Positions 1 through 64,000 of a stretch of DNA of 64,000 nucleotides are shown here, in pieces. Each line of letters starts with the position of its first letter. The stretch's first letter is position 1. The translations under genes and the position numbers were made by a program. The stretch comes from Liolophura sinensis (lineage: Eukaryota > Mollusca > Polyplacophora > Chitonida > Chitonidae). The DNA is taken from NCBI RefSeq assembly GCF_032854445.1, contig NC_088295.1, forward strand, positions 93,613,805-93,677,804. Direction: 5' to 3'. A model generated the notes under the pieces. That model saw only the letters and a program-made list of their open reading frames with translations. It ran no database searches and was not told the origin of the DNA.

Positions 1-3000
1 TTAGTCCTCTACACCATAATCTGCTCCTGTAATACCCCTGGTGGTTAATGGTTAGTCCTCTACACTATAATCTGCTCCTGTAATACCCCTGGTGGTTAAT
101 GGTTAGTCCTCTACACTATACTCTGCTTCTGTAATACCGCTTGTGGTTATTGGTTAGCCCTCTACACTTTGATCTGCTCCTGTAATACCCCTGGTGGTTA
201 ATGGTTGGTCCTCTACACTATAATCTGCTCCTCCAATACACCTGCTGATCAATTTTTAGTCCTCTACACTACAATCTGCTCTTGTAATACCCCTGGTGAT
301 TAATGTTTTGTCCTATACACTAAAATCTGCTCCTGCAATACACCTGGTGATCAATTTTTATTCCTCTACACTATATTCTGATCTTGTAATACCACTGGTG
401 GTTAATGGTTAGTCAGCTACACTATAATCTGCTCCTGTAATATCCCTGGTGGATAATGGTTTGTCCTCTACACTATAATCTGCTCTTGTAATACCCCTGG
501 TGGTTAACGGTTAGTCCTCTACACTATTATCTGCTCCTGTAATAACGCTGGTGGTTAATAGCTAGTTCTCTACACTATAATCTGCTCCTGTAATCACCCT
601 GGTGGTTATTGGTTAGTCCTCTACACTATAATCTCCTCTCGTAATACCCGTGGTGGTTAATGGTTAGTCCTCTACAGTATAATCTGCTCCTGTAATACTT
701 CTGGTGGGTAAAGGTTTGTCCTCTACATTTTAATCTGCTTTTGTAATACCCCTGGTGGTTAATGGTTAGTCCTCTACACAATAATCTGCTCCTGTAGTAG
801 CCCTGCTGGTTAATGGTTAATCCTCTACACAATAATCTGCTCCTGTAATACCCCTGGTGGTTAATGGTTGGTCCTCTACACTATAATCTGCTCTTGTATT
901 ACCATTGGTGGTTAATGGTTAATCCTCTAGAATATAATCTGATACTGCAATACCCCTGGTGGTTAATGGTTAGTCCTCTACACTATAATCTGCCCCTGTA
1001 ATACACTTGGTGGTAAATGGTTAGTCCTCTACACTATAATCTGCTCTTGTAATACCCCTGGTGGTTAATGGTTAGTCCTGTACACCATAATCTGCTCCTG
1101 TAATATCGCTGGTGGTTAATGGTTAGTCCTCTACAATATAATCTGCTTCTGTAATACCCGTGGTGGTTAATGGTTAGTCCTCTACACTATAACCTGCTCC
1201 TGTAATACACTTGGTGGTAAATGGTTAGTCCTCTACACTATAATCTGCTCTTGTAATACCCCTGGTGGTTAATGGTTAGTTCTCTACACTATGATCTGCT
1301 CCTGTAATATCCCTGATGGTTAATGGTTACTGCTGTACAATATAATTTGCTCCTGTAATACCCCTGGTGGGTAATGATTAGTCCTCTACACTATATTCTG
1401 CTCCTGTAATACCCCTGGTGGTTAATGGTGGCTATTATCTGCCCCTGTAATACCCCTGGTGGGTATAGGTTGGTCCTTTACACTATAATCTGCTTCTGTA
1501 ATACCCCTGGTGGTTAATGGTTAGTCCTCTACACCATAATCTGCTCCTGTAATACCCCTGGTGGTTAATGGTTAGTCCTCTACACTATAATCTGCTTCTG
1601 TAATACCCCTGGTGGTTAATAGTTAGTCACCTATACTATAATCTGCTCCTGTAATACCCCTGGTGGTTAATGGTTAGTCACCTACACAATAATCTGCTCC
1701 TGTAATACCTCTGGTTGTTAATATTTTGTCCTCTATACTATAATCTGCTCCTGTAATACCCCTGGTGGTTCTTGTTTAGTCCTCTACACTATAATCTGCT
1801 CTTGTAATACCCTTGGTGGTTAATGTTTAGTCCTCTACACTATAAACCGCTCTTGTAATATCCCTGGTGGTTAATGGTTTGTCCTCTACACTATAATCTG
1901 CTCCTTTAATATCCCTGGTGGTTAATGTTTAGTCCTCTACATTATAATCTGCTCTTGTAATACCCCTGGTGGTTAATGTTTAGTCCTCTACACTATAATC
2001 TCCTCTTGTAATAGCCCTGGTGGTTAATGGTTAGTCCTCTACACTATAATCTGCTCCTGTAATACCCCTGGTGGTTATTGGTTAGTCCTCTACACTATAA
2101 TCTGCTCTTGTAATACCCCTGGTGGTTAATGGTTAGGCCTCTACACTATAATCTGCTCCTGTAATACCCCTGGTGGTTAATGGTTGGTCCTCTACACTAT
2201 AATCTGCTCTTGTAACACCCCTGGTGATTAATGGTTAGGCCTTTACACTATAATCTGATACTGCAATACCCCTGGTGGTTAATGGTTAGTCCTGTACACT
2301 ATAATCTGCTCCTGTAATACCCCTGGTGGTTAATGGTTAGACCTCTACACTATAATCTGCTTCTGTAATACCCCTGGTGGTTAATAGTTAGTCCCCTATA
2401 CTATAATCTGCTCCTGTAATACCCGTGGTGGTTTATGGTTAGTCACCTACACAATAATCTGCTCCTGTAATACCTCTGGTTGTTAATATTTTGTCCTCTA
2501 CACTATAATCTGCTCCTGTAATACCCCTGATGGTTAATGTTTAGTCCTCTACACTATAATTTCCTCTTGTAATACCCCTGGTGGTTAATGTTTATTACAC
2601 TATAATCTGCTCCTGTAATACCCTTGGTGGTTAATGTTTAGTCCTCTACACTATAATCTGCTCTTGTAATATCCCTGGTGGTTAATGGTTAGTCCTCTAC
2701 ACTATAATCTGCTCCTTTATTATCCCTGGTGGTTAATGTTTCGTCCTCTACACAATAATTTCCTCTTGTAATACCTCTGGTGGTTAATGGTTAGTCCTCT
2801 ACACTATAATCTGCTCTTGTAATACCCCTGTTGGTTAATGTTTAGTCCTCTACACTATAATCTCCTCTTGTAATACCCCTGGTGGTTAGTGTTTAGTCCT
2901 CTACACTATAATCTGCTCCTGTAATACCCCTGGTGGTTATTGGTTAGTCCTCTACACTATAATCTGGTCCTGTAATACCACTGGTGGTTAATGGTTAGTC

Positions 3001-4756
3001 CTCTACACTATAACCTTCTCCTGTAATACCCCTGGTGGTTAATGGTTAGTCGTCTACACTATAATCTGCTCTTGTAACACCCCTGGTGATTTATGGTTAG
3101 GCCTTTACACTATAATCTGATACTGCAATACCTCTGGTGGTTAATGGTTTGTCCTCTACACTATAATCTGCTCTTGTAATACCCCTGGTGGCTAATGTTT
3201 TGTCCTCTACACTATAATCTGCTCCTGTAATACCCCTGGGTGTTAATGTTTAGTCCTCTACACTATAATCTCCTCTTGTAATACCCCTGGTGGTTAATGG
3301 TTAGTCTTCTACACTATAATCTGCTCCTGTAATACCCCTGGTGGTTAATGGTTAGTCCTCTACACTATAATCTGCTCTTGTAGTACCCCTGGTGATCAAT
3401 GGTTTGTCCTCTACATTATAATCTTTTCCTGTAATACCTCTGGTGGTTAATTGTTAGTCCTGTACACTATAATCTGCCCCTGTAATACCCCTGGTGGTTA
3501 ATGGTTAATCCTCTACACTATAATCTGCTCCTGTATTAGCTCTGTTGGTAATGGTTGGTCCTTTACACTATAATCTGCTCCTGTAATACCCCTGGTGGTT
3601 AATGATTAATCTTCTACACTATAATCTGCTCCGGTAATACCCCTGTTTGTTAATGGTTAGTCCTCTACACTATAATCTGCTCCTGTAATAGCTCTGTTGG
3701 TAATGGTTGGTCCTCTACACTATAATCTGCTCCTGTAATAGCTCTGTTGGTAATGGTTAGTCCTCTACACTATAATCTGCTCCGGTAATACCCCTGTTGG
3801 TTAATGGTTAGTCCTCTACACTATAATCTGCTCCTGTAATAGCTCTGTTGGTAATGGTTGGTCCTTTACACTATAATCTGCTCCTGTAATACCCCTGGTG
3901 GTTAATGGTTAATCCTCTACACTATAATCTGCTCCTGTAATAGCTCTGTTGGTAATGGTTAGTCCTCTACACTATAATCTGCTCCTGTAATACCCCTGGT
4001 GATTAATGGTTAGTCCTCTACACTATAATCTGCTCCTGTAATACCCCTGGTGGTTAATGTTTAGTCCTCTACACTATAATCTGCTCCTGTGATACCCCTG
4101 GTGGTTGATGGTTAGTCCTCTATACTATAATCTGCTCCTGTAATACCCCTGATGGTTAATGTTTAGTCCTCTACACTACAATCTGCTCCTGTAATAATCC
4201 TGGTGGTTAATGTTTAGTCCTCTACACTATAATCTACTCTTGTAATACCCCTGGTGGTTAATGTTTAGTCCTCTACACTATAATCTGCTCCTGTGATACC
4301 CCTGGTGGTTGATGGTTAGTCCTCTATACTATAATCTGCTCCTGTAAAACCCCTGGTGGTTAATGTTTAGTCCTCTACACTATAATCTGCTCCTGTAATA
4401 ATCCTGGTGGTTAATGTTTAGTCCTCTACACTATAATCTACTCTTTTGATACCCCTGGTGGTTGATGGTTAGTCCTCTACACTATAATCTGCTCCTGTAA
4501 TACGCCTGGTGGTTAATGGTGGGTCCTCTACACCATAATCTGCTCTTGTAATACCCTTGGTGGTTAATGGTTAATCCTCTATACTATAATCTGCTCCTGT
4601 AATACCCCTGTTGGTTAATGTTTAGTCCTCTACACTATAATCTGCTCCTGTAATACCCCTGGTGGTTAATGTTTTGTCCTCTGCACTATAATCTGCTCTT
4701 GTGATACCCCTGTTGGTTGATGGTTATTCCTCTACACTATAATCTGCTCCTGTCAT
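1..4756. repeat. 51-bp minisatellite, about 93 copies
   Basis: Head-to-tail array from the window edge to about 4756. The unit includes tagtcctctacactataatc and tgctcctgtaatacccc. Successive copies start at 1, 52 and 103, giving a 51-bp period. Divergence is modest (substitutions plus small indels), and one variant without the central GTGG recurs in clusters near 3530-3960. The array starts before the window, so its full length is unknown. It lies 5' of the first visible Ig exon, so it is probably intronic. Short ORFs in it are chance readings of a 17-codon period. Confidence 0.95.
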
Positions 4757-5086
4757 ATCATTTTATCCGATATGATCTTATTCAAATAGACATGGGCATG
4801 TACTTTTTCTAACTGACCAGCTTACCCGCTGCCGGCTATTTTTGGTGTCGGCTGGGTTTGAAAGCTATATATCTCCCATATAGAATCTACTTCCGGTTAT
4901 CTCATATGGAATAAGGTTGTGTTTTAACTTCAAATTCTGCCTTTGTCTCAGATTAATCCCAAGGGAGTATAGCATGGGCTTGAGTCCAGTACAAACTTGA
5001 CGAACAACACATTACTTACAAACTCACGCTGGCGTCACTGCATTTGATATTAAGCCATATAAAGCTTGCCCTTGTTTCTGCTACAG

Positions 5087-5262
5087 ATAAACCGTCCCAC
5101 CCGGAGGGTTACCCCATCTTTGAGGATGTCCAGGTAGATCGGACAGGTAGGAACCGAGATGACGTGGTCGTCACGTGCAAAGTGAATGGATCCCCGGCTC
5201 CGACAGTAAACCTGTGGCGGGAAGTGACGGGCCCGGATGGCACCAAATACCAGAATGTCCGG
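5087..5262 (+). CDS. Exon D1a: first half of Ig domain 1
   Basis: Acceptor is tgctacag before 5087 (phase 1) and donor is CGG|GTGAGT at 5263 (phase 0). The peptide contains YPIFEDVQVDRTG, then VVVTCKVNGSPAP and VNLWREV: the B-strand cysteine, the G-x-P-x-P turn and the C-strand tryptophan of an I-set Ig domain. It closely resembles exon D2a (7802-7980), so the two domains are recent duplicates. The codon for the residue before DKP.. is completed by an exon upstream of the visible gene. An antisense ORF over the same stretch is a shadow. Confidence 0.9.
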
Positions 5263-5960
5263 GTGAGTACCAGAGAGTCTGGGTCTCTGAATATGTGGTA
5301 AAGCGTCCAGGTGAGTACACGAGTGTATATTTTGGTGCCAGAGCGTCCAGGTGAGTGCCTGATTTGGAGCGTTCGGGTGAGTACACGAGTGCCTGATTAG
5401 TTGCCAGAGTGTCCGGATGGATGCTAGTGCTTGGATGGGTACTAGGGTGACGAAAGACACATTGTAAGTGCTAATGTGTCTGATGGGTACTGCAGTATTT
5501 GGACCAGTACCTAAGCATCCGGGTCAGTACTAGAAGACCAGGATGGGTGCCGGAGCATCCGGGGGATTACTATAATATCTGGATGACTACCAGGTTGCGC
5601 GAGTGAGTAGCAGAATGCCTGGAAGCGTACCAAAGTACGCTGGTGAGTGCTAGAGTGTGTGGATGGGTACCGGAGTGTTTGGGTGAGCACCACAATGCCT
5701 GGAAGGGTACCAAAAGTACGCTGGTGAGTGCTAGAGTGTGTGAATTGGTACCGGAGTATCTAGGTGAGCACCACAATGCCTGGGTACCAAGGTATGTTGG
5801 TGAGTGCTAGTGTGTGGATGGGTACCGGAGTGTCTGGGTGAGCTCCACAATGTCCGGAGGGTACTAGGATGCCCGAATGAGTGCTGCAACATGTTTATTA
5901 GTGTCAGAACGTCCGGGTGAGAGCCAAAGTGCCCTGGTCTGTGCTAGGGTGACCAAGTAA
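5255..5960. repeat. Degenerate repeat seeded at the D1a splice donor
   Basis: The exon-intron junction of D1a (AATGTCCGG|GTGAGTACCAGAG) recurs after the exon as agcgtccaggtgagtac, gcgttcgggtgagtacacg, gtgtctgggtgagc and similar, at irregular 30-45 bp spacing, decaying towards 5960. Several copies keep a GTGAGT donor hexamer. The intron then continues to 6285 with no further feature seen. Confidence 0.75.
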
Positions 5961-6285
5961 GGACTAATGTGTCTGATGGATACCGGAGTGTTCGAATCAT
6001 TGCATACCGTTGGTCGCACTTTGTTCTAGATAACGCGCATTTATGGCAAGGTAAGATCTAAACCACACTACAGAAGTGAACCATCATGTTGAAGACTAGA
6101 GATTCTGGATGACAGAGACTTCTGGGTTGAGTGTAGAATATATCATCATAAGATTTGGAAATCGTATTTGTGTGAATGTAAAGATTCGTTTATTCCTCAT
6201 GTATGTTGTCTTAAACTCTCTGAAGTTTATGTTTTAATAGTTGGTTGAGTGTGTATGACGCTGACCTACATGTAAACGCTTTCAG

Positions 6286-6446
6286 ACTGGAGGCCGATAC
6301 ACCGTAGAGCAGAACCAATACGCGGACTACTCGGTGGCGAGAGCAGTGATCCGGTCCCGCCTCATCAAGTGACGCCGGTACATACCTGTGCTCCGCCCAG
6401 AACTCCCACGGATCTATCCGCCAGGAGTTTTCTCTAACCATCGGGG
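6286..6446 (+). CDS. Exon D1b: second half of Ig domain 1, one-base frameshift
   Basis: Acceptor gctttcag precedes 6286 (phase 0) and donor GGGG|GTACGT follows at 6447 (phase 1). It reads TGGRYTVEQNQYADYSVARA in the entry frame. From the CCC at 6356-6358 the Ig frame moves by one base and gives SSDAGTYLCSAQNSHGSI, then RQEFSLTIG. The exon is 161 nt, whereas intact sister exons (8492-8651, 13269-13428, 19008-19167) are 160 nt. The extra C therefore looks like a one-base insertion, and the unshifted frame stops at TGA just after. Assembly error or a genuine lesion are both possible. Confidence 0.8.
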
Positions 6447-6714
6447 GTACGTTAACCACTTCAAGGCATACAGAGAAGGGGGAACAGCTGGTGAACAGAC
6501 ATCCGTATACCAGTCATCAACAACTATAAAAGTGCATAAAGTAATGGACCTAAATTAAAAGTTAAGACGGATTCATGCAAGGAGAAACAGTCGACAGTTT
6601 TCCTGTGTCACGAAAAGTCACAAGGAATGCTATAGGCGAATGGATTAAATCAGTATCCAAATTATGTACCATGTAAGCTTCTAGGTAGTTGTTGATGAGC
6701 TGTATGTATGTATG

Positions 6715-6745
6715 ACAGGGGTTTAACGTCGTACTTAACTTGATT
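6715..6745 (-). mobile_element. SINE family B tail fragment
   Basis: The motif ggggtttaacgtcgtactta is the reverse complement of the 3' tail seen in the longer copies at 41195-41480 and 41938-42275. Only the last ~30 bp remain. Confidence 0.55.
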
Positions 6746-6925
6746 AGTTGTCAAAATATGTATATGAGTTGTGATTTGAATGTAACGGTTCATATGTGCA
6801 AGGTGATGGTCTTGTTCAATACGATGCAGATATAGCCTCTCGTCCCAGGGTGGAAAATCATGGACAGACTAAGAGGAAATATGTACATTCCAAACGCAAG
6901 ACTCGTCAGTACATTGTCTGCCAAA

Positions 6926-7085
6926 AATTTATTTATTTACTTAATTGGTCTTTTACGCCGTGTTCAAGAATATTTCGCTTATACGACAGCGGCCAGCATT
7001 ATGGTGGGCAGAAACCAGACAGTTCCCCGGGGAAACCCACGACCATACGCAGGTTACTGACAGACCTTCCCACGTACGCCTGTCC
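6926..7085 (-). mobile_element. SINE family A, 5'-truncated copy
   Basis: Reverse-complement copy of the tRNA-derived SINE best preserved at 43703-43972. The shared core includes ttttacgccgtgttcaagaa, ggccagcattatggtgggc and cacgaccatacgcagg. The tRNA head is missing, as expected for truncated LINE-mobilised SINEs. Confidence 0.85.
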
Positions 7086-7246
7086 TAATAAGAATAGATC
7101 ACAGGTGTGTTCGGGGTATCATAGCACAGAGAGATATTTCCGCTGATGCGTTGCTTTTGGAATGGATAATGTATATGTCTAATGGTAAATTGTAAAATTA
7201 TGATTAAACCAATATTGTTATTAATTTCGAACTTTGTCTTTTACAG

Positions 7247-7297
7247 GTGAATCCATCCAAGGGACAAGTCAAGATTCACAACAAAATCAAGTTGAAA
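7247..7297 (+). CDS. Linker exon L1 (51 nt)
   Basis: Acceptor gtcttttacag precedes it and donor A|GTATGT follows at 7298. It is phase 1 on both sides, and the split codons join D1b (G+GT) to D2a (A+CT). It encodes a Gln/Ser-rich, low-complexity 17-residue spacer (GESIQGTSQDSQQNQVE) with no Ig features. Similar symmetric linkers occur at 40750, 51705, 57857 and 62983. A symmetric exon can be skipped without changing the frame. Confidence 0.65.
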
Positions 7298-7801
7298 GTA
7301 TGTAATATCGAACAGAATCGCAGTCTGAAAACTTGAATGAAAAAATGTTCATTTGGTTCTAATAGCTATCTTTTTCATTTTATATGAAATTGTGTGATTT
7401 CCTTTTTAAGCGACACTATATCTACAAGCGCTGTCGATGTGATAGCCGATTAATTCATTCGGATATTCTTGAGTTCGGCGTATAACAACAATAAATTAAA
7501 TAAATTTATTCATTCCCTGCCCTTTTAACCCCAATAGGTGTGTATGTAAATCAATTTATACAGTAACATGTAATCACGTCTTATTCGTATGGCTGTTGGC
7601 GTGTGGCGAATCAGGAATTCGAATGTTTATTTATCACTGGTGTCACACGCCGTACCCGTAATTAAGAATATTTCACGTATACGACGACGACTGATAACAT
7701 TATGGTAGGAGGATATATACCCATTTTTCTGCATTTAACAGAATGGGTCAAGCCTATAGTTCATATAATCCAATGTGTAATGATCGGGTATCCTATTTTA
7801 G
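7298..7801. other. Intron 3, with a SINE fragment
   Basis: About 500 bp of AT-rich intron. The only recognisable content is a diverged family-A SINE tail at about 7625-7713, reverse orientation (shared motifs: cacgccgtacc, aagaatatttcacg). Confidence 0.6.
7625..7713 (-). mobile_element. SINE family A tail fragment
   Basis: Diverged reverse-oriented tail. It is alignable to 43703-43800 through cacgccgtacc, agaatatttcacgtatacga and acattatggt. No head and no clear target duplication are seen. Confidence 0.6.
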
Positions 7802-7980
7802 CTATTGCACCCAATCGCCCCGAGGGCTACCCTAAGTTTGAGGACGTCCAGGTGGACCGGACAGGTGTTAGCCGAGCTGACGTCGTGGTTACCTGTAGAG
7901 TGAGTGGCTTTCCCGCACCTAACGTCCACCTCTGGCGAGAAGTAAAGACGGACGGACAGACGGACTATCAGCGCATACGG
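7802..7980 (+). CDS. Exon D2a: first half of Ig domain 2
   Basis: Acceptor tcctattttag (phase 1) and donor CGG|GTAAAC at 7981 (phase 0). It contains EGYPKFEDVQVDRTG, VVVTCRVSGFPAP and VHLWREV, nearly matching D1a residue for residue and placing the conserved Cys and Trp. The charged segment after the Trp (KTDGQTDYQRIR) matches the C'-D region of D1a. Confidence 0.92.
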
Positions 7981-8491
7981 GTAAACCAGCAGTCTCCTCG
8001 CTAACTTATATGTCCGACATATAACATCTGCCAATACGTTGTAAACCATTCTCGCACAGTCTCAATTGGGGGTTTAAGTCAGACGGGTTGCCGTTTTTAC
8101 TATAAAATCCATCTGTTTTACTGCATTCCTCCTCCAGGGGACAGTGATCTGTGGCACCATCCAATTTTCCTTTCCCAGCTGCATGGGATGCTCTTCTGTA
8201 TAACAATGTACTGAAAACTATCCCATGGGAATGAACCAGAAATCCCTCGTTCACCTAGCATGAGATGGTTTTCTGTGCTTCCATCCATCTATCTTTATTC
8301 AGCTACAATACACGTTTCCTTTCTCTTTTTTGATGAGATCGTTATCTGACTTACGACCGCCGTCGGCTTTTTTCTCGTCCAAAGCGTCCTTGTCTGTGTT
8401 ACCATCTTCTGTTAACTATAGACAGGATAGCCCTATCCGTGAAGTAACTGTTGCCATGTTGTCCCTGCGGCATGTTTTTGTTGATTGGCAG

Positions 8492-8651
8492 ACTGATGGG
8501 CGCATATTTGTTGATCAACGGAAGTACGACCGCTACACGCTTCTGCGCGGTATTATTCGGGGAGCCACATCGGCAGACGCCGGCATCTACCTCTGCTCGG
8601 CAGACAATAGCCTGGGCTCACTACGGCAGCAGTTTAGACTAACTCTTGGAG
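8492..8651 (+). CDS. Exon D2b: second half of Ig domain 2
   Basis: Acceptor tgttgattggcag precedes TDGRIFVDQRK. Donor GGAG|GTACGT lies at 8652. It is exactly 160 nt, phase 0 to phase 1. The E-F region is SADAGIYLCSADNSLGSL, followed by RQQFRLTLGG. The D-x-G-x-Y-x-C motif supplies the second disulfide cysteine. An open frame continues upstream to about 8330, but the acceptor and alignment to sister exons set the start here. Confidence 0.92.
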
Positions 8652-8710
8652 GTACGTAACGCAACTGGCCAACTGATAAAGAGTGCATATAACATAGTGT
8701 TTTCTGATAT

Positions 8711-8763
8711 CACCAGGCAGGATAACAAGACAACAGCTGTCATGATAACAGGACACCACCACT
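8711..8763. repeat. Inverted copy of a downstream minisatellite segment
   Basis: This stretch (beginning tcaccaggcaggataacaag) is the reverse complement of about 8913-8965 in the following array, nearly base for base, including the tcctgacagctgttgtcttg block. The two arms lie about 150 bp apart. Confidence 0.85.
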
Positions 8764-8799
8764 GCGACGCATTTACTTCAAAAGTTAGTCAGTTCTACC

Positions 8800-9592
8800 A
8801 GTTAAGTGCCTTCATCCTGCCTGGTGGTGTCTTGTTATCCTGACACGTGTTGCCGTGTTATACTGCATGATGGTGTCCTGTTATCCTGTCTGGTGGTGTC
8901 CTGTTATCCTACCTGGTGGTGTCCTGTTATCCTGACAGCTGTTGTCTTGTTATCCTGCCTGGTGATGTCCTGTTATCTTGCCTGGTGTTTCCCTTTTATC
9001 CTGCCCGGTTATGTCTTGTTATCCTGGTTGGTGTTGTCCTGTTATACAACTCGGTGGTGTCTTGTTACCCTGAATGCTGTTGTCTTATCCTGCCTCTTGT
9101 AGTCCTGTTATCTTGTTATCCTGCCTGGTGGTGTCTTGTTATTCTGCCTGGTTATATCCTGTTATCCGGCCTGGTGGTATCCTGTTATCCCGCCCCTTGT
9201 TGTCCTCCCATTGGTAACCTGTTATTCTGCCAGATGGTGTCCTCTTATCCTGCCTAGTGGTGTCTTGCTATCCTGCTTGGTGGTGTTCTGTTATCCTGCT
9301 TAGTGGTCCTATTATCCTGCCTGGTGGTGTCCTGTTACCCTGAATAGTGTTGTCTTGTCCTGCCTCTTGTTGTCCTGTTATCCTGTTTGGTGGTGTCCTG
9401 TTATCCTGTCTGGTGGTGTCTTGCCATCCTACCTGGTGGTGTCCTGTTATGCTTCCCAGTAGTGTCTTGTTATCCTGCCTGGTGGTGTTATGTCATCCTG
9501 TCTGGTCGTGTCCTGTTATCCTGCGTAGGGGTGTCCTCTTATCCTGCCCGGTTGTGTCTGTTGTCCTACCTGGTGGTGTAAGATTTACCTGT
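8800..9592. repeat. About 23-bp minisatellite, roughly 33 copies
   Basis: Imperfect tandem repeat of cctggtggtgtcctgttatc plus ctg. Variants include cccggttatgtcttgttatc and gacagctgttgtcttgttat. It lies in the intron after D2b. The short valine/leucine/serine-rich ORFs here are repeat translations. Confidence 0.9.
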
Positions 9593-9899
9593 AATATTGA
9601 CCTATATTGAGCTGTAATGTTGACCTGTATTCATACTGACCTCTATTGTCCTGTAATACTGACCAGTTTTAACCCCTGATACTGACCTGTATTTTCCTGT
9701 AATATTGGCCTGTGTTGTCCTGTAATACTTGCCTGTGGTGTCTTGTAATACTGTCCTGTGTTGTCCTGTAATATTGTCCTTTGTTGTCCTGTAATACTGA
9801 CCTGTGTTGTCCTGTAATACTGACCTGTGTTGTCCTGTAAAACTGACCTGTGTTGCCTTGTAATACTGACCTGTGTTGTGAAATACTGGCTTGCATTGC
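9593..9899. repeat. 23-bp minisatellite running into the gap
   Basis: Unit ctgtgttgtcctgtaatact plus gac, with about 13 visible copies. It shares its 23-bp period and the gtcctgt core with the preceding array, so it is probably a diverged continuation. It is cut by the N run, so its true length is unknown. Confidence 0.88.
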
Positions 9900-10099
9900 N
9901 NNNNNNNNNNNNNNNNNNNNNNNNNNNNNNNNNNNNNNNNNNNNNNNNNNNNNNNNNNNNNNNNNNNNNNNNNNNNNNNNNNNNNNNNNNNNNNNNNNNN
10001 NNNNNNNNNNNNNNNNNNNNNNNNNNNNNNNNNNNNNNNNNNNNNNNNNNNNNNNNNNNNNNNNNNNNNNNNNNNNNNNNNNNNNNNNNNNNNNNNNNN
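9900..10099. other. Assembly gap, 200 N
   Basis: Exactly 200 unknown bases. The left flank is tandem repeat and the right flank is the acceptor of a second-half Ig exon. Since D2b ends in phase 1 and 10114 begins in phase 0, the missing first-half exon of that domain is expected inside the gap. The gap size is probably nominal. Confidence 0.95.
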
Positions 10100-10113
10100 A
10101 TCTGTTCACACAG

Positions 10114-10273
10114 GGAAGTGACCGTGTCACCTTGCAAAAGCGACAAGAAGGGGACAGGGCTTTGTAACCGTTACCATACGACGGGTGACAGCCGGAGTAC
10201 GCAGGCTCCTATCTATGTGCCCGCCATGAACGCTAGAGGAACCGTTAGCAAGAGTTCAACCTCACTGTTCAAG
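10114..10273 (+). CDS. Exon Dx-b: second half of an Ig domain, frame broken
   Basis: Acceptor gttcacacag precedes 10114 and donor AAG|GTATTG is at 10274. The length is 160 nt, the family standard. In the entry frame it gives GSDRVTLQKRQEGDRA, then stops, later AGSYLCAR and QEFNLTVQG. The intervening Ig pieces VTVTIRRVTA and NARGTV lie in neighbouring frames. At least four one-base shifts cancel out, leaving length and splice sites intact. This could be poor base calls at a contig end or a decayed exon. Its first-half partner would lie in the gap. Confidence 0.6.
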
Positions 10274-11588
10274 GTATTGTTTTCAGTGTTCATCAGTTAT
10301 CAACGTTATATAAGAGGCGCCGTCAAGCAAATGCTCTTTAGCATTGCGTGCTGTCGCTCCTTGCCTTCGTTGCGGAAATCACCATTTTAAATTAAATCCC
10401 GCCCAAATGCTCTTTAATTCCTTTTTCAAGCATTTATCCCTGATCATATTAGATTTACTATAAATACAATCACAGTGTTCAATGTACTGCGATGTATTAG
10501 TTAATTATAAGATAGTTTGTCTATTTAAATACCATTTAATTTTATTTTAACCATTTTTAATAATAACGTTATGGATCTGGTTATTTGAATTTGAAAAGGC
10601 GAATGGGATTATCCGTCTATTTTTAGTAACATGAGCCAAGTGAAAAACAATAAACAGCTTTATTATAGAAACAGACGAAAAAAGAATTGATTGCTTGGGC
10701 AAAATTGGCATTGTGCTAGTTTAGTAGCATGAGTTGGAAGGCAGGAATAAATAATTTAGCTATTTATGGCAACATAGTGAGTTGTTTTGGTTGCTGGCTA
10801 AAAACATCATAGTTGTGTGCTTGGTTGGGGGCGATGATCAAAGGGCCACGTTTGTTGTCGTGACAGCACGTGGGGTTTGTGACAGTCAGTGCCAGGTAGA
10901 TCTTCCACATCTTTTACCTAACGCGATAGCGAGTATACGGAATCCTGGATATGCCTGATCGTGGCAATGACAGTTTAAGACAGCATGTTTTCCACCAGAA
11001 GCGTGATTAGCTCCTTCACACATATATGTACTGAATAAACGTAGCCTACCGTGTTCCAGCAAATACAAACATTGTCATTGTTGCCACTCTGCAAAATGAA
11101 AATAGTTTGTCTTCTGTTTAGTCTAAAAACTTATTGTTTACCACTTGGTTCGTGTTCCTGAGAAAAACTTTTCCTTTCTTACCAGTGAATAAAAAAGTAT
11201 ATATTTTATCATGATGTTGCCAGAAATTGTTGAAATCAAAATAGTTAGTCTTTATCTTACTTTAAATAAACAAATAATTTTCTCTGTCACACAAATGTTT
11301 AAGGAAGAGATGGAAATGTCCCCCTAGGGGCTCCGTACTTTGTTGTTCTTCAGATAAACCTGATCACCGTAAAATGGCCGAAGAATTTCGAACGAGCGCT
11401 TATACTGAACGTGGAGTTATAGACCTAAAACTTTCTAGATGTGTGACTTTCAATCAGACAAACGTAGACATAAACCACAAGATTAATGAACATGTAGGCA
11501 TACGCTAATAGGGTATCTTAATGTCGACAACTTCGTGTGATGTTATCCTAACGTGATCCCGATCAACTGCTTCCCCCTGACACTGTAG
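10274..11588. other. Intron after Dx-b, no gene seen
   Basis: AT-rich intron. I see no repeat array, SINE or convincing exon. A possible acceptor (ttgttcttcag before 11354) opens a short frame beginning DKPDHRK, but it lacks Ig landmarks, so it is not annotated. Confidence 0.6.
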
Positions 11589-11752
11589 AGGGCTCCACAT
11601 CCAAACAGGCGGGTCTGGCTATTGATGGAGTGACCGTCGACTCCACGGGGGAGAATAACCAAGATGTGACGATAACGTGTACGGCGACGGGTAACCCGGT
11701 GCCTAGCCTGAGGCTGTGGCAATACAAGAACGGCAACTACCAGGTGGTACAG
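11589..11752 (+). CDS. Exon D3a: first half of Ig domain 3
   Basis: Acceptor ctgacactgtag (phase 1) and donor CAG|GTAAGA at 11753 (phase 0). It encodes GLAIDGVTVDSTG, then VTITCTATGNPVPSLRLW, with the B-strand Cys, the GNPVP turn and the C-strand Trp in the same spacing as D1a and D2a. Confidence 0.9.
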
Positions 11753-11811
11753 GTAAGACAGCAAGTCATCGGATAACAAGCCCTTCTCCAAGACACTAGT
11801 CGCTGAGCAAT

Positions 11812-11862
11812 ATCTATTTATTTTTTTCATTTGTGTTTTACGCCATACTCAAGAATATTTGA
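11812..11862 (-). mobile_element. SINE family A tail scrap
   Basis: About 50 bp: cgccatactcaagaatattt preceded by a T/A-rich stretch. It is the extreme 3' tail in reverse orientation. Confidence 0.6.
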
Positions 11863-11929
11863 CTTGCTAAGCAATAAGTGAATATCCTAGAAAAACACGG
11901 CAGAGATATATAACATCCATCGTCTCTGC

Positions 11930-12815
11930 CATCATGTCATTGATGGGGTGATGGATGGTTTTGCCGTCTTGGATTAGGTCATTGGTGCGGTAATGGATGG
12001 TATTGCTATCTTTAAATGTTTCATTAATACGGTAATGGACGGTATTGCCGTCTTGGATTAGGTGATTGATACTGTAATGGATGGTCTTTAATGACGTCAC
12101 TGATGCTGTAGTGGATGGTATTGCTGTTTTGATAAAGTCATTGATGCTGTAGTGGATGGTATTGCCGTCTTTGATGAGGTCATTGATGCTGTAGTGGATG
12201 GTATCGCCGTCCTTGATGAGGTCATTGATGCTGTAGTGGATGCTATCACCATCTTTGATTAGGTCATTGATGCTGTAGTGGATGGTATCGCCGTCTTTGA
12301 TGAGGTCATTGATGCTGTAGTGGATGGTATTGCCGTCCTTGATTAGATCATGGATACTGCAGTGGATGGTATCGCCGTCTTTGATGAGGTCATTGATGCT
12401 TTAGTGGATGGTATCGCCGTCTTTGATGAGGTCATTGATGCTGTAGTGGATGGTATTGCCGTCTTTGATGAGGTCATTGATGCTGTAGTGGATGGTATCG
12501 CCGTCTTTGATGAGGTCATTGATGCTTTAGTGGATGGTATCGCCGTCTTTGATGAGGTCATTGATGCTGTAGTGGATGGTATCGCCGTCTTTGATGAGGT
12601 CATTGATGCTGTAGTGGATGATATTGCCGTTCTTGATTAGGCCATTGATGCTGTAGTGGATGGTATTGCCGTCTTTGATTAGGTCATTGATGCTGTTGTT
12701 GATGGAATTGCCGTCTTTGATGAGGTACTGCCGTTGCGGTAGTGGATGGTATTGTCTTCTTTGATTAGGTCACTGATGCGGTAGTGGATGGTATTGACGT
12801 CTTTGATATCAGTCC
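11930..12815. repeat. 42-bp minisatellite, about 20 copies
   Basis: Unit gatgctgtagtggatggtat plus cgccgtctttgatgaggtca and tt. The 42-bp period equals 14 codons, so both strands stay open for up to 96 codons (DAVVDGIAVFDEVI repeated on the plus strand). The outer copies at 11930-12100 are a diverged subtype (ggtaatggacggtattgccg) that also occurs, inverted, at 24340-24525. Confidence 0.93.
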
Positions 12816-13268
12816 TTGACGAGTTTTCACTAAGACAAGCAAGAGTATACGTATACATGTACGAATGGAATGTGTGTAAAAAGGGAGGAGATTACATACA
12901 AAAGCGATATCACGCCAAAATATTCCACAAACTTATTTTATAGTCTTATAGTCATTCTTTTTTTCACATATTTACATATCAAAATTCAGAGAAGATAATC
13001 CCTGATTAAGCAACTTCGAAATATAAACTTTGATTTAAGGTTGGTTTTTAAATCAAACGGATTTTGTGAGTATATATGCTTAGATTTCATTCGGTTTAAT
13101 TTAATACTTTGAGTCAGTTATTAAACTTGAGTTCGTTGCAAAGAATCTAAGGATGTATAAGTAGATTTAATTGATTTTCTTGTAAAATCTATAATAATAT
13201 CATAACAGAATATTGGTATGTCATGTAACCACCTCAAAATTTGCCTATCTTCGTGATTGTCTTTTCAG

Positions 13269-13428
13269 CGGAGTCGCCGAGTGGTCCTAAATCTACAAAG
13301 GGGAGAGAAGAAGTCCGTGTTTAAGGTGACTATCAAAAAAGTGACCCAGGCAGACGCTGGTGTCTACATCTGCTCAGCCAGTAACTCCGAGGGCACAGTA
13401 CGCCAACAGTTTAACCTCACCATACAAG
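13269..13428 (+). CDS. Exon D3b: second half of Ig domain 3
   Basis: Acceptor gattgtcttttcag and donor CAAG|GTACGC at 13429. It is 160 nt, phase 0 to phase 1. It encodes VTIKKVTQADAGVYICSASN, then SEGTVRQQFNLTIQG, including the F-strand cysteine motif. D3a and D3b are separated by 1.5 kb that holds the 42-bp array. Confidence 0.93.
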
Positions 13429-13779
13429 GTACGCACCTGTCCTCGGCCATGTCCTCTCCTCGGCGGAAACATCCTCAGTCTTCTGCTTAAACAGTTTCTG
13501 CACCTATACACGTTCTCTTTCCAGGAATTCTTTGTTAACTAAAACTATTTCAAGTAAACGATAATTTTTAATCGAATGTAAGTTAAAAGAAACCTAAAAG
13601 TAAAACATACTGCTTGTCGGCAAAACAAAATTGAACGCCAGTCTTCATTACAAGTGACAACCATAAATCGTCTTCTTGTCGCAAAACCATGCCCCTTGGA
13701 TTTTCTAAAAAAATATAGAATCACTTCAATAAGTATTTGTTGTCTTTTTCCCATATTCTGTGTTGCAGATTATCATTTG

Positions 13780-16080
13780 TTCAGTAGATCATGCCATTCC
13801 GTTCTGTTCCACTGTCATTGTATCACGGCCTGTCACTTGCTGTTCTAGATGGGATCATGGCTTTACGTTCTGTTCCACTGTCATTTTGTCACGGGCTGTC
13901 ACTTACTGTTCTAGTTGTAATCACACATTCCGTTCTGGTGTCATTGTATCACGGGCTGTCACTTAGTGTTCTAGCTGCAATCACACATTCAGTTCTGTTC
14001 CTCTGTCATTGTGTCATGGGCTGTCACTTGCTGTTCTAGATGGGATCATGGCTTTACGTTCTGTTCCACTGTCATTGTGTCACGGGCTGTCACTTGCTGC
14101 TCTAGATGGGATCATGGCCTTACGTTCTGTTCCTCTGTCATTGTGTCACGGGCTGTCACTTGCTGTTCTTGATGGGGTCATGGCTTTACGTTTTGTTCCA
14201 CCCTCATTGTGTCACGGCCCGTCACTTGCTGTTCTTGACGGGATCATGGCTTTACGTTCTGTTCCATTCTCATTGTGTCACGGTCCGTTACTTGTTGTTC
14301 TTGATGGGGTCATGGCTTTACGTTTAGTTCCACTCTCATTATGTCACGGGCCGTCACTTGCTGTTCTTGATGGGATCATGCTTTACGTTCTGTTCCACTG
14401 TCATTGTGTCACGGGCTGTCACTTGCTGTTCTTGATGGGGTCATGGCTTTACGTTTTGTTCCACTCTCAATGTGTCACGGGCCGTCACGTGCTGTTCTTG
14501 ATGGGATCATGGCTTTACGTTTTGTTCCACCCTCATTGTGTCACGGTCCGTCACTTGTTGTTCTTGATGGGGTCATGGCTTTGCGTTTTGTTCCACTCTC
14601 ATTTTGTCACGGGCCGTCACTTGTTGTTCTTGATGGGACCATGGCTTTACGTTTTGTTCCATTCTCATTGTGTCACGGGCTGTTACATACTGTTCTATAT
14701 GGGATCATGGCTTTACGTTCTGTTCCACTCTTATTGTGTCACGGGCTGTCACTTGCTGTTAAAGATGGGATCATGGCTTTACGTTCTGCTCCACTGTCAT
14801 TGTGTCACGGGCTGTCACTTACTGTTCTAGATGGAATCATGGCTTTACGTTTTGTTCCACCCTCATTGTGTCACGGCCCGTCACTTGCTGTTCTTGACGG
14901 GATCATGGCTTTACGTTCAGTTCCATTCTCATTATGTCACGGTCCGTTACTTGTTGTTCTTGATGGAATCATGGCTTTACGTTTAGTTCCACCCTCATTA
15001 TGACACGGGCCGTCACTTGCCGTTCTTGATGGGATCATGCTTTACGTTCTGTTCCACTGTCATTGTGTCATGGGCCGTCACTTGCCGTTCTAGATGGGGT
15101 CATGGCTTTACGTTTTGTTCCACTCTCATTGTGTCACGGGCTGTCACGTGCTGTTCTTGATGGGATCATGGCTTTACGTTTTGTTCCACCCTCATTGTGT
15201 CACGGTCCGTCACTTGTTGTTCTTGATGGAATCACGGCTTTACGTTTTGTTCCACCCTCCTTATATCACGGGCCGTCACTTGCTGTTCTAGTTGGGATCA
15301 TGCTTTACGTTTTGTTCCACTCTCATTGTGTCACGGGCTGTCACTTGCCGTTCTAGATGGGGTCATGGCTTTGCGTTTTGTTCCACTCTCATTTTGTCAC
15401 GGGCCGTCACTTGTTGTTCTTGATGGGACCATGGCTTTACGTTTTGTTCCATTCTCATTGTGTCACGGGCTGTTACTTACTGTTCTAGATGGGATCATGG
15501 CTTTACGTTCTGTTCCACTCTTATTGTGTCACGGGCTGTCACTTGCTGTTCTAGATGGGATCATGGCTTTACGTTCTGCTCCACTGTCATTGTGTCGCGG
15601 GCTGTCACTTACTGTTCTAGATGGAATCATGGCTTTACGTTTTGTTCCACTGTCATTGTGTCACGGGCTGTCACTTGCTGTTCTTGATGGGATCATGGCA
15701 TTCCGTTCTGTTTTATTGTTACTGTGAATGAATGGCAATGGCAATATTTCGGCCATATCGTGGCAACATTGTTAAAGTGTCACGAGATGTCACTTTCTGT
15801 TCTAGTTGTGATTATGGCATTTTGTTCTGTTCCACTGTCATTGTGTCACGGACTGTCACTTGCTGTTCTAGTTGTGATCATGGCATTCCTTTATGCTCCA
15901 CTGGTAATGTGTCATGGGCTGTCACTTACTGTTATAGTTGTGATCATGGCATTTTGTTTTTCCCTCTGTCAATGTGTCACGGATTGTCGCAATGTGTCAA
16001 GGGCTATCACTCACTTTTCTAGTTGTGACCGTGGCATTTTGTTCTGTTCCACTGCCATTGTGTCACGAGGTGTCACTATA
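13780..16080. repeat. 66-bp minisatellite, about 34 copies
   Basis: The unit contains gtcacgggctgtcacttgct, gttctagatgggatcatggc and tttacgttctgttccactgt. The 66-bp period equals 22 codons, so plus-strand frames stay open for up to 273 codons (CHGLSLAVLDGIMALRSVPL). Two main variants alternate (gggctgtc/ggccgtc and ttctaga/ttcttga) in a higher-order pattern. Outer copies decay on both sides. Confidence 0.95.
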
Positions 16081-16831
16081 GACATATTGGAGAAACGACA
16101 CACAGTGCTTCTGAGCTATTTAAGGGTTTAACAAATTTGTATTAGTGTGTAAGTGCGCATTCTCGGGATTTGACTCGGTAGTAAGAAGTTTCAGCTGCAT
16201 CGGGCTACGCAACCAACACCAAGACGAAGGTGTTCTCTTTCACTCCCTGTGCAGAGGTAATGCGTTTTAGACAAACGACAAACTTTGGCGACAAACTTTG
16301 GTAATTGCTGTTGACCTATATATTTCACAGCTGCGTACGTGTGACGTCGTGTCTTTTTTTTGATTGATGTCGAAATGTAAAATTGCACTGTACATGTATT
16401 ATGACGTCATACCCATGAGCTCAGACTGGAACGTCTTGAAACAAATGTCTCTTTTCCCACGTCCTAGCGTCTGAGTGTAAAATATCAAACATATGAAAAC
16501 ATAGGCGATATGTATTAAGTGTGAGGAGTAACACTTTCATCGCTGATATGAAACAAATCTAACAGGTAAACAAACTCAAATACTTTTATTTGTAGAAAAG
16601 CCATGAACCGATATCATCCGGGCAGGTAAACGCACCGACCGGTGTCTTGCGTGACACAGTCGATTTTGTTTGAAAGGTCGTCTCTATTTAATATGTATAT
16701 TTGCACACGGCCCGTAGATAGCAGCAGGGTAGAATCTACAATACAGCATAGGCATGCTGGAGAAACCTTGTACAATGTCAGTCCGCTTTGAAAAATACCA
16801 GTTTCATCAAATATGAACTTCCCTCTTGTAG

Positions 16832-17007
16832 AACATGCTGTTGCCGGCAAGGGTTTACCTAAGATGGAGGATGTAACTGTCGTGAGGACTGGACCTAGCA
16901 ATGAAAACGCTGTGATCACGTGTTCTGCTACAGGAAGTCCGCCACCAGATGTCAAATTATACAAACAGATATCTAGCGAAAAGGACAAAGAATATCAAGA
17001 GCTTGAG
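16832..17007 (+). CDS. Exon D4a: first half of Ig domain 4
   Basis: Acceptor ccctcttgtag (phase 1). It contains LPKMEDVTVVRTG, AVITCSATGSPPPDVKLY. The usual C-strand Trp is replaced by Tyr, while the Cys and G-x-P-x-P turn remain. The donor is GAG|GTTTGT at 17008, a weaker match to consensus than in neighbouring exons. Confidence 0.88.
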
Positions 17008-17689
17008 GTTTGTTACCGTAATCAATTCATCTACTCATTGATGTCACCGGAATTGAAGGTGGAGAAAATATAAAAGTTACGTTATCGCCTGGTGAAGTTT
17101 CAGATGGAAGACTTTGAAAAGTTAGTTGTAATTATCGTCTTTTTTTTCTCTTTAAGCGGAAAAGCCGTTTAAGAAAAATCTTTGCGTGTTGCGTGTTTGG
17201 GACCATTTCTTGATATATATTTCCTTTGCGTAATAATATTCTAAGTGAAGAAGAAACTCATGTTTAGAAAATATATTTGTGCTAGAATTTTGTCTTTTTA
17301 GTTAACAGATGTGTACAACCTGAGTTTTAATTATATTTATGTTTTATAAATGTTATCATAAATCAGATTAAATGCATGTGCTTAAACGTCAACATCATAT
17401 TTACGTTCAAGTACATTTAGTACACATGCACCATATCATTCTTGGAACATTTTTATGCAAACATGATAAATACCAAGAGGTGGATCCCAAATAGACAAAT
17501 AGACACCTTACACACATAAATATCCTTTAACCTTAAAAGAAAAAATTGAAAAGATGATAATAAAAACCACATTTGTAAATACTTTCTCACATTTTTATTT
17601 TATGTTAGCATTGTTGTTATATTTTCTTCTCCTTTAATCAGTTTACACTGGACATGAACTGTCACTATGCCAGTGACCACTTGACATAA
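17008..17689. other. Unremarkable part of the D4 intron
   Basis: AT-rich intron sequence before the 52-bp array. No gene or element recognised. Confidence 0.6.
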
Positions 17690-18800
17690 GACATGTTTTC
17701 CCCGCTCTGTCACTGATGTGACCTTTAATCCATTGACATTGGACATGTTTTTCTCTCCTCAGTCAGGGATGTGGCCATTTATCCATGGACATCAGACATG
17801 TTTTCCTTCCTCAGTCACTGATGTGGCCATTGATCCATGGACATCGGACACGTTTCCCCTCCCCTTTCATTGATGTGGCCATTGATCCAGGGACATTGGA
17901 CATGTTTTCCCTCGTCAGTCACTGATGTGACCATTAATCCTTTGACATTGGACATGTTTCCCCTCCTCAGCCACTGATGTGACCATTGATCCATGGACAT
18001 CGGACACGTTTCCCCTCCTCAGTCACTGATGTGACCATTGATCCATGGACATCGGACATGTTTTCCCTCCCCATTCACTGATGTGGCCATTAATCCAATG
18101 ATATTGGACATCTTTTCCCTCCTGAGTCACGGATTTGACCTTTGATCCATGGACATCAGACATGTTTTCCCTCCTCAGTCACTGATGTGACCATTGATCT
18201 GTTGACATTGGGCATGTATGTGGTCATTAATTCATTGACATCAGACTTGTTTTCCGTCCTCATTCACTGATGTGACCATTATCCATTGACATTGGACTTG
18301 TTTTCCCTTCTCAGACACTGATGTGACTATTGATCCATGGACATTGGACATGTTTTCCCTCCCCATTCACTGATGTGACCATTGATCCAGGGACATTGGA
18401 CAAGTTTTCCCTTGTAAGTCACTGATGTGACCATTAATCCATTGACATTGGACATGTTTCCCTCCTCAGTCACTGATGTGACCATGAATCCATGGTCATT
18501 GGACATGTTTTCCCTCCCCATTCACGGATGTGACCATTGATCCAGGGACATTGGACAAGTTGTCCCTTGTTAGTCACTGATGTGACCATTAATCCATTGA
18601 CATTGGACATGTTTCCCTCCTCAGTCACTGATGTGACCATTGATCCAGGGACATTGGACAAGTTGTCCTTTGTTAGTCACTGATGTGACCATTAATCCAT
18701 TGACATTGGACATGTTTCCCTCCTCAGTCACTGATGTGACCATTAATCCATGAACATTGGACCTGTTTTCCCTGCTCTGTCACCAATGTGATCTTGATTC
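17690..18800. repeat. About 52-bp minisatellite, roughly 21 copies
   Basis: Unit gtcactgatgtgaccattga, tccatggacatcggacatgt, tttccctcctca. It has variable small indels and sub-families that differ at the gacatcgg/gacattgg position. It lies in the D4 intron. Confidence 0.92.
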
Positions 18801-19007
18801 AATTGACAGTTCGCGTGTTCCCTTTTCCGTATAAATAATAAACCAGTTGCTCGGTATTTTTATTTTATAGTCAAGTCTCTTTAGGTTAAATCACATTGTG
18901 AAAATAAAGTATGATACTTTGTAGAATGCGTTTGACTGAGATACCTGTGGGTTTTACAGATGCTGTCTCACGCTCTGACTTGTAATGTACCCTTGTTTGA
19001 TTTGTAG

Positions 19008-19167
19008 ACGGGGGGTCGTTTGATACTGAACGAGTCACCGGGAGCCAGCGGTACAATATTGACTCTACTTGTGATGAACGTACTTCCAGAGGACTCCGGG
19101 GTTTACATGTGTGAAGCCAGCAACACAGGTGGCACAGTGCGCCAGAGCTTCCGCTGGGGCATTGAAG
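19008..19167 (+). CDS. Exon D4b: second half of Ig domain 4
   Basis: Acceptor gtttgatttgtag, then TGGRLILNESPGASGTILTL. The F-strand motif is PEDSGVYMCEASN and the end is RQSFRWGIEG. Donor GAAG|GTGGGA is at 19168. It is 160 nt, phase 0 to phase 1, fully open through the exon. Confidence 0.92.
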
Positions 19168-20443
19168 GTGGGAACCAGCAAACTGCGCATGGCAGTTGAT
19201 CTCTCACTCTCTCCTGCTGTGCTCCTCATTCACAGGGCTGTGCCAGAAAAAAGACAGAAAGGAATTGGAACTGTTCTCTTGAATACCAAAGATACTCACG
19301 GACTAAACACTTATAGACGATGATCAGAAATACAGAACATTTTAAAATAGGCTACGCGGTGTGTTTGTTATTTTGGCAGTACATGGCTGGGATGACAAAT
19401 TACTGCATTCCACTGACAATAAGTTGGGGTTAAGACAGGGCTGTTCCAGTATCAGAATAATATTAAGCCGTCGTTTCAATCTAAGATTAAACCTGCAATC
19501 TAAGATTGTCTAAATTAAACATTCCCCTCCCCCCTCCTCTTTTTTTCTGGAACAGTCCTTCTCTTTAACATTGTCTTTTGTCTGCTGTAAAAGATTTCCG
19601 GTGAATATTCAACTTTTGGTGTAACAAAGAACGCATTATATGTGTAGGCATTTCTAAAATATACTTTTCTATTTGGGTAGATGTCTAGAGCCAAGTTGTA
19701 CCGTTTTGTTTTCATTTTGTTGTTCCAAACAGAGATACATGCATGCAATGCTTGGTTGAAAAGTCTTTTTGTTTCTCCCAATGTATTTTACCAATGTAAT
19801 TTATGTTATGGTGGCGATGTCATCAGTTACCTACCATTGATTTGCGCCTGTGATTTGCCTCTTCTCTATAGTATGGTCAGCAAAACATAGATGTAATTTC
19901 ACTTCGTAAAGACCACTTTCATTGAGGATTTTAGTGTTGATCTGAAAAGACTTAATTTCACAAGACACTGAGCAGTCCATTTTTATAAACATTCTTAAAG
20001 TATTCCGCTTTTGTGCAGGGTTAACATTTATACGCGACTGGAGAAAATGTCGTTTTACTGCTGTACTGTCGCAGATGATTCTTCCACCAATAAGAATAAA
20101 GCATCAATCAGAAAAAGATTTCAACATGTCATTTACATATTGAGCCTCCAGTACAAAGCCACAGGAAAACTATACTGTTTCTTTCTCAAGACAAAGCTAT
20201 CACCCTTGTCCACAACCACGAACGACACTAGACTTACTCTGTGAATATGAACTTGAAACGAACTTGTCCGTAATCATTCCACCTATCTTTCTTATTAAAA
20301 GTTACAGCAGTTGCTGAACTTGAAGAATTTTGTTTTGTTCGTTTTCTGACATGAGATGTCCGCGGGCTAGTTACTGTTTTCACCTCAAGGCACCATACTC
20401 AGACGTGTAAATCACATGCATTTACCATTGATTTGCTTTGTAG
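19168..20443. other. Intron between D4 and D5
   Basis: 1.3 kb of intron with no repeat or mobile element that I recognise. Short ORFs on both strands have no domain signature. Confidence 0.6.
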
Positions 20444-20619
20444 CTGCACAGTCAGACAGTCCTGATCTTCCGCAAATAACCTCCCTCACCTCTGAACCCG
20501 CTGACCCAGATACAGGTCACGTGGTTCTCAGATGCGTGGTGAGCAGCGTGTCAACCCCGGAGATGAAGTGGTGGAAACTTGCCTCTAGTCAACTGGCGGC
20601 AGAATATGAAATCATATTT
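20444..20619 (+). CDS. Exon D5a: first half of Ig domain 5
   Basis: Acceptor tttgctttgtag (phase 1) and donor TTT|GTAAGT at 20620 (phase 0). It contains LPQITSLTSEPADP, then VVLRCVVSSVSTPEMKWWK: Cys and a double Trp. The WWK ending marks a sub-type also seen in D6, D9 and D12. The long intron that follows (7.9 kb) separates it from its second half. Confidence 0.9.
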
Positions 20620-20784
20620 GTAAGTTATCCGTACTACTGAATAGTAGGCCTACGTAGAGCGTGGGAAAAATGGGTCATACATCAGCAGATCAACCGGCTT
20701 TACACCTGAATCATAGGTTTTGGTGTAAAGCAAACTATTACTGGTTAATTAAATGTTTTATAAAAGTACAGATTAGAGTAGCTG

Positions 20785-21292
20785 ACTGCCATCACTTAAA
20801 TCTAAATGGCAGCAAATAACAGGCAACATGACACCTTTTTCTGGGCAGTATGACAGCAGATAACTGGCAACACCACACATTATTCTGGGCAGTATGACAG
20901 CAGATAATTGGCAACACGACGCCTTATCCTGAACAGTATGACAGCAGATAACAGACAACACGACACCTTATCCTGTGCAGTATAACAACAGATAACTGGC
21001 AACGGAACACCTTGTTTTTGGACAGTATGACAGCTGATAACTGGCAACACGATGCCTTATCCAGTGCAGTATAACCAACAGATAACTGGCAACGGGACAC
21101 CTTGTTTTTGGACAGTATGACAGGAGATAACTGGCAACATGACACCTTATTCTCTGCAGAATGACAGCAGATAACTGACAACACGACACCTTATTCTGGG
21201 CTGTATGATAGCAGATAACTGGCAACACGACACCGTATTCTGAGCAGTATGATAGCAGATAACTGGCTTCACGACACCTTATTATAGACATA
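20785..21292. repeat. About 44-bp minisatellite, roughly 11 copies
   Basis: Unit agcagataactggcaacacg, acaccttattctgggcagta, tgac. The copy-to-copy period is close to 44 bp. Antisense ORFs rich in CCQLSAVIL are repeat readings. Confidence 0.9.
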
Positions 21293-22930
21293 ATCTGAAT
21301 GCCTTGTATATTTATCCGGTGTTCAAGATCTTAGAGGTTTAACCCAGGATCACTTCTCTTCACTCTCCGTTAATCAGCCTAGATTCTGTACATTTTGGCC
21401 GTTTGTCTTGTAGCGATTTGTAACCGCATCGTTCCTACAAAAACCTAGGGCTCTCACTGGGGTAAAAGGTGGGGTTCATTGCGCCAGATTGACACACGGG
21501 TTCGATGTAAACTATCCTACCTGCTTTATTAAACAAGCATTGTAATATGACTTGAGAATTGTTAAGTGCCACGTGAAACCCCAGGCGTGCACTATGTGTC
21601 TGTTAAACAAAGCATGGGATGTTTTGTAAAACTAAGCCGCAGCCATAAATGTTCAAACTGTGTAATTACGTAAGCAGTTTATCAGTATCACTGATCAATG
21701 CAATAAAGGAATGGCGTCTTCATTGAGCGTTAATGGACCATAAATGTAATGTGACGATTGGAAAATAAGTTGTCTGACACGACATATACCATACACATTT
21801 CAGTCGTCAATATTGTGTGAATGCATTTACGAAGTCGACGAGTCTTACCACCGCTCAAACGTCAAACATCACCTTGGTTCGATACACTCCACTCCTCCAG
21901 CTCTAGGTAAAGTTACCAAAAACTGGTCAGTGCATGGCTGGTGGCGTACACGCGCCCACCTATCACGCATGACATGTTCGGTGGGTGAAAAGGTGTGGAC
22001 AGTGCTGATCCTGGTTAGGGTGTAAGGTTTTGCATTTACCGGTACCCGTAGGCAGTAATGATGTGGGCCCTCTGTGCTCTGGTATTGTTATCTTGAAACA
22101 CAAGCCATGCGCACCACATGTGTTTACAGTAGTACTGGCCACAGGATCGACCTGTTCCCAGGGACTATATAAAGGTGTTCTGCCGGCCGGATCTATCTTG
22201 CTCTACACTACAACTGGCCCACCCCAAAACTACCACGCCTTGAACGTTCATTGTGTCGTCGTCACACTGTGTTGCCCCTGTCACGGGAATGTACCAGCAA
22301 TGCCGCTTTTTACACCAACGACGTTTGGCAATATAATAGACGTCAGACGTGGACCTTGGGTATCATGCGTGTGAATTCTCTGTGTAGCCGATTACGACTC
22401 GTCTGACCACTTACCCTCAGAACAATATCTCTTTGAATCTGATCTCCAGTTTGTACACGGTTTCTTAACGCCACTATTTTGGTGAAAACATCCTGAGAGC
22501 AGTTGTCGCCCTTGGTTGACCTCAGCGACGTCTGGCATGGACGAAACCCGGCATTATAATGCTCGCATTTAGCTCATAACTGATGTGACACATTTAGAAT
22601 CCATGCCATTATAGTATGTCCTGTGCCAGTCTGCAACATGCCAGTAGAGGCAGTATATCTTTGAACTGAAAAGACAGACTCATTGCTGGCATGTTTAAAT
22701 GCGAATTTCGTCAAACACCCAAACAGAATCATGAGCCAAATCCTGCAGTGCCACTGATGAATTTTACGTAATACACAAGCAGTGTAACTCCGAAAAAAGA
22801 CTTCATTGTGACTCAGTATTTCAGCATTTTATTTAGCCATCATCAGGATAGTGTTCAAAATAGAAAAGGCAATGATTTATATAAAGTGATATAGGTTGTT
22901 ATAATAATTAAACAAACAAAGCTCCTAACC
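21293..22930. other. D5 intron, unclassified sequence
   Basis: 1.6 kb without a tandem array or recognisable element. Two short plus-strand ORFs at 21813-22374 have no domain I can identify, and their start is not preceded by a promoter I can recognise. Confidence 0.55.
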
Positions 22931-22998
22931 AGTGATTATAAACATTATAAAACATGTGATAAGAGAAAAAGTCCGAGGGAGAGGAGGAGGAAGAGGAA

Positions 22999-23016
22999 GG
23001 GGGGGGGGGGGGGGGG
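22999..23016. repeat. Run of 18 G preceded by GGA/GGAA repeats
   Basis: Purine-only tract from about 22977, ending in an uninterrupted poly-G. It could form G-quadruplex and is a likely site of length error in sequencing. Confidence 0.9.
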
Positions 23017-23239
23017 ACAGGGGAATAGACAGGGTATCATTGACCATATTTACATGCATACACAAACCTCACAGCAGGGTCGTTCAAAAGATCAGGGTAA
23101 TTATTATCGGAAAAGGACTAATTTTTTTTAGGCTTTTAAACCGTGATTTAAAACAGGCCTGTACCTCACAAAGCATCTTTAAATAGGATGTCTGACCAGT
23201 GATAAGACTGGTCTGTAATCTTTGTATTACTTAAAATAA

Positions 23240-23620
23240 TATAGACTAGGAGGATCAATGTTATTGAGGCAGTCTGGTTGGCAAAATAGATTTGCAAGGT
23301 AATGGCACATTCAGAACATTGAGATATGTGGTTAAATACTTCACTGTGCCTGAAACCACTGTGTTCCTTGATTCTAGAGAGGAGACATCTGTCAGTTTTC
23401 CCTATGTATTCGGAAAGATACCCTGGACATGAGAACTTGTATACAACAGAGCTTTTAAACTATTTTGGAGTCAGATCTTTTGTGTTCAGGTAGAAACTGG
23501 ATTTGGTAGTCTGCCAGAGAAAGACAAACGTAACAGGTTTGTTCAAGAGAGAGCGTGTTTTAGAAATACATTTTCTAGCAAGGTACGTTCCTTCTTTACC
23601 AGTGTAAAGGAGAAGCATCC
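23240..23620 (-). mobile_element. Penelope-like element fragment, GIY-YIG endonuclease part
   Basis: Translating the minus strand from about 23460 downwards gives VVYKFSCPGY, SEYIGKTDR, RIKEHSG and FNHISQCSEC. This is the GIY-YIG endonuclease layout of Penelope-like elements: Y-K-F-x-C, Y-I-G-K-T, R-x-x-E-H and a late Cys pair. There is one in-frame stop ahead of it, and the frame decays past 23290. No reverse transcriptase lies upstream on the same strand, so it is an orphan fragment. Confidence 0.75.
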
Positions 23621-23646
23621 ATTGTTCGGCCCAATAAACATCAATA

Positions 23647-24273
23647 TTGCGCTATGGACTTAAATTCGGTCTTGCTACACAACTTAAGGACTCAGACGTG
23701 ATCATAATCGCGGAAAATATCTGGGAACAACTCCGTTATAACAACGTTCTTCCACCCAGCGATATTAAAAAGGCAAAGGTTAAGAGCTCACTCCGTGCAA
23801 TGGCCGTCAACTTTCTAGACATTGACAATAAACGCCTCAGAACCGACTCCAAACGAATTAAGGTACTTAAAGAAATGAAACGTATGTACGCCATACTAAA
23901 GCCGAACAAGGGAAGTGGTGTTCTGCTGATGAAGTGGACTGATTATTTTGACTCCTTGTTAAACTTATTTTCTAATGATAAGAAGTTCCGCAAGTTAACC
24001 AACAATCCCATACTGACTCAACCCAACACTATACAAACTTATCTGTGTACCCTACTAAAACGTGGAGATATTACGGAAGAGGAACTCCATTCCATCCGAC
24101 CCGTTACAGCTAGACCGGCTAGAGCCCACATTCTTCCTAAGATACACAAGGATTACGGCACAATTCCACCCATGCGACCGATCATAGATACTACTGGGAC
24201 TGCTTGTTATGGCGTGGGGAAGTTCTTGGCCTCATTAAAGAAGCTCATCAAGAACACATTCAAATTCACATAA
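23647..24273 (+). pseudogene. Penelope-like reverse transcriptase, N-terminal fragment
   Basis: A 208-codon open frame. It reads LKPNKGSGVLLM (RT N-terminal K-x-x-K-G region), ILPKIHKDYG and MRPIIDTTGTACYGVGKFLA. These match the L-P-K-I-H-K ... R-P-I pattern typical of Penelope-like RTs. The frame stops before the catalytic motifs with two Asp residues, so it cannot be active. It points away from the GIY-YIG fragment at 23240-23620, so the original element has been rearranged or two insertions abut. Could be another non-LTR class, but the motif order favours Penelope. Confidence 0.7.
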
Positions 24274-24339
24274 CAAGATTCACATAACAACCGATATCAA
24301 TGTATACATGTCATTGCCTGTTCAATTTTGAATATAAGT

Positions 24340-24525
24340 GCCATGCCAATGACCTAATCCAAGACGGCAAAACCATCCATTACCGTATCAATGACCTAAT
24401 TGAAGACGGAAATATCATTCATTACCCTATCAATGATCTAATTAATAACGGCAATACCATCCATTACCGTATCAATGACCTAATCAAAGACGGCAATAAC
24501 ATATATTACCGTATCAATATAAGCG
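24340..24525. repeat. 42-bp minisatellite, inverted dispersed block of about 4 copies
   Basis: Unit atgacctaatccaagacggc, aaaaccatccattaccgtat, ca. It is the reverse complement of the diverged copies at 11930-12100 in another intron of the same gene, 12 kb away. It encodes NDLIQDGKTIHYRI repeats in the plus frame; the antisense of the first array gives the same peptide. Confidence 0.9.
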
Positions 24526-24699
24526 TCAAGTCCGACATTCATATACCACTCGTAGCCCGTAAAGGGCGCTCCAAGTCGATAATTGCAAGATCCATTTCCA
24601 AAACAATGTTTAACACTAGCTCCCAAAGACAAAGGTATGTAAGAAATTATAGAATTAGGAAATAAAGCCGATAACACACAAGAGAGAAGATGTCATCAG

Positions 24700-25180
24700 T
24701 TTTCAATCATGCCGGGCAGACAGTTGATATTCCAGGCATGAATTCCATATCAGAGTTCAAATTCGTAGTCCATGAATGAGTTCTAGGTCAAATAAAAATC
24801 AAACCAGGTATCTCAGTCGCGCTTTAATTGCAACTGTTCATAAATTCATCATGCTGATGTAATGAGCATGGCTACCTTTACGGCCCCTAGCCCCTGGTTA
24901 AGCGGTATAGATACAGTTTGAAAATGACGAGCGTTACAGACCTTAACCGAACAGATTGTGATTAAAAAGTAACGGGCGATTACGTCTTTCCCGTTAATAT
25001 ATAAGGATCTCTTACTACAAGAGGCGCCATCTATGTTACACATGACATGCTGGTCTGTTTAAAAGCTGTCTACAAGACAGACGGTTACACTCGGCAACCA
25101 GCGCCATCCGTGTTGTTAACTACCATGTGCACGATAGATATGTACATAGGGATAACAGCACCGTCTACATGGTTAATTAC
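24700..25180. other. D5 intron between element fragments
   Basis: Nothing recognised apart from low-complexity composition. Confidence 0.4.
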
Positions 25181-26640
25181 AATGCAGACCGCCAAAGTTT
25201 CTGAACGCTCTGTCCATACATGCCAAGGAGAGTGTTATACTTATTGACAAAATTGAGAAGTTCAGAATGAAGACGTTTCATGGAGTACCCTTGACAAACT
25301 AGTTTTTGAACTAACAGCTTGTGACGCAGATTAAAGTTATCACAATTTACGCAAGATCTGACAAATGCTACAAGGCGAGATATGTATACGCCATATGCAG
25401 GACCCTTTGGTATATTGCTATCCAAATAAGGATAATTTACAATATCAAAATTAAATTATCCCTCTTGTCGTAAAGGCGGCGTGAATGGAGACCCTCTTCG
25501 TCTTTGTAAAGATATATAGATCCAAATAAGATGTACCATCAGGACTATCTGTTGTCTCCTTTAAATCCAGTGAAGGCGAATAGATTTCCTTCACCGCTTC
25601 AGTAAAATGAGTACTATTTAACGCCAGTAGATCATCAATATACCGCTTGGTAGATGAAAAGGATAGAGTTTTAAAGATCTAACTTTTAAGTAATTTCTGC
25701 ATATAGTCGTATTCATATGAAAACAGTTGTAGGTCTGCCAAAAGAGTCGCACAATTGGTACATTGGAATACCTATGCACTGTTGGTAAATGGTATCCCCG
25801 AATTTCACATAGATATTATTGATGAGAAATTCAAGTAATTCAATTAATAATATAACATCCCATGAGTGCTAACTAACCTTAATAAATAGTAGAACTAAAG
25901 GAAGCCTTATTGCTTCTGACGTTGATGTAACGTTGACCTGTTCTAGTAAATACCGAGACAATTACCGACGATATTCTTTCCATAAGATCTTTGTGGGGAA
26001 TCGTAGTATAGAGAGTAGAGAAATCCCATGTGGATACGTCTTTGTACGGTATTTGCATATGAGCATCAAGTTGTTTTGTAAGACGTTTGGAGTCCACATG
26101 CAGTTGACATCTGAATTTTTGGTTATGGCGCAACAATACTTATTCCAAAATGACTTTACTTCTTGTAACGCTCTCGTAAGTAAGGTTGACAAGCATTTGG
26201 TGGTACAACTTCTTGAACCCACAATAAATCGTGCCTTGTAAGGGGATTTATGCATTTTAGGAATCCAGTAAAATTGTTGTATTTCTGTATGACGGGTAGA
26301 TATATTTATGCACCTTTCTTTAAGAAAGGTTTTGTGTTTATTAAATAGTTCCTCCAGAGTACATGTAGTAGCAGAATACGTGGATGTTGCTGTAGATGTA
26401 CATAGTTCTTGAACAAGAATTTGATAATAATAATTCTTGCAAATAAAGATGACATTATTAGGAGCCTTTTCTGCTACAGTGATGACAAATTTACTATGAA
26501 GGTCAGCGAGTGTTTCTTGCACAGTGGGATCCTTCAGAACCTGTTTAACTTTAGGTACAGCATCAATATCTATGCCGTGTATAGCTAGACTAAATTTCTT
26601 TTTGACAATCTCAAGCCAATCGTTCAGTACCGAACACTCT
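25180..26640 (-). mobile_element. Second retroelement with RT, minus strand, degenerate
   Basis: Minus-strand pieces in order: FYWIPKMHKSPYKARFIVG and SCTTKCLSTLL at 26520-25962; DVSTWDFSTLYTTIPHKDLM in 26136-25879; DSNIPKGPAYGVYISRLV and LLVQKLVCQG at 25425-25177. They belong to one reverse transcriptase ORF type: thumb-like tail last, F-S-T-L-Y-T region in the middle. It is broken by frameshifts and stops. I judge it Penelope-related or a similar RT from the P-K-x-H-K motif. It differs in sequence from the fragment at 23647, so it is a separate insertion. Confidence 0.7.
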
Positions 26641-26769
26641 CCTTATCATAGCTAAATAAAATGCCGAAGTACTGAGTAACAGTGAAATCTTTTCTCGGAG
26701 TTACACTAGTTGTGAATCACGAGCATGTCATGCAAAACTTCGACACGGTACTGGCGTGTCTTAACGATG

Positions 26770-28265
26770 TTCGTGATACACCGTGATACCCCATCCAGAG
26801 ATATGTAGTCAGCTATCTAGTTATATACCTCATCCAGTGATACGTAGTCAACTGTCGAATTATACCTCCCCCAGTAATAATATACCTCATGCAATGATAC
26901 ATAGTCAACCATCCAATTAAATACCTTATCTAGTGATACGTAGTCAGCTGTTTGATTGTGTAGGCCACCATCTAATCCAGGGATACGTAGTCAACTGTCT
27001 AATTATACCTCCCCCAGAAATAATATACCTCATTTAATGATACATAGTCAACCATCCAATTAAATATCTTATCTAGTGATACGTAGTCAGCTGTTTGATT
27101 GTGTAGGCTACCATCTAATCCAGGGATACGTAGTCAACTGTCTAATTATACCTCCCCCAGAAATAATATACCTCATGTAATGATACATAGTCAACCATCC
27201 AATTAAATATCTCATCTAGTGATACGTAATCAGCTGTCTGCTTGTGTAGGCCTACATCTAATCCAGGGATACGTAGTCAACTGTCTAATTATATACCTCA
27301 TTCAGCGATACGTAGTCAGCTATCTAGTTATATACCTCATCCAGTGATACGTAGTCAACTGTCTAATTATACCTCCCCCAGTGATAATATACCTCATGCA
27401 ATGATACATAGTCAACCATCCAATTAAATACCTCATCTAGTGATACGTAGTCAGCTGTTTGATTGTGTACATCTAATCCAGGGATACGTAGTCAACTGTC
27501 TAATTATAGACCTCATCTAGCGATACGTAGGCAACTGCTTAATTCTTTACCTCATCCAGCGATACGTAGTCAGCTATCTAGTTATATACCTCAGCCAGTG
27601 ATGCGTAGTCAACTATCTAATTTTACTTCCTCCAGTGATACGTAGTCAGCTGACTATCATCTGTCTCATACAGTGATACGAAGTTAACTGTATAATTATA
27701 TACCTCAACCGGTGATAGGTAGTCAGCTTTCTAATTATACCTCACCCAACGATGCGTAGTTAGGTTTCTAATTATATACTTCATCAAGTGATATGTAGTC
27801 AATTGTCTAATTATATACCGCATCCAATAATGCGTAGTCAGCTGACTAATCATCTGTCTCATCCAGTGATACGAAGTTAACTGTATAATTATATACCTCA
27901 TCCAGTGATGTGTAGCTTTCTAATTCCATACATTATGCAGTGATTATTCTATACCTTACGCAGCGACATATACTCAGCTGTCTAAGTATATACCTCATCC
28001 AGTGAGACGTAGTCAATTGTCTCATTATATACGTCATCCAGTGACACGTGGTCAGTTGTCTAATTATATACGTCATCCAGTGATACGTAGTTAACTGTCT
28101 AATTATCTAGCCCATCCAAAGATGCGTAGTCAGCGGACTAATCATCTGTCTCATCCAGTGATACGGTCTAATTATACACCTAATCGAGTGATATTTAGTC
28201 AGCTTTCTAATTATATACCTCATCTGGTGATACGTAGTCAACTGTCTATTTATAGATACTATTCT
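26770..28265. repeat. About 40-bp minisatellite with longer sub-periods
   Basis: Diverged units of ctcatccagtgatacgtagt, caactgtctaattatatac. Between 26900 and 27480 a larger block (atttaatgatacatagtcaa then gtttgattgtgtaggc) recurs about every 145 bp, so a higher-order repeat has formed inside the array. The right part is more diverged. Confidence 0.88.
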
Positions 28266-28508
28266 TTAATTTGTATATAAGGCACCGTCATTTTATTTAA
28301 ATTGGCATTGGTAATTTTATTTTAAGTAGGCCTATTTCGCGTGAATGTGCGTCTGGTAAGTCGTTGATGTTTAAGATGGTAATTTCTTCCCTATCCTCAT
28401 ATCCACCGTGATCACGATTGTCACTTGTCACTTGTCCACGTGAATGGTCATGACCATATATATCTGTGACGGTGACTGGCTGAAGCCTTACCGTGAATAC
28501 CCTTCCAG

Positions 28509-28668
28509 CCGGACGAACGCCTGGTCATCGCGCAGAAGACTCACCTCTCCAACACGACATTATCCCTGACAATACAAGAGCTACAACCAACTGACGCCGG
28601 CAGGTACCTGTGCACGGCCCAGAACTCGGCCGGCTCCGATCAGAAGACTGTTGACCTCCATCTTCAAG
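28509..28668 (+). CDS. Exon D5b: second half of Ig domain 5
   Basis: Acceptor atacccttccag, then PDERLVIAQKTHLSNTTLSL. It continues QELQPTDAGRYLCTAQNSAG and ends KTVDLHLQG. Donor CAAG|GTATTT is at 28669. It is 160 nt, phase 0 to phase 1. It pairs with 20444-20619 across 7.9 kb, joining TTT to CCG with no split codon. Confidence 0.92.
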
Positions 28669-28724
28669 GTATTTACAGCTACATGTATGTCGGGTGTCCT
28701 TGTTTGCAGTTTTAAAGGCTTGCC

Positions 28725-29362
28725 CGTTAATACATGGACACTTCTGTGTGAATATACCCATACCCAATATCCAAGCATCCATTCGTTAATACATGGACAC
28801 TTCTGTGTGAATATACCCATACACAATATCCAAGCATCCATCCGTTAATACATGGACAATCCAAGCATCCATCCGTTAATACATGGACACTTCTGTGTGA
28901 CTATACCCACACCCAATATCCAAGCATCCATCCGTTAATACATGGACACTTCTGTGTGACTATACCCATACCCAATATCCAAGCATCCATCCGTTAATAC
29001 ATGGACACTTCTGTGTGAATATACCCATACCCAACATCCGTTAATACATGGACAATCCAAGCATCCATCCGTTAATACATGGACACTTCTGTGTGAATAT
29101 ACCCATACCCAATATCCAAGCATCCATCCGTTAATACATGGACACTTCTGTGTGACTATACCCATACCCAATATCCAAGCATCCATCCGTTAATACATGG
29201 ACACTTCTGTGTGAATATACCCATACCCAACATCCGTTAATACATGGACAATCCAAGCATCCATCCGTTAATACATGGACACTTCTGTGTGAATATACCC
29301 ATACCCAATATCCAAGCATCCATCCGTTAATACATGGACACTTCTATGTGAATATACCTCAA
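28725..29362. repeat. 59-bp minisatellite with truncated units
   Basis: Unit ccgttaatacatggacactt, ctgtgtgaatatacccatac, ccaatatccaagcatccat. About 10 copies. Short deleted units (ccgttaatacatggacaatc) appear twice at regular places, so a multi-unit block was itself duplicated. Confidence 0.92.
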
Positions 29363-29404
29363 AGAGTAGGGCTATATACCCGCATAAGTACGTAGAACGT
29401 CCAT

Positions 29405-29495
29405 GCGCCGAGCGTGTACGTGTATGGAGTGCGTGTATGGAGTGCCTATAAGGAGTGCGTGTATGGAGTGCGTGTATGAAGAGCGTGCATGTCTA
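29405..29495. repeat. Short GTGTATGGAGTGC repeat
   Basis: Five or six imperfect copies of gtgcgtgtatggagt, period about 13-16 bp. Confidence 0.7.
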
Positions 29496-29644
29496 AGCAT
29501 CCTGGCCACTAAAATGTATACGCCAACTTTGCACATACAAGTGTAACTTTCTCACACACAAAATTAACCCAAACCCGTACATACGACTTACATTTTGGCC
29601 AAATGAATGTATAAATTTTGTTGGTAGACGTATCTTCGATGTAT

Positions 29645-29822
29645 TTGTTTATTTATTTGATTGGTGTTTCACGCCATACTTGAGAATATTTTACTTTTAC
29701 AACGCCGGCCAACATTATGGTGGAGGAAACGGGGCAGAGCCGGGGGAAACCCTTGACAATCCGCAGATTGCTAACAGAGCTTCCCTCTTATGATTGTTGC
29801 TGAAGCCAAAATGAGCTGGACT
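29645..29822 (-). mobile_element. SINE family A, partial
   Basis: Reverse-oriented: tttatttgattggtgtttca, cgccatacttgagaatattt, ggccaacattatggtgg, gagccgggggaaaccc and, at the far end, atgagctgga. The tRNA head is lost. Confidence 0.85.
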
Positions 29823-30342
29823 AAGTCATTGTATTGTACATTTTTGATGGGGGCGAAAACAATGTATGCCGTTTTAATGTTCATTAATTTCTCACACCAG
29901 GCAAAGGTAGGCCCGTATCTTTATCGTGTCTTAGAACAATTGTCTATCACCTCGTGGATAAAACAATCAGCAATATCAACTTGGTTGTGTCGTGGTGTGC
30001 ACATACGCATCAGCATTGTTCATTGTATAGAACGTAGGATACAATAGCAGCAGTAAATCATGAGACCGATTCTTTTTAGAATTATTGTTTCATATTTTCC
30101 CTGAATTAGTATTATTAATTTCGAAGTTTCAAGTAAAAAGCGTGGTTTGTTTTGGTTATAATGAACTCAGAGTCGTTGTATGTCCAGCGTACAGAAAGTA
30201 GGGCACAATAACAGAAATAATGATTAGAACAGCTTAAAATGCTGCTTGTGGTAAAGGTTTATTTTCCATATAGACCTACTCAACGTTTGCATTCACCAAT
30301 TTAGAAGTTTCAACTAAAAGGTGAGGATTGTTTTGGGTATAG

Positions 30343-30500
30343 TGGAATCAGAGTCTCCCCCAGTGATAACGAGAAAGACGGAAAATGTGGAAGCGGAGGA
30401 AGGCAGCCGGATGGACATGACGTGTGTGGCCTCTGGTAAGCCTGCTCCGGAGATTAAGTGGTGGAAATACGAGGCATTCAAGGATTTCCAGCTCATATTG
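30343..30500 (+). CDS. Exon D6a: first half of Ig domain 6
   Basis: Acceptor gttttgggtatag (phase 1) and donor TTG|GTAGGT at 30501 (phase 0). It encodes ESPPVITRKTENVEAEEGSR, MDMTCVASGKPAPEIKWWKY. It differs from duplicate D9a (42745-42902) by only a few residues (M/V, F/L, I/L). The exon's end plus donor recurs twice in the following 100 bp. Confidence 0.94.
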
Positions 30501-30605
30501 GTAGGTGTATAACTGTTTAACTTCGTTTTGGCTCGTGTACTCTTCTTCCAGCTTATACTGGTAGATGTATACCTTTTCCAGCTCATATTGGTGGGTCTGT
30601 ATGCT
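30488..30605. repeat. Three copies of the D6a exon-donor junction
   Basis: TTCCAGCTCATATTG|GTAGGTGTAT is followed by ttccagcttatactggtaga and ttccagctcatattggtggg. The exon part of the unit is about 15 nt. Confidence 0.85.
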
Positions 30606-30752
30606 TCAGGACATGCTCTATGATACGTACAAGCAACGACAAATGCTCAACTTAGAAGTATTTTTTTAACAAATATCGCAACATTTTTTCCTGAATGTGT
30701 ACACACTTATGAATGGGGAAATGCATACTGAACTGTTTGAATCATTAAACAG

Positions 30753-30918
30753 CCAAACGACCGATACACTCTGACGAAGAAAGATATGGATGAGGAAGTA
30801 CTCGGCACGTTGAGTGTAACAAATGTCAGTCCAGCTGATTCGGGCCAGTACGTGTGCACTGCCATCAACCAGCACGGCAGTGTGCGGGGAAATATCTTCC
30901 TGCAGGTTAATACACCAG
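30753..30918 (+). CDS. Exon D6b: second half of Ig domain 6
   Basis: Acceptor aatcattaaacag, then PNDRYTLTKKDMDEEVLGTL. The F-strand motif is SPADSGQYVCTAINQHGSVR and the end is GNIFLQVNTPG. Donor CCAG|GTATGT is at 30919. It is 166 nt, phase 0 to phase 1. Read-through past the donor stays open to a stop at 31002-31004, with a second donor (CCAG|GTACGT) exactly 60 nt on at 30979. Use of that donor would add 20 residues in frame. Confidence 0.93.
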
Positions 30919-32400
30919 GTATGTTCTTCAAATCTGGGAATGTGTGTGGAAATATCTTTATGCAGGTCGTTACTCCAGGTACGTTCTGCAAATTTGGGAA
31001 TTAGCGAGGAAATATCTTCATGCAGGTCAATACTCCAGGTACGTTCTGCAAATTTTTGAATATGTTTGGTAATATCTTCCTGCAGGTCGTTACTCCAGGT
31101 ACGTTCTGCAAATTGGGAATGTGTGGGGGAATATCTTCATGCAGGTCGTTACTCCAGGTACGTTCCGCAAATTTGGGAATGTGTGGGGAAATGTCTTCAT
31201 GCAGGTCGTTACTCCAGGTATGTTCTTTAAATTGGGAATGTGTGGGGGAATATTTTCATGCAGGTCGTTACTCCAGGTACGTTCTGCAAATTTGGGAATG
31301 TGTGGGAGAATGTCTTCATGCAGGTCGTTACTCCAGGTACGTTCTGCAAATTTGGGAATGTGTGGGGGAATATCTTCCTGCAGGTCGTTACTCCAGGTAC
31401 GCTCTGCAAATTTGGGAATGTGTGGGAGAATGTCTTCCTGCAGGTCGTTACTACAGGTACGTTCTGCAAATTTGGGAATGTGTGGGGAAATATCTTCATG
31501 CAGGTCAATACTCCAGGTACGTTCTGCAAATTTGGGAATGTGTGGGGGAATATCTTCCTGCAGGTCGTTACTCCAGGTATGTTCTGCAAATTTGGGAATG
31601 TGTGGGAGAATGTCTTCCTGCAGGTCGTTACTCAAGGTATGTTCTTTAAATTGGGAATGTGTGGGGGGATATTTTCCTGCAGGTCGTTACTCCAGGTACG
31701 TTCTGCAAATTTGGGAATGTGTGGGAGAATGTCTTTCTGAAGGTCGTTACTCCAGGTACGTTCTTTAAATTGGAAATGTGGGGGGGAATATCTTCCTGCA
31801 GGTCGTTACTCCAGGTATGTTCTTTAAATTGGAAATGTGGGGGGGGGGGGGGGGGAATATTTTCCTGCAGGTCGTTACTCCAGGTACATTCTGCAAATTT
31901 GGGAATGTGTGGGAGAATGTCTTCATGCAGGTCGTTACTCCAGGTACGTTCTGCAAATTTGGGAATGTGTGGGAGAATGTCTTCATGCAGGTCGTTACTC
32001 CAGGTACATTCTGCAAATTTGGGAATGTGTGGGAGAATGTCTTTCTGCAGGTCGTTACTCCAGGTACATTCTGCAAATTTGGGAATGTGTGGGAGAATGT
32101 CTTCCTGCAGGTCGTTACTCAAGGTATGTTCTTTAAATTGGGAATGTGTGGGGGAATATTTTCCTGCAGGTCGTTACTCCAGGTACTTTCTTTAAATTGG
32201 GAATGTGTGGGAGAATGTCTTTCTGCAGGTCGTTACTCCAGGTATGTTCTTTAAATTGGAAATGTGGGGGGGAATGTCTTCCTGCAGGTCGTTACTCCAG
32301 GTACATTCTGCACATTTGGGAATGTGTGGGGGAATATCTTTATGCAAATCAATACTCCAGGTACGTGCTGCATATTTTGTGATGTGCGAGAAAATATCTC
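30885..32400. repeat. 60-bp minisatellite seeded at the D6b donor, about 25 copies
   Basis: The unit has an exon-derived half (gggaaatatcttcctgcagg, t..tactccag) and an intron-derived half (gtacgttctgcaaatttggg, aatgtgtg). The first copy is the real 3' end of exon D6b. Most units keep a CCAG|GTACGT or GTATGT donor and also a ttcctgcag acceptor-like site. The 60-bp period equals 20 codons, so all frames give long spurious ORFs. Confidence 0.95.
31839..31855. repeat. Poly-G run inside the 60-bp array
   Basis: Seventeen consecutive G where other units have 3-6. Likely slippage expansion of the gtgggggaa segment. Confidence 0.9.
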
Positions 32401-33072
32401 CATATAAATGAAGGGTCCAGGAATTCGTACAGCAAATATGTGAACATTCGAGGACACATATTAGTCCAGGTGAAGACCCAAAATCTGTACCGCAAATGTA
32501 GGTGTGTACGTGGAAATATCTCCCTATAGGTGAATGTCATTGGTCTGTGCAACGAATAAATGCATTTGAGTAGAAATATCCTTTGAGAAAATACAAATAT
32601 GTGTTGCCTTCAAGTATTATTTGTGTTTTTGAACGAGCGTGGTTTTCATCCCATCGCAATTATGCTTTGATAAGGATATAAACATCCTACTTTTCCTTCT
32701 TTGTAATCCGATTTTGGAGGTAAGATTCAACAGTGTCATGCATGTAATACCTGCGACGAACAAGGTTTAACACGAAAGCATGTGGATGTACCTGTATACT
32801 GTCGCCTGTGTAAGCTTAGGTAAACCTTCACTCTGAACCAGTATCCGTTTTGTCTGAGACTTGTGGATGGAACAGTCTAAACCCTTGGTATACACTGGTG
32901 GCTATTAAGAACGAGCACACGAGTCACTAGTTCGACCCCGGAATAGGTGTGGACCTTAGAACGTGTGCTGTACACACAAGTTTTGTAATGACCTGTGTCT
33001 TGTGTGGCGTGTTTGGCAGAGGTCTACCAAACAAAACAGTGGTACTCCATATATTTATTTTTGCCTCCGCAG
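32401..33072. other. Intron between the 60-bp array and D7a
   Basis: The start still shows decayed 60-bp units (to about 32545), then ordinary intron. No other element recognised. Confidence 0.6.
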
Positions 33073-33230
33073 TTACACAAATAATCCCAAACCCACGGAT
33101 GGTGGTCCACCCACGGGATACAATGGCAAAGAGAGGTGAATCGACGAGTTTAGACTGCTTGGCACGGGGAGAGCCCAGACCTACAATCAACTGGTATAAA
33201 GACGGCCATCCGGTGGTGGCGGAAGTTCAG
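33073..33230 (+). CDS. Exon D7a: first half of Ig domain 7, Robo-Ig1-like
   Basis: Acceptor tgcctccgcag (phase 1) and donor CAG|GTTCGA at 33231 (phase 0, weak consensus). It encodes IIPNPRMVVHPRDTMAKRGE, STSLDCLARGEPRPTINWYK. The pattern P-R-x-V-x-H-P, K-G-E, L-x-C-x-A-x-G-x-P-x-P-T-I-x-W-Y-K is the one known from Roundabout Ig1. Its duplicate is D10a (48574-48731). Confidence 0.92.
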
Positions 33231-33556
33231 GTTCGACAACTCTTCCATTGTCCTTCTGGCTTATAGCCCATGCCATCGTATGCCACCTACAATGTGCTCA
33301 ACTCTCCCAATAACTCTTGTAATAGGTGTCCGGTTTTTCATTTAAAAAGATACATGTTATGCTATTATATAGGCCTACTGTTTTATGCATATGTCCGCAA
33401 CATTCTTGACGCTATCCCTGAAGACACATCATGCGTACAAAGTAATACCCCAAGTTAATAAAACTTCCACCAAAATACTTATAGTTATAAAATAAAATAG
33501 TTCTTAGTGCTCTGTATATAATATGTATAATTATATAATTAGTGTTTATCCTTCAG

Positions 33557-33710
33557 GACCAGGCTGCGCGGCGGCTACTGCTGAATGATGGAAGCCTTCT
33601 CTTCCTGCGAGTGAAAGGAGGTCCTTCCTCAGACGAGGGGGTCTACCACTGCCGGGCTTCCAATAAATACGGCTCCGTGGTCAGTCGGAACGCCACTCTC
33701 CTGCTTAAAG
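33557..33710 (+). CDS. Exon D7b: second half of Ig domain 7
   Basis: Acceptor ttatccttcag and donor AAAG|GTAATA at 33711. It is 154 nt, phase 0 to phase 1. It encodes LLLNDGSLLFLRVKGGPSSD, EGVYHCRASNKYGSVVSRNA. The S-L-x-F-L-R-V and D-E-G-V-Y-x-C ... S-R-N-A-T-L stretch again follows the Robo Ig1 second half. Confidence 0.93.
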
Positions 33711-33734
33711 GTAATAACCATCGAGTGTGTTAGG

Positions 33735-33945
33735 TACATATGAACTCATCTGGACAGTGGTACATGTGGACAGGGGTGCACATGGACTCAGATGCACATT
33801 GGTACTTGTGGACAGTGATACATGTGGACTTGTGTACAGTGGTACATGTGGACTCAGGTGAACAGTGGTACATGTGGACAGTGGTACATGTGGACTTAGG
33901 TGCACAGTGGTACTTGAGGACAGTGGTACATGCAGGCTAATGTGC
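33735..33945. repeat. Irregular minisatellite of acagtggtacatgtgga
   Basis: About 8 copies of ggacagtggtacatgtggac with spacers such as tcaggtgc, irregular period near 24-36 bp. Confidence 0.85.
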
Positions 33946-34940
33946 AAGTTACATATAAAGGCTTTTCACACTCAAATTCAGCCTTTGAATGAATTTCAGT
34001 GGCGTATAGTATTTTAGACAGCCTTTCACTGGCAACTAAACAAATGATCAGCTGAATCGTACCATTGAACAATGAACAAGTACATGATACTCGCCACAAT
34101 ATTCCACTCAGATACCTACCCTGAACTGGGGTACAATTGTTGCCGGTATAAAAGCTCAGTATGAGAATTACCGTACGAAACCTTGTCCATAGTTCCAGTG
34201 TACTTTCCCAGTGCATATTCTTTACCGATTTCAGCAGGTCTGTCGCAACACAATGAGCTAGATAGCTATTTTCAGTGGGCATGACCGAGATTTCAAGAAG
34301 TCCATGTGGCTAGGTTATAACGTTATAAGACGTTATAAAGATTTTAAATGGGCACAATCATAGTTTCAAGTCGAAATCAGAGGAAACTGCATGTACAGAT
34401 TTGTCCTGCGGTGAATATTTGGCTTTTGTCTCAGTCCGTAATGTAGTAGCATAGGCATGTGCTTTGATTCATCCAGCACATGACCTCTTTTGTTAATTGA
34501 TGTACCGACTGAAACAGTTATCTCACAAATCACCGACATAGATGATTCCCCCCGCCCCCCCAGGTGATGTGACGCAATGCTACCGATCAGATCCAGATCA
34601 GTCTGGAATCCATTGTTCAAATGTGACAGAACTCTCCCAATAACTTTTGTAACTCACGGCAAAACAACTGGGAAATATGACCCCTATTTTCCCAACATCA
34701 GGCCAGCCATGAGGCCTATACCAGGTCTAGCTCCCAGTTTGAACGGTCTATCTTTCCAAAGAACCCAGCTTTAATGATGTATATTCGGATTTAACATATA
34801 TCTTTCCACACACGGGTCCTATGGGAAAACAACAACCGTTTCTTCAATACATACAAATTGATTCAAGACAAAGGTATCTATTCATTACGTTATCATAATA
34901 GCCCAAGGTAAATATTTCCGTCTACTGATTGTTTTGGTAG
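33946..34940. other. Intron between D7 and D8
   Basis: 1 kb with no array or element recognised. It contains a C-rich stretch at 34548-34561. Confidence 0.55.
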
Positions 34941-35110
34941 TAAGTGACGATGCTATCTCGGCAATCCCCCGGATCATTACTGTCAAGCCTGCGATTTCTG
35001 CCAATGGCAGTGTGTTTTTGTACTGCTTCGCCTCGGGAAGGCCGGCCCCAGAGATGACGTGGTGGGGAGTGGAGGAGAGAGCGGGGGCCACGGAGTACCA
35101 TCAGCTACAG
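34941..35110 (+). CDS. Exon D8a: first half of Ig domain 8
   Basis: Acceptor ttgttttggtag (phase 1). It encodes ISAIPRIITVKPAISANGSV, FLYCFASGRPAPEMTWWGVE and ends EYHQLQ. Donor CAG|GTATGT is at 35111 (phase 0). The frame stays open past the donor to 35239. Further donors of the same form at 35141, 35201 and 35231, and a GC-type site at 35171, each add 10 residues (VCTNSTHQLQ type). D11a is the duplicate and shares this property. Confidence 0.93.
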
Positions 35111-38100
35111 GTATGTAGTTACTCTGCCCATCAGCTACAGGTATGTACAAACACAACTCATCGGCTACAGGCATGTACTAACTCTACTCATCGGCTACAG
35201 GTATGTACTAACTCTACTCATCAGCTACAGGTATTGTAGTTACGCTGTTCATTAGCTACAGGTATGTACTAACTCTACTCATCAGCTACAGGTATGTACA
35301 AACATTCTCATCAGCTAGAGGTATGGTCTAGCTCTTCTCATCAGCTACAGGTATGTACTAACTCTACTCATCGGCTACAGGTATGTAGTTACTCCGCTCA
35401 TCAGTTACAGGTATTGTAGTTACGCTGTTCATCAATTATAGGTATGTACTAACTCTACTCATTAATTGCAGGTATGCAGTTCCTATACTCATCGGCTACA
35501 GGCATGTAGTTTCTCTACTCATCAGCCACAGGTGTTCAGTTCCTCTACTCATCAAAGTGATGGCCCAGCAGTCGCTCTGAGTTCAAGTCCAGCTCATGCT
35601 GGCTTCACCTCCGGTCGTACGTGGGAAGGTCTTCCAGCAGTCTGCCTATGGTCTTGGGTTTAACCTGGGCTGTGCTCGGTTTCCACCCACTTTAATGCTG
35701 GCCGCCGTCGTATAGGTAAAATATCCTTAAGTACGGCGTAAAACACCACTTAAATCAATAAAGAAAATCAGCCACATGTATCTAGTTCCTCTACTCATCA
35801 GCCACAGGCATGTAGTTCCCCTACTCATCAGTTACAGGTATGTAGTTCCCCTAATCATCAGCCACAGGTATGTAGTTCCTCTACTCATCAGTTACAGGTA
35901 TGTAGTTCCCCTACTCATCAGTTACAGGTATGTAGTTCCCCTACTCATCAGCCACAGGTATGCAGTTCCTCTACTCATCAGTTACAGGTATGTACTAACT
36001 CTACTCATCAGTTACAGGTATGTACTAACTCTACTCATCAGTTACAGGTATGTGGTTCCTCTACTCATCAGCTACTGAAAAGTAGTTACTCTACTCATCA
36101 GCCACAGGTATCTAGTTCCTCTACTCATCAGCCACAGGTATGTAGTTCCTCTACTCATCAGCCACAAGTATGTAGTTCCCCTACTCATCAGCCACAGATA
36201 TGTAGTTCCTCTACTCAATAGCCACAAGTATGTAGTTCCCCTACTCATCAGCCACAGGTATGTAGTTCCTCTACTCATCAACCACAGGTATGTAGTTCCC
36301 CTACTCATCAGCCACAGGTATGTAGTTCCTCTACTCATCAGCCATAAATATGTAGTTCCCTTACTCATCAGCCACAGATATGTAGTTCCTCTACTCATCA
36401 ACCACAAGTATATAGTTCACCTACTCATCAGCCACAGGTATGTAGTTCCTCTACTCATCAGCCACAAGCATGTAGTTCCCCTACTCATCAGCCACAGGTA
36501 TGTAGTTCCTCTACTCATCAGCCACAGGTATGTAGTTCCTCTATTCATCAGCCACAGGTATGTAGTTCCTCTACTCATCACCCACAGGTATGTAGTTCCC
36601 CTAATCATCAACCACAGATATGTAGTTCCTCTACTCATCAGCCACAGGTATGTAGTTCCTCTACTCATCAGCCACAGGTATGTAGTTCCTCTACTCATCA
36701 ACCACAGGTATGTAGTTCCTGTACTCATCAACCACAGGTATGTAGTTCCCCTACTCATCAGCCACAGGTATGTAGTTCCTCTACTCATCACCCAGAGGTA
36801 TGTAGTACCTCTACTCATCAGCCACAGGTATGTAGTTCCCCTACTCATCAGCTACAGGTATGTAGTTCATCTACTCATCAGCCACACGTATGTAGTTCCT
36901 CTACTCATCAGCCACAGGTATGTAGTTCCCCTACTCATCAGCTACAGGTATGTAGTTCATCTGCTCTTCAGCCACAGATATGATGCAGTTCCACTACTCA
37001 TCAGCCACAGGTATGTAGTTCCTATACTCATCAGCTACAGGAAAGTAGTTCCTCTACTCATCAGCCACAGGTATCTAGTTCCTGTACTCATCAGTCACAA
37101 GTATGTAGTTCCTCTACTCATCAGCCACAGGTATCTAGTTCCCCTACTCAGCAGCCACAAGTATGTAGTTCCCGTACTCATCAGCCACAGGTATGTAGTT
37201 CCTCTACTCATCAGTTACAGGTATGTACTAACTCTACTCATCAGTTACAGGTATGTACTAACTCTACTCATCAGCTACAGGAAAGTAGTTCCTCTACTCA
37301 TCAGCCACAGGTATTTAGTTCCTCTACTCAGCAGCCACAAGTATGTAGTTCCCCTACTCATCAGGCACAGGTATGTAGTTCCCCTACTCATCAGCCACAG
37401 GTATATAGTTCCCCTACTTATCAGCCACAGGTATGTAGTTCCCCTACTCATCAGCCACAGGTATGTAGTTCCTCTACTCATCAGCTACAGGAAAGTAGTT
37501 CCTCTACTCCTTAGAAACAAGAATATAGTTCCTCTACTCATCAGCCACAGGTATGTAGTTCCTCTACTCATCAGCCACAGGTATGTAGTTCCTCTACTCA
37601 TCAGCCACAGGTATGTAGTTCCCCTACTCATCAGCCACAAGTATGTAGTTCCTCTACTCATCACCCACAGGTATGTAGTTCCTCTACTCATCAGGCACAG
37701 GTATGTAGTTCCTCTACTCATCAGCCACAGGTATGTAGTTCCTCTACTCATCAGGCACAGATATGTAGTTCTTCTACTCATCAGCCACAGGTATGTAGTT
37801 CCTCTACTCATCAGCCACAGGTATATAGTTCCCCTACTCATCAGCCACAGGTATGTAGTTCCCGTACTCATCAGCTACAGGTATGTAGTTCCTCTACTCA
37901 TCAGCCACAGATATGTAGTTCCTCTACTCATCAGCCACAAGTATGTAGTTCCTCTACTCATCAGCCACAGGTATGGAGGGCCTCTACTCATGAGTTACAA
38001 GTATGTAGTTCCTGTACTCATCAGCTACAGGTATATAGTTCCTCTACTCATCAGCCACAGATATGTTTTAACTCTACTCATCAGTTATGGCTATGTAGTT

Positions 38101-38400
38101 ATTCTCCTTATCAGCCATATGTAACTAGTTACATTGTTCATCATCTTCAGACGTGTAGTTTCTGTAGTTATCGGCTACAGGGATGTAGTTACTCTCCTCA
38201 TCTGCCAAGGGTATGTAGTTACTCTATTCATTAACTACAGGTATGCAGTTACTTTGCTTATCAGCTACGGCTATGTAGATACTCTATTTATCAGTTATAG
38301 GTATATATTCACTCTTATCAGAAACAGGTATGTGGTTACATAGCTGACAAGCTGCAAGTTTGTAGGTACTCTACTCATCAGCTACAAGTGTGTAGTTACT
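35096..38400. repeat. 30-bp minisatellite seeded at the D8a donor, about 100 copies
   Basis: Unit catcagccacaggtatgtag, ttcctctact. The first copy is exon end CATCAGCTACAG plus donor GTATGTAG. Most units carry CAG|GTATGT, a near-consensus vertebrate-like 5' splice site, in series over 3 kb. The period is 10 codons, which yields the antisense MSRGTTYLWL ORFs. The array is interrupted by a SINE at 35557-35764. Copies become diverged after about 38080. Confidence 0.96.
35557..35764 (+). mobile_element. SINE family A inserted in the 30-bp array
   Basis: Plus orientation: gagttcaagtccagctcatg (B-box region), cgtacgtgggaaggtct, tttccacccactttaatgct, ggccgccgtcgtataggt, gtacggcgtaaaacacca. The 5' part of the tRNA head is missing. 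Array units continue on both sides, so the insertion postdates at least part of the expansion. Confidence 0.88.
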
Positions 38401-38419
38401 GTAGAGTAAATGTAAGCCT

Positions 38420-39990
38420 ACATTACAGTATCAAACTCATCCACATTTATTGGCGGGAGCCAGGAATATCACCGGCTGCTCAGCCACGAGTTACCGTCAT
38501 CTACATCAGTCACCGGGTGTTATCAGCTACTTAGCCTCGAATTCTTATCCACTACTCAGTCACAGAGTATCGTCAGTTACTCAGCCACGGTATCTCAACA
38601 GCTACTCAGCCACGGCCTATCATTAGCTACTCAGCGACAGATTATTATCAGCTACTTAGCCATGTAGTATCATCAGCTACTCACTCACGGAGTATTATCA
38701 AGCAATCAACGACAGACTATCAATACTTAAACAGCCACGAAGTATTATTAGCTAATCAGCCATCGAGTATTATCAGCTATTCAGCCATCGATCATCATCA
38801 GTTACTCAGCCATGAGGTATTATCAGTTACTCAACCACGAAGTATCATTAGTAAATTAACCATGAGTATCATCACTTACTCGTTCTCGGAGTATTATCAG
38901 CTTCTCAGTCACGGGGTATTATCAATTACTCAGGAACGGGGTATTATTACTTACGTAGTTACAGAGTATCATCAGGTACTCAGCCACGGAGTATAATCAG
39001 CTACTCAGTGACGGAGTGTTATCAGTTACTCACTCACGGGGTATCACCAATTTCTCGGCAACGGAGTCTTATTAGTTACTTAGTCACAGAGTATTATCAG
39101 CTACTCGTCCACGGTATTTTATCAGCTACTCAACTATGGAGTATCATCAGCCAATCAGCCACGGAGTATTATCAGCTACTCAGTCACAGAGTATCATCAG
39201 CTACTTAGCCATGAAATATTATCAGCTACTCAGCCACCGAGTATCATAAACTATTTAGAGTATTATCAGTAACTTGGCCACGGAATGTCATCAGTAAATT
39301 AGCTACGAAGTATCATCAGCTACTCAGTCACGGAGTTACACAGCTATCCACTCACGGAGTATCATTAGTTACTTAGCCAAGGACCAAGGAGTATCACCAG
39401 TTACTTAGTCACGGAGTATTATCTGTTTCTCAGCCACAGAGTATTATCAACTACTCAGCCACTAAGCATTACCAGCTACTCACACGTGCAGTATCATAAG
39501 CCAATCAGCCATGAAGTATCATCCGCTACTCAGTCACAAGTATCATCAGCTACTTAGCCACGGAGTATCATCAGTTACTCAGTCACGGAGTATCATCAGT
39601 TACTCAGCCACGGAGTATCAGCTACTGAGCCACCGAGTATTATTAGCTACTCAGCCACAGAGTATCGTCAGTCAATCAGCCACGGAGTATCATCAACTAC
39701 TTAGTCACGGAGTATCATCAGTTACGCAGCAACGGAATATTATTAGTTACACACCCTTGATTGATCTGATTGGTGTTTTACGCCGTACTCAGGACACACC
39801 CTTGAGCATTGTCGGCTACTCAGCCGCACAGTATCATGAGCTACCCAGCCACGGAGTATCAGCGGCTACTCACCCACGGAGTATGATCAACTACTCTCCC
39901 ACGGAATGTTATCAGTAGCTTAGCCACGATCATCAGCTACTCGGCCTCGGAGTATTATTAGCTACTCAGTTATGGAGTGTCAACAGCTAT
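38420..39990. repeat. About 25-bp minisatellite, roughly 60 copies
   Basis: Unit cagccacggagtatcatcag, ctact. It shares catcagctac and cagccac with the preceding 30-bp array, so the two may have a common origin by deletion and re-amplification. Heavily diverged. Confidence 0.88.
39761..39793 (-). mobile_element. 33-bp SINE tail insertion with 12-bp target duplication
   Basis: Only gattggtgttttacgccgta plus flanking bases of the family-A tail. It is bounded by acacacccttga at 39749-39760 and 39794-39805. A perfect 12-bp duplication on both sides shows real retroposition of an extremely 5'-truncated copy. Confidence 0.8.
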
Positions 39991-40212
39991 TCAACCACAC
40001 GTGGGAAGATAGCTTGTAACTTCTCAAAAATTAGGCTGTAACTTTTCAAAAGTCAGTCTGTAGTTTTTAAAGGTTAGGCGTTGCCTTTCAAAAGTTAGTC
40101 TGTAACATTTTAGAGGTTTATCTCTCAAACTAAAAACCGGCTGTCAAAGTGTACAATTTTTGAGTAAATCAATAAATCAATGAGATATTGCATGTTTGAC
40201 CTTATGAAAAAG

Positions 40213-40366
40213 ACAGGTGGGAGAATGACTATCGATCAGAGGAAGGATGGGGAGCACTCAACTCTTGTCCTGCGGATAGACCAAGCCGCACCCCAAGATG
40301 GCGGCAATTATCGATGTATCGGGAGTAACACGTTTGGGAAGAGCATAAAGGACCTCCTACTGAAAG
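40213..40366 (+). CDS. Exon D8b: second half of Ig domain 8
   Basis: It encodes TGGRMTIDQRKDGEHSTLVL, APQDGGNYRCIGSNTFGKSI and ends LLLKG. Donor AAAG|GTATAC is at 40367. It is 154 nt, phase 0 to phase 1. The acceptor tatgaaaaag is purine-rich and weak. It is placed by alignment with D11b, whose exon begins after ttacaaag. D8a and D8b are 5.1 kb apart because of the arrays. Confidence 0.88.
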
Positions 40367-40749
40367 GTATACATTTTGTAAACATGTGAGCTAAAGGACA
40401 AACATTTTTGTAATTTTAAAAAAGATCTAAATGTCTTAATATACTTATAACCCCAGCAAGGCTGATACTTTCCATTTCCTAAAATCGGAATAATGGAGGG
40501 TTAATGAACTGTTCTGGATGTATTTCACTTTTCATCTTTGTTGTCTTTATCCATACTTTCTTTAACGGTTATGTAGATCAGTTTTGCATTCTTGCCCTGT
40601 ATCGTCATGTTAGAAGACCCTTTTGTCATAGGAATTTTGTGTCTGCATCATGTCATTTCCATCATATCCCCTAACTAAAACAGGCACTTTTGTTTGTCTA
40701 GTAATTTATGATAAGGCCAACTGAGGTATTGAGATTTTACCTTCTACAG

Positions 40750-40845
40750 ATCCGCTCAGGGCAACTGCACGGGAGTATGGTCCCAGTCCGGAGACTCCGG
40801 TAACTGATGTAACTACCCCACTGCAAAGGGAGCACAATTTGGGAA
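40750..40845 (+). CDS. Linker exon L2 (96 nt)
   Basis: Acceptor ttttaccttctacag and donor GGAA|GTAGGT at 40846, phase 1 on both sides. It encodes a Pro/Thr-rich spacer including YGPSPETPVTDVTTP. Its duplicate is 51705-51800, with the ETPVTDVTTP core unchanged. The proline and threonine content suggests an extended, possibly O-glycosylated hinge (inference). Confidence 0.85.
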
Positions 40846-41194
40846 GTAGGTCATTCTTCTCTTCACAGACAACGCGAGTCTGTACCAGGTATCTGAAAAA
40901 GGCGAAAAATCTAGACGATTTTGATATTTGGACCTGCGTAGAACCTCCTTAGAATACGATTATAGTTACATAGCGATATAACTATCAGCCTTCCGCTGAA
41001 AAAATCGGCGGAGCGTGTTTAACTTCTAACTTTAGCTAAATTTTAGCCATTTAACTTAGATCTAACAATCACTACACAAAACGGAACGCTTTGATCCCGG
41101 TTAATGTTCGTTGGCTATATACTAGAAATGCAACGCTAAGTTTTATCACTTCACCTGGAACCACCGCATCTTTCATGCACGCGTCCCCGTTGCT

Positions 41195-41480
41195 CACTGT
41201 TCAGTCGTTCATGTAGGCAGGACATCGGTTGTTTGTCAGGTTGGGTGATACCAAAGACAAAAAAGTGGTACCTATTGCTTGACGCACAGCACTGAGAGGT
41301 TAAAGCAAGGAAACAGCACAGACTGACTCGGTGTCAGTGTGCAATGTGATTGGGTAAGGTGTCATGTCTGGTGTCTGTGGCGTGACATTTCAGTGGCAGC
41401 AGCAGTCTGCCGTAAGAAGGCATAGATGCACACTCATTCATCATCGTCATATGACGTAAAAGCCCAATCATGCATAAACA
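41195..41480 (+). mobile_element. SINE family B, diverged plus copy
   Basis: Shares gataccaaagac, ggtgtcagtgtgcaatgtga, ttgggtaaggtgtcatgtct, ggtgtctgtggcgtgacatt and catcgtcatatgac with the reverse complement of 41938-42275. The tRNA-like head is degraded. Confidence 0.78.
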
Positions 41481-41937
41481 TGTACAATCATTGTGTGTAT
41501 GGTGATAACGTGAGCTGTTTGGTATCTCATATAGCAGTAAGGTCACAACTCGTCAAACCCGACTGTGACGTTTCTGTGCATGCTGAAAAGCAATCGAACA
41601 GCCAGTATGGCTCCCACTCAGCGTACTTTCTAGATTTTTCACGTTCTTTCGACATCTATGGTTTCCGGTACCGGTACACATAAAGTACACAATAATTACC
41701 AGACAGATGGATGTTGTGAGAAAAGAAATAGCAATCTATATATGTGACTGAATATCACATCTTTGGACTTTTTCTTGTTGTTTTGGAAATTGGCCTTGCG
41801 ATTATTGAACCTCCATTTTGGTTGACGGCTGGTATATGGATGTCTGTTTCGACGCCAATACGGAGGTTCCAGGTCAAATATCGCAAAGATACATAGAGCT
41901 TTATGTCCGGAATCATAGGGCTCATTGTGTCTATGTA

Positions 41938-42275
41938 TGCTTAGGGTGTACGTCGTACTTAATTTTTCAGTCATATGACGACGAAGACTTATAAGAAGTA
42001 CGTACATATACTGTGTTTTCTTGTGTCAGGGCGAGTCCATGCCTCCAAAGTGATAAATTATCATGCCAAAGACATCCCACATGACACCCCACACAATCAC
42101 TCTCTACTGACACCGGGACAGCCAGTCCTGTTGCTTGTTCTAACCCCTGAGTGCTGAGCTCCAAGCGCGACGGCAGCAAGCATCATTTTTAAAGTCTTTG
42201 GTATGGCCCGACCCAGGTTTGATGCCAACTTCTGGGAGGACGCTCTAACCTTTAGGCAACCAAAACGAGAGGCTT
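41938..42275 (-). mobile_element. SINE family B, near full-length minus copy
   Basis: On the minus strand: a tRNA-like head with A box ttgcctaaaggttagagcgt and B-box-like gcatcaaacctgggtcg, then ccataccaaagac, a core with ggtgtcatgtgggatgtctt, and tail catatgactgaaaaattaag, tacgacgt. I recall this tail as very common in molluscan transcripts, which supports the taxonomic guess. Confidence 0.85.
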
Positions 42276-42744
42276 ATTGTAATTGTGCTCCAGGTTCCCG
42301 GAATTACGAAGCTATCTTAGACTTAGGTCAAAATTTTAGTCATTAAATTTGGCATGCTTCTTTATTTTATTCGATGTACAATAATTTGCCCAGAATTGGC
42401 TTTGTCAGGCAATATTTGACCTTGCTATAATAGAAATAACAATTTTAAAGTGGTTTGAAATTTTAGCTGAAGCATAAGATCGCTTTATAATTTGGGGGCT
42501 TGATATCACACCTTTACTGAGACTTAATACATATTTTTTCCAGAAAAAGGGAATATAAAAGGAATTTATTTTGGTTCAGCAATGTTCAACGTGCAGAATG
42601 TAGGGCACCATAACAGCAATAATTATTAGAAAAGCTTAAAATGCTGCTTCTGTTAACGGTCTGTTTTCCATACAGGCCTACTCTACGTTTGTATTCACTA
42701 ATTGCGAAGATCCGAGTAGACGGTTTAGTTTGTTTTATGAATAG

Positions 42745-42902
42745 GGAACTCGGAGTCGCCGCCAGTGATAACGCGAAAGACGGAAAATGTGGAAGCGGAG
42801 GAAGGCAGCCGGGTGGACATGACGTGTGTGGCCTCTGGTAAGCCTGCTCCGGAGATTAAGTGGTGGAAATACGAGGCACTCAAGGATTTCCAGCTCTTAC
42901 TG
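42745..42902 (+). CDS. Exon D9a: first half of Ig domain 9
   Basis: Acceptor gttttatgaatag (phase 1) and donor CTG|GTAGGT at 42903 (phase 0). It encodes ESPPVITRKTENVEAEEGSR, VDMTCVASGKPAPEIKWWKY. It is a duplicate of D6a. The first split codon joins linker L2 as A+GG. Confidence 0.94.
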
Positions 42903-43170
42903 GTAGGTGTATACCTTTTCGAGCTATTATAGGTACATGTAGGTCTGTACATTTTCTAGCTGATATAGGTAGGTGTGTACATTTTCCAGCTGATATAGGT
43001 AGGTGTGTACATTTTCCAGCTAAAATAGGTAGGTCTATACCCTTCCCAGTAGTACACCAACACTTGCTCATATTAGCACGTGTCTGTATTTGTCAGTTAA
43101 TACTGATACATGTAGACCTATACATTTCTCAGCTCATATCGCTGGGTGTATATTTTTTATTGGTAGGTGA
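42888..43170. repeat. 30-bp repeat seeded at the D9a donor
   Basis: Exon end TTCCAGCTCTTACTG plus GTAGGTGTATACC recurs as tttccagctgatataggtag, gtgtgtacat, about 5-7 copies, then decays. This is the same junction repeated in the D6a intron, but amplified further. Confidence 0.88.
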
Positions 43171-43690
43171 TTAAAGTTAAAGACTACATACTACATGTAT
43201 AGAGAGTTAAAGCAGAACATCGACGACAGTGTGATAGTTGACAAATGGCCACACATGTTCAGCAAAATCTGTCCTCTTACCTCACGGTTTCATTGTAAGT
43301 GTTCATGTAAATGCTTAAAAAGTAGAAAATGACACAACCCGTGGCACCGACATCTAAATTTTATTAACGCTTCTGCACGCCAAGAAGAAGATATTTAAAG
43401 GTTTTTTGACGAAATTCAATGAGGTCGACATACCACGTGAACAAACTTTTATCGGATGTGGTTATAAAATGTGAAAGTTTATCGTCCCAGCCTGAATACT
43501 CCTTGCCAAAGCATTCAGGATATCCATCCTAATTTCTTACTTAATTCACATTATTAGTTCGTTTGTCGTTTGTTTTGAACCTCGTTGTGGAAACTGGTAC
43601 ATATATTACTATCATTGATGTGAAACATTCATTATTGCTGACAACTGAGTTTTACTGAGAAGGCAAAAATAGATAAATTTATAATAGTGA
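43171..43690. other. D9 intron, unclassified
   Basis: Nothing recognised. Confidence 0.5.
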
Positions 43691-43702
43691 AAGATTTAAA
43701 AG

Positions 43703-43972
43703 GTTTATTTATTTATTTGATTGGTGTTTTACGCCGTACTCAAGAATATTTCACTTATACGACGGCGGCCAGCATTATGGTGAGAGGAAACCGGGCACAG
43801 CCCGGGGGAAACCCACGACCATCCGCAGGCTGCTGACAGACCTTCCCACTTACGATCGGAGGGGAAGCCAGCATGAGCTGGACTTGAACTCACAGCGACC
43901 GTATTGGTGAGAGGCTCCTGGGTTATTACGCTCCACTAGAGCGCTAACCGACTGAGCCATGGAGGCCTCTTC
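43703..43972 (-). mobile_element. SINE family A, full length, with target-site duplication
   Basis: Reference copy for the window. On the minus strand: tRNA-like head (ggcctccatggctcagtcgg, ttagcgctctag), B-box region gtgagttcaagtccagctca, a central core, cgtcgtataagtgaaatatt and an A/T-rich tail. It is flanked by aagatttaaaag at 43691-43702 and 43973-43984. The core resembles the V-SINE/RUDI-type molluscan SINEs, but I cannot confirm the name. Confidence 0.92.
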
Positions 43973-43984
43973 AAGATTTAAAAG

Positions 43985-44628
43985 AAAGGACAACAATAAC
44001 ATAATATGGGTTATTTTGAAAGAGGGATGAAAACAGACCTAAACAGCGCAGACATTTTTGCTGAAATACTTGATTACGAGGGCATGTGATATGCCATGTT
44101 AAAGCAACCGGGAGCAAGAATTCGCGTCACTCGTACCCCTGGCACATGTGGTTAAAAAGCAAAACAGAATTTCTGTGGTTTAGGCGGGAAAATGATAACA
44201 TGGAGGAACTTTTAGTTTGCCTTGAACTGCAATATCTCGGTAAAACTAAAAAGTTCCTGTGGAATACATAATCGATGCATACATACATTTACTCTGGTAT
44301 CGTCTTTTCTTTATTACATTTATTGGGTGTACACTGGACCATTTTGCACGGTGTGTAGCTATTTTTGTGGACTGAATTCTGAGATATGCTTACGTTCTAT
44401 TGTTTTGTTTGCCTGTGATTTGGTACATAATCTGTTTAGTCAGTAGAATGCCATAAATGACTAGAGGCTCTAGGTTAACTATATATATGTGTGCATGTAT
44501 ATACCTCTATGTACATGATGATGCATGTACAGTTAAGATATCTTTTCGACATCACTATTTGCTTGATGATATATGTACTTTAAAATGAATAATAAAATGG
44601 GTATACTATTGTTTGTATCATTCAACAG
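43985..44628. other. D9 intron after the SINE
   Basis: No element or exon recognised. Confidence 0.5.
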
Positions 44629-44794
44629 CCAAACCAGCATTTCATCCAAACAAAAATGGAGATGAATGATGAAGTAATTGGCACGCTGAGTGTAACAGAA
44701 GTCAATCCAGCTGATTCGGGCCAGTACGTGTGCACTGCCATCAACCAACACGGAAGTGTGCGGGGAAATGTCTTCCTGCAGGTGAATACTCAAG
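44629..44794 (+). CDS. Exon D9b: second half of Ig domain 9
   Basis: Acceptor gtatcattcaacag, then PNQHFIQTKMEMNDEVIGTL, NPADSGQYVCTAINQHGSVR, GNVFLQVNTQG. Donor CAAG|GTACGT is at 44795. It is 166 nt, like D6b. The frame continues open to a stop at 44899-44901, with one further donor (CCAG|GTACGT) at 44855, 60 nt on, which would add 20 residues. Confidence 0.93.
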
Positions 44795-46640
44795 GTACGT
44801 ACAGCAAATATGGGAGTGTGCAGGGAAATATCTTTCTGCAGGTGAATACCCCAGGTACGTACAGTAAATTTGGGAGTGTGCAGGGAAATATCTTTCTGTA
44901 GGTGAATACTCCAGGTACGTACAGCAAATATGGGAATGTGCAGGGCAATAACTTTCTGTAGGTGAATACGCCTGGTACTATTCATACAGGTGAAATTTGG
45001 GAATTTGCAGGAAAATATATTCATACAGGTGAATACTACAGGTAAGTACAGTAAATTTCGGAATTTGCAGGGAAATATCATCATACAGGTGAATACTACA
45101 GGTAAGTATAGTAAATTTGGGAATAGACGGGGAAATATCTTTATGTAGGTCAATAGTACAGGTATATACAGTTAATTTGGGAATGTGCAGGGATATATCG
45201 TACTGTAGGTGAATACTCCAGGTACGTACAGTAAATCTGGGAATGTGCGGGGAAATATCTTCCTGAAGGAGAATATCCCAGGTACGTACAGTAAATTTCT
45301 GAGTGTGCAGGTGAAATATCTTCATACAGGTAAATATGACAGGTAAGTACAGTAAATTTGGGAATAGACGGGGAAATATCTTTATGTAGGTCAATTCTCC
45401 AGGTATATACAGAAAATGTGGGAATGTGCAGGGAAATATCTTCCAGTAGGTAATAACTCCAGGTACATAGAGCAAATTTTGGAGTGTGCGGGGATTCCTG
45501 TAGGTGAATATTTCAGGTACGTACAGTAAGTTATGGAATGTGCGGGGAAATATCTTCCCGCAGGTGAAAATTCCAGGTACGTACAGTAAATATGGGAGTG
45601 TGCAGGGAAATACCTCTCTGGAGGTGAATACTCCAGTTACGTACAGCAAATATGGGAACCTGCAGGGAAATATCTTCCTGTAGGTGAATACTTCAGGTAC
45701 GTACAGCAAATATGGGAGTGTGCAGGGAAATATCTTTCTGCAGGTGAATACTTCAGGTACGTACAGCAAATATGGGAATGTGCAGGGAAATATCTTCCTG
45801 TAGGTGAATACTCCAGGTACGTACAGCAAATATGGGAATGTGCAGGGAAATATCTTTCTGCAGGTGAATACTTCAGGTACGTACAGCAAATATGGGAGTG
45901 TGCAGGGAAATATCTTTCTGCAGGTGAATACCCCAGGTACGTACAGTAAATTTGGGAGTGTGCAGGGAAATATCTTTCTGTAGGTGAATACTCCAGGTAC
46001 GTACAGCAAATATGGGAATGTGCAGGGCAATAACTTTCTGTAGGTGAATACTCCAGGTACGTACAGCAAATATGGGAGTGTGCAGGGAAATATCTTTCTG
46101 TAGGTGAATACTCCAGGTACGTACAGCAAATATGGGAATGTGCAGGGAAATATCTTTCTGCAGGTGAATACTCCAGGTACGTACAGCAAATATAGGAGTG
46201 TGCAGGGAAATATCTTTCTGCAGGTGAATACTCCAGGTACGTACAGCAAATATGAGAATGTACAGGGAAATATTTTTCTGTAGGTGAATACTCCAGGTAC
46301 GTACAGCAAATATGGGAATGTGCAGGGAAATATCTTCCTGTAGGTGAATACTTCAGGTACGTACAGCAAATATGGGAGTGTGCAGGGAAATATCTTTCTG
46401 CAGGTGAATACCCCAGGTACGTACAGTAAATTTGGGAGTGTGCAGGGAAATATCTTTCTGCAGGTGAATACTCCAGGTACGTACAGCAAATATGGGAATG
46501 TGCAGGGAAATATCTTCCTGTAGGTGAATACTTCAGGTACGTAAGCAAATATGGGAGTGTGCAGGGAAATATCTTTCTGCAGGTGAATACTCCAGGTACG
46601 TACAGTAAATTTGGGAGTGTGCAGGGAAATATCTTTAAGG
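44775..46640. repeat. 60-bp minisatellite seeded at the D9b donor, about 31 copies
   Basis: Unit gtacgtacagcaaatatggg, agtgtgcagggaaatatctt, tctgcaggtgaatactccag. Its exon half matches D9b and its intron half matches the array after D6b (caaat.tggga.tgtg). Near 45000-45640 the copies are diverged and 45650-46640 very uniform, so the right part was amplified most recently. The 60-bp period gives antisense ORFs of 503 and 353 codons with no biological support. Confidence 0.95.
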
Positions 46641-47440
46641 AAGTCAAAAGGGGAATAAGAATGAGACTTTTTGGGATTTTGGAGATAACGTGTAGCAAGT
46701 CGTTATTTGCCTTTACAGAAAAGGGTATAACGTAAGCACATTTGGTGAATTACAGTAGATACATGCCGACGAGATCGTGATTCACGTTTGAGAACGAGTT
46801 TTGTTTAATAGCTTGGGAAACGTGTAGACAAATATACAGAAGGAGATGGGCCTACTTTTGTTTTGTGAGAGACTTGTTTTATGCTTTGGTCAGTTGACTT
46901 GCACTACTGGCGATTAAATAGCTGACTCTTCTGCAAGCGGCTGGTTGGAAAGTATAAGTGATCCATCTTAGATTCTGCGCTGTTGCTACAAAGCGCCATT
47001 CAAATAACTGTAACATCATTATTATAAAACCATTTATATTGGCATTTCTAAAGCCATGGACGCAAGCTAGGTAATTTTTTTTTTCGTTTGATCAGGCCTA
47101 CATTTTAAATTTCCGAAAATCCACTTAGTTTCTCCACGCTGGCGAAGGCGTATTTCGCAAGCGATCCTGTAAGCTGCACAATTTACTTATAGCAAATGTC
47201 GGATGCTAAGGACAAAATAAGCCGCATCCACCCTGTACATGCAGTGTGTCTGCTTCAGCGAATGAGAAGACATTTGAGACAATGTAACATGACGCGTCCC
47301 ACTAACAATGCACAACCAGCTGAAAACTCCGCCTTGTGAGTTTTTTTTTAACTGCATCTGCGATGACGCTTCGGATAGCCCCAGCGTATTTCGAGGACGC
47401 AAAATTTGGTCCAAGCTTTGAATGGCCCTTTCAACCTATA
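46641..47440. other. Intron between the array and the Tc1-like element
   Basis: No feature recognised. Confidence 0.5.
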
Positions 47441-47592
47441 TAGTGTCCCCTTCCCCTTCAATTTATTTTGCCAAAGCTAAAAAAAAGGATACAAAAATAG
47501 CCATTCCATCTTGGTTAATAATGGGCAGAGTATACAAAATGTTGATTATGTTTAAAATCAGTCAATATCAAAACCAATCAATGTCGCGTGTG

Positions 47593-48313
47593 GTCACCCC
47601 TTGCTTCAATGCATGCATGCGTGGGATTCGTTGTCATTCATCTTGGAGTGCGAACGCCAGTTCTTGTCGGTTGGCTGCAAGGTGTGGCCGTTGCCTTACT
47701 CGACGACCCATGATATCCCAAAGGTGTTCTATTGGGGACATATCTGGAGAACGTGCAGGCCACGGCAAGACTTTGACGTCGTTGGCGTCCAGGAAGTTCT
47801 GCGCAACTCGAACTGTTTGGAGCCGTTCGCTCGCCTCTTCGACGGTAAATTCGCTGTCGGTTCATCCGTGAAAACAACACGTTGCCAATCACGTTGCTGC
47901 CAACGGCGTACAATTTGAGCCCATCGCAATCTCTGGCGACGATGTTCGGCTGTCAACAACTGCCCTCTGAATGGTCGACAGGCCCTAATTCCGTAAGCCA
48001 TGGGTCTCCTAGACAGGGTCTGCCGACTAAAACGGTGACGTAAGGCATTGATTGACGATGAAGTCACTGTTAGGAAGCGGTTCCTCAGGCGTAAGGTGCG
48101 CAGGTACCCGTCTTCTCTGGACGTAGTTACCCCAGGCCTGCCTGTTCTTGGCCTGTCCGATGTCTGCCCTGTTTGTCTGAAACGCCCTATCAAGTTTGAC
48201 ACAGTTACACGAGAGCAGCCGAAGGTTCTTGCAATGTGGGCATCTGTGACTCCATATCCAGGACCCGAGGCATTGCTTTGTGGGGTTTTAGTCAGTGTGC
48301 AAGTCCAGCACAC
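47593..48313 (-). pseudogene. Tc1/mariner transposase with deleted catalytic core
   Basis: Minus strand from 48313: helix-turn-helix segment (HIARTFGCSRVTVSNLIGRF), GRPGVTTSREDGYL linker, AEHRRQRLRWAQ and WQRVVFTDE, which holds the first catalytic Asp. It then jumps to sequence that, in another frame, reads WPARSPDMSPIEHLWDIMGR (last acidic residue of the DDE/D triad) and continues to about 47593. The middle of the domain with the second Asp is missing, and the frame changes at the junction. The element is inactive. Terminal inverted repeats were not located. Confidence 0.88.
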
Positions 48314-48573
48314 TGTGTAACGTTTTTATACACTTATTACATGTGTAGTTGAGGCCATCCATGAGTTACGTGATTTTTCAACTTTCTTCCTTGTGTCAAA
48401 ATAAATTCGTGTGGGCCAATATGGCGCATGTCACACCTGGGAATATGCTTCGTACAATGTTTTCCTATAATAATTTGGTATTAATTCGCTGAAAAGGCTG
48501 GTTAAATTTCATTCACGGAGTAGCAAAGTTTCTTTTGGCTGTCAGTTTATATATGTTTGTCTCTTCGTTACAG
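48314..48573. other. Intron between the transposon and D10a
   Basis: Probably includes the transposon's terminal region. No repeat defined. Confidence 0.45.
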
Positions 48574-48731
48574 TTACACAAACAATCCCAAACCCTCGGA
48601 TAGTAATTCACCCACAGGATACAGTGGCAGAGAGTGATGAATCAGCAAGCTTAGACTGCCTATCACGTGGAGAGCCCAGGCCTACAATTAGTTGGTATAA
48701 AGACGGCCACCTGGTGGTGACCGCGGTTCAG
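48574..48731 (+). CDS. Exon D10a: first half of Ig domain 10, Robo-Ig1-like
   Basis: Acceptor cttcgttacag (phase 1) and donor CAG|GTGCGA at 48732 (phase 0). It encodes TIPNPRIVIHPQDTVAESDE, SASLDCLSRGEPRPTISWYK. It is a duplicate of D7a (33073-33230). The intron just after keeps matching copy A (cgacaactcttccattgt). Confidence 0.93.
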
Positions 48732-49116
48732 GTGCGACAACTCTTCCATTGTTCTACTGGCTTACAAGGCTACGTCCCTAAATCACATGCCACCTATTCA
48801 GTGTCCAACACTCATAATAACTCTTGTGGACACTTCGATATAGAGCCAAGGGCATGGATTGTTGAATTTTGAGCGCTGGTAATTGAAAAGAAGTTCAGAT
48901 GACTTTTGTCCAGTTTGTCAACCGAATGCAGTGTCCACAGTCGGCAACAAAGGATACTCTTGAACAGATGCAGGAATTATTCTTTGAAAAGATCCCAGAG
49001 TTTTACTCTACCCTGTTTCATAGATATAGCCACTATATTTCGTACAAGATGACCCTCGAGACTCGCAGCGTCGACACAATATTCTACCTTCACTGTACAA
49101 TATATCTATCCAACAG

Positions 49117-49270
49117 AACCCAGCTGCTCAACGGCTGCTGCTCAGAGATGGCAGCCTCTTCTTCCTGCGAGTGAAAGGAGGTCCTTCCTCAGACGAGGGG
49201 GTCTACTACTGCCGGGCCTCCAATGAAGACGGCTCCGTGGTCAGTCGGAACGCCACTCTGCTGATTAAAG
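49117..49270 (+). CDS. Exon D10b: second half of Ig domain 10
   Basis: Acceptor tatctatccaacag, then NPAAQRLLLRDGSLFFLRVK and SDEGVYYCRASNEDGSVVSR. Donor AAAG|GTACCA is at 49271. It is 154 nt, phase 0 to phase 1. It is a duplicate of D7b. An ORF through 48899-49174 is a different frame. Confidence 0.93.
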
Positions 49271-49651
49271 GTACCAGAGCACTGCCCGTTCAAAATATTT
49301 AGGGCACAAACTTTCATTTCCAGAAACAGTCATCTTTAAAATCTTTTGGAGATCTCAAGAGCGCAGTTTTGTGTATAACCCAGCATGTCCAGGGCAGTGG
49401 TACACACGTTGACCATTTAATTTAAATTCCAATCGATCTTCCTTAACCAATGACCAGTAAAGAATAGATAACTTGAATCGGGTCATTAAACAAAGAATGA
49501 ACAAGTAAATACTACAGATGACTCTACTTACTGAGCTCATGCAATACCGTCGACCGCGTTGGATGAACACAAGGACCGGGCAGAACCTAGCAGACTACGT
49601 TTATAATAATGACCAATGTTAGCTATTTACTTCAACTGATTTCTTTAACAG

Positions 49652-49821
49652 TAAGTCACGACAGTGTCTCGGTAATTCCCCGGATCATTACTGTCAAGCT
49701 TATGGTCGCTGCTAATGGTAGTGTGTTCCTGTACTGCTTGGCCTCGGGGAGCCCGGCCCCGGACATGACGTGGTGGGAAGTGGAGGAGAGAGCGGGGGCC
49801 ACGGAGTACCATCAGCTACAG
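49652..49821 (+). CDS. Exon D11a: first half of Ig domain 11
   Basis: Acceptor tttctttaacag (phase 1). It encodes VSVIPRIITVKLMVAANGSV, FLYCLASGSPAPDMTWWEVE and ends EYHQLQ. Donor CAG|GTATGT is at 49822. Read-through is open to 49971, passing further CAG|GTATGT-type sites in the short 30-bp array, as in duplicate D8a. Confidence 0.93.
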
Positions 49822-50010
49822 GTATGTACTAACTCTACTCATCAGTTACAGGTATGTACTAACTCTTCTCATCGGCTACAAGTATGTACTAACTCTACTC
49901 ATCAGATACACGTATGTAGTTACTCTGCTCTTCAGCTACTGGTATATACTAACTCTACTCATTGGCTATAGGTAGTGTAGTTACTCTGCTCTTCAGCTAC
50001 AGGTATGGAG
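49807..50010. repeat. 30-bp repeat seeded at the D11a donor, about 6 copies
   Basis: Same unit type as the large array after D8a (catcagttacaggtatgtac, taactctact) but only six or seven copies. It shows the state before massive expansion. Confidence 0.92.
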
Positions 50011-50680
50011 CACAGCATTCGACATCACTTATGTGGATATCTGTGTACCTCACTTCGGAGAGTTTGTCAGTTACTTCTCAGAGATCGACGAACGAGACCT
50101 GGTAATCAGACCCGGCGTGTGGAACTCGAGTTAAGAGTCTCACAGTGTCACTTCAGGTTAATCACTTTGTCATCTGTCTGTAGCGGTCAAGGCAATAAAT
50201 ATTTTCTGGCGGAGAATACCTATCCATAAGGTTTTATCTGTCTCAAAAACAATGCCCACAGTTGTGCGTGCACAGTGATCATTGATTAGTGGGAGGTATA
50301 TCATGTAACTACAATCATCTATCAGATATTTTTGAATGAAATCTTCTAGATTCTATTGGCCTACCTTACCTTGTTGGTTAAGCCGGAATCATGCCCCTAG
50401 TAACTTGTATTTTGTAGTCTGTGAAGGCGGGACTGTGTCTACACTAACATGCTGGGTTTGGTACTTTCCCAAAGGCAAGAATTTCTCTAAATACTGAGTT
50501 CAAATGGCGAGACCAGTGTCATTATTAAAGCCGTCCGCGTTATAGCCTAGCCGCCCATGTTACAGCCTAGTCGCCTGCTTTACAGCCTTGCCACCCGTGT
50601 CACAGCCTACAGAAGGTTCATCAATGACCTTAGCTTTCTGTTTCCGAGAGATGGTGCTAATCTGTCGACGCTGCACATTG
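50011..50680. other. D11 intron, unclassified
   Basis: No element seen. A few imperfect copies of ttacagcctagccgcc occur at 50540-50610. Confidence 0.5.
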
Positions 50681-51130
50681 GACAGTTTGTGGACCGATTT
50701 GTGCAGCCTTACGTTCGTTATGGGCTGGTTTGTGCAGTCTTACATTCGTTGTGGACCGCTTTGTGAAGTCTTGCGTTCGTTGTGGACCGATTTGTGCAGC
50801 CTTACGTTCGTTATGGACCGGTTTATGCAGACTTAAGTTCCATGTGGACCGGCTTTTGAAGTCTTGCGTTGGTTGTGGACCGGTTTGGGCAGTCTTACGT
50901 TCGTTATGGACCCGTTTGTGTAGTTTTACGTTCGTTGTAGATCGGTTTGTGCAGTCTTACGTTCGTTGTGGACTGGTTTGTGCGGTCTAACGTTCGATGT
51001 GGACCTGTTTGTGCAGTCTTACGTTCGTTGTGGACCGGTTTGTGCAGTCTTACGTTCGTTGTGGACCGGTTTGTGCAGTCTTACGTTCGTTGTGGACTGG
51101 TTTGTGCAGTCTTATGTTCCTTGTGCATGT
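50680..51130. repeat. 30-bp minisatellite, about 15 copies
   Basis: Unit gttcgttgtggaccggtttg, tgcagtctta. The period is 10 codons, giving overlapping ORFs (CSLTFVVDRF). It is unrelated to the neighbouring splice-site repeats. Confidence 0.92.
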
Positions 51131-51328
51131 CTTCAACCATACTGGCGGTGGTATAAAGGTCGGTGGCACACCGGTTTCCTTCGCCCATAAAATTGATCTC
51201 TATAGTGTAAATGAAACATTTGTGAGTATAGTGTTAAGAAACAATCAGCGTATCAATCAATCAGTTAAACAGCTGAAACAAAGTTTGTGTTGTAAACACT
51301 TGCTTGTATTTTTGGCTTTATTACAAAG

Positions 51329-51482
51329 ACTGGAGGAAGAATGACTATCGGTGACAGGAAGGATGGGGAATACTCCACCCTTGTCCTGCGGATAGACCAA
51401 GCCTCACCCCAAGATGCCGGAAATTACCGATGTATCGCCAGTAACACGTTTGGGAAGAGCATAAAGGACCTCCAGCTAGAAG
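51329..51482 (+). CDS. Exon D11b: second half of Ig domain 11
   Basis: It encodes TGGRMTIGDRKDGEYSTLVL, SPQDAGNYRCIASNTFGKSI and ends LQLEG. It is 154 nt, phase 0 to phase 1. The acceptor is ggctttattacaaag and the donor is GAAG|GTCGGC at 51483, a poor match (duplicate D8b has GTATAC). The exon is otherwise intact. Confidence 0.9.
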
Positions 51483-51704
51483 GTCGGCCTAACGTTTCGT
51501 AATTATGTGATGTAAAGGGCAAAGAATGTTATTCAAACGGAAATATAACGGCTATATATACTTGTGGTGTATTGTTCAGCTACTGTCTGTGTTATGAGAA
51601 CTTTAGAAACTAGTCTACTTAGTATAATATTATTAAATAAGGCAACATGTTCTCATCGATCGGATAGCAATGAGATTCCTCTCACTTTTTTTTAATCTCC
51701 ACAG

Positions 51705-51800
51705 ATCCGCTGGGAGCACCTGCACAGGGGTTAGGTCCCAGCCCGGAGACTCCGGTAACTGATGTAACTACCCCACCGCCCAGGGAGAACGATCTGGGAA
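51705..51800 (+). CDS. Linker exon L3 (96 nt)
   Basis: Acceptor tttaatctccacag and donor GGAA|GTAGGT at 51801. It is phase 1 on both sides. It encodes DPLGAPAQGLGPSPETPVTD and TTPPPRENDLG, proline-rich. It is a duplicate of L2 and joins D11 to D12. Confidence 0.88.
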
Positions 51801-51924
51801 GTAGGTCATTCTTCTCTTGACACACCACACGCGAGTCTGTACCAAACATTACACCGTCAATGCGGCTTTACTTTACACACAGATTTTATGTTTGAGAAAC
51901 CCAGCTTTCTTAGGGATATAGGGA

Positions 51925-54690
51925 TTATATTGTGTTCTCGATTTCAGCTGTAGTCTTTTCGACAACAAACTTGTCTGCCGGGAAACACTAGCGTTGGGTT
52001 TGTGCGGTTGTGTTCTCGATTTCAGCTGTAGTCTTTCCGACTGCAAACTTGTCTGCCCAAAAACACTAGCGTTCGACTCAAGCGGTTGTGTTCTCGATTT
52101 CAGCTTGGCTCAAGCGGTTGTGTTCTCGATTTCAGCTGTAGTCTTTCCGACAGCAAACTTGTCTGCCGGGATACACTAGCGTTGGGTTTGTGCGGTTGTG
52201 TTCTCGATTTCAGCTGTAGTCTTTCCGACTGCAAACTTGTCTGCCGGGAAACACTAGCGTTCGACTCAAGCGGTTGTGTTCTCGATTTCAGCTTGGCTCA
52301 AGCGGTTGTGTTCTCGATTTCAGCTGTAGTCTTCCCGACAGCAAACTTGTTTGCCGGGAAACACTAGCGTTTAGCTCAAGCGGTTGTGTTCTCGATTTCA
52401 GCTGTAGTCTTTCCGACAGCAAACTTGTTTGCCGGGAAACACTAGCGTTTAGCTCAAGCGGTTGTGTTCTCGATTTCAGCTGTAGTCTTTCCGACAGCAA
52501 ACTTGTTTGCCGGGAAACACTAGCGCTTCGCTCATGCGGTTGTGTTCTTGATTTCAGCTGTAGTCTTTCCGACAGCAAACTTGTTTGCCGGGAAACACTA
52601 GCGCTTCGCTCATGCGGTTGTGTTCTCGATTTCAGCTGTAGTCTTTCCGACAGCAAACTTGTTTGCCGGGAAACACTAGCGCTTCGCTCATGCGGTTGTG
52701 TTCTTGATTTCAGCTGTAGTCTTTCCGACAGCAAACTTGTTTGCCGGGAAACACTAGCGTTTAGCTCAAGCGGTTGTGTTCTCGATTTCAGCTGTAGTCT
52801 TTCCGACAGCAAACTTGTTTGCCGGGAAACACTAGTGTTGGGCTCAAGGGGTTGTGTTCTCGATTTCAGCTGTAGTCTTTTCGACAGCAAACTTGTCTGC
52901 CGGGAAACACTAGCGTTTGGCTCAAGAGGTTTGTGTTCTCGATTTCAGCTGTAGTCTTTTCGACTGCAAACTTGTTTGCCGGAAAACACTAGCGTTGGGC
53001 TCAAGAGGTTTGTGTTCCCGATTTCAGCTGTAGTCTTTAAGGACAGCAAACTTGTCTGCCGGGAAACACTAGCGTTGGGTTTGTGCGGATGTGTTCTCGA
53101 TTTCAGCTGTAGTCTTTTCGACAGCAAACTTGTTTGCCGGGAAACAGTAACGTTGGGCTCAAGAGGTTGAGTTCTGGATTTCAGCTGTAGTCTTTCCGAC
53201 AACAAACTTGTCTGCCGGGAAACACTAGGATATGGCTCAAGAGGTTGAGTTCCCGATTTCTGCTGTAGTCTTTCCGACAGCAAACTCATCTGCCTGGAAA
53301 CACTAGCGTTGGGCTCAAGCTATTTTCAGCTGTAGTCTTTCCGATAGCAAACTTGTCTGCCGGGAAAAAGTAGCGCTTCGCTCATGCGGTTGTGTTCTCG
53401 ATTTTAGCGTTAGTCTTTCCGACAGCAAACTTGTCTGCCGGGAAACACTAGTGTTGGGCTCAAGCGGTTGTGTCCTCGATTTTTAGCTGTAGCCTTTCCG
53501 ACAGCAAACTTGTCTGCCGGGAAACACTAGGATATGGCTCAAGAGGTTTGTGTTCTCGATTTCTGCTGTAGTCTTTCCGACAGCAAACTCATCTGCCTGG
53601 AAACACTAGCGTTGGGCTCAAGCTATTTTCAGCTGTAGTCTTTCCGATAGCAAACTTGTCTGCCGGGAAAAAGTAGCGCTTCGCTCATGCGGTTGTGTTC
53701 TCGATTTTAGCGTTAGTCTTTCCGACAGCAAACTTGTCTGCCGGGAAACACTAGTGTTGGGCTCAAGCGGTTGTGTCCTCGATTTTTAGCTGTAGCCTTT
53801 CCGACAGCAAACTTGTCTGCCGGGAAACACTAGGATATGGCTCAAGAGGTTTGTGTTCTCGATTTCTGCTGTAGTCTTTCCGACAGCAAACTCATCTGCC
53901 TGGAAACACTAGCGTTGGGCTCAAGCTATTTTCAGCTGTAGTCTTTCCGATAGCAAACTTGTCTGCCGGGAAAAAGTAGCGCTTCGCTCATGCGGTTGTG
54001 TTCTCGATTTTAGCGTTAGTCTTTCCGACAGCAAACTTGTCTGCCGGGAAACACTAGTGTTGGGCTCAAGCGGTTGTGTCCTCGATTTTTAGCTGTAGTC
54101 TTTCCGACAGCAAACTTGTCTGCCGGGAAACACTAGGATATGGCTCAAGAGGTTTGTGTTCTCGATTTCTGCTGTAGTCTTTCCGACAGCAAACTCATCT
54201 GCCTGGAAACACTAGCGTTGGGCTCAAGCTATTTTCAGCTGTAGTCTTTCCGATAGCAAACTTGTCTGCCGGGAAAAAGTAGCGCTTCGCTCATGCGGTT
54301 GTGTTCTCGATTTTAGCGTTAGTCTTTCCGACAGCAAACTTGTCTGCCGGGAAACACTAGTGTTGGGCTCAAGCGGTTGTGTCCTCGATTTTTAGCTGTA
54401 GTCTTTCCGACAGCAAACTTGTCTGCCGGGAAACACTAGGATATGGCTCAAGAGGTTTGTGTTCTCGATTTTCAGCTGTACTCTTCCCGGCAGACAAGTT
54501 TGCTGTCGGGAAGAGTACAGCTGAAAATAGTAGAACAGTAGCGTTGGGCTCAAGCGGTTGAGTTCTCTATTTTCAGCTGTAGTCTTTCCGACAGCAAACT
54601 TGTTTGCCAGGAAACCGGAGCGCTTCGCTCATGCGGTTGTGTTCTCGATTTCAGCTGTAGTCTTTCCGACAGCAAACGTGTCTATAGATT
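51925..54690. repeat. 78-bp minisatellite with a 303-bp higher-order repeat, about 35 units
   Basis: Unit gttgtgttctcgatttcagc, tgtagtctttccgacagcaa, acttgtctgccgggaaacac, tagcgttgggctcaagcg. From 53321 to about 54360 a four-unit block is repeated: tattttcagc starts at 53321, 53624, 53927 and 54230, i.e. exactly every 303 bp, nearly without differences. Each unit contains an acceptor-like ttctcgatttcag. The period is 26 codons, so both strands have ORFs over 200 codons that are not genes. Confidence 0.96.
54468..54528. repeat. Perfect 22-bp hairpin inside the 78-bp array
   Basis: Arms at 54468-54489 and 54507-54528 are exact reverse complements (for example cagctgtactcttcccg against cgggaagagtacagctg), with a 17-nt loop. 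The right arm plus part of the loop is an inverted copy of the array unit. Confidence 0.93.
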
Positions 54691-54819
54691 ATTTAGTCAA
54701 ACACTTGCTTCATCACTGCAAGAACAAAGCTTGCTTGTGACTAAGTTATTTTTCTGTTTTCTGAAGAAGTGGCTCTGTGTATTTTGTGATCTGTGCTTTT
54801 ATTTATGAACAGAATCAGC

Positions 54820-55490
54820 GGTAAATGAATTGTACTTTTGTTCATGGACGGTATCAGGGGTGAATGTTCTGTAGTTTTGTTCGTGGGGATATCAGCAGCG
54901 AATGCTCTGTATTTTTGTTCATGGACAGTATCAGCAAAGAATGACCTGCATTTTTGTTCATGGACGGTACCAGCACTGAATGATATGTATTATTGTTCAT
55001 GCACGATATCAGCGGTGAATGATATGTATTTTTGTTCATGGACGGTATGAGCGGTCAATGATCTGTATTTTTGTTCATGGACGGTATCAGCGGCGATGTT
55101 TGTTTTTTTTATTTTTGCTCATGGACGATATCTGCACTGAATGATATGTATTATTGTTCATGCACGATATCAGCGGTGAATGATATGTATTTTTGTTCAT
55201 GGACGGTATGAGCGGTCAATGATCTGTATTTTTGTTCATGAACGGTATCAGTGGTGAGTGATTGGTATTTTTGTTCATGGACGGTATCAGCGGTGAATGA
55301 TGTGTATTTTTGTTCATGGACAGTATTAGCAGTGAATGATATGTATTTTTGTTAATGGACAGTATCAACGGTGAATGATGTGTATTTTTGTTCATGGACA
55401 GAATCAACGTAAATGATCCATAATTTTGTTCATTGTCAGTATCAGCGGTGAATCATTTGTTTCTTTTCTCTTGAATAGTATCAGCGGTAC
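54820..55490. repeat. 39-bp minisatellite reaching into the D12a acceptor, about 16 copies
   Basis: Unit tatttttgttcatggacggt, atcagcggtgaatgatatg. The last ten bases shared with the gene (TATCAGCGGT) are the first ten bases of exon D12a at 55479-55488. The array therefore overlaps the exon's 5' end. Confidence 0.93.
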
Positions 55491-55642
55491 CTGGCCGGGC
55501 CTCGGAGATCACACGTGTTGTTCAGATTGACCTTGACACCGGCGAGGTGCGCCTGGTGTGTGAGGCCACAGGTTTCCCCACCCCGAAAATTAGCTGGTGG
55601 AAGCAGGAAGCCTCCCCAGGGGCCCCATTGTACCATCTCATG
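55479..55642 (+). CDS. Exon D12a: first half of Ig domain 12
   Basis: Acceptor ttctcttgaatag (phase 1, completing A+TA) and donor ATG|GTGGGT at 55643 (phase 0). It encodes ASEITRVVQIDLDTGEVRLV, CEATGFPTPKISWWKQE: Cys, G-x-P-x-P and the WWK signature of the D5/D6 sub-type. The first ten bases belong to the upstream 39-bp repeat. Confidence 0.9.
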
Positions 55643-57156
55643 GTGGGTTAACCGTGTTACACTCAACTTCTGGGCTCAATCGCACTTAGGAGGTTCACCA
55701 CAGAAACTGTACACGTTAGCTCTAGAAAGTTTCGAGGAAGTAAAAGATTAGTGCCCCTTAATATCGGAGCTATTATCAGATCACCTGTCAGATTACAAAT
55801 CAAATTTTACACACACATTGACCTACCATCTTGAATATGTGTCCGATCAGCTTTCAGATTACAAATTAAATTTTACACATATATTGACCTACCACCTTGA
55901 GTGTAATTTGCTGAAAGAAACTAAGTGTCCAACGGTATCAACCGTCACCTTATTGGTAGTAAAACCGCTGCGCCCAACCGGAAACTATAACATATATGAG
56001 CTGGTGAGATCTCCCAAAGGAGCCTGCCGTGCAGATGTCTGCAGATGTGCAGATTTCGTAGGTATCAAAGTTGTACCGAATGAGTTTGTCCCTTTCTATT
56101 AGCCCCTGAGCGGCCTCCGTGGCCTAGTGGTTGGCGTGCTAGCGCAGCAGAATGCCCCAAAACCTTCTCACCAAGGCGCACGTTGTGAGTTCGTCCAGCT
56201 CATGGTGGCTTCCTCTCTGATCGTACATGGTAAGGTTAATGAGATTTTACACACGTAACACGACTGGAAGGGCGACAAGCACATAACACTGCTTTTGAAA
56301 TGAGGTGGTAAATCCTGTAATTCTCTGTCCATGCAGCGGCAGAGAATGGTTAAAGATACAATAGGACTGGGTTGCTGTTTATGTGTTGATTTCTACGTGC
56401 ATTTTTACGTCACTTTTTCCCACGGTCACGTGGCTTTTGCATTGGTTAAAGAGTGAATGGAGAGGTGAAAAATTTAAAATAAAGCGTAAGCACGATGTTT
56501 TTCACAGTATCCTCTGTCATGTGTCAACCATGAGTGTTCTGCCATCACGTGTGCGCGACTCCTACATACCTCAGTGTTATATGTTCATTTCGAAAAGGAC
56601 TGGATTCGAACTTCCATCATACAGACTTAGGGTCCGTAGGCGGATGCCTGTAACACCCGACCATTTGAGTTGTTGTAACAGAATGTGTTTCCAAGACGTG
56701 TTTGAGACAGACGAGCATACTGAGGGTTGGTTGCGCATTTGCATGTGTTACGTGTGTTTGTCACGTGGACTACATCTGAGTCTCCTCCATATCAGGGCAG
56801 CATCATTCAGGGAAGCATGAATAAACTGACGTAAGTAGTGAAGTAGAAAGCTACACGTGAACACAGCAACCCAGTGTTTATAACGGCCGCTACAGTGAAG
56901 AGCAACCAGGGTCTAGGGTGTTACGCCAAGATATTACAAAATTTGCACTTATTTACCTATCACTGTCACTAGTAGCAATTCGCTATTAGGATAAATGTAC
57001 AATTTACAAAAGTTTACATTTTACAAGTGTATATATGTAACAGCAGATGTTGCCTTGCAAATAATCCTGATGGATACCACTTAAAGGCCGAAGTACAAAT
57101 GTTTGCCAACTATGCATTTAAGTCTTTCTGGGAGTGACCTGTGTTCTTTTACAACG
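55643..57156. other. D12 intron, first part
   Basis: 1.5 kb. It contains a duplicated sentence-like stretch (tttcagattacaaat and tgacctaccaccttga at 55790-55905) and a SINE head at 56103-56236. The 145-codon ORF at 56383-56820 has no recognisable domain. Confidence 0.55.
56103..56236 (+). mobile_element. SINE family A, 5' part only
   Basis: The tRNA-like head is well kept: ggcctccgtggcctagtggt, tggcgtgctagcgcagc and a B-box-like gtgagttcgtccagctcat. It then breaks off after tctgatcgtacatgg. 3'-truncated or interrupted. Confidence 0.8.
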
Positions 57157-57461
57157 CCTTTCTCATTGGTACTCAGTCGACTCAAGATCATGAGATATAC
57201 ATTTCTCATTGGTATTCAGTCGGCTCAAGATCATGAGATATACATTTCTCATTGGTATTCAGTCCACTCAAGATCATGAGATATACATTTCTCATTGGTA
57301 TTCAGTCCACTCAAGATCATGAGATATACATTTCTCATTGGTATTCAGTCCACTCAAGATCATGAGATATACATTTCTCATTGGTATTCAGTCCACTCAA
57401 GATCATGAGATATACATTTCTCATTGGTATTCAGTCCACTCAAGATCATGAGATATACATT
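57157..57461. repeat. 43-bp repeat carrying the D12b acceptor, about 7 copies
   Basis: Units start at 57201, 57244, 57287, 57330, 57373 and 57416, exactly 43 bp apart, with a diverged copy before. Each holds a full 3' splice site (tttctcattggtattcag) plus the first 27 nt of exon D12b. The last copy is the real exon start. Confidence 0.95.
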
Positions 57462-57588
57462 CAGCATATAGACGGCACCTCTCGACTTACCTTAACTTTG
57501 GCTGCTTTGACCACTGAGGATCTGGGGACATACCAATGCACGGCTGACAACTACCTTGGGCAGTCCAAGAAGACACTACAAGTGACAG
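57435..57588 (+). CDS. Exon D12b: second half of Ig domain 12
   Basis: Acceptor cattggtattcag, then STQDHEIYIQHIDGTSRLTL, TTEDLGTYQCTADNYLGQSK, TLQVTG. Donor ACAG|GTAACG is at 57589. It is 154 nt, phase 0 to phase 1, matching sister exons, and this fixes which of the repeated acceptors is used. Any upstream copy would bring a TGA within 20 codons. Confidence 0.88.
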
Positions 57589-57856
57589 GTAACGAGTCAT
57601 ACTCAGAGCCAAATCTACGGCTTTTGGGAAACAACCTATTGGAGCAAAACTGATTCCTCAAATTGATTTACAATTCTAATTCGCTCATATTATGTATTGC
57701 TTCGAGTAGAATAATTTCATTCGCGTCGTCTTCAGAACAGAGTTTTAAAAAACCTTAAAATGACTTGCACAATTCTGTCAAGTGAATTAGTGTTTGCCAT
57801 GAAGTCATAAACAAAGATATACGAATACTTTAAATGCAAGACATTTCATTCTTAAG
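57589..57856. other. Intron before linker L4
   Basis: Short intron, nothing else seen. Confidence 0.5.
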
Positions 57857-57994
57857 GTAACTTTAAGGACCAATCTGCCGACGATAACAGTGAAGAACGG
57901 ACGCTAGTCTCCCCTGTCCCACTGCTTACCACTACAGAGACGACAACCCAGATGTACTTTTTTGACGTCCGAAACACAAACTGTCGCCGACATG
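57857..57994 (+). CDS. Linker exon L4 (138 nt)
   Basis: Phase 1 on both sides. Acceptor catttcattcttaag (weak AAG ending) and donor CATG|GTACGT at 57995. It encodes a Ser/Thr-rich spacer (SADDNSEERTLVSPVPLLTT, TETTTQ), then MYFFDVRNTNCRRHG with one Cys. Joins G+GT on both sides. Mucin-like composition suggests a flexible stalk (inference). Confidence 0.7.
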
Positions 57995-58004
57995 GTACGT
58001 CTGT

Positions 58005-58385
58005 TTTGTCTCTAGAGCGTCTTTAATGTCCCTCTGGCGTCTCTAATGTCACTCCGGTGTCTATAATGACCCTCCAGCCTCTACAATGTCCCTCGGGCGT
58101 CTGCAATGTCCCTCCAGCGTCTCTAATCTCCGGCCTCTGCAATGTCCCTCCAACGTCTTTAATTTCCCTGCGGCGTCTGTTATATCCCTACGGCCTCTGT
58201 AATATCCCTACGGCCTCTGTAATGTCCTTCCGGCGTCCGTAATGAACCTCCAGCGTCCGCAATGTCCTCTGGCGTATGTAATGTCTATCCAGCGTCTGTA
58301 ATGTCCCTCCCGCGCCTGTGATGTCCTTCCAGCATCTCTAATGTCCCTTCAGCGTCTCTAATGTCCCTAAAGCCTCTGCAAATGT
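58005..58385. repeat. About 20-bp minisatellite
   Basis: Unit gcgtctctaatgtccctcca, imperfect, about 18 copies, directly after the L4 donor. Confidence 0.88.
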
Positions 58386-58540
58386 TCCTCCTCCTGGAAT
58401 GACCAGTTCAAAATTCATTTATTCAACTTAGACGGTTGATTGTTTCGTTTTGTAATACTAGTAGTATGAGAAGAGTTTGAAGCCATAGGCATCACGAAAA
58501 CTCGCGCAACGTAACGCTGTGCCCTTTGTTCTCCGATCAG

Positions 58541-58703
58541 GTCAAAATATACAAGTGAAACCATCGACCGAGTTAGCAGCAAAGTTGGGCGACGGACTGG
58601 TATTAACGTGTGATTACTCTGGGTATGACCCAGTTTTCATCCAGTCCCTCACCTGGTACACCCCAGAAGGACAGCCCTTTAAGGATGCCAACACTAGCTC
58701 AAG
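58541..58703 (+). CDS. Exon D13a: first half of Ig domain 13
   Basis: Acceptor ttctccgatcag (phase 1) and donor AAG|GTAAGC at 58704. The exon ends in phase 2, unlike the earlier domains. It encodes IQVKPSTELAAKLGDGLVLT, CDYSGYDPVFIQSLTWYTPE: the first Cys and a Trp 16 residues later. A different Ig sub-type starts here. Confidence 0.87.
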
Positions 58704-59060
58704 GTAAGCGATACTTCACATGTACTCACCGAAGATGATTTTGTTGTGTCCAGGTGTGATCCTACAAGGAGGCCAAAACTAACTCCTGGTAAGTCATATT
58801 TCAGATATGCTATCAAGTAAGACTACTTTGTAGTGTCCCGATGTGATGCTACAAGGAGGCCAAAACTAGCTCCTGGTAAGTCATATTTCAGATATGCTAT
58901 CAAGTAAGACTACTGTGTAGTATCCCGATGTGATGCTACAAGGAGGCCAAAACTAGTTCCTGGTAGGTCATATTTCAGATATGCTATCAAGTAAGACTAC
59001 TTTGTAGTGTCCCGATATGATGCTACAAGGCCAATATCCCCCAGCTCCTTGTAAGTGATA
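58685..59060. repeat. 87-bp repeat seeded at the D13a donor, 3-4 copies
   Basis: Copies of gccaaaactagctcctggta, agtcatatttcagatatgct and the rest recur at 58794, 58881 and 58968, exactly 87 bp apart. They mirror the exon end GCCAACACTAGCTCAAG|GTAAGC. Confidence 0.9.
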
Positions 59061-59501
59061 CTTCAAGGAGGAATTTGTAGTGTCAGGTGTAGGATCTTTG
59101 TAGGAGATCCTCTTTCATGGCTTCTATCTGCATTAGCTACTAATTCCATGTCATTTTCACACTGTTTCTGCATTGGTTATAAATGATATACATGTAGCTA
59201 GCTGTCCTGGGCGTATCATTTGCAGGTTATCGGATAGACTCTTCTTCACGTGTCAGTCCTATCATCTTAATTAAACTGAGGTTGAGAAGCGGGATTTGAC
59301 ATCACATAAACTACATGTATAGCCCGCTCTCTCCAGATATAGATCACGAATACCTCCGTTAAAAAGAAAACAAATACATCCATCAAGCCTGGATCTCTTT
59401 GAACGCAATGTGTATTTGGATGTTATTTGAAATAAATATACCTGTAATTCTGTGACCATTCATAAACCATGACGCTTTAACGTGTACTTCCTTGTTGCCA
59501 G

Positions 59502-59641
59502 GGTTTCGGTGATGTCTGAAGGCGAGTATAGAGTATTGTTGTTCATAAAGGCTGTCCGTCAACAGGATGCTGGGCTTTGGACGTGCCACGCAGTTCTGGA
59601 CGGTCAGATGAGATGTGGTACGGTTAGTCTGACTGTATGGA
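59502..59641 (+). CDS. Exon D13b: second half of Ig domain 13
   Basis: Acceptor cttccttgttgccag and donor TGGA|GTAAGT at 59642. It is 140 nt, phase 2 to phase 1. It encodes RVSVMSEGEYRVLLFIKAVR, QQDAGLWTCHAVLDGQMRCG and TVSLTVW. The D-A-G-x-W-x-C motif replaces the more usual D-x-G-x-Y-x-C, and there is an extra Cys. Confidence 0.87.
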
Positions 59642-61775
59642 GTAAGTATTAACCAGTTACTACACAAATACCTGTGTGAAGTAAATGTAAGTATGCATCA
59701 CTCACTGCACAAATACTTGTGTGGAGTAAGTCTTCGTCACCAACTGTATAAATACCTGTGTGGAGTAAATGTAAGTATGCATCACTCACTGCACAAATAC
59801 TTGTGTGGAGTAAGTCTTCGTCACCAACTGTATAAATACCTGTGTGGAGTAAATGTAAGTATGCATCACTCACTGCACAAATACTTGTGTGGAGTAAGTC
59901 TTCGTCACCAACTGTATAAATACCTGTGTGGAGTAAATGTAAGTATGCATCATTAACTACACAAATAGTTGTGTGAAGTAAGTGTTCGTCACAAACTGTA
60001 TAAATATCTGTTTCGAGTAAGTCTTTGTCACCAACTGAATAAATACCGGTGAGCAGAAAATGTAAGTATGCAGTCCTAAAAGTAGAAATGCCGGTGTGGA
60101 GTAAGTGTCCGTCACTAACTGAATAAATACCCGTATGGACTAAGTGTCCGTCATCAACTGTATCATTACCTCTGTGAAATAAGTGTCTGTCATAAACTGT
60201 ATAATTATCCACTGTGTGGAGTAAACCTCCGTCACTAACTGTATAAATTCCTCTATGGGGTATGTCTCCATCACTAACTGTATAAGTACCGGTTTGAAGT
60301 AAGTGTCCATCACTAACTGTATAAATCCTTGCATGGAGTAAGCCTCCGTCACTAATTGTATAAATTCCTGTATGGGGTATGTCTCCGTCACTAACTGTAT
60401 AAGTGCCTGTTTGAAGTAAGTGTTCATCACTAACTGTATAAATACCCGTGTGGAGTAAGCCTCCGTCACTAATTGTATAAATTCCTGTATGGGGTATGTC
60501 TCCGTCACTAACTGTATAAGTACCGGTTTGAAGTAAGTGTCCATCACTAACTGTATAAATCCTTGCATGGAGTAAGCCTCCGTCACTAACTGTATAAATT
60601 CCTCTATGGGGTATGTCTCCGTCACTAACTGTATAAGTACCGGTTTGAAGTAAGTGTCCATCACTAACTGTATAAATCCTTGCGTGGAGTAAGCCTCCGT
60701 CACTAAGTGTATAAATTCCTGTATGGGGTATGTCTCCGTCACTAACTAAATAAATATCAGTGTGGAGTAAGCCTTCGTCACTAAGTGTATAAATGTGTGG
60801 AGTAAATGTAGGCATGCATTACTAAGAAGTGACGGTGTGGGGTAAGTGTCCGTCACTAACTGAAATAATACCGGTGTGGAGGAAGTCTCCGTGACTAACT
60901 CATCAATCCTTGTGTGGAGGAAGTCTTCGTCTCTAACTATATATATACCTGGGTGGAGTATGTCTCCCTCACTAACTGTATAAATCCCTCTTTTGAGTAA
61001 GCCTCCATCACTAAACTTTATAAATACCCGTGTGAAGTAAATGTATGTGCGGAATAAGTGTGGAGTAAGTGTCCATCACCAGCTGTATAAATACCTGTGA
61101 GGGGCCTTCGTGGCTAAGTTGGTTAGCGCGCTAGCGCAGCGCAATGACTCGGGAGCCTCTCACCAATGCGGTCGCTGTGAGTTCAAGCCCAGCTCATGCT
61201 GGCCTCTCCGGCCGTACGTGGGAAGGTCTGGCAACAACCTGCGGGTGGTCGTGGGTTTCCCTCCGGGCTCTACCCGGCTTCCACCCACCATAATGGTGGC
61301 CGCCGTCGTATAAGTGATGAAATATTCTTGAGTACGGCTAAGTATGTAAATACCTGTGTGGGGGTAAGTCTTCGTGACTTACTGTATAAAAAACCTGTGT
61401 GGAGTAAGTGTCCGTCTCTAACTGTATAAATACCTGTATGGAGTAAGTGTCCGTCACTAATTGTATAATTACCTGTGTGGAGTAAGTCTTCGTCGTTAAC
61501 TGTATAATTACCTGTGTGGAGTAAGTGTCCGTCTCTAACTGTATAAATACCTGTGTGGAGTAAGTGTCCGTCACTAATTGTATAATTACCTGTGTGGAGT
61601 AAGTCTTCGTCCGTTAACTGTATAATTACCTGTGTGGAGTAAAGTGTCCGTCCTCTAACTGTATAAATACCTGTGTGGAGTAAGTGTCCGTCACTAATTG
61701 TATAATTACCTGTGTGGAGTAAGTCTTCGTCGTTAACTGTATAATTACCTGTGTGGAGTAAGTCTCCGCCAGACA
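59630..61775. repeat. 39-bp minisatellite seeded at the D13b donor, about 48 copies
   Basis: Unit taagtgtccgtcactaactg, tataaatacctgtgtggag. The first copy is exon end CTGTATGGA plus GTAAGT. At 59681-59935 an 84-bp block (gtaaatgtaagtatgcatca...) repeats exactly. The array is split by a SINE at 61100-61346. The period is 13 codons, hence antisense ORFs of up to 388 codons. Confidence 0.95.
61100..61346 (+). mobile_element. SINE family A inserted in the 39-bp array
   Basis: Full element in plus orientation: ggccttcgtggctaagttgg, ttagcgcgctagcgcagcg (A-box region), gtgagttcaagcccagctca (B-box), then ggccgccgtcgtataagtga and agtacggcta. It is flanked by taaatacctgtg at 61088-61099 and 61347-61358. 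The array resumes directly after. Confidence 0.92.
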
Positions 61776-61879
61776 TATCACTCTAAAGATTTATCACTCT
61801 TAAGATTTTATAGATTAATAATGCGCCTGTCCTATCATCATAATTGTTATATCGTATAATCGTATCTGTATATTCACAG

Positions 61880-62017
61880 AGGACATCACCTTCGTAAGTT
61901 TGCCGCTGTCAGTGAATGGTGTATCAGGACAGGATGTCGTCCCTCATGTGCTCCGTTGGACGGTGCGCCTCTACCGGATCTGTCGTGGTCTCGCAATGGG
62001 AGACCAACTTCCTCGAG
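61880..62017 (+). CDS. Exon D14a: first half of Ig domain 14, middle out of frame
   Basis: Acceptor tatattcacag (phase 1) and donor CGAG|GTGACA at 62018. The start reads DITFVSLPLSVNGVSGQDVV. The Ig continuation SCAPLDGAPLPDLSWSRNGR is one base out, from about 61941. Taken from its start, the exon ends in phase 1, which is the phase D14b needs. So the disturbance is either two cancelling indels or base-call errors. The Cys and Trp are visible only in the shifted frame. Confidence 0.65.
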
Positions 62018-62233
62018 GTGACAAACTGTTGATAAAGACTATGGTCATTATACAAATAGTGCCAGACTTTTAAATTATTATATGGACATATATTATGGGC
62101 ACCGTTTATGTGCTATTTAATCAAGAGAGGCCCCAATTTAATCGCTTGTATTAATAAGATGATGTTCATTGAACATTTTGATCCGCTCATACCTCACGTT
62201 TCTACTGACCCACCGTTTCTGTACTTTTTTCAG

Positions 62234-62371
62234 ATGTCCGTTATATTTATACACATCATGGTTTACTTATTCACGATCTGGAGAAAGGGGACGCTGGGAA
62301 GTATCTGTGTGAAGCTAAAGTGTCGATCACGGGTCGGTATGACGCCAGAGAAATCTCTCTCTATGTCGACG
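62234..62371 (+). CDS. Exon D14b: second half of Ig domain 14
   Basis: Acceptor ctgtacttttttcag and donor GACG|GTAAAT at 62372. In the Ig frame it gives VRYIYTHHGLLIHDLEKGDA, GKYLCEAKVSITGRYDAREI and ends SLYVDG. It starts in phase 1 and ends in phase 1, which differs from D13b (phase 2 entry). The open frames at 62108-62389 are in other registers. Confidence 0.75.
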
Positions 62372-62519
62372 GTAAATAAGACTGGATAATACACACCCAC
62401 CACTTCATTAATAGACAGTCTTAATGTGGTTTCCATATCTATTATCTGGCTATACATTTTGGCTGAATGATTTGATCTTTAACTTTTAACTATATGTGTA
62501 TAACATAATAAAACAATAA

Positions 62520-62703
62520 CATCGGCTCATGCTGGCTCCCTCTCTGGGCGTAAGTGGGAAGGTCTGACAACAACTTGCGGATGGTCGTGGGTTTCACCTG
62601 GTCTCTGCCAGGTGTCCTCGAACCATAATGCTGGCTGCCGTCGTACTTGAGATACACTTGAGTACAGCATAAAACACCAATCAAATTTATAAATCAATAA
62701 GTA
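62520..62703 (+). mobile_element. SINE family A, 5'-truncated
   Basis: Starts at ggctcatgctggctccctct. It continues gtaagtgggaaggtctgac, ggatggtcgtgggtttcacc, aaccataatgctggctgccg and ends tacagcataaaacaccaatc plus an AT-rich tail. A short aataacat occurs on both sides (possible target duplication). Confidence 0.85.
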
Positions 62704-62789
62704 AATAAATAACATTGTCTGATTCTCCACCAACATACACATTTGTACACCTTCGTTACTTTTAACGACACAGACTTCGATGAAACTGT

Positions 62790-62840
62790 GGCGTGAAGGT
62801 GTAGTGTGGCGTGAAGGTGTAGTGTGACGTGAAGGTGTAG
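62790..62840. repeat. Short 20-bp repeat gtggcgtgaaggtgtagt
   Basis: Three copies of gtgaaggtgtagtgtggc. Confidence 0.8.
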
Positions 62841-62982
62841 TTATAATCACATCACATGTACCTAAAGTGACCAAGAATTTTTACAAATGGGAAACAGTTT
62901 GACATTCTTGTCACCGTAAACACTGTTTTGTCAAACAGTTTCCAACCCGTTGTTCTCATCGCCGTGTATTCTGTGTACCCAG

Positions 62983-63084
62983 GTGAGCTGGGGGGTGATA
63001 ACCAAGGTCAGACGGACAATACACGGGTCACGAGGCCAAAGAACTCTACGACAGCAGGATGTGCAAATAGTGGGCAAATCACTG
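62983..63084 (+). CDS. Candidate linker exon L5 (102 nt)
   Basis: Acceptor ttctgtgtacccag and donor ACTG|GTACAT at 63085. It is phase 1 on both sides and joins G+GT to D14b. It encodes GELGGDNQGQTDNTRVTRPK, NSTTAGCANSG. Like L4 it is Asn/Thr-rich with one Cys. It is supported only by position, phase and composition. Confidence 0.5.
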
Positions 63085-63665
63085 GTACATGTACAGCAGT
63101 AGTATTGGCCGATATCCCAGTCCTCGTAATTGTCAGATTCGTGCAACTCCTGGCACGTTCTTGCACATTACTGATGATTACTGGCAAATTGATTAATACG
63201 ATCTTCTTCCTGAGGAGACCTCTGGTGAGACAGAAAAGCCCACGGCATGGAGAATACAAGCAGAGCAACGAGGGACTAAGCGATAGTTGGCAAATCGTCA
63301 CACATAACCTTTGAATTCCGGGCCATTTGTCAGTTTGCCTCAGTTAGACATCTTTGTCATCCATGTCCTTGTAAATGTTTAAATAGTTGCCAGTTGCAAT
63401 GCACAATAGCTTAAGCAGAAGTGGGTACCACAAATGTAAGTTGTTTTAATAACGATGTATTAGGTGACACTGGACTGATATTGGTGTGCACTAGTTTTTA
63501 CCAAGGTGTAGCTTATTTTCACAAACACTGGGTAGCTATAAACGCAGAAACTATATATAAATTTTCAAATTACATAATTTAAGAAGGTCAATGGCTTCTC
63601 TTCAAGGATGCCCCACAAGATGTCCTTCATTGTCTAATCAAGCCTCGTATGCTCGTTTGCTGCAG
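63085..63665. other. Intron after L5
   Basis: No element recognised. Short ORFs on both strands cross it without a domain signature. Confidence 0.5.
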
Positions 63666-63830
63666 TGCCCATACTGTCGTTGATACCAGCCAGTCACATG
63701 ACCCTCTATAGTGGGCGTGGCCTGGTGCTCCACGTGTCGAGCTCGTCGAACATCCCCGTGTGATTCCGTGCGGTTGACATGGACAGACCCTTACCGATCA
63801 GACCATAGCCAACACAGACACATCACTCAG
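63666..63830 (+). CDS. Candidate exon D15a, frame broken
   Basis: Acceptor cgtttgctgcag (phase 1) and donor CTCAG|GTAGTG at 63831. Pieces in three frames resemble D13a: SGRGLVLH, then CRARRTSPCDSVRLTWTDPY (Cys, then Trp 14 residues on) and finally ANTDTSLR, echoing D13a's DANTSSR. At least two one-base shifts are needed. Degenerate exon or poor sequence. The second half lies beyond the window or in the last 170 bp. Confidence 0.4.
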
Positions 63831-64000
63831 GTAGTGTATAAAGCGGTGCGTAAACACCATATAGCAAGCAAAACCCTATGAGAGCATTGTAGAGATTAGA
63901 AATGGGAAGCTCTGAGCACCAGATCGGGAGGAAGCGAAGGGAGTATCGGAGCAGGATGGAGGTGTGGGTACAGGGAAAATTGGAACGATGATTGACACTG

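Follow-up and report, generated by a model that had tools for sequence, protein, structure and literature searches.

Boundary-spanning minisatellites recur at the splice junctions of a hemicentin-like immunoglobulin gene in the chiton Liolophura sinensis

Introduction

Tandem repeats of an intron/exon boundary, named mirages, have previously been reported from amphioxus (PMC3902484), and it is from amphioxus genes that the open-licence literature we searched reports such boundary-spanning arrays. Expansion of exon-intron boundary minisatellites that alters gene structure is also found among the variable internal tandem repeats of human segmental-duplication genes, but that report places half of these repeats in coding sequence and ties the boundary cases to novel introns in recent paralogs (PMC2812944). 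CeRep25B of C. elegans is likewise an intronic minisatellite lying near splicing decisions and linked to alternative splicing; unlike the arrays described below, however, it is described as a satellite found at many places with regulatory motifs, and not as a derivative of the local junction (PMC4039745). In the chiton (mollusc) Liolophura sinensis, arrays of the mirage kind, whose unit contains part of an exon together with the splice site next to it, occur in a hemicentin-like immunoglobulin (Ig) gene and in unrelated genes.

Results

The window, the whole stretch of 64,000 nt that was analysed, lies within the hemicentin-like gene, and all features described in it are on the forward strand. 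Our model of the gene, based on splice sites and alternating Ig phases, has 32 exons numbered e1 to e33 (5087..62371); e5 is missing from it, and an N gap is probably its place. The reading frame is broken in two exons, and e13 to e33 match Pfam I-set (2.2e-115). The public Liolophura sinensis model P0001 matches e20 to e33 and differs from ours in its first exon, in one extra exon (49997-50101), which begins inside the last unit of the e24 donor array, and in an earlier start of e28, at 57435; two pieces of its coding sequence are held by array units. A segmental duplication of about 10 kb has made e20, e21, and e24 copies of e13, e14, and e17. About half of the gene's intronic sequence consists of arrays (66,438 of 124,835 nt, in 70 arrays), and Pfam gave no recognition of mobile-element remnants.

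The first-pass annotation had claimed that at least ten introns contain arrays holding the adjacent splice site and exon sequence, on either side, and this is borne out: 11 of the 31 modelled window introns carry an array whose unit combines an exon end (about 8 to 38 nt of exon sequence) with the adjoining splice site, nine at donors and two at acceptors. Eight of these cases are independent, the segmental copies at e20, e21, and e24 being set aside. We relied on alignments, as TRF boundaries by themselves lacked precision: the e1 case was put in the wrong place, the e13 case was overlooked, and one intron was divided.

Donor-side arrays follow e1, e13, e14, e17, e20, e21, e24, e30, and e31. 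The donor of e1 lies after 5262, and its array (5248..5950, end approximate; TRF row 5603-5864) has a period of about 20/40, with some 13 to 15 exon nt plus GTGAGT in each unit; of 23 copies at 60% or more, 13 have the GT. After e13, alignment and k-mer tests revealed two more diverged copies of the exon end and donor within the intron (30485..30600). The e14 array (30881..32399) has a 60-bp unit with 38 exon nt in about 25 copies, with GT in 24/24, and was recovered by TRF, k-mers, and alignment. TRF, 20-mers, and alignment agree on the e17 array (35099..38400), in which a 30-bp unit with 12 exon nt is repeated about 110 times, with GT in 81/102; a second array detected by TRF in the same intron (38458..39998) has a 25-bp unit that is similar to the final 24 nt of e17 but lacks the donor, and its 44 copies average 73% to the exon end. 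The segmental copies of the e13, e14, and e17 cases are, respectively, the e20 array (42887..43034; TRF, 30-bp unit, one copy of the spanning 20-mer, GT in 5/7), the e21 array (44752..46636; 60-bp unit, about 31 copies, GT in 29/30), and the e24 array (49810..50007; 30-bp unit, GT in 5/5), the last two being supported by TRF, 20-mers, and alignment. The e30 array (58676..59030; TRF, alignment, and 40-mers) has an 87-bp unit, of which about 24 nt are exonic, and three further copies, all with GT (3/3). In that of e31 (59632..61768; TRF, 20-mers, and alignment), a 39-bp unit with about 8 to 10 exon nt is repeated about 53 times, a SINE-like insert breaking up the array, and GT is present in 27/29. 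In P0001, the donors used for e20, e21, e24, e30, and e31 are the exon-proximal ones.

On the acceptor side, the e27 array (54787..55488; TRF), whose acceptor lies before 55479, has a 39-bp unit that includes TATCAGCGGT of the exon start, and the spanning 20-mer occurs three times. A 43-bp array adjoins the e28 acceptor (57159..57461; TRF, P0001, and alignment); because the public model starts the exon at 57435, the last unit of this array is partly coding, and e28 counts as an acceptor case only if that start is correct.

Several arrays were left uncounted. Positions 1..4757 cover the 3' part of an array of 51-bp units, 17.4 kb long in all (TRF, 20-mers), that starts 7 nt past the donor of the upstream exon at -12639 and whose unit may carry the junction. 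Two further arrays, in introns 7 and 11 of the seeding test, begin at donor position +1. A 20-bp array 12 nt past the e29 donor (58007..58391) was left off the junction list, since alignment gave no exon sequence in its unit. The TRF arrays in the window at 8814, 9577/9633, 11936, 13787, 16276, 17683, 20806, 24264, 24347, 26786, 28724, 29419, 33733, 40015, 50687, 51930, 58007 (the e29 array), 61776, and 62787 lie away from junctions or have no demonstrated junction.

Across the gene's 80 introns we count 16 junction arrays (13 independent), 11 at donors and 5 at acceptors, so that both 5' and 3' boundaries are represented; five of the 16, again on both sides, lie beyond the 11 window introns. 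Random seeding predicts about 7.5. Under a uniform-seed model, donors are in clear excess (11 versus 3.8 expected, P 0.0006; 8 versus 3.7, P 0.025, minus segmental copies), whereas the acceptor excess is not significant (5 versus 3.8, P 0.33); for the window alone, the nine donor and two acceptor arrays compare with 1.0 expected per side. The junction list was curated by eye ahead of this test, which therefore carries some reader's freedom. The excess in the gene is thus about 2-fold and firm on the donor side only. The first-pass annotation had judged the pattern far from random, which was overstated: in introns this short, with arrays making up about half of their length, random seeding already yields several junction arrays. 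Array edges no more than 20 nt away from a donor number 12 against 4.1 expected (9 against 4.05 minus segmental copies), and those equally close to an acceptor 8 against 4.1.

The 20-mer, 40-mer, and donor-score tests are free of curation. Donor-spanning 20-mers (12 exon plus 8 intron nt) recur two or more times within the intron that they border at 9 of 80 donors, with 0.08 expected from other introns, and acceptor-spanning 20-mers recur at 1 of 80 (0.01 expected). Exon-only 40-mers exceed the 99.5% level of other introns on 7 of 80 donor sides (0.27 expected) and 2 of 80 acceptor sides (0.14 expected), whereas 40-mers from exon centres are copied into introns in 0/80 and 0/80 cases, which fits the purging of exon-internal events. 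Within the units of 77 arrays, donor-like sites on the gene strand versus the other strand number 20 versus 16 at scores of at least 6, 16 versus 8 at 7, 13 versus 3 at 8, and 9 versus 2 at 9 (shuffles: 9.9, 5.8, 2.5, and 1.1), so the strand bias is limited to strong sites.

Beyond this gene, at least 15 arrays of the donor octamer AGGTAAGT are present on chromosome 1 among the matches listed, with the array start visible in 11. In six of these 11 (L037, L038, L042, L043, L047, and L048), all in unrelated genes, the array start sits on a clear coding exon end, so the pattern extends beyond the window gene; in two more (L036 and L049) it probably does as well, and three (L040, L045, and L050) start away from junctions. 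The genome-wide rate check, run here on chromosome 1 as octamer versus control words, gave nearly equal array counts: 12 versus 10 up to 54.8 Mb for one control word, and 9 versus 7 and 6 up to 28.1 Mb for two, these being the stretches where both strands' match lists reach and look complete. Raw matches were 550 for the donor octamer versus 389, 520, and 378 for control words; raw triplet matches per word were 550/26,576, compared with 389/29,085 for the reversed control, and the second control word, GATGAAGT, gave the 520. Around control I-set exons elsewhere (five stretches, 14 exons, 18 arrays), a TRF array lay at the exon end in 0/14. In one of these stretches, L035, a junction recurs as two or three scattered copies. 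Array cover was 0 to 23% in eight further loci of 3 kb around telomere-like words (L001 to L008), which belonged to the array-cover control but were set aside from its summary, having been selected by that pattern.

Discussion

We consider it likely, with a probability of roughly two in three, that these arrays arose as minisatellites ordinarily do and were then tolerated, any bias toward junctions being modest at most. The arrays correspond to mirages, minisatellites whose unit straddles the exon-intron boundary. In a genome with many intronic minisatellites, short local duplications would arise largely at random; those internal to exons would be removed by selection, and those straddling an exon end would be tolerated, with splicing still using the exon-proximal site, as P0001 and the undisturbed exon phases suggest. 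The junction copies, falling into the intron, could then gain units through unequal exchange or slippage as other arrays do, and a modest further junction bias (about 2-fold, on the donor side) would be left over in the window gene. Since junction arrays exceed uniform seeding even minus segmental copies, tolerance alone may not suffice. Two observations also count against plain tolerance, namely, the P0001 coding pieces within array units and the better keeping of GT than of other columns in three of the four arrays measured.

The residual excess could instead be the product of splice-site-linked mutagenesis, with R-loops, transcription-linked breaks, or template switching raising the duplication rate at exon ends, a mechanism of the kind raised in the first-pass annotation; we regard it as possible but distinctly less probable. 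The donor-led excess in the gene, the clustering of array edges near donors and acceptors, the somewhat higher raw matches of the octamer than of its reversed control, and the six to eight junction starts among the 11 listed arrays with a visible start all point this way, and the last of these leaves room for a several-fold bias of true junctions. Against it, AGGTAAGT arrays are barely commoner than control-word arrays, which gives no support for a strong targeting of splice sites across the genome; GATGAAGT comes close to the octamer in raw matches, the acceptor excess is non-significant, and TRF arrays are absent from the ends of all 14 control exons, scattered copies in L035 notwithstanding. 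Retention of the arrays for a splicing function, as donor decoys, U1-binding platforms, or a source of longer exon forms, appears improbable. It would account for array copies that equal or beat the real donor score in several introns (48 sites versus 0.5 expected after e17; 18 at or above it versus 0.2 after e14), for the near-complete GT in the e14, e21, and e31 arrays, where GT is conserved more strongly than the remaining columns, and for the two array-derived coding pieces in P0001. Yet after e17, the window's largest such array, GT is kept no better than the rest, 3 of the 11 donor cases have no copy reaching the real donor's score, and the copies were picked by junction likeness, which itself favours a kept GT. 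A long in-frame exon extension was set aside because the reading frame closes 1 to 147 nt beyond the real donor in 11/11 donor cases.

That most of the arrays stem from one event spread by segmental duplication, or from assembly artefact, is very improbable and already largely refuted: the e13, e14, and e17 arrays are indeed paralogous to those of e20, e21, and e24, two exons have broken frames, there is one N gap, and the reads behind assembly GCA_032854445.1 (14x HiFi; mean, 8.3 kb [PMC11068029]) are shorter than the 17.4-kb array, but the units are unrelated across the eight independent window cases, and more cases exist both in other parts of the gene and in genes unrelated to it. Least credible of all is that the arrays mark introns newly gained through tandem AG|GT duplication in exons (Rogers-type intron gain). 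An intron farther upstream (-32610 to -31565) would suit that model, since 44-bp repeats fill nearly all of it, its 5' end bearing an array of donor type and its 3' end a pair of acceptor type, but Ig domains with and without arrays have identical intron positions and phases, indicating that the introns predate the arrays, and among this gene's array introns we found none at a new position derived from a within-exon duplication.

With so many cases in one chiton gene and more in unrelated chiton genes, mirages prove not to be confined to cephalochordates. Judging from P0001, array units may become part of coding exons. A stronger version, in which junctions, donors above all, are true hot spots of minisatellite birth across the chiton genome, units become coding, and exon ends and introns undergo constant reshaping, is rather doubtful. 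Counting genome-wide would separate tolerance from targeted mutation and is simple given annotation and RNA data (the assembly paper lists RNA reads of five tissue samples), and introns with dozens of near-identical donors offer a natural test of how the spliceosome chooses the right one.

The minisatellite of human IFI6 (6-16) reportedly has its unit at the boundary as well, and a shorter one. Its repeat units, like those of the chiton, provide several donor sites, but transcripts there use two of the downstream donors that the repeat supplies (Turri 1995, as cited in PMC4526556), whereas the strong donor-like copies of the chiton are read from sequence. The closest counterpart is still the mirages of amphioxus, in which boundary-straddling units likewise occur at both 5' and 3' intron ends, many copies keep the splice signal, and unit lengths (10 to 160 bp) overlap those of the chiton (20 to 90 bp) (PMC3902484). 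Regular splicing by RT-PCR and length instability are reported for amphioxus (PMC3902484), while the chiton arrays are known from one assembly; the chiton, a mollusc and not a cephalochordate, differs further in having many independent cases in one gene and up to about 110 copies in an array.

Gene structure and array density

The window (G000:C1:93613805-93677804, on chromosome 1) lies 2.8 Mb short of the end of a 96.4-Mb contig, and its exons are matched by a 759-aa hemicentin-2-like protein of Liolophura sinensis and carry I-set domains (Pfam, 2.2e-115). We modelled 32 exons and 31 introns within it on the + strand; phases alternate in the Ig-domain exon pairs, and spliced frames are open for e3-e4, e7-e12 and e13-e33 (exon labels of our model). 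The expected frame is not open in two Ig exons, e2 (6286-6446) and e6 (10114-10273), where decay and sequence error would look alike; e6 adjoins a 200-N gap (9900-10099) that probably contains the missing first half of its domain. A further 49 Ig-type exons were modelled in the flanking 140 kb, and the gene reaches far upstream and somewhat downstream. The set of 80 introns used below comes from the 81 exons of the window and this adjoining 140 kb, the downstream exons being only putatively of the same gene.

Tandem arrays account for 45% of the window and for 10-100% of each of 14 nearby stretches of 10 kb, compared with 0-14% of six other chromosome 1 stretches and 4-39% of five stretches around other Ig exons. 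One array, from -12631 to 4757 (negative positions lie upstream of the window, here in locus L015), comprises about 334 copies of a 51-bp unit over 17.4 kb; it starts 7 nt past a donor, occupies most of a 17.7-kb intron and exceeds the mean HiFi read. By eye, the stretches 11936-12807 and 24347-24518, in introns about 11.5 kb apart, are built of one 42-bp unit that is inverted in one relative to the other. At 23600-26650 both strands carry reverse-transcriptase-like remnants, which look Penelope-like and had no Pfam match; broken minus-strand reading frames at 47400-48330 resemble a Tc1/mariner transposase. Copies of a SINE-like element lie at 43700-43960 and 61100-61340, one of them interrupting the e31 array.

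Arrays carrying splice junctions

The first-pass annotation had counted at least ten introns with junction-carrying arrays, on either side of exons; both points hold, since such arrays occur in 11 of the 31 window introns (8 independent) and include donor and acceptor cases. Units made of exon end plus donor follow e1 (period about 20), e13 (about 30-36), e14 (60), e17 (30), e20 (30), e21 (60), e24 (30), e30 (87) and e31 (39), and units made of acceptor plus exon start precede e27 (39) and, given the public model's exon start, e28 (43). Beyond the window the region adds five cases. Two are at donors, with units of 62 bp (-40405) and 44 bp (-32610); three are at acceptors, with units of 90 bp (-63178) and 73 bp (67940) and, at -31565, two copies of 44 bp. 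The intron from -32610 to -31565 is filled over most of its length by the donor-type 44-bp array and ends in the acceptor-type duplication of equal length. The e13-e19 segment is duplicated as e20-e26, and within each of the pairs e13/e20, e14/e21 and e17/e24 the two arrays have a common junction; mean unit identity is 0.86 within e14, 0.83 within e21 and 0.72 between them, and the corresponding difference in e17/e24 is slight (0.81 and 0.74 within, 0.73 between).

Sites scoring at least as high as the real donor number 48 after e17 (0.5 expected), 18 after e14 (0.2) and 17 at -32610 (1.2), and in 3 of the 11 donor cases no copy matches the real donor's score. A stop codon follows 1-147 nt past the real donor in all 11. 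The GT is kept in 24/24 copies for e14, 29/30 for e21, 27/29 for e31, 81/102 for e17 and 13/23 for e1. Its columns are more conserved than the other columns of the unit in e14 (1.00), e21 (0.98) and e31 (0.93), against 0.81-0.92, and not more so in e17 (0.89 against 0.87-0.93). This conservation is inflated because copies were chosen for likeness to the junction, and the alignments give no clear sign of selection on the GT either way. The public gene model P0001 uses the exon-proximal donors; it has an added exon starting at 49997, within the last e24-array unit, and starts e28 at 57435, within the final unit of the 43-bp array. These array-derived coding pieces may be RNA-supported or merely predicted.

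Excess over chance within the gene

Three curation-free tests, of junction 20-mers, exon-only 40-mers and donor-like sites by strand, all point the same way. At 9/80 donors the junction-spanning 20-mer recurs two or more times within the same intron (0.08 expected from other introns), and at 1/80 acceptors likewise (0.01 expected). Exon-only 40-mers rise above the other introns' 99.5% level on 7 donor and 2 acceptor sides (0.27 and 0.14 expected), and exon-centre 40-mers never do (0/80 and 0/80). In the units of 77 arrays, donor-like sites scoring at least 8 number 13 on the gene strand against 3 on the other (shuffles, 2.5), and with weaker sites, scoring at least 6, the counts are 20 and 16.

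Under a model of uniform seeding with 70 arrays, arrays making up 66,438 of 124,835 intronic nt (about half), the 80 introns have 11 donor arrays against 3.8 expected (P 0.0006) and 5 acceptor arrays against 3.8 (P 0.33). When the segmental copies (e20, e21 and e24) were dropped, 8 donor (P 0.025) and 5 acceptor (P 0.32) arrays were left, with a combined P of 0.019; a pooled version, with 2.3 expected per side, gave P 0.002 for 8 donors and 0.07 for 5 acceptors. Counting array edges no more than 20 nt from a splice site, we find 12 at donors (4.1 expected; 9 and 4.05 once the copies are left out) and 8 at acceptors (4.1 expected), with no excess within 60 nt of acceptors (10 against 10.2). There is therefore a real excess of junction arrays, some 2-fold to 3-fold, which is firm on the donor side only. 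The window alone, the stretch where the pattern was first noticed, gives a much stronger excess than the 80 introns (9 donor and 2 acceptor arrays against 1.0 expected per side). The initial description of the pattern as far from random is right as to an excess but too strong, because in introns this short and about half array random seeding would already yield several junction arrays.

Junction arrays in other genes

A genome-wide search for a word occurring three times at 20-50 nt spacing, which counts overlapping matches rather than arrays, returned 550 matches for the donor octamer AGGTAAGT and 389 for the reversed word TGAATGGA, against 520 for the control GATGAAGT and 378 for its reverse. 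Among the matches listed, AGGTAAGT forms at least 15 arrays on chromosome 1, the last at 93.39 Mb; the minus-strand matches listed reach 54.8 Mb, and later arrays may be absent from this count. About 850 nt upstream of each of the 15 was examined, and the array start was not reached in four (L039, L041, L044 and L046). In six of the other 11 the array starts where an open coding exon ends, and its unit includes about 9-38 nt of that exon. These are L037 (RNA polymerase III subunit RPC1, E 3.7e-8), L038 (GH31, 3.5e-13), L042 (TOM70-like, E 0.0015), L047 (Core-2/I-branching enzyme, 1.4e-6), L043 and L048. Family searches with the last two exons gave no convincing family; they look ARFGEF/BIG-like and aldolase-like, respectively. 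Two junctions are probable, at L036 (polycystin-2-like exon, E 0.04, with a candidate donor position) and L049 (a short candidate exon), and the array starts of L040, L045 and L050 showed none.

Where the matches listed cover both strands of chromosome 1, AGGTAAGT forms 12 arrays and TGAATGGA 10 (to 54.8 Mb), or 9, 7 and 6 for AGGTAAGT, TGAATGGA and GATGAAGT (to 28.1 Mb). Given these near-equal counts and the single-word occurrences genome-wide (26,576 for AGGTAAGT, 29,085 for TGAATGGA), any enrichment of the octamer in arrays is slight at most. For its junction copies, enrichment turns on how many of the 26,576 sites are real donors, a share that is only bracketed, from assumed intron numbers: 8/11 junctions (6 clear plus 2 probable) would be unexpected at 20-34% (P 0.0003-0.01) and not unexpected at 51-61% (P 0.12-0.31).

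No array was found at the exon end of 14 control I-set exons elsewhere (0/14). One of them, an unrelated Ig exon in L035 (C13:17514001-17524000, at 8040-8290 as oriented), has two or three irregularly spaced downstream copies of its end and donor. They may be a mirage (the amphioxus term for a tandem repeat whose unit straddles an intron/exon boundary) at its beginning or in decay, overlooked by TRF. At C1:1904043-1905286, AGGTAAGT recurs about 10 times, every 126 nt, in a donor-octamer array whose unit is longer than the search pattern's limit.

Proposed origin and comparison with known systems

The best-supported origin of the junction arrays is random duplication followed by tolerance and minisatellite growth. 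Local duplications would arise at random in a minisatellite-prone genome; those straddling an exon end would be tolerated because splicing still uses the exon-proximal site, and we infer that they would subsequently grow as ordinary minisatellites. A modest additional bias towards donors may also act. The sequence itself shows the anatomy of the units, their recurrence on both sides of introns and in unrelated genes, and the lack of exon-centre copies.

Human IFI6 reportedly has a boundary repeat. Among human segmental duplications, boundary repeats are on record in PMC2812944. Compared by structure, the chiton arrays work like amphioxus mirages and fit their structural definition, as given in PMC3087553 and PMC3902484. 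Our searches of open-licence papers found no molluscan example of such arrays. We regard those of the chiton as a new occurrence of a known kind, unusually dense and in a phylum other than that of amphioxus.
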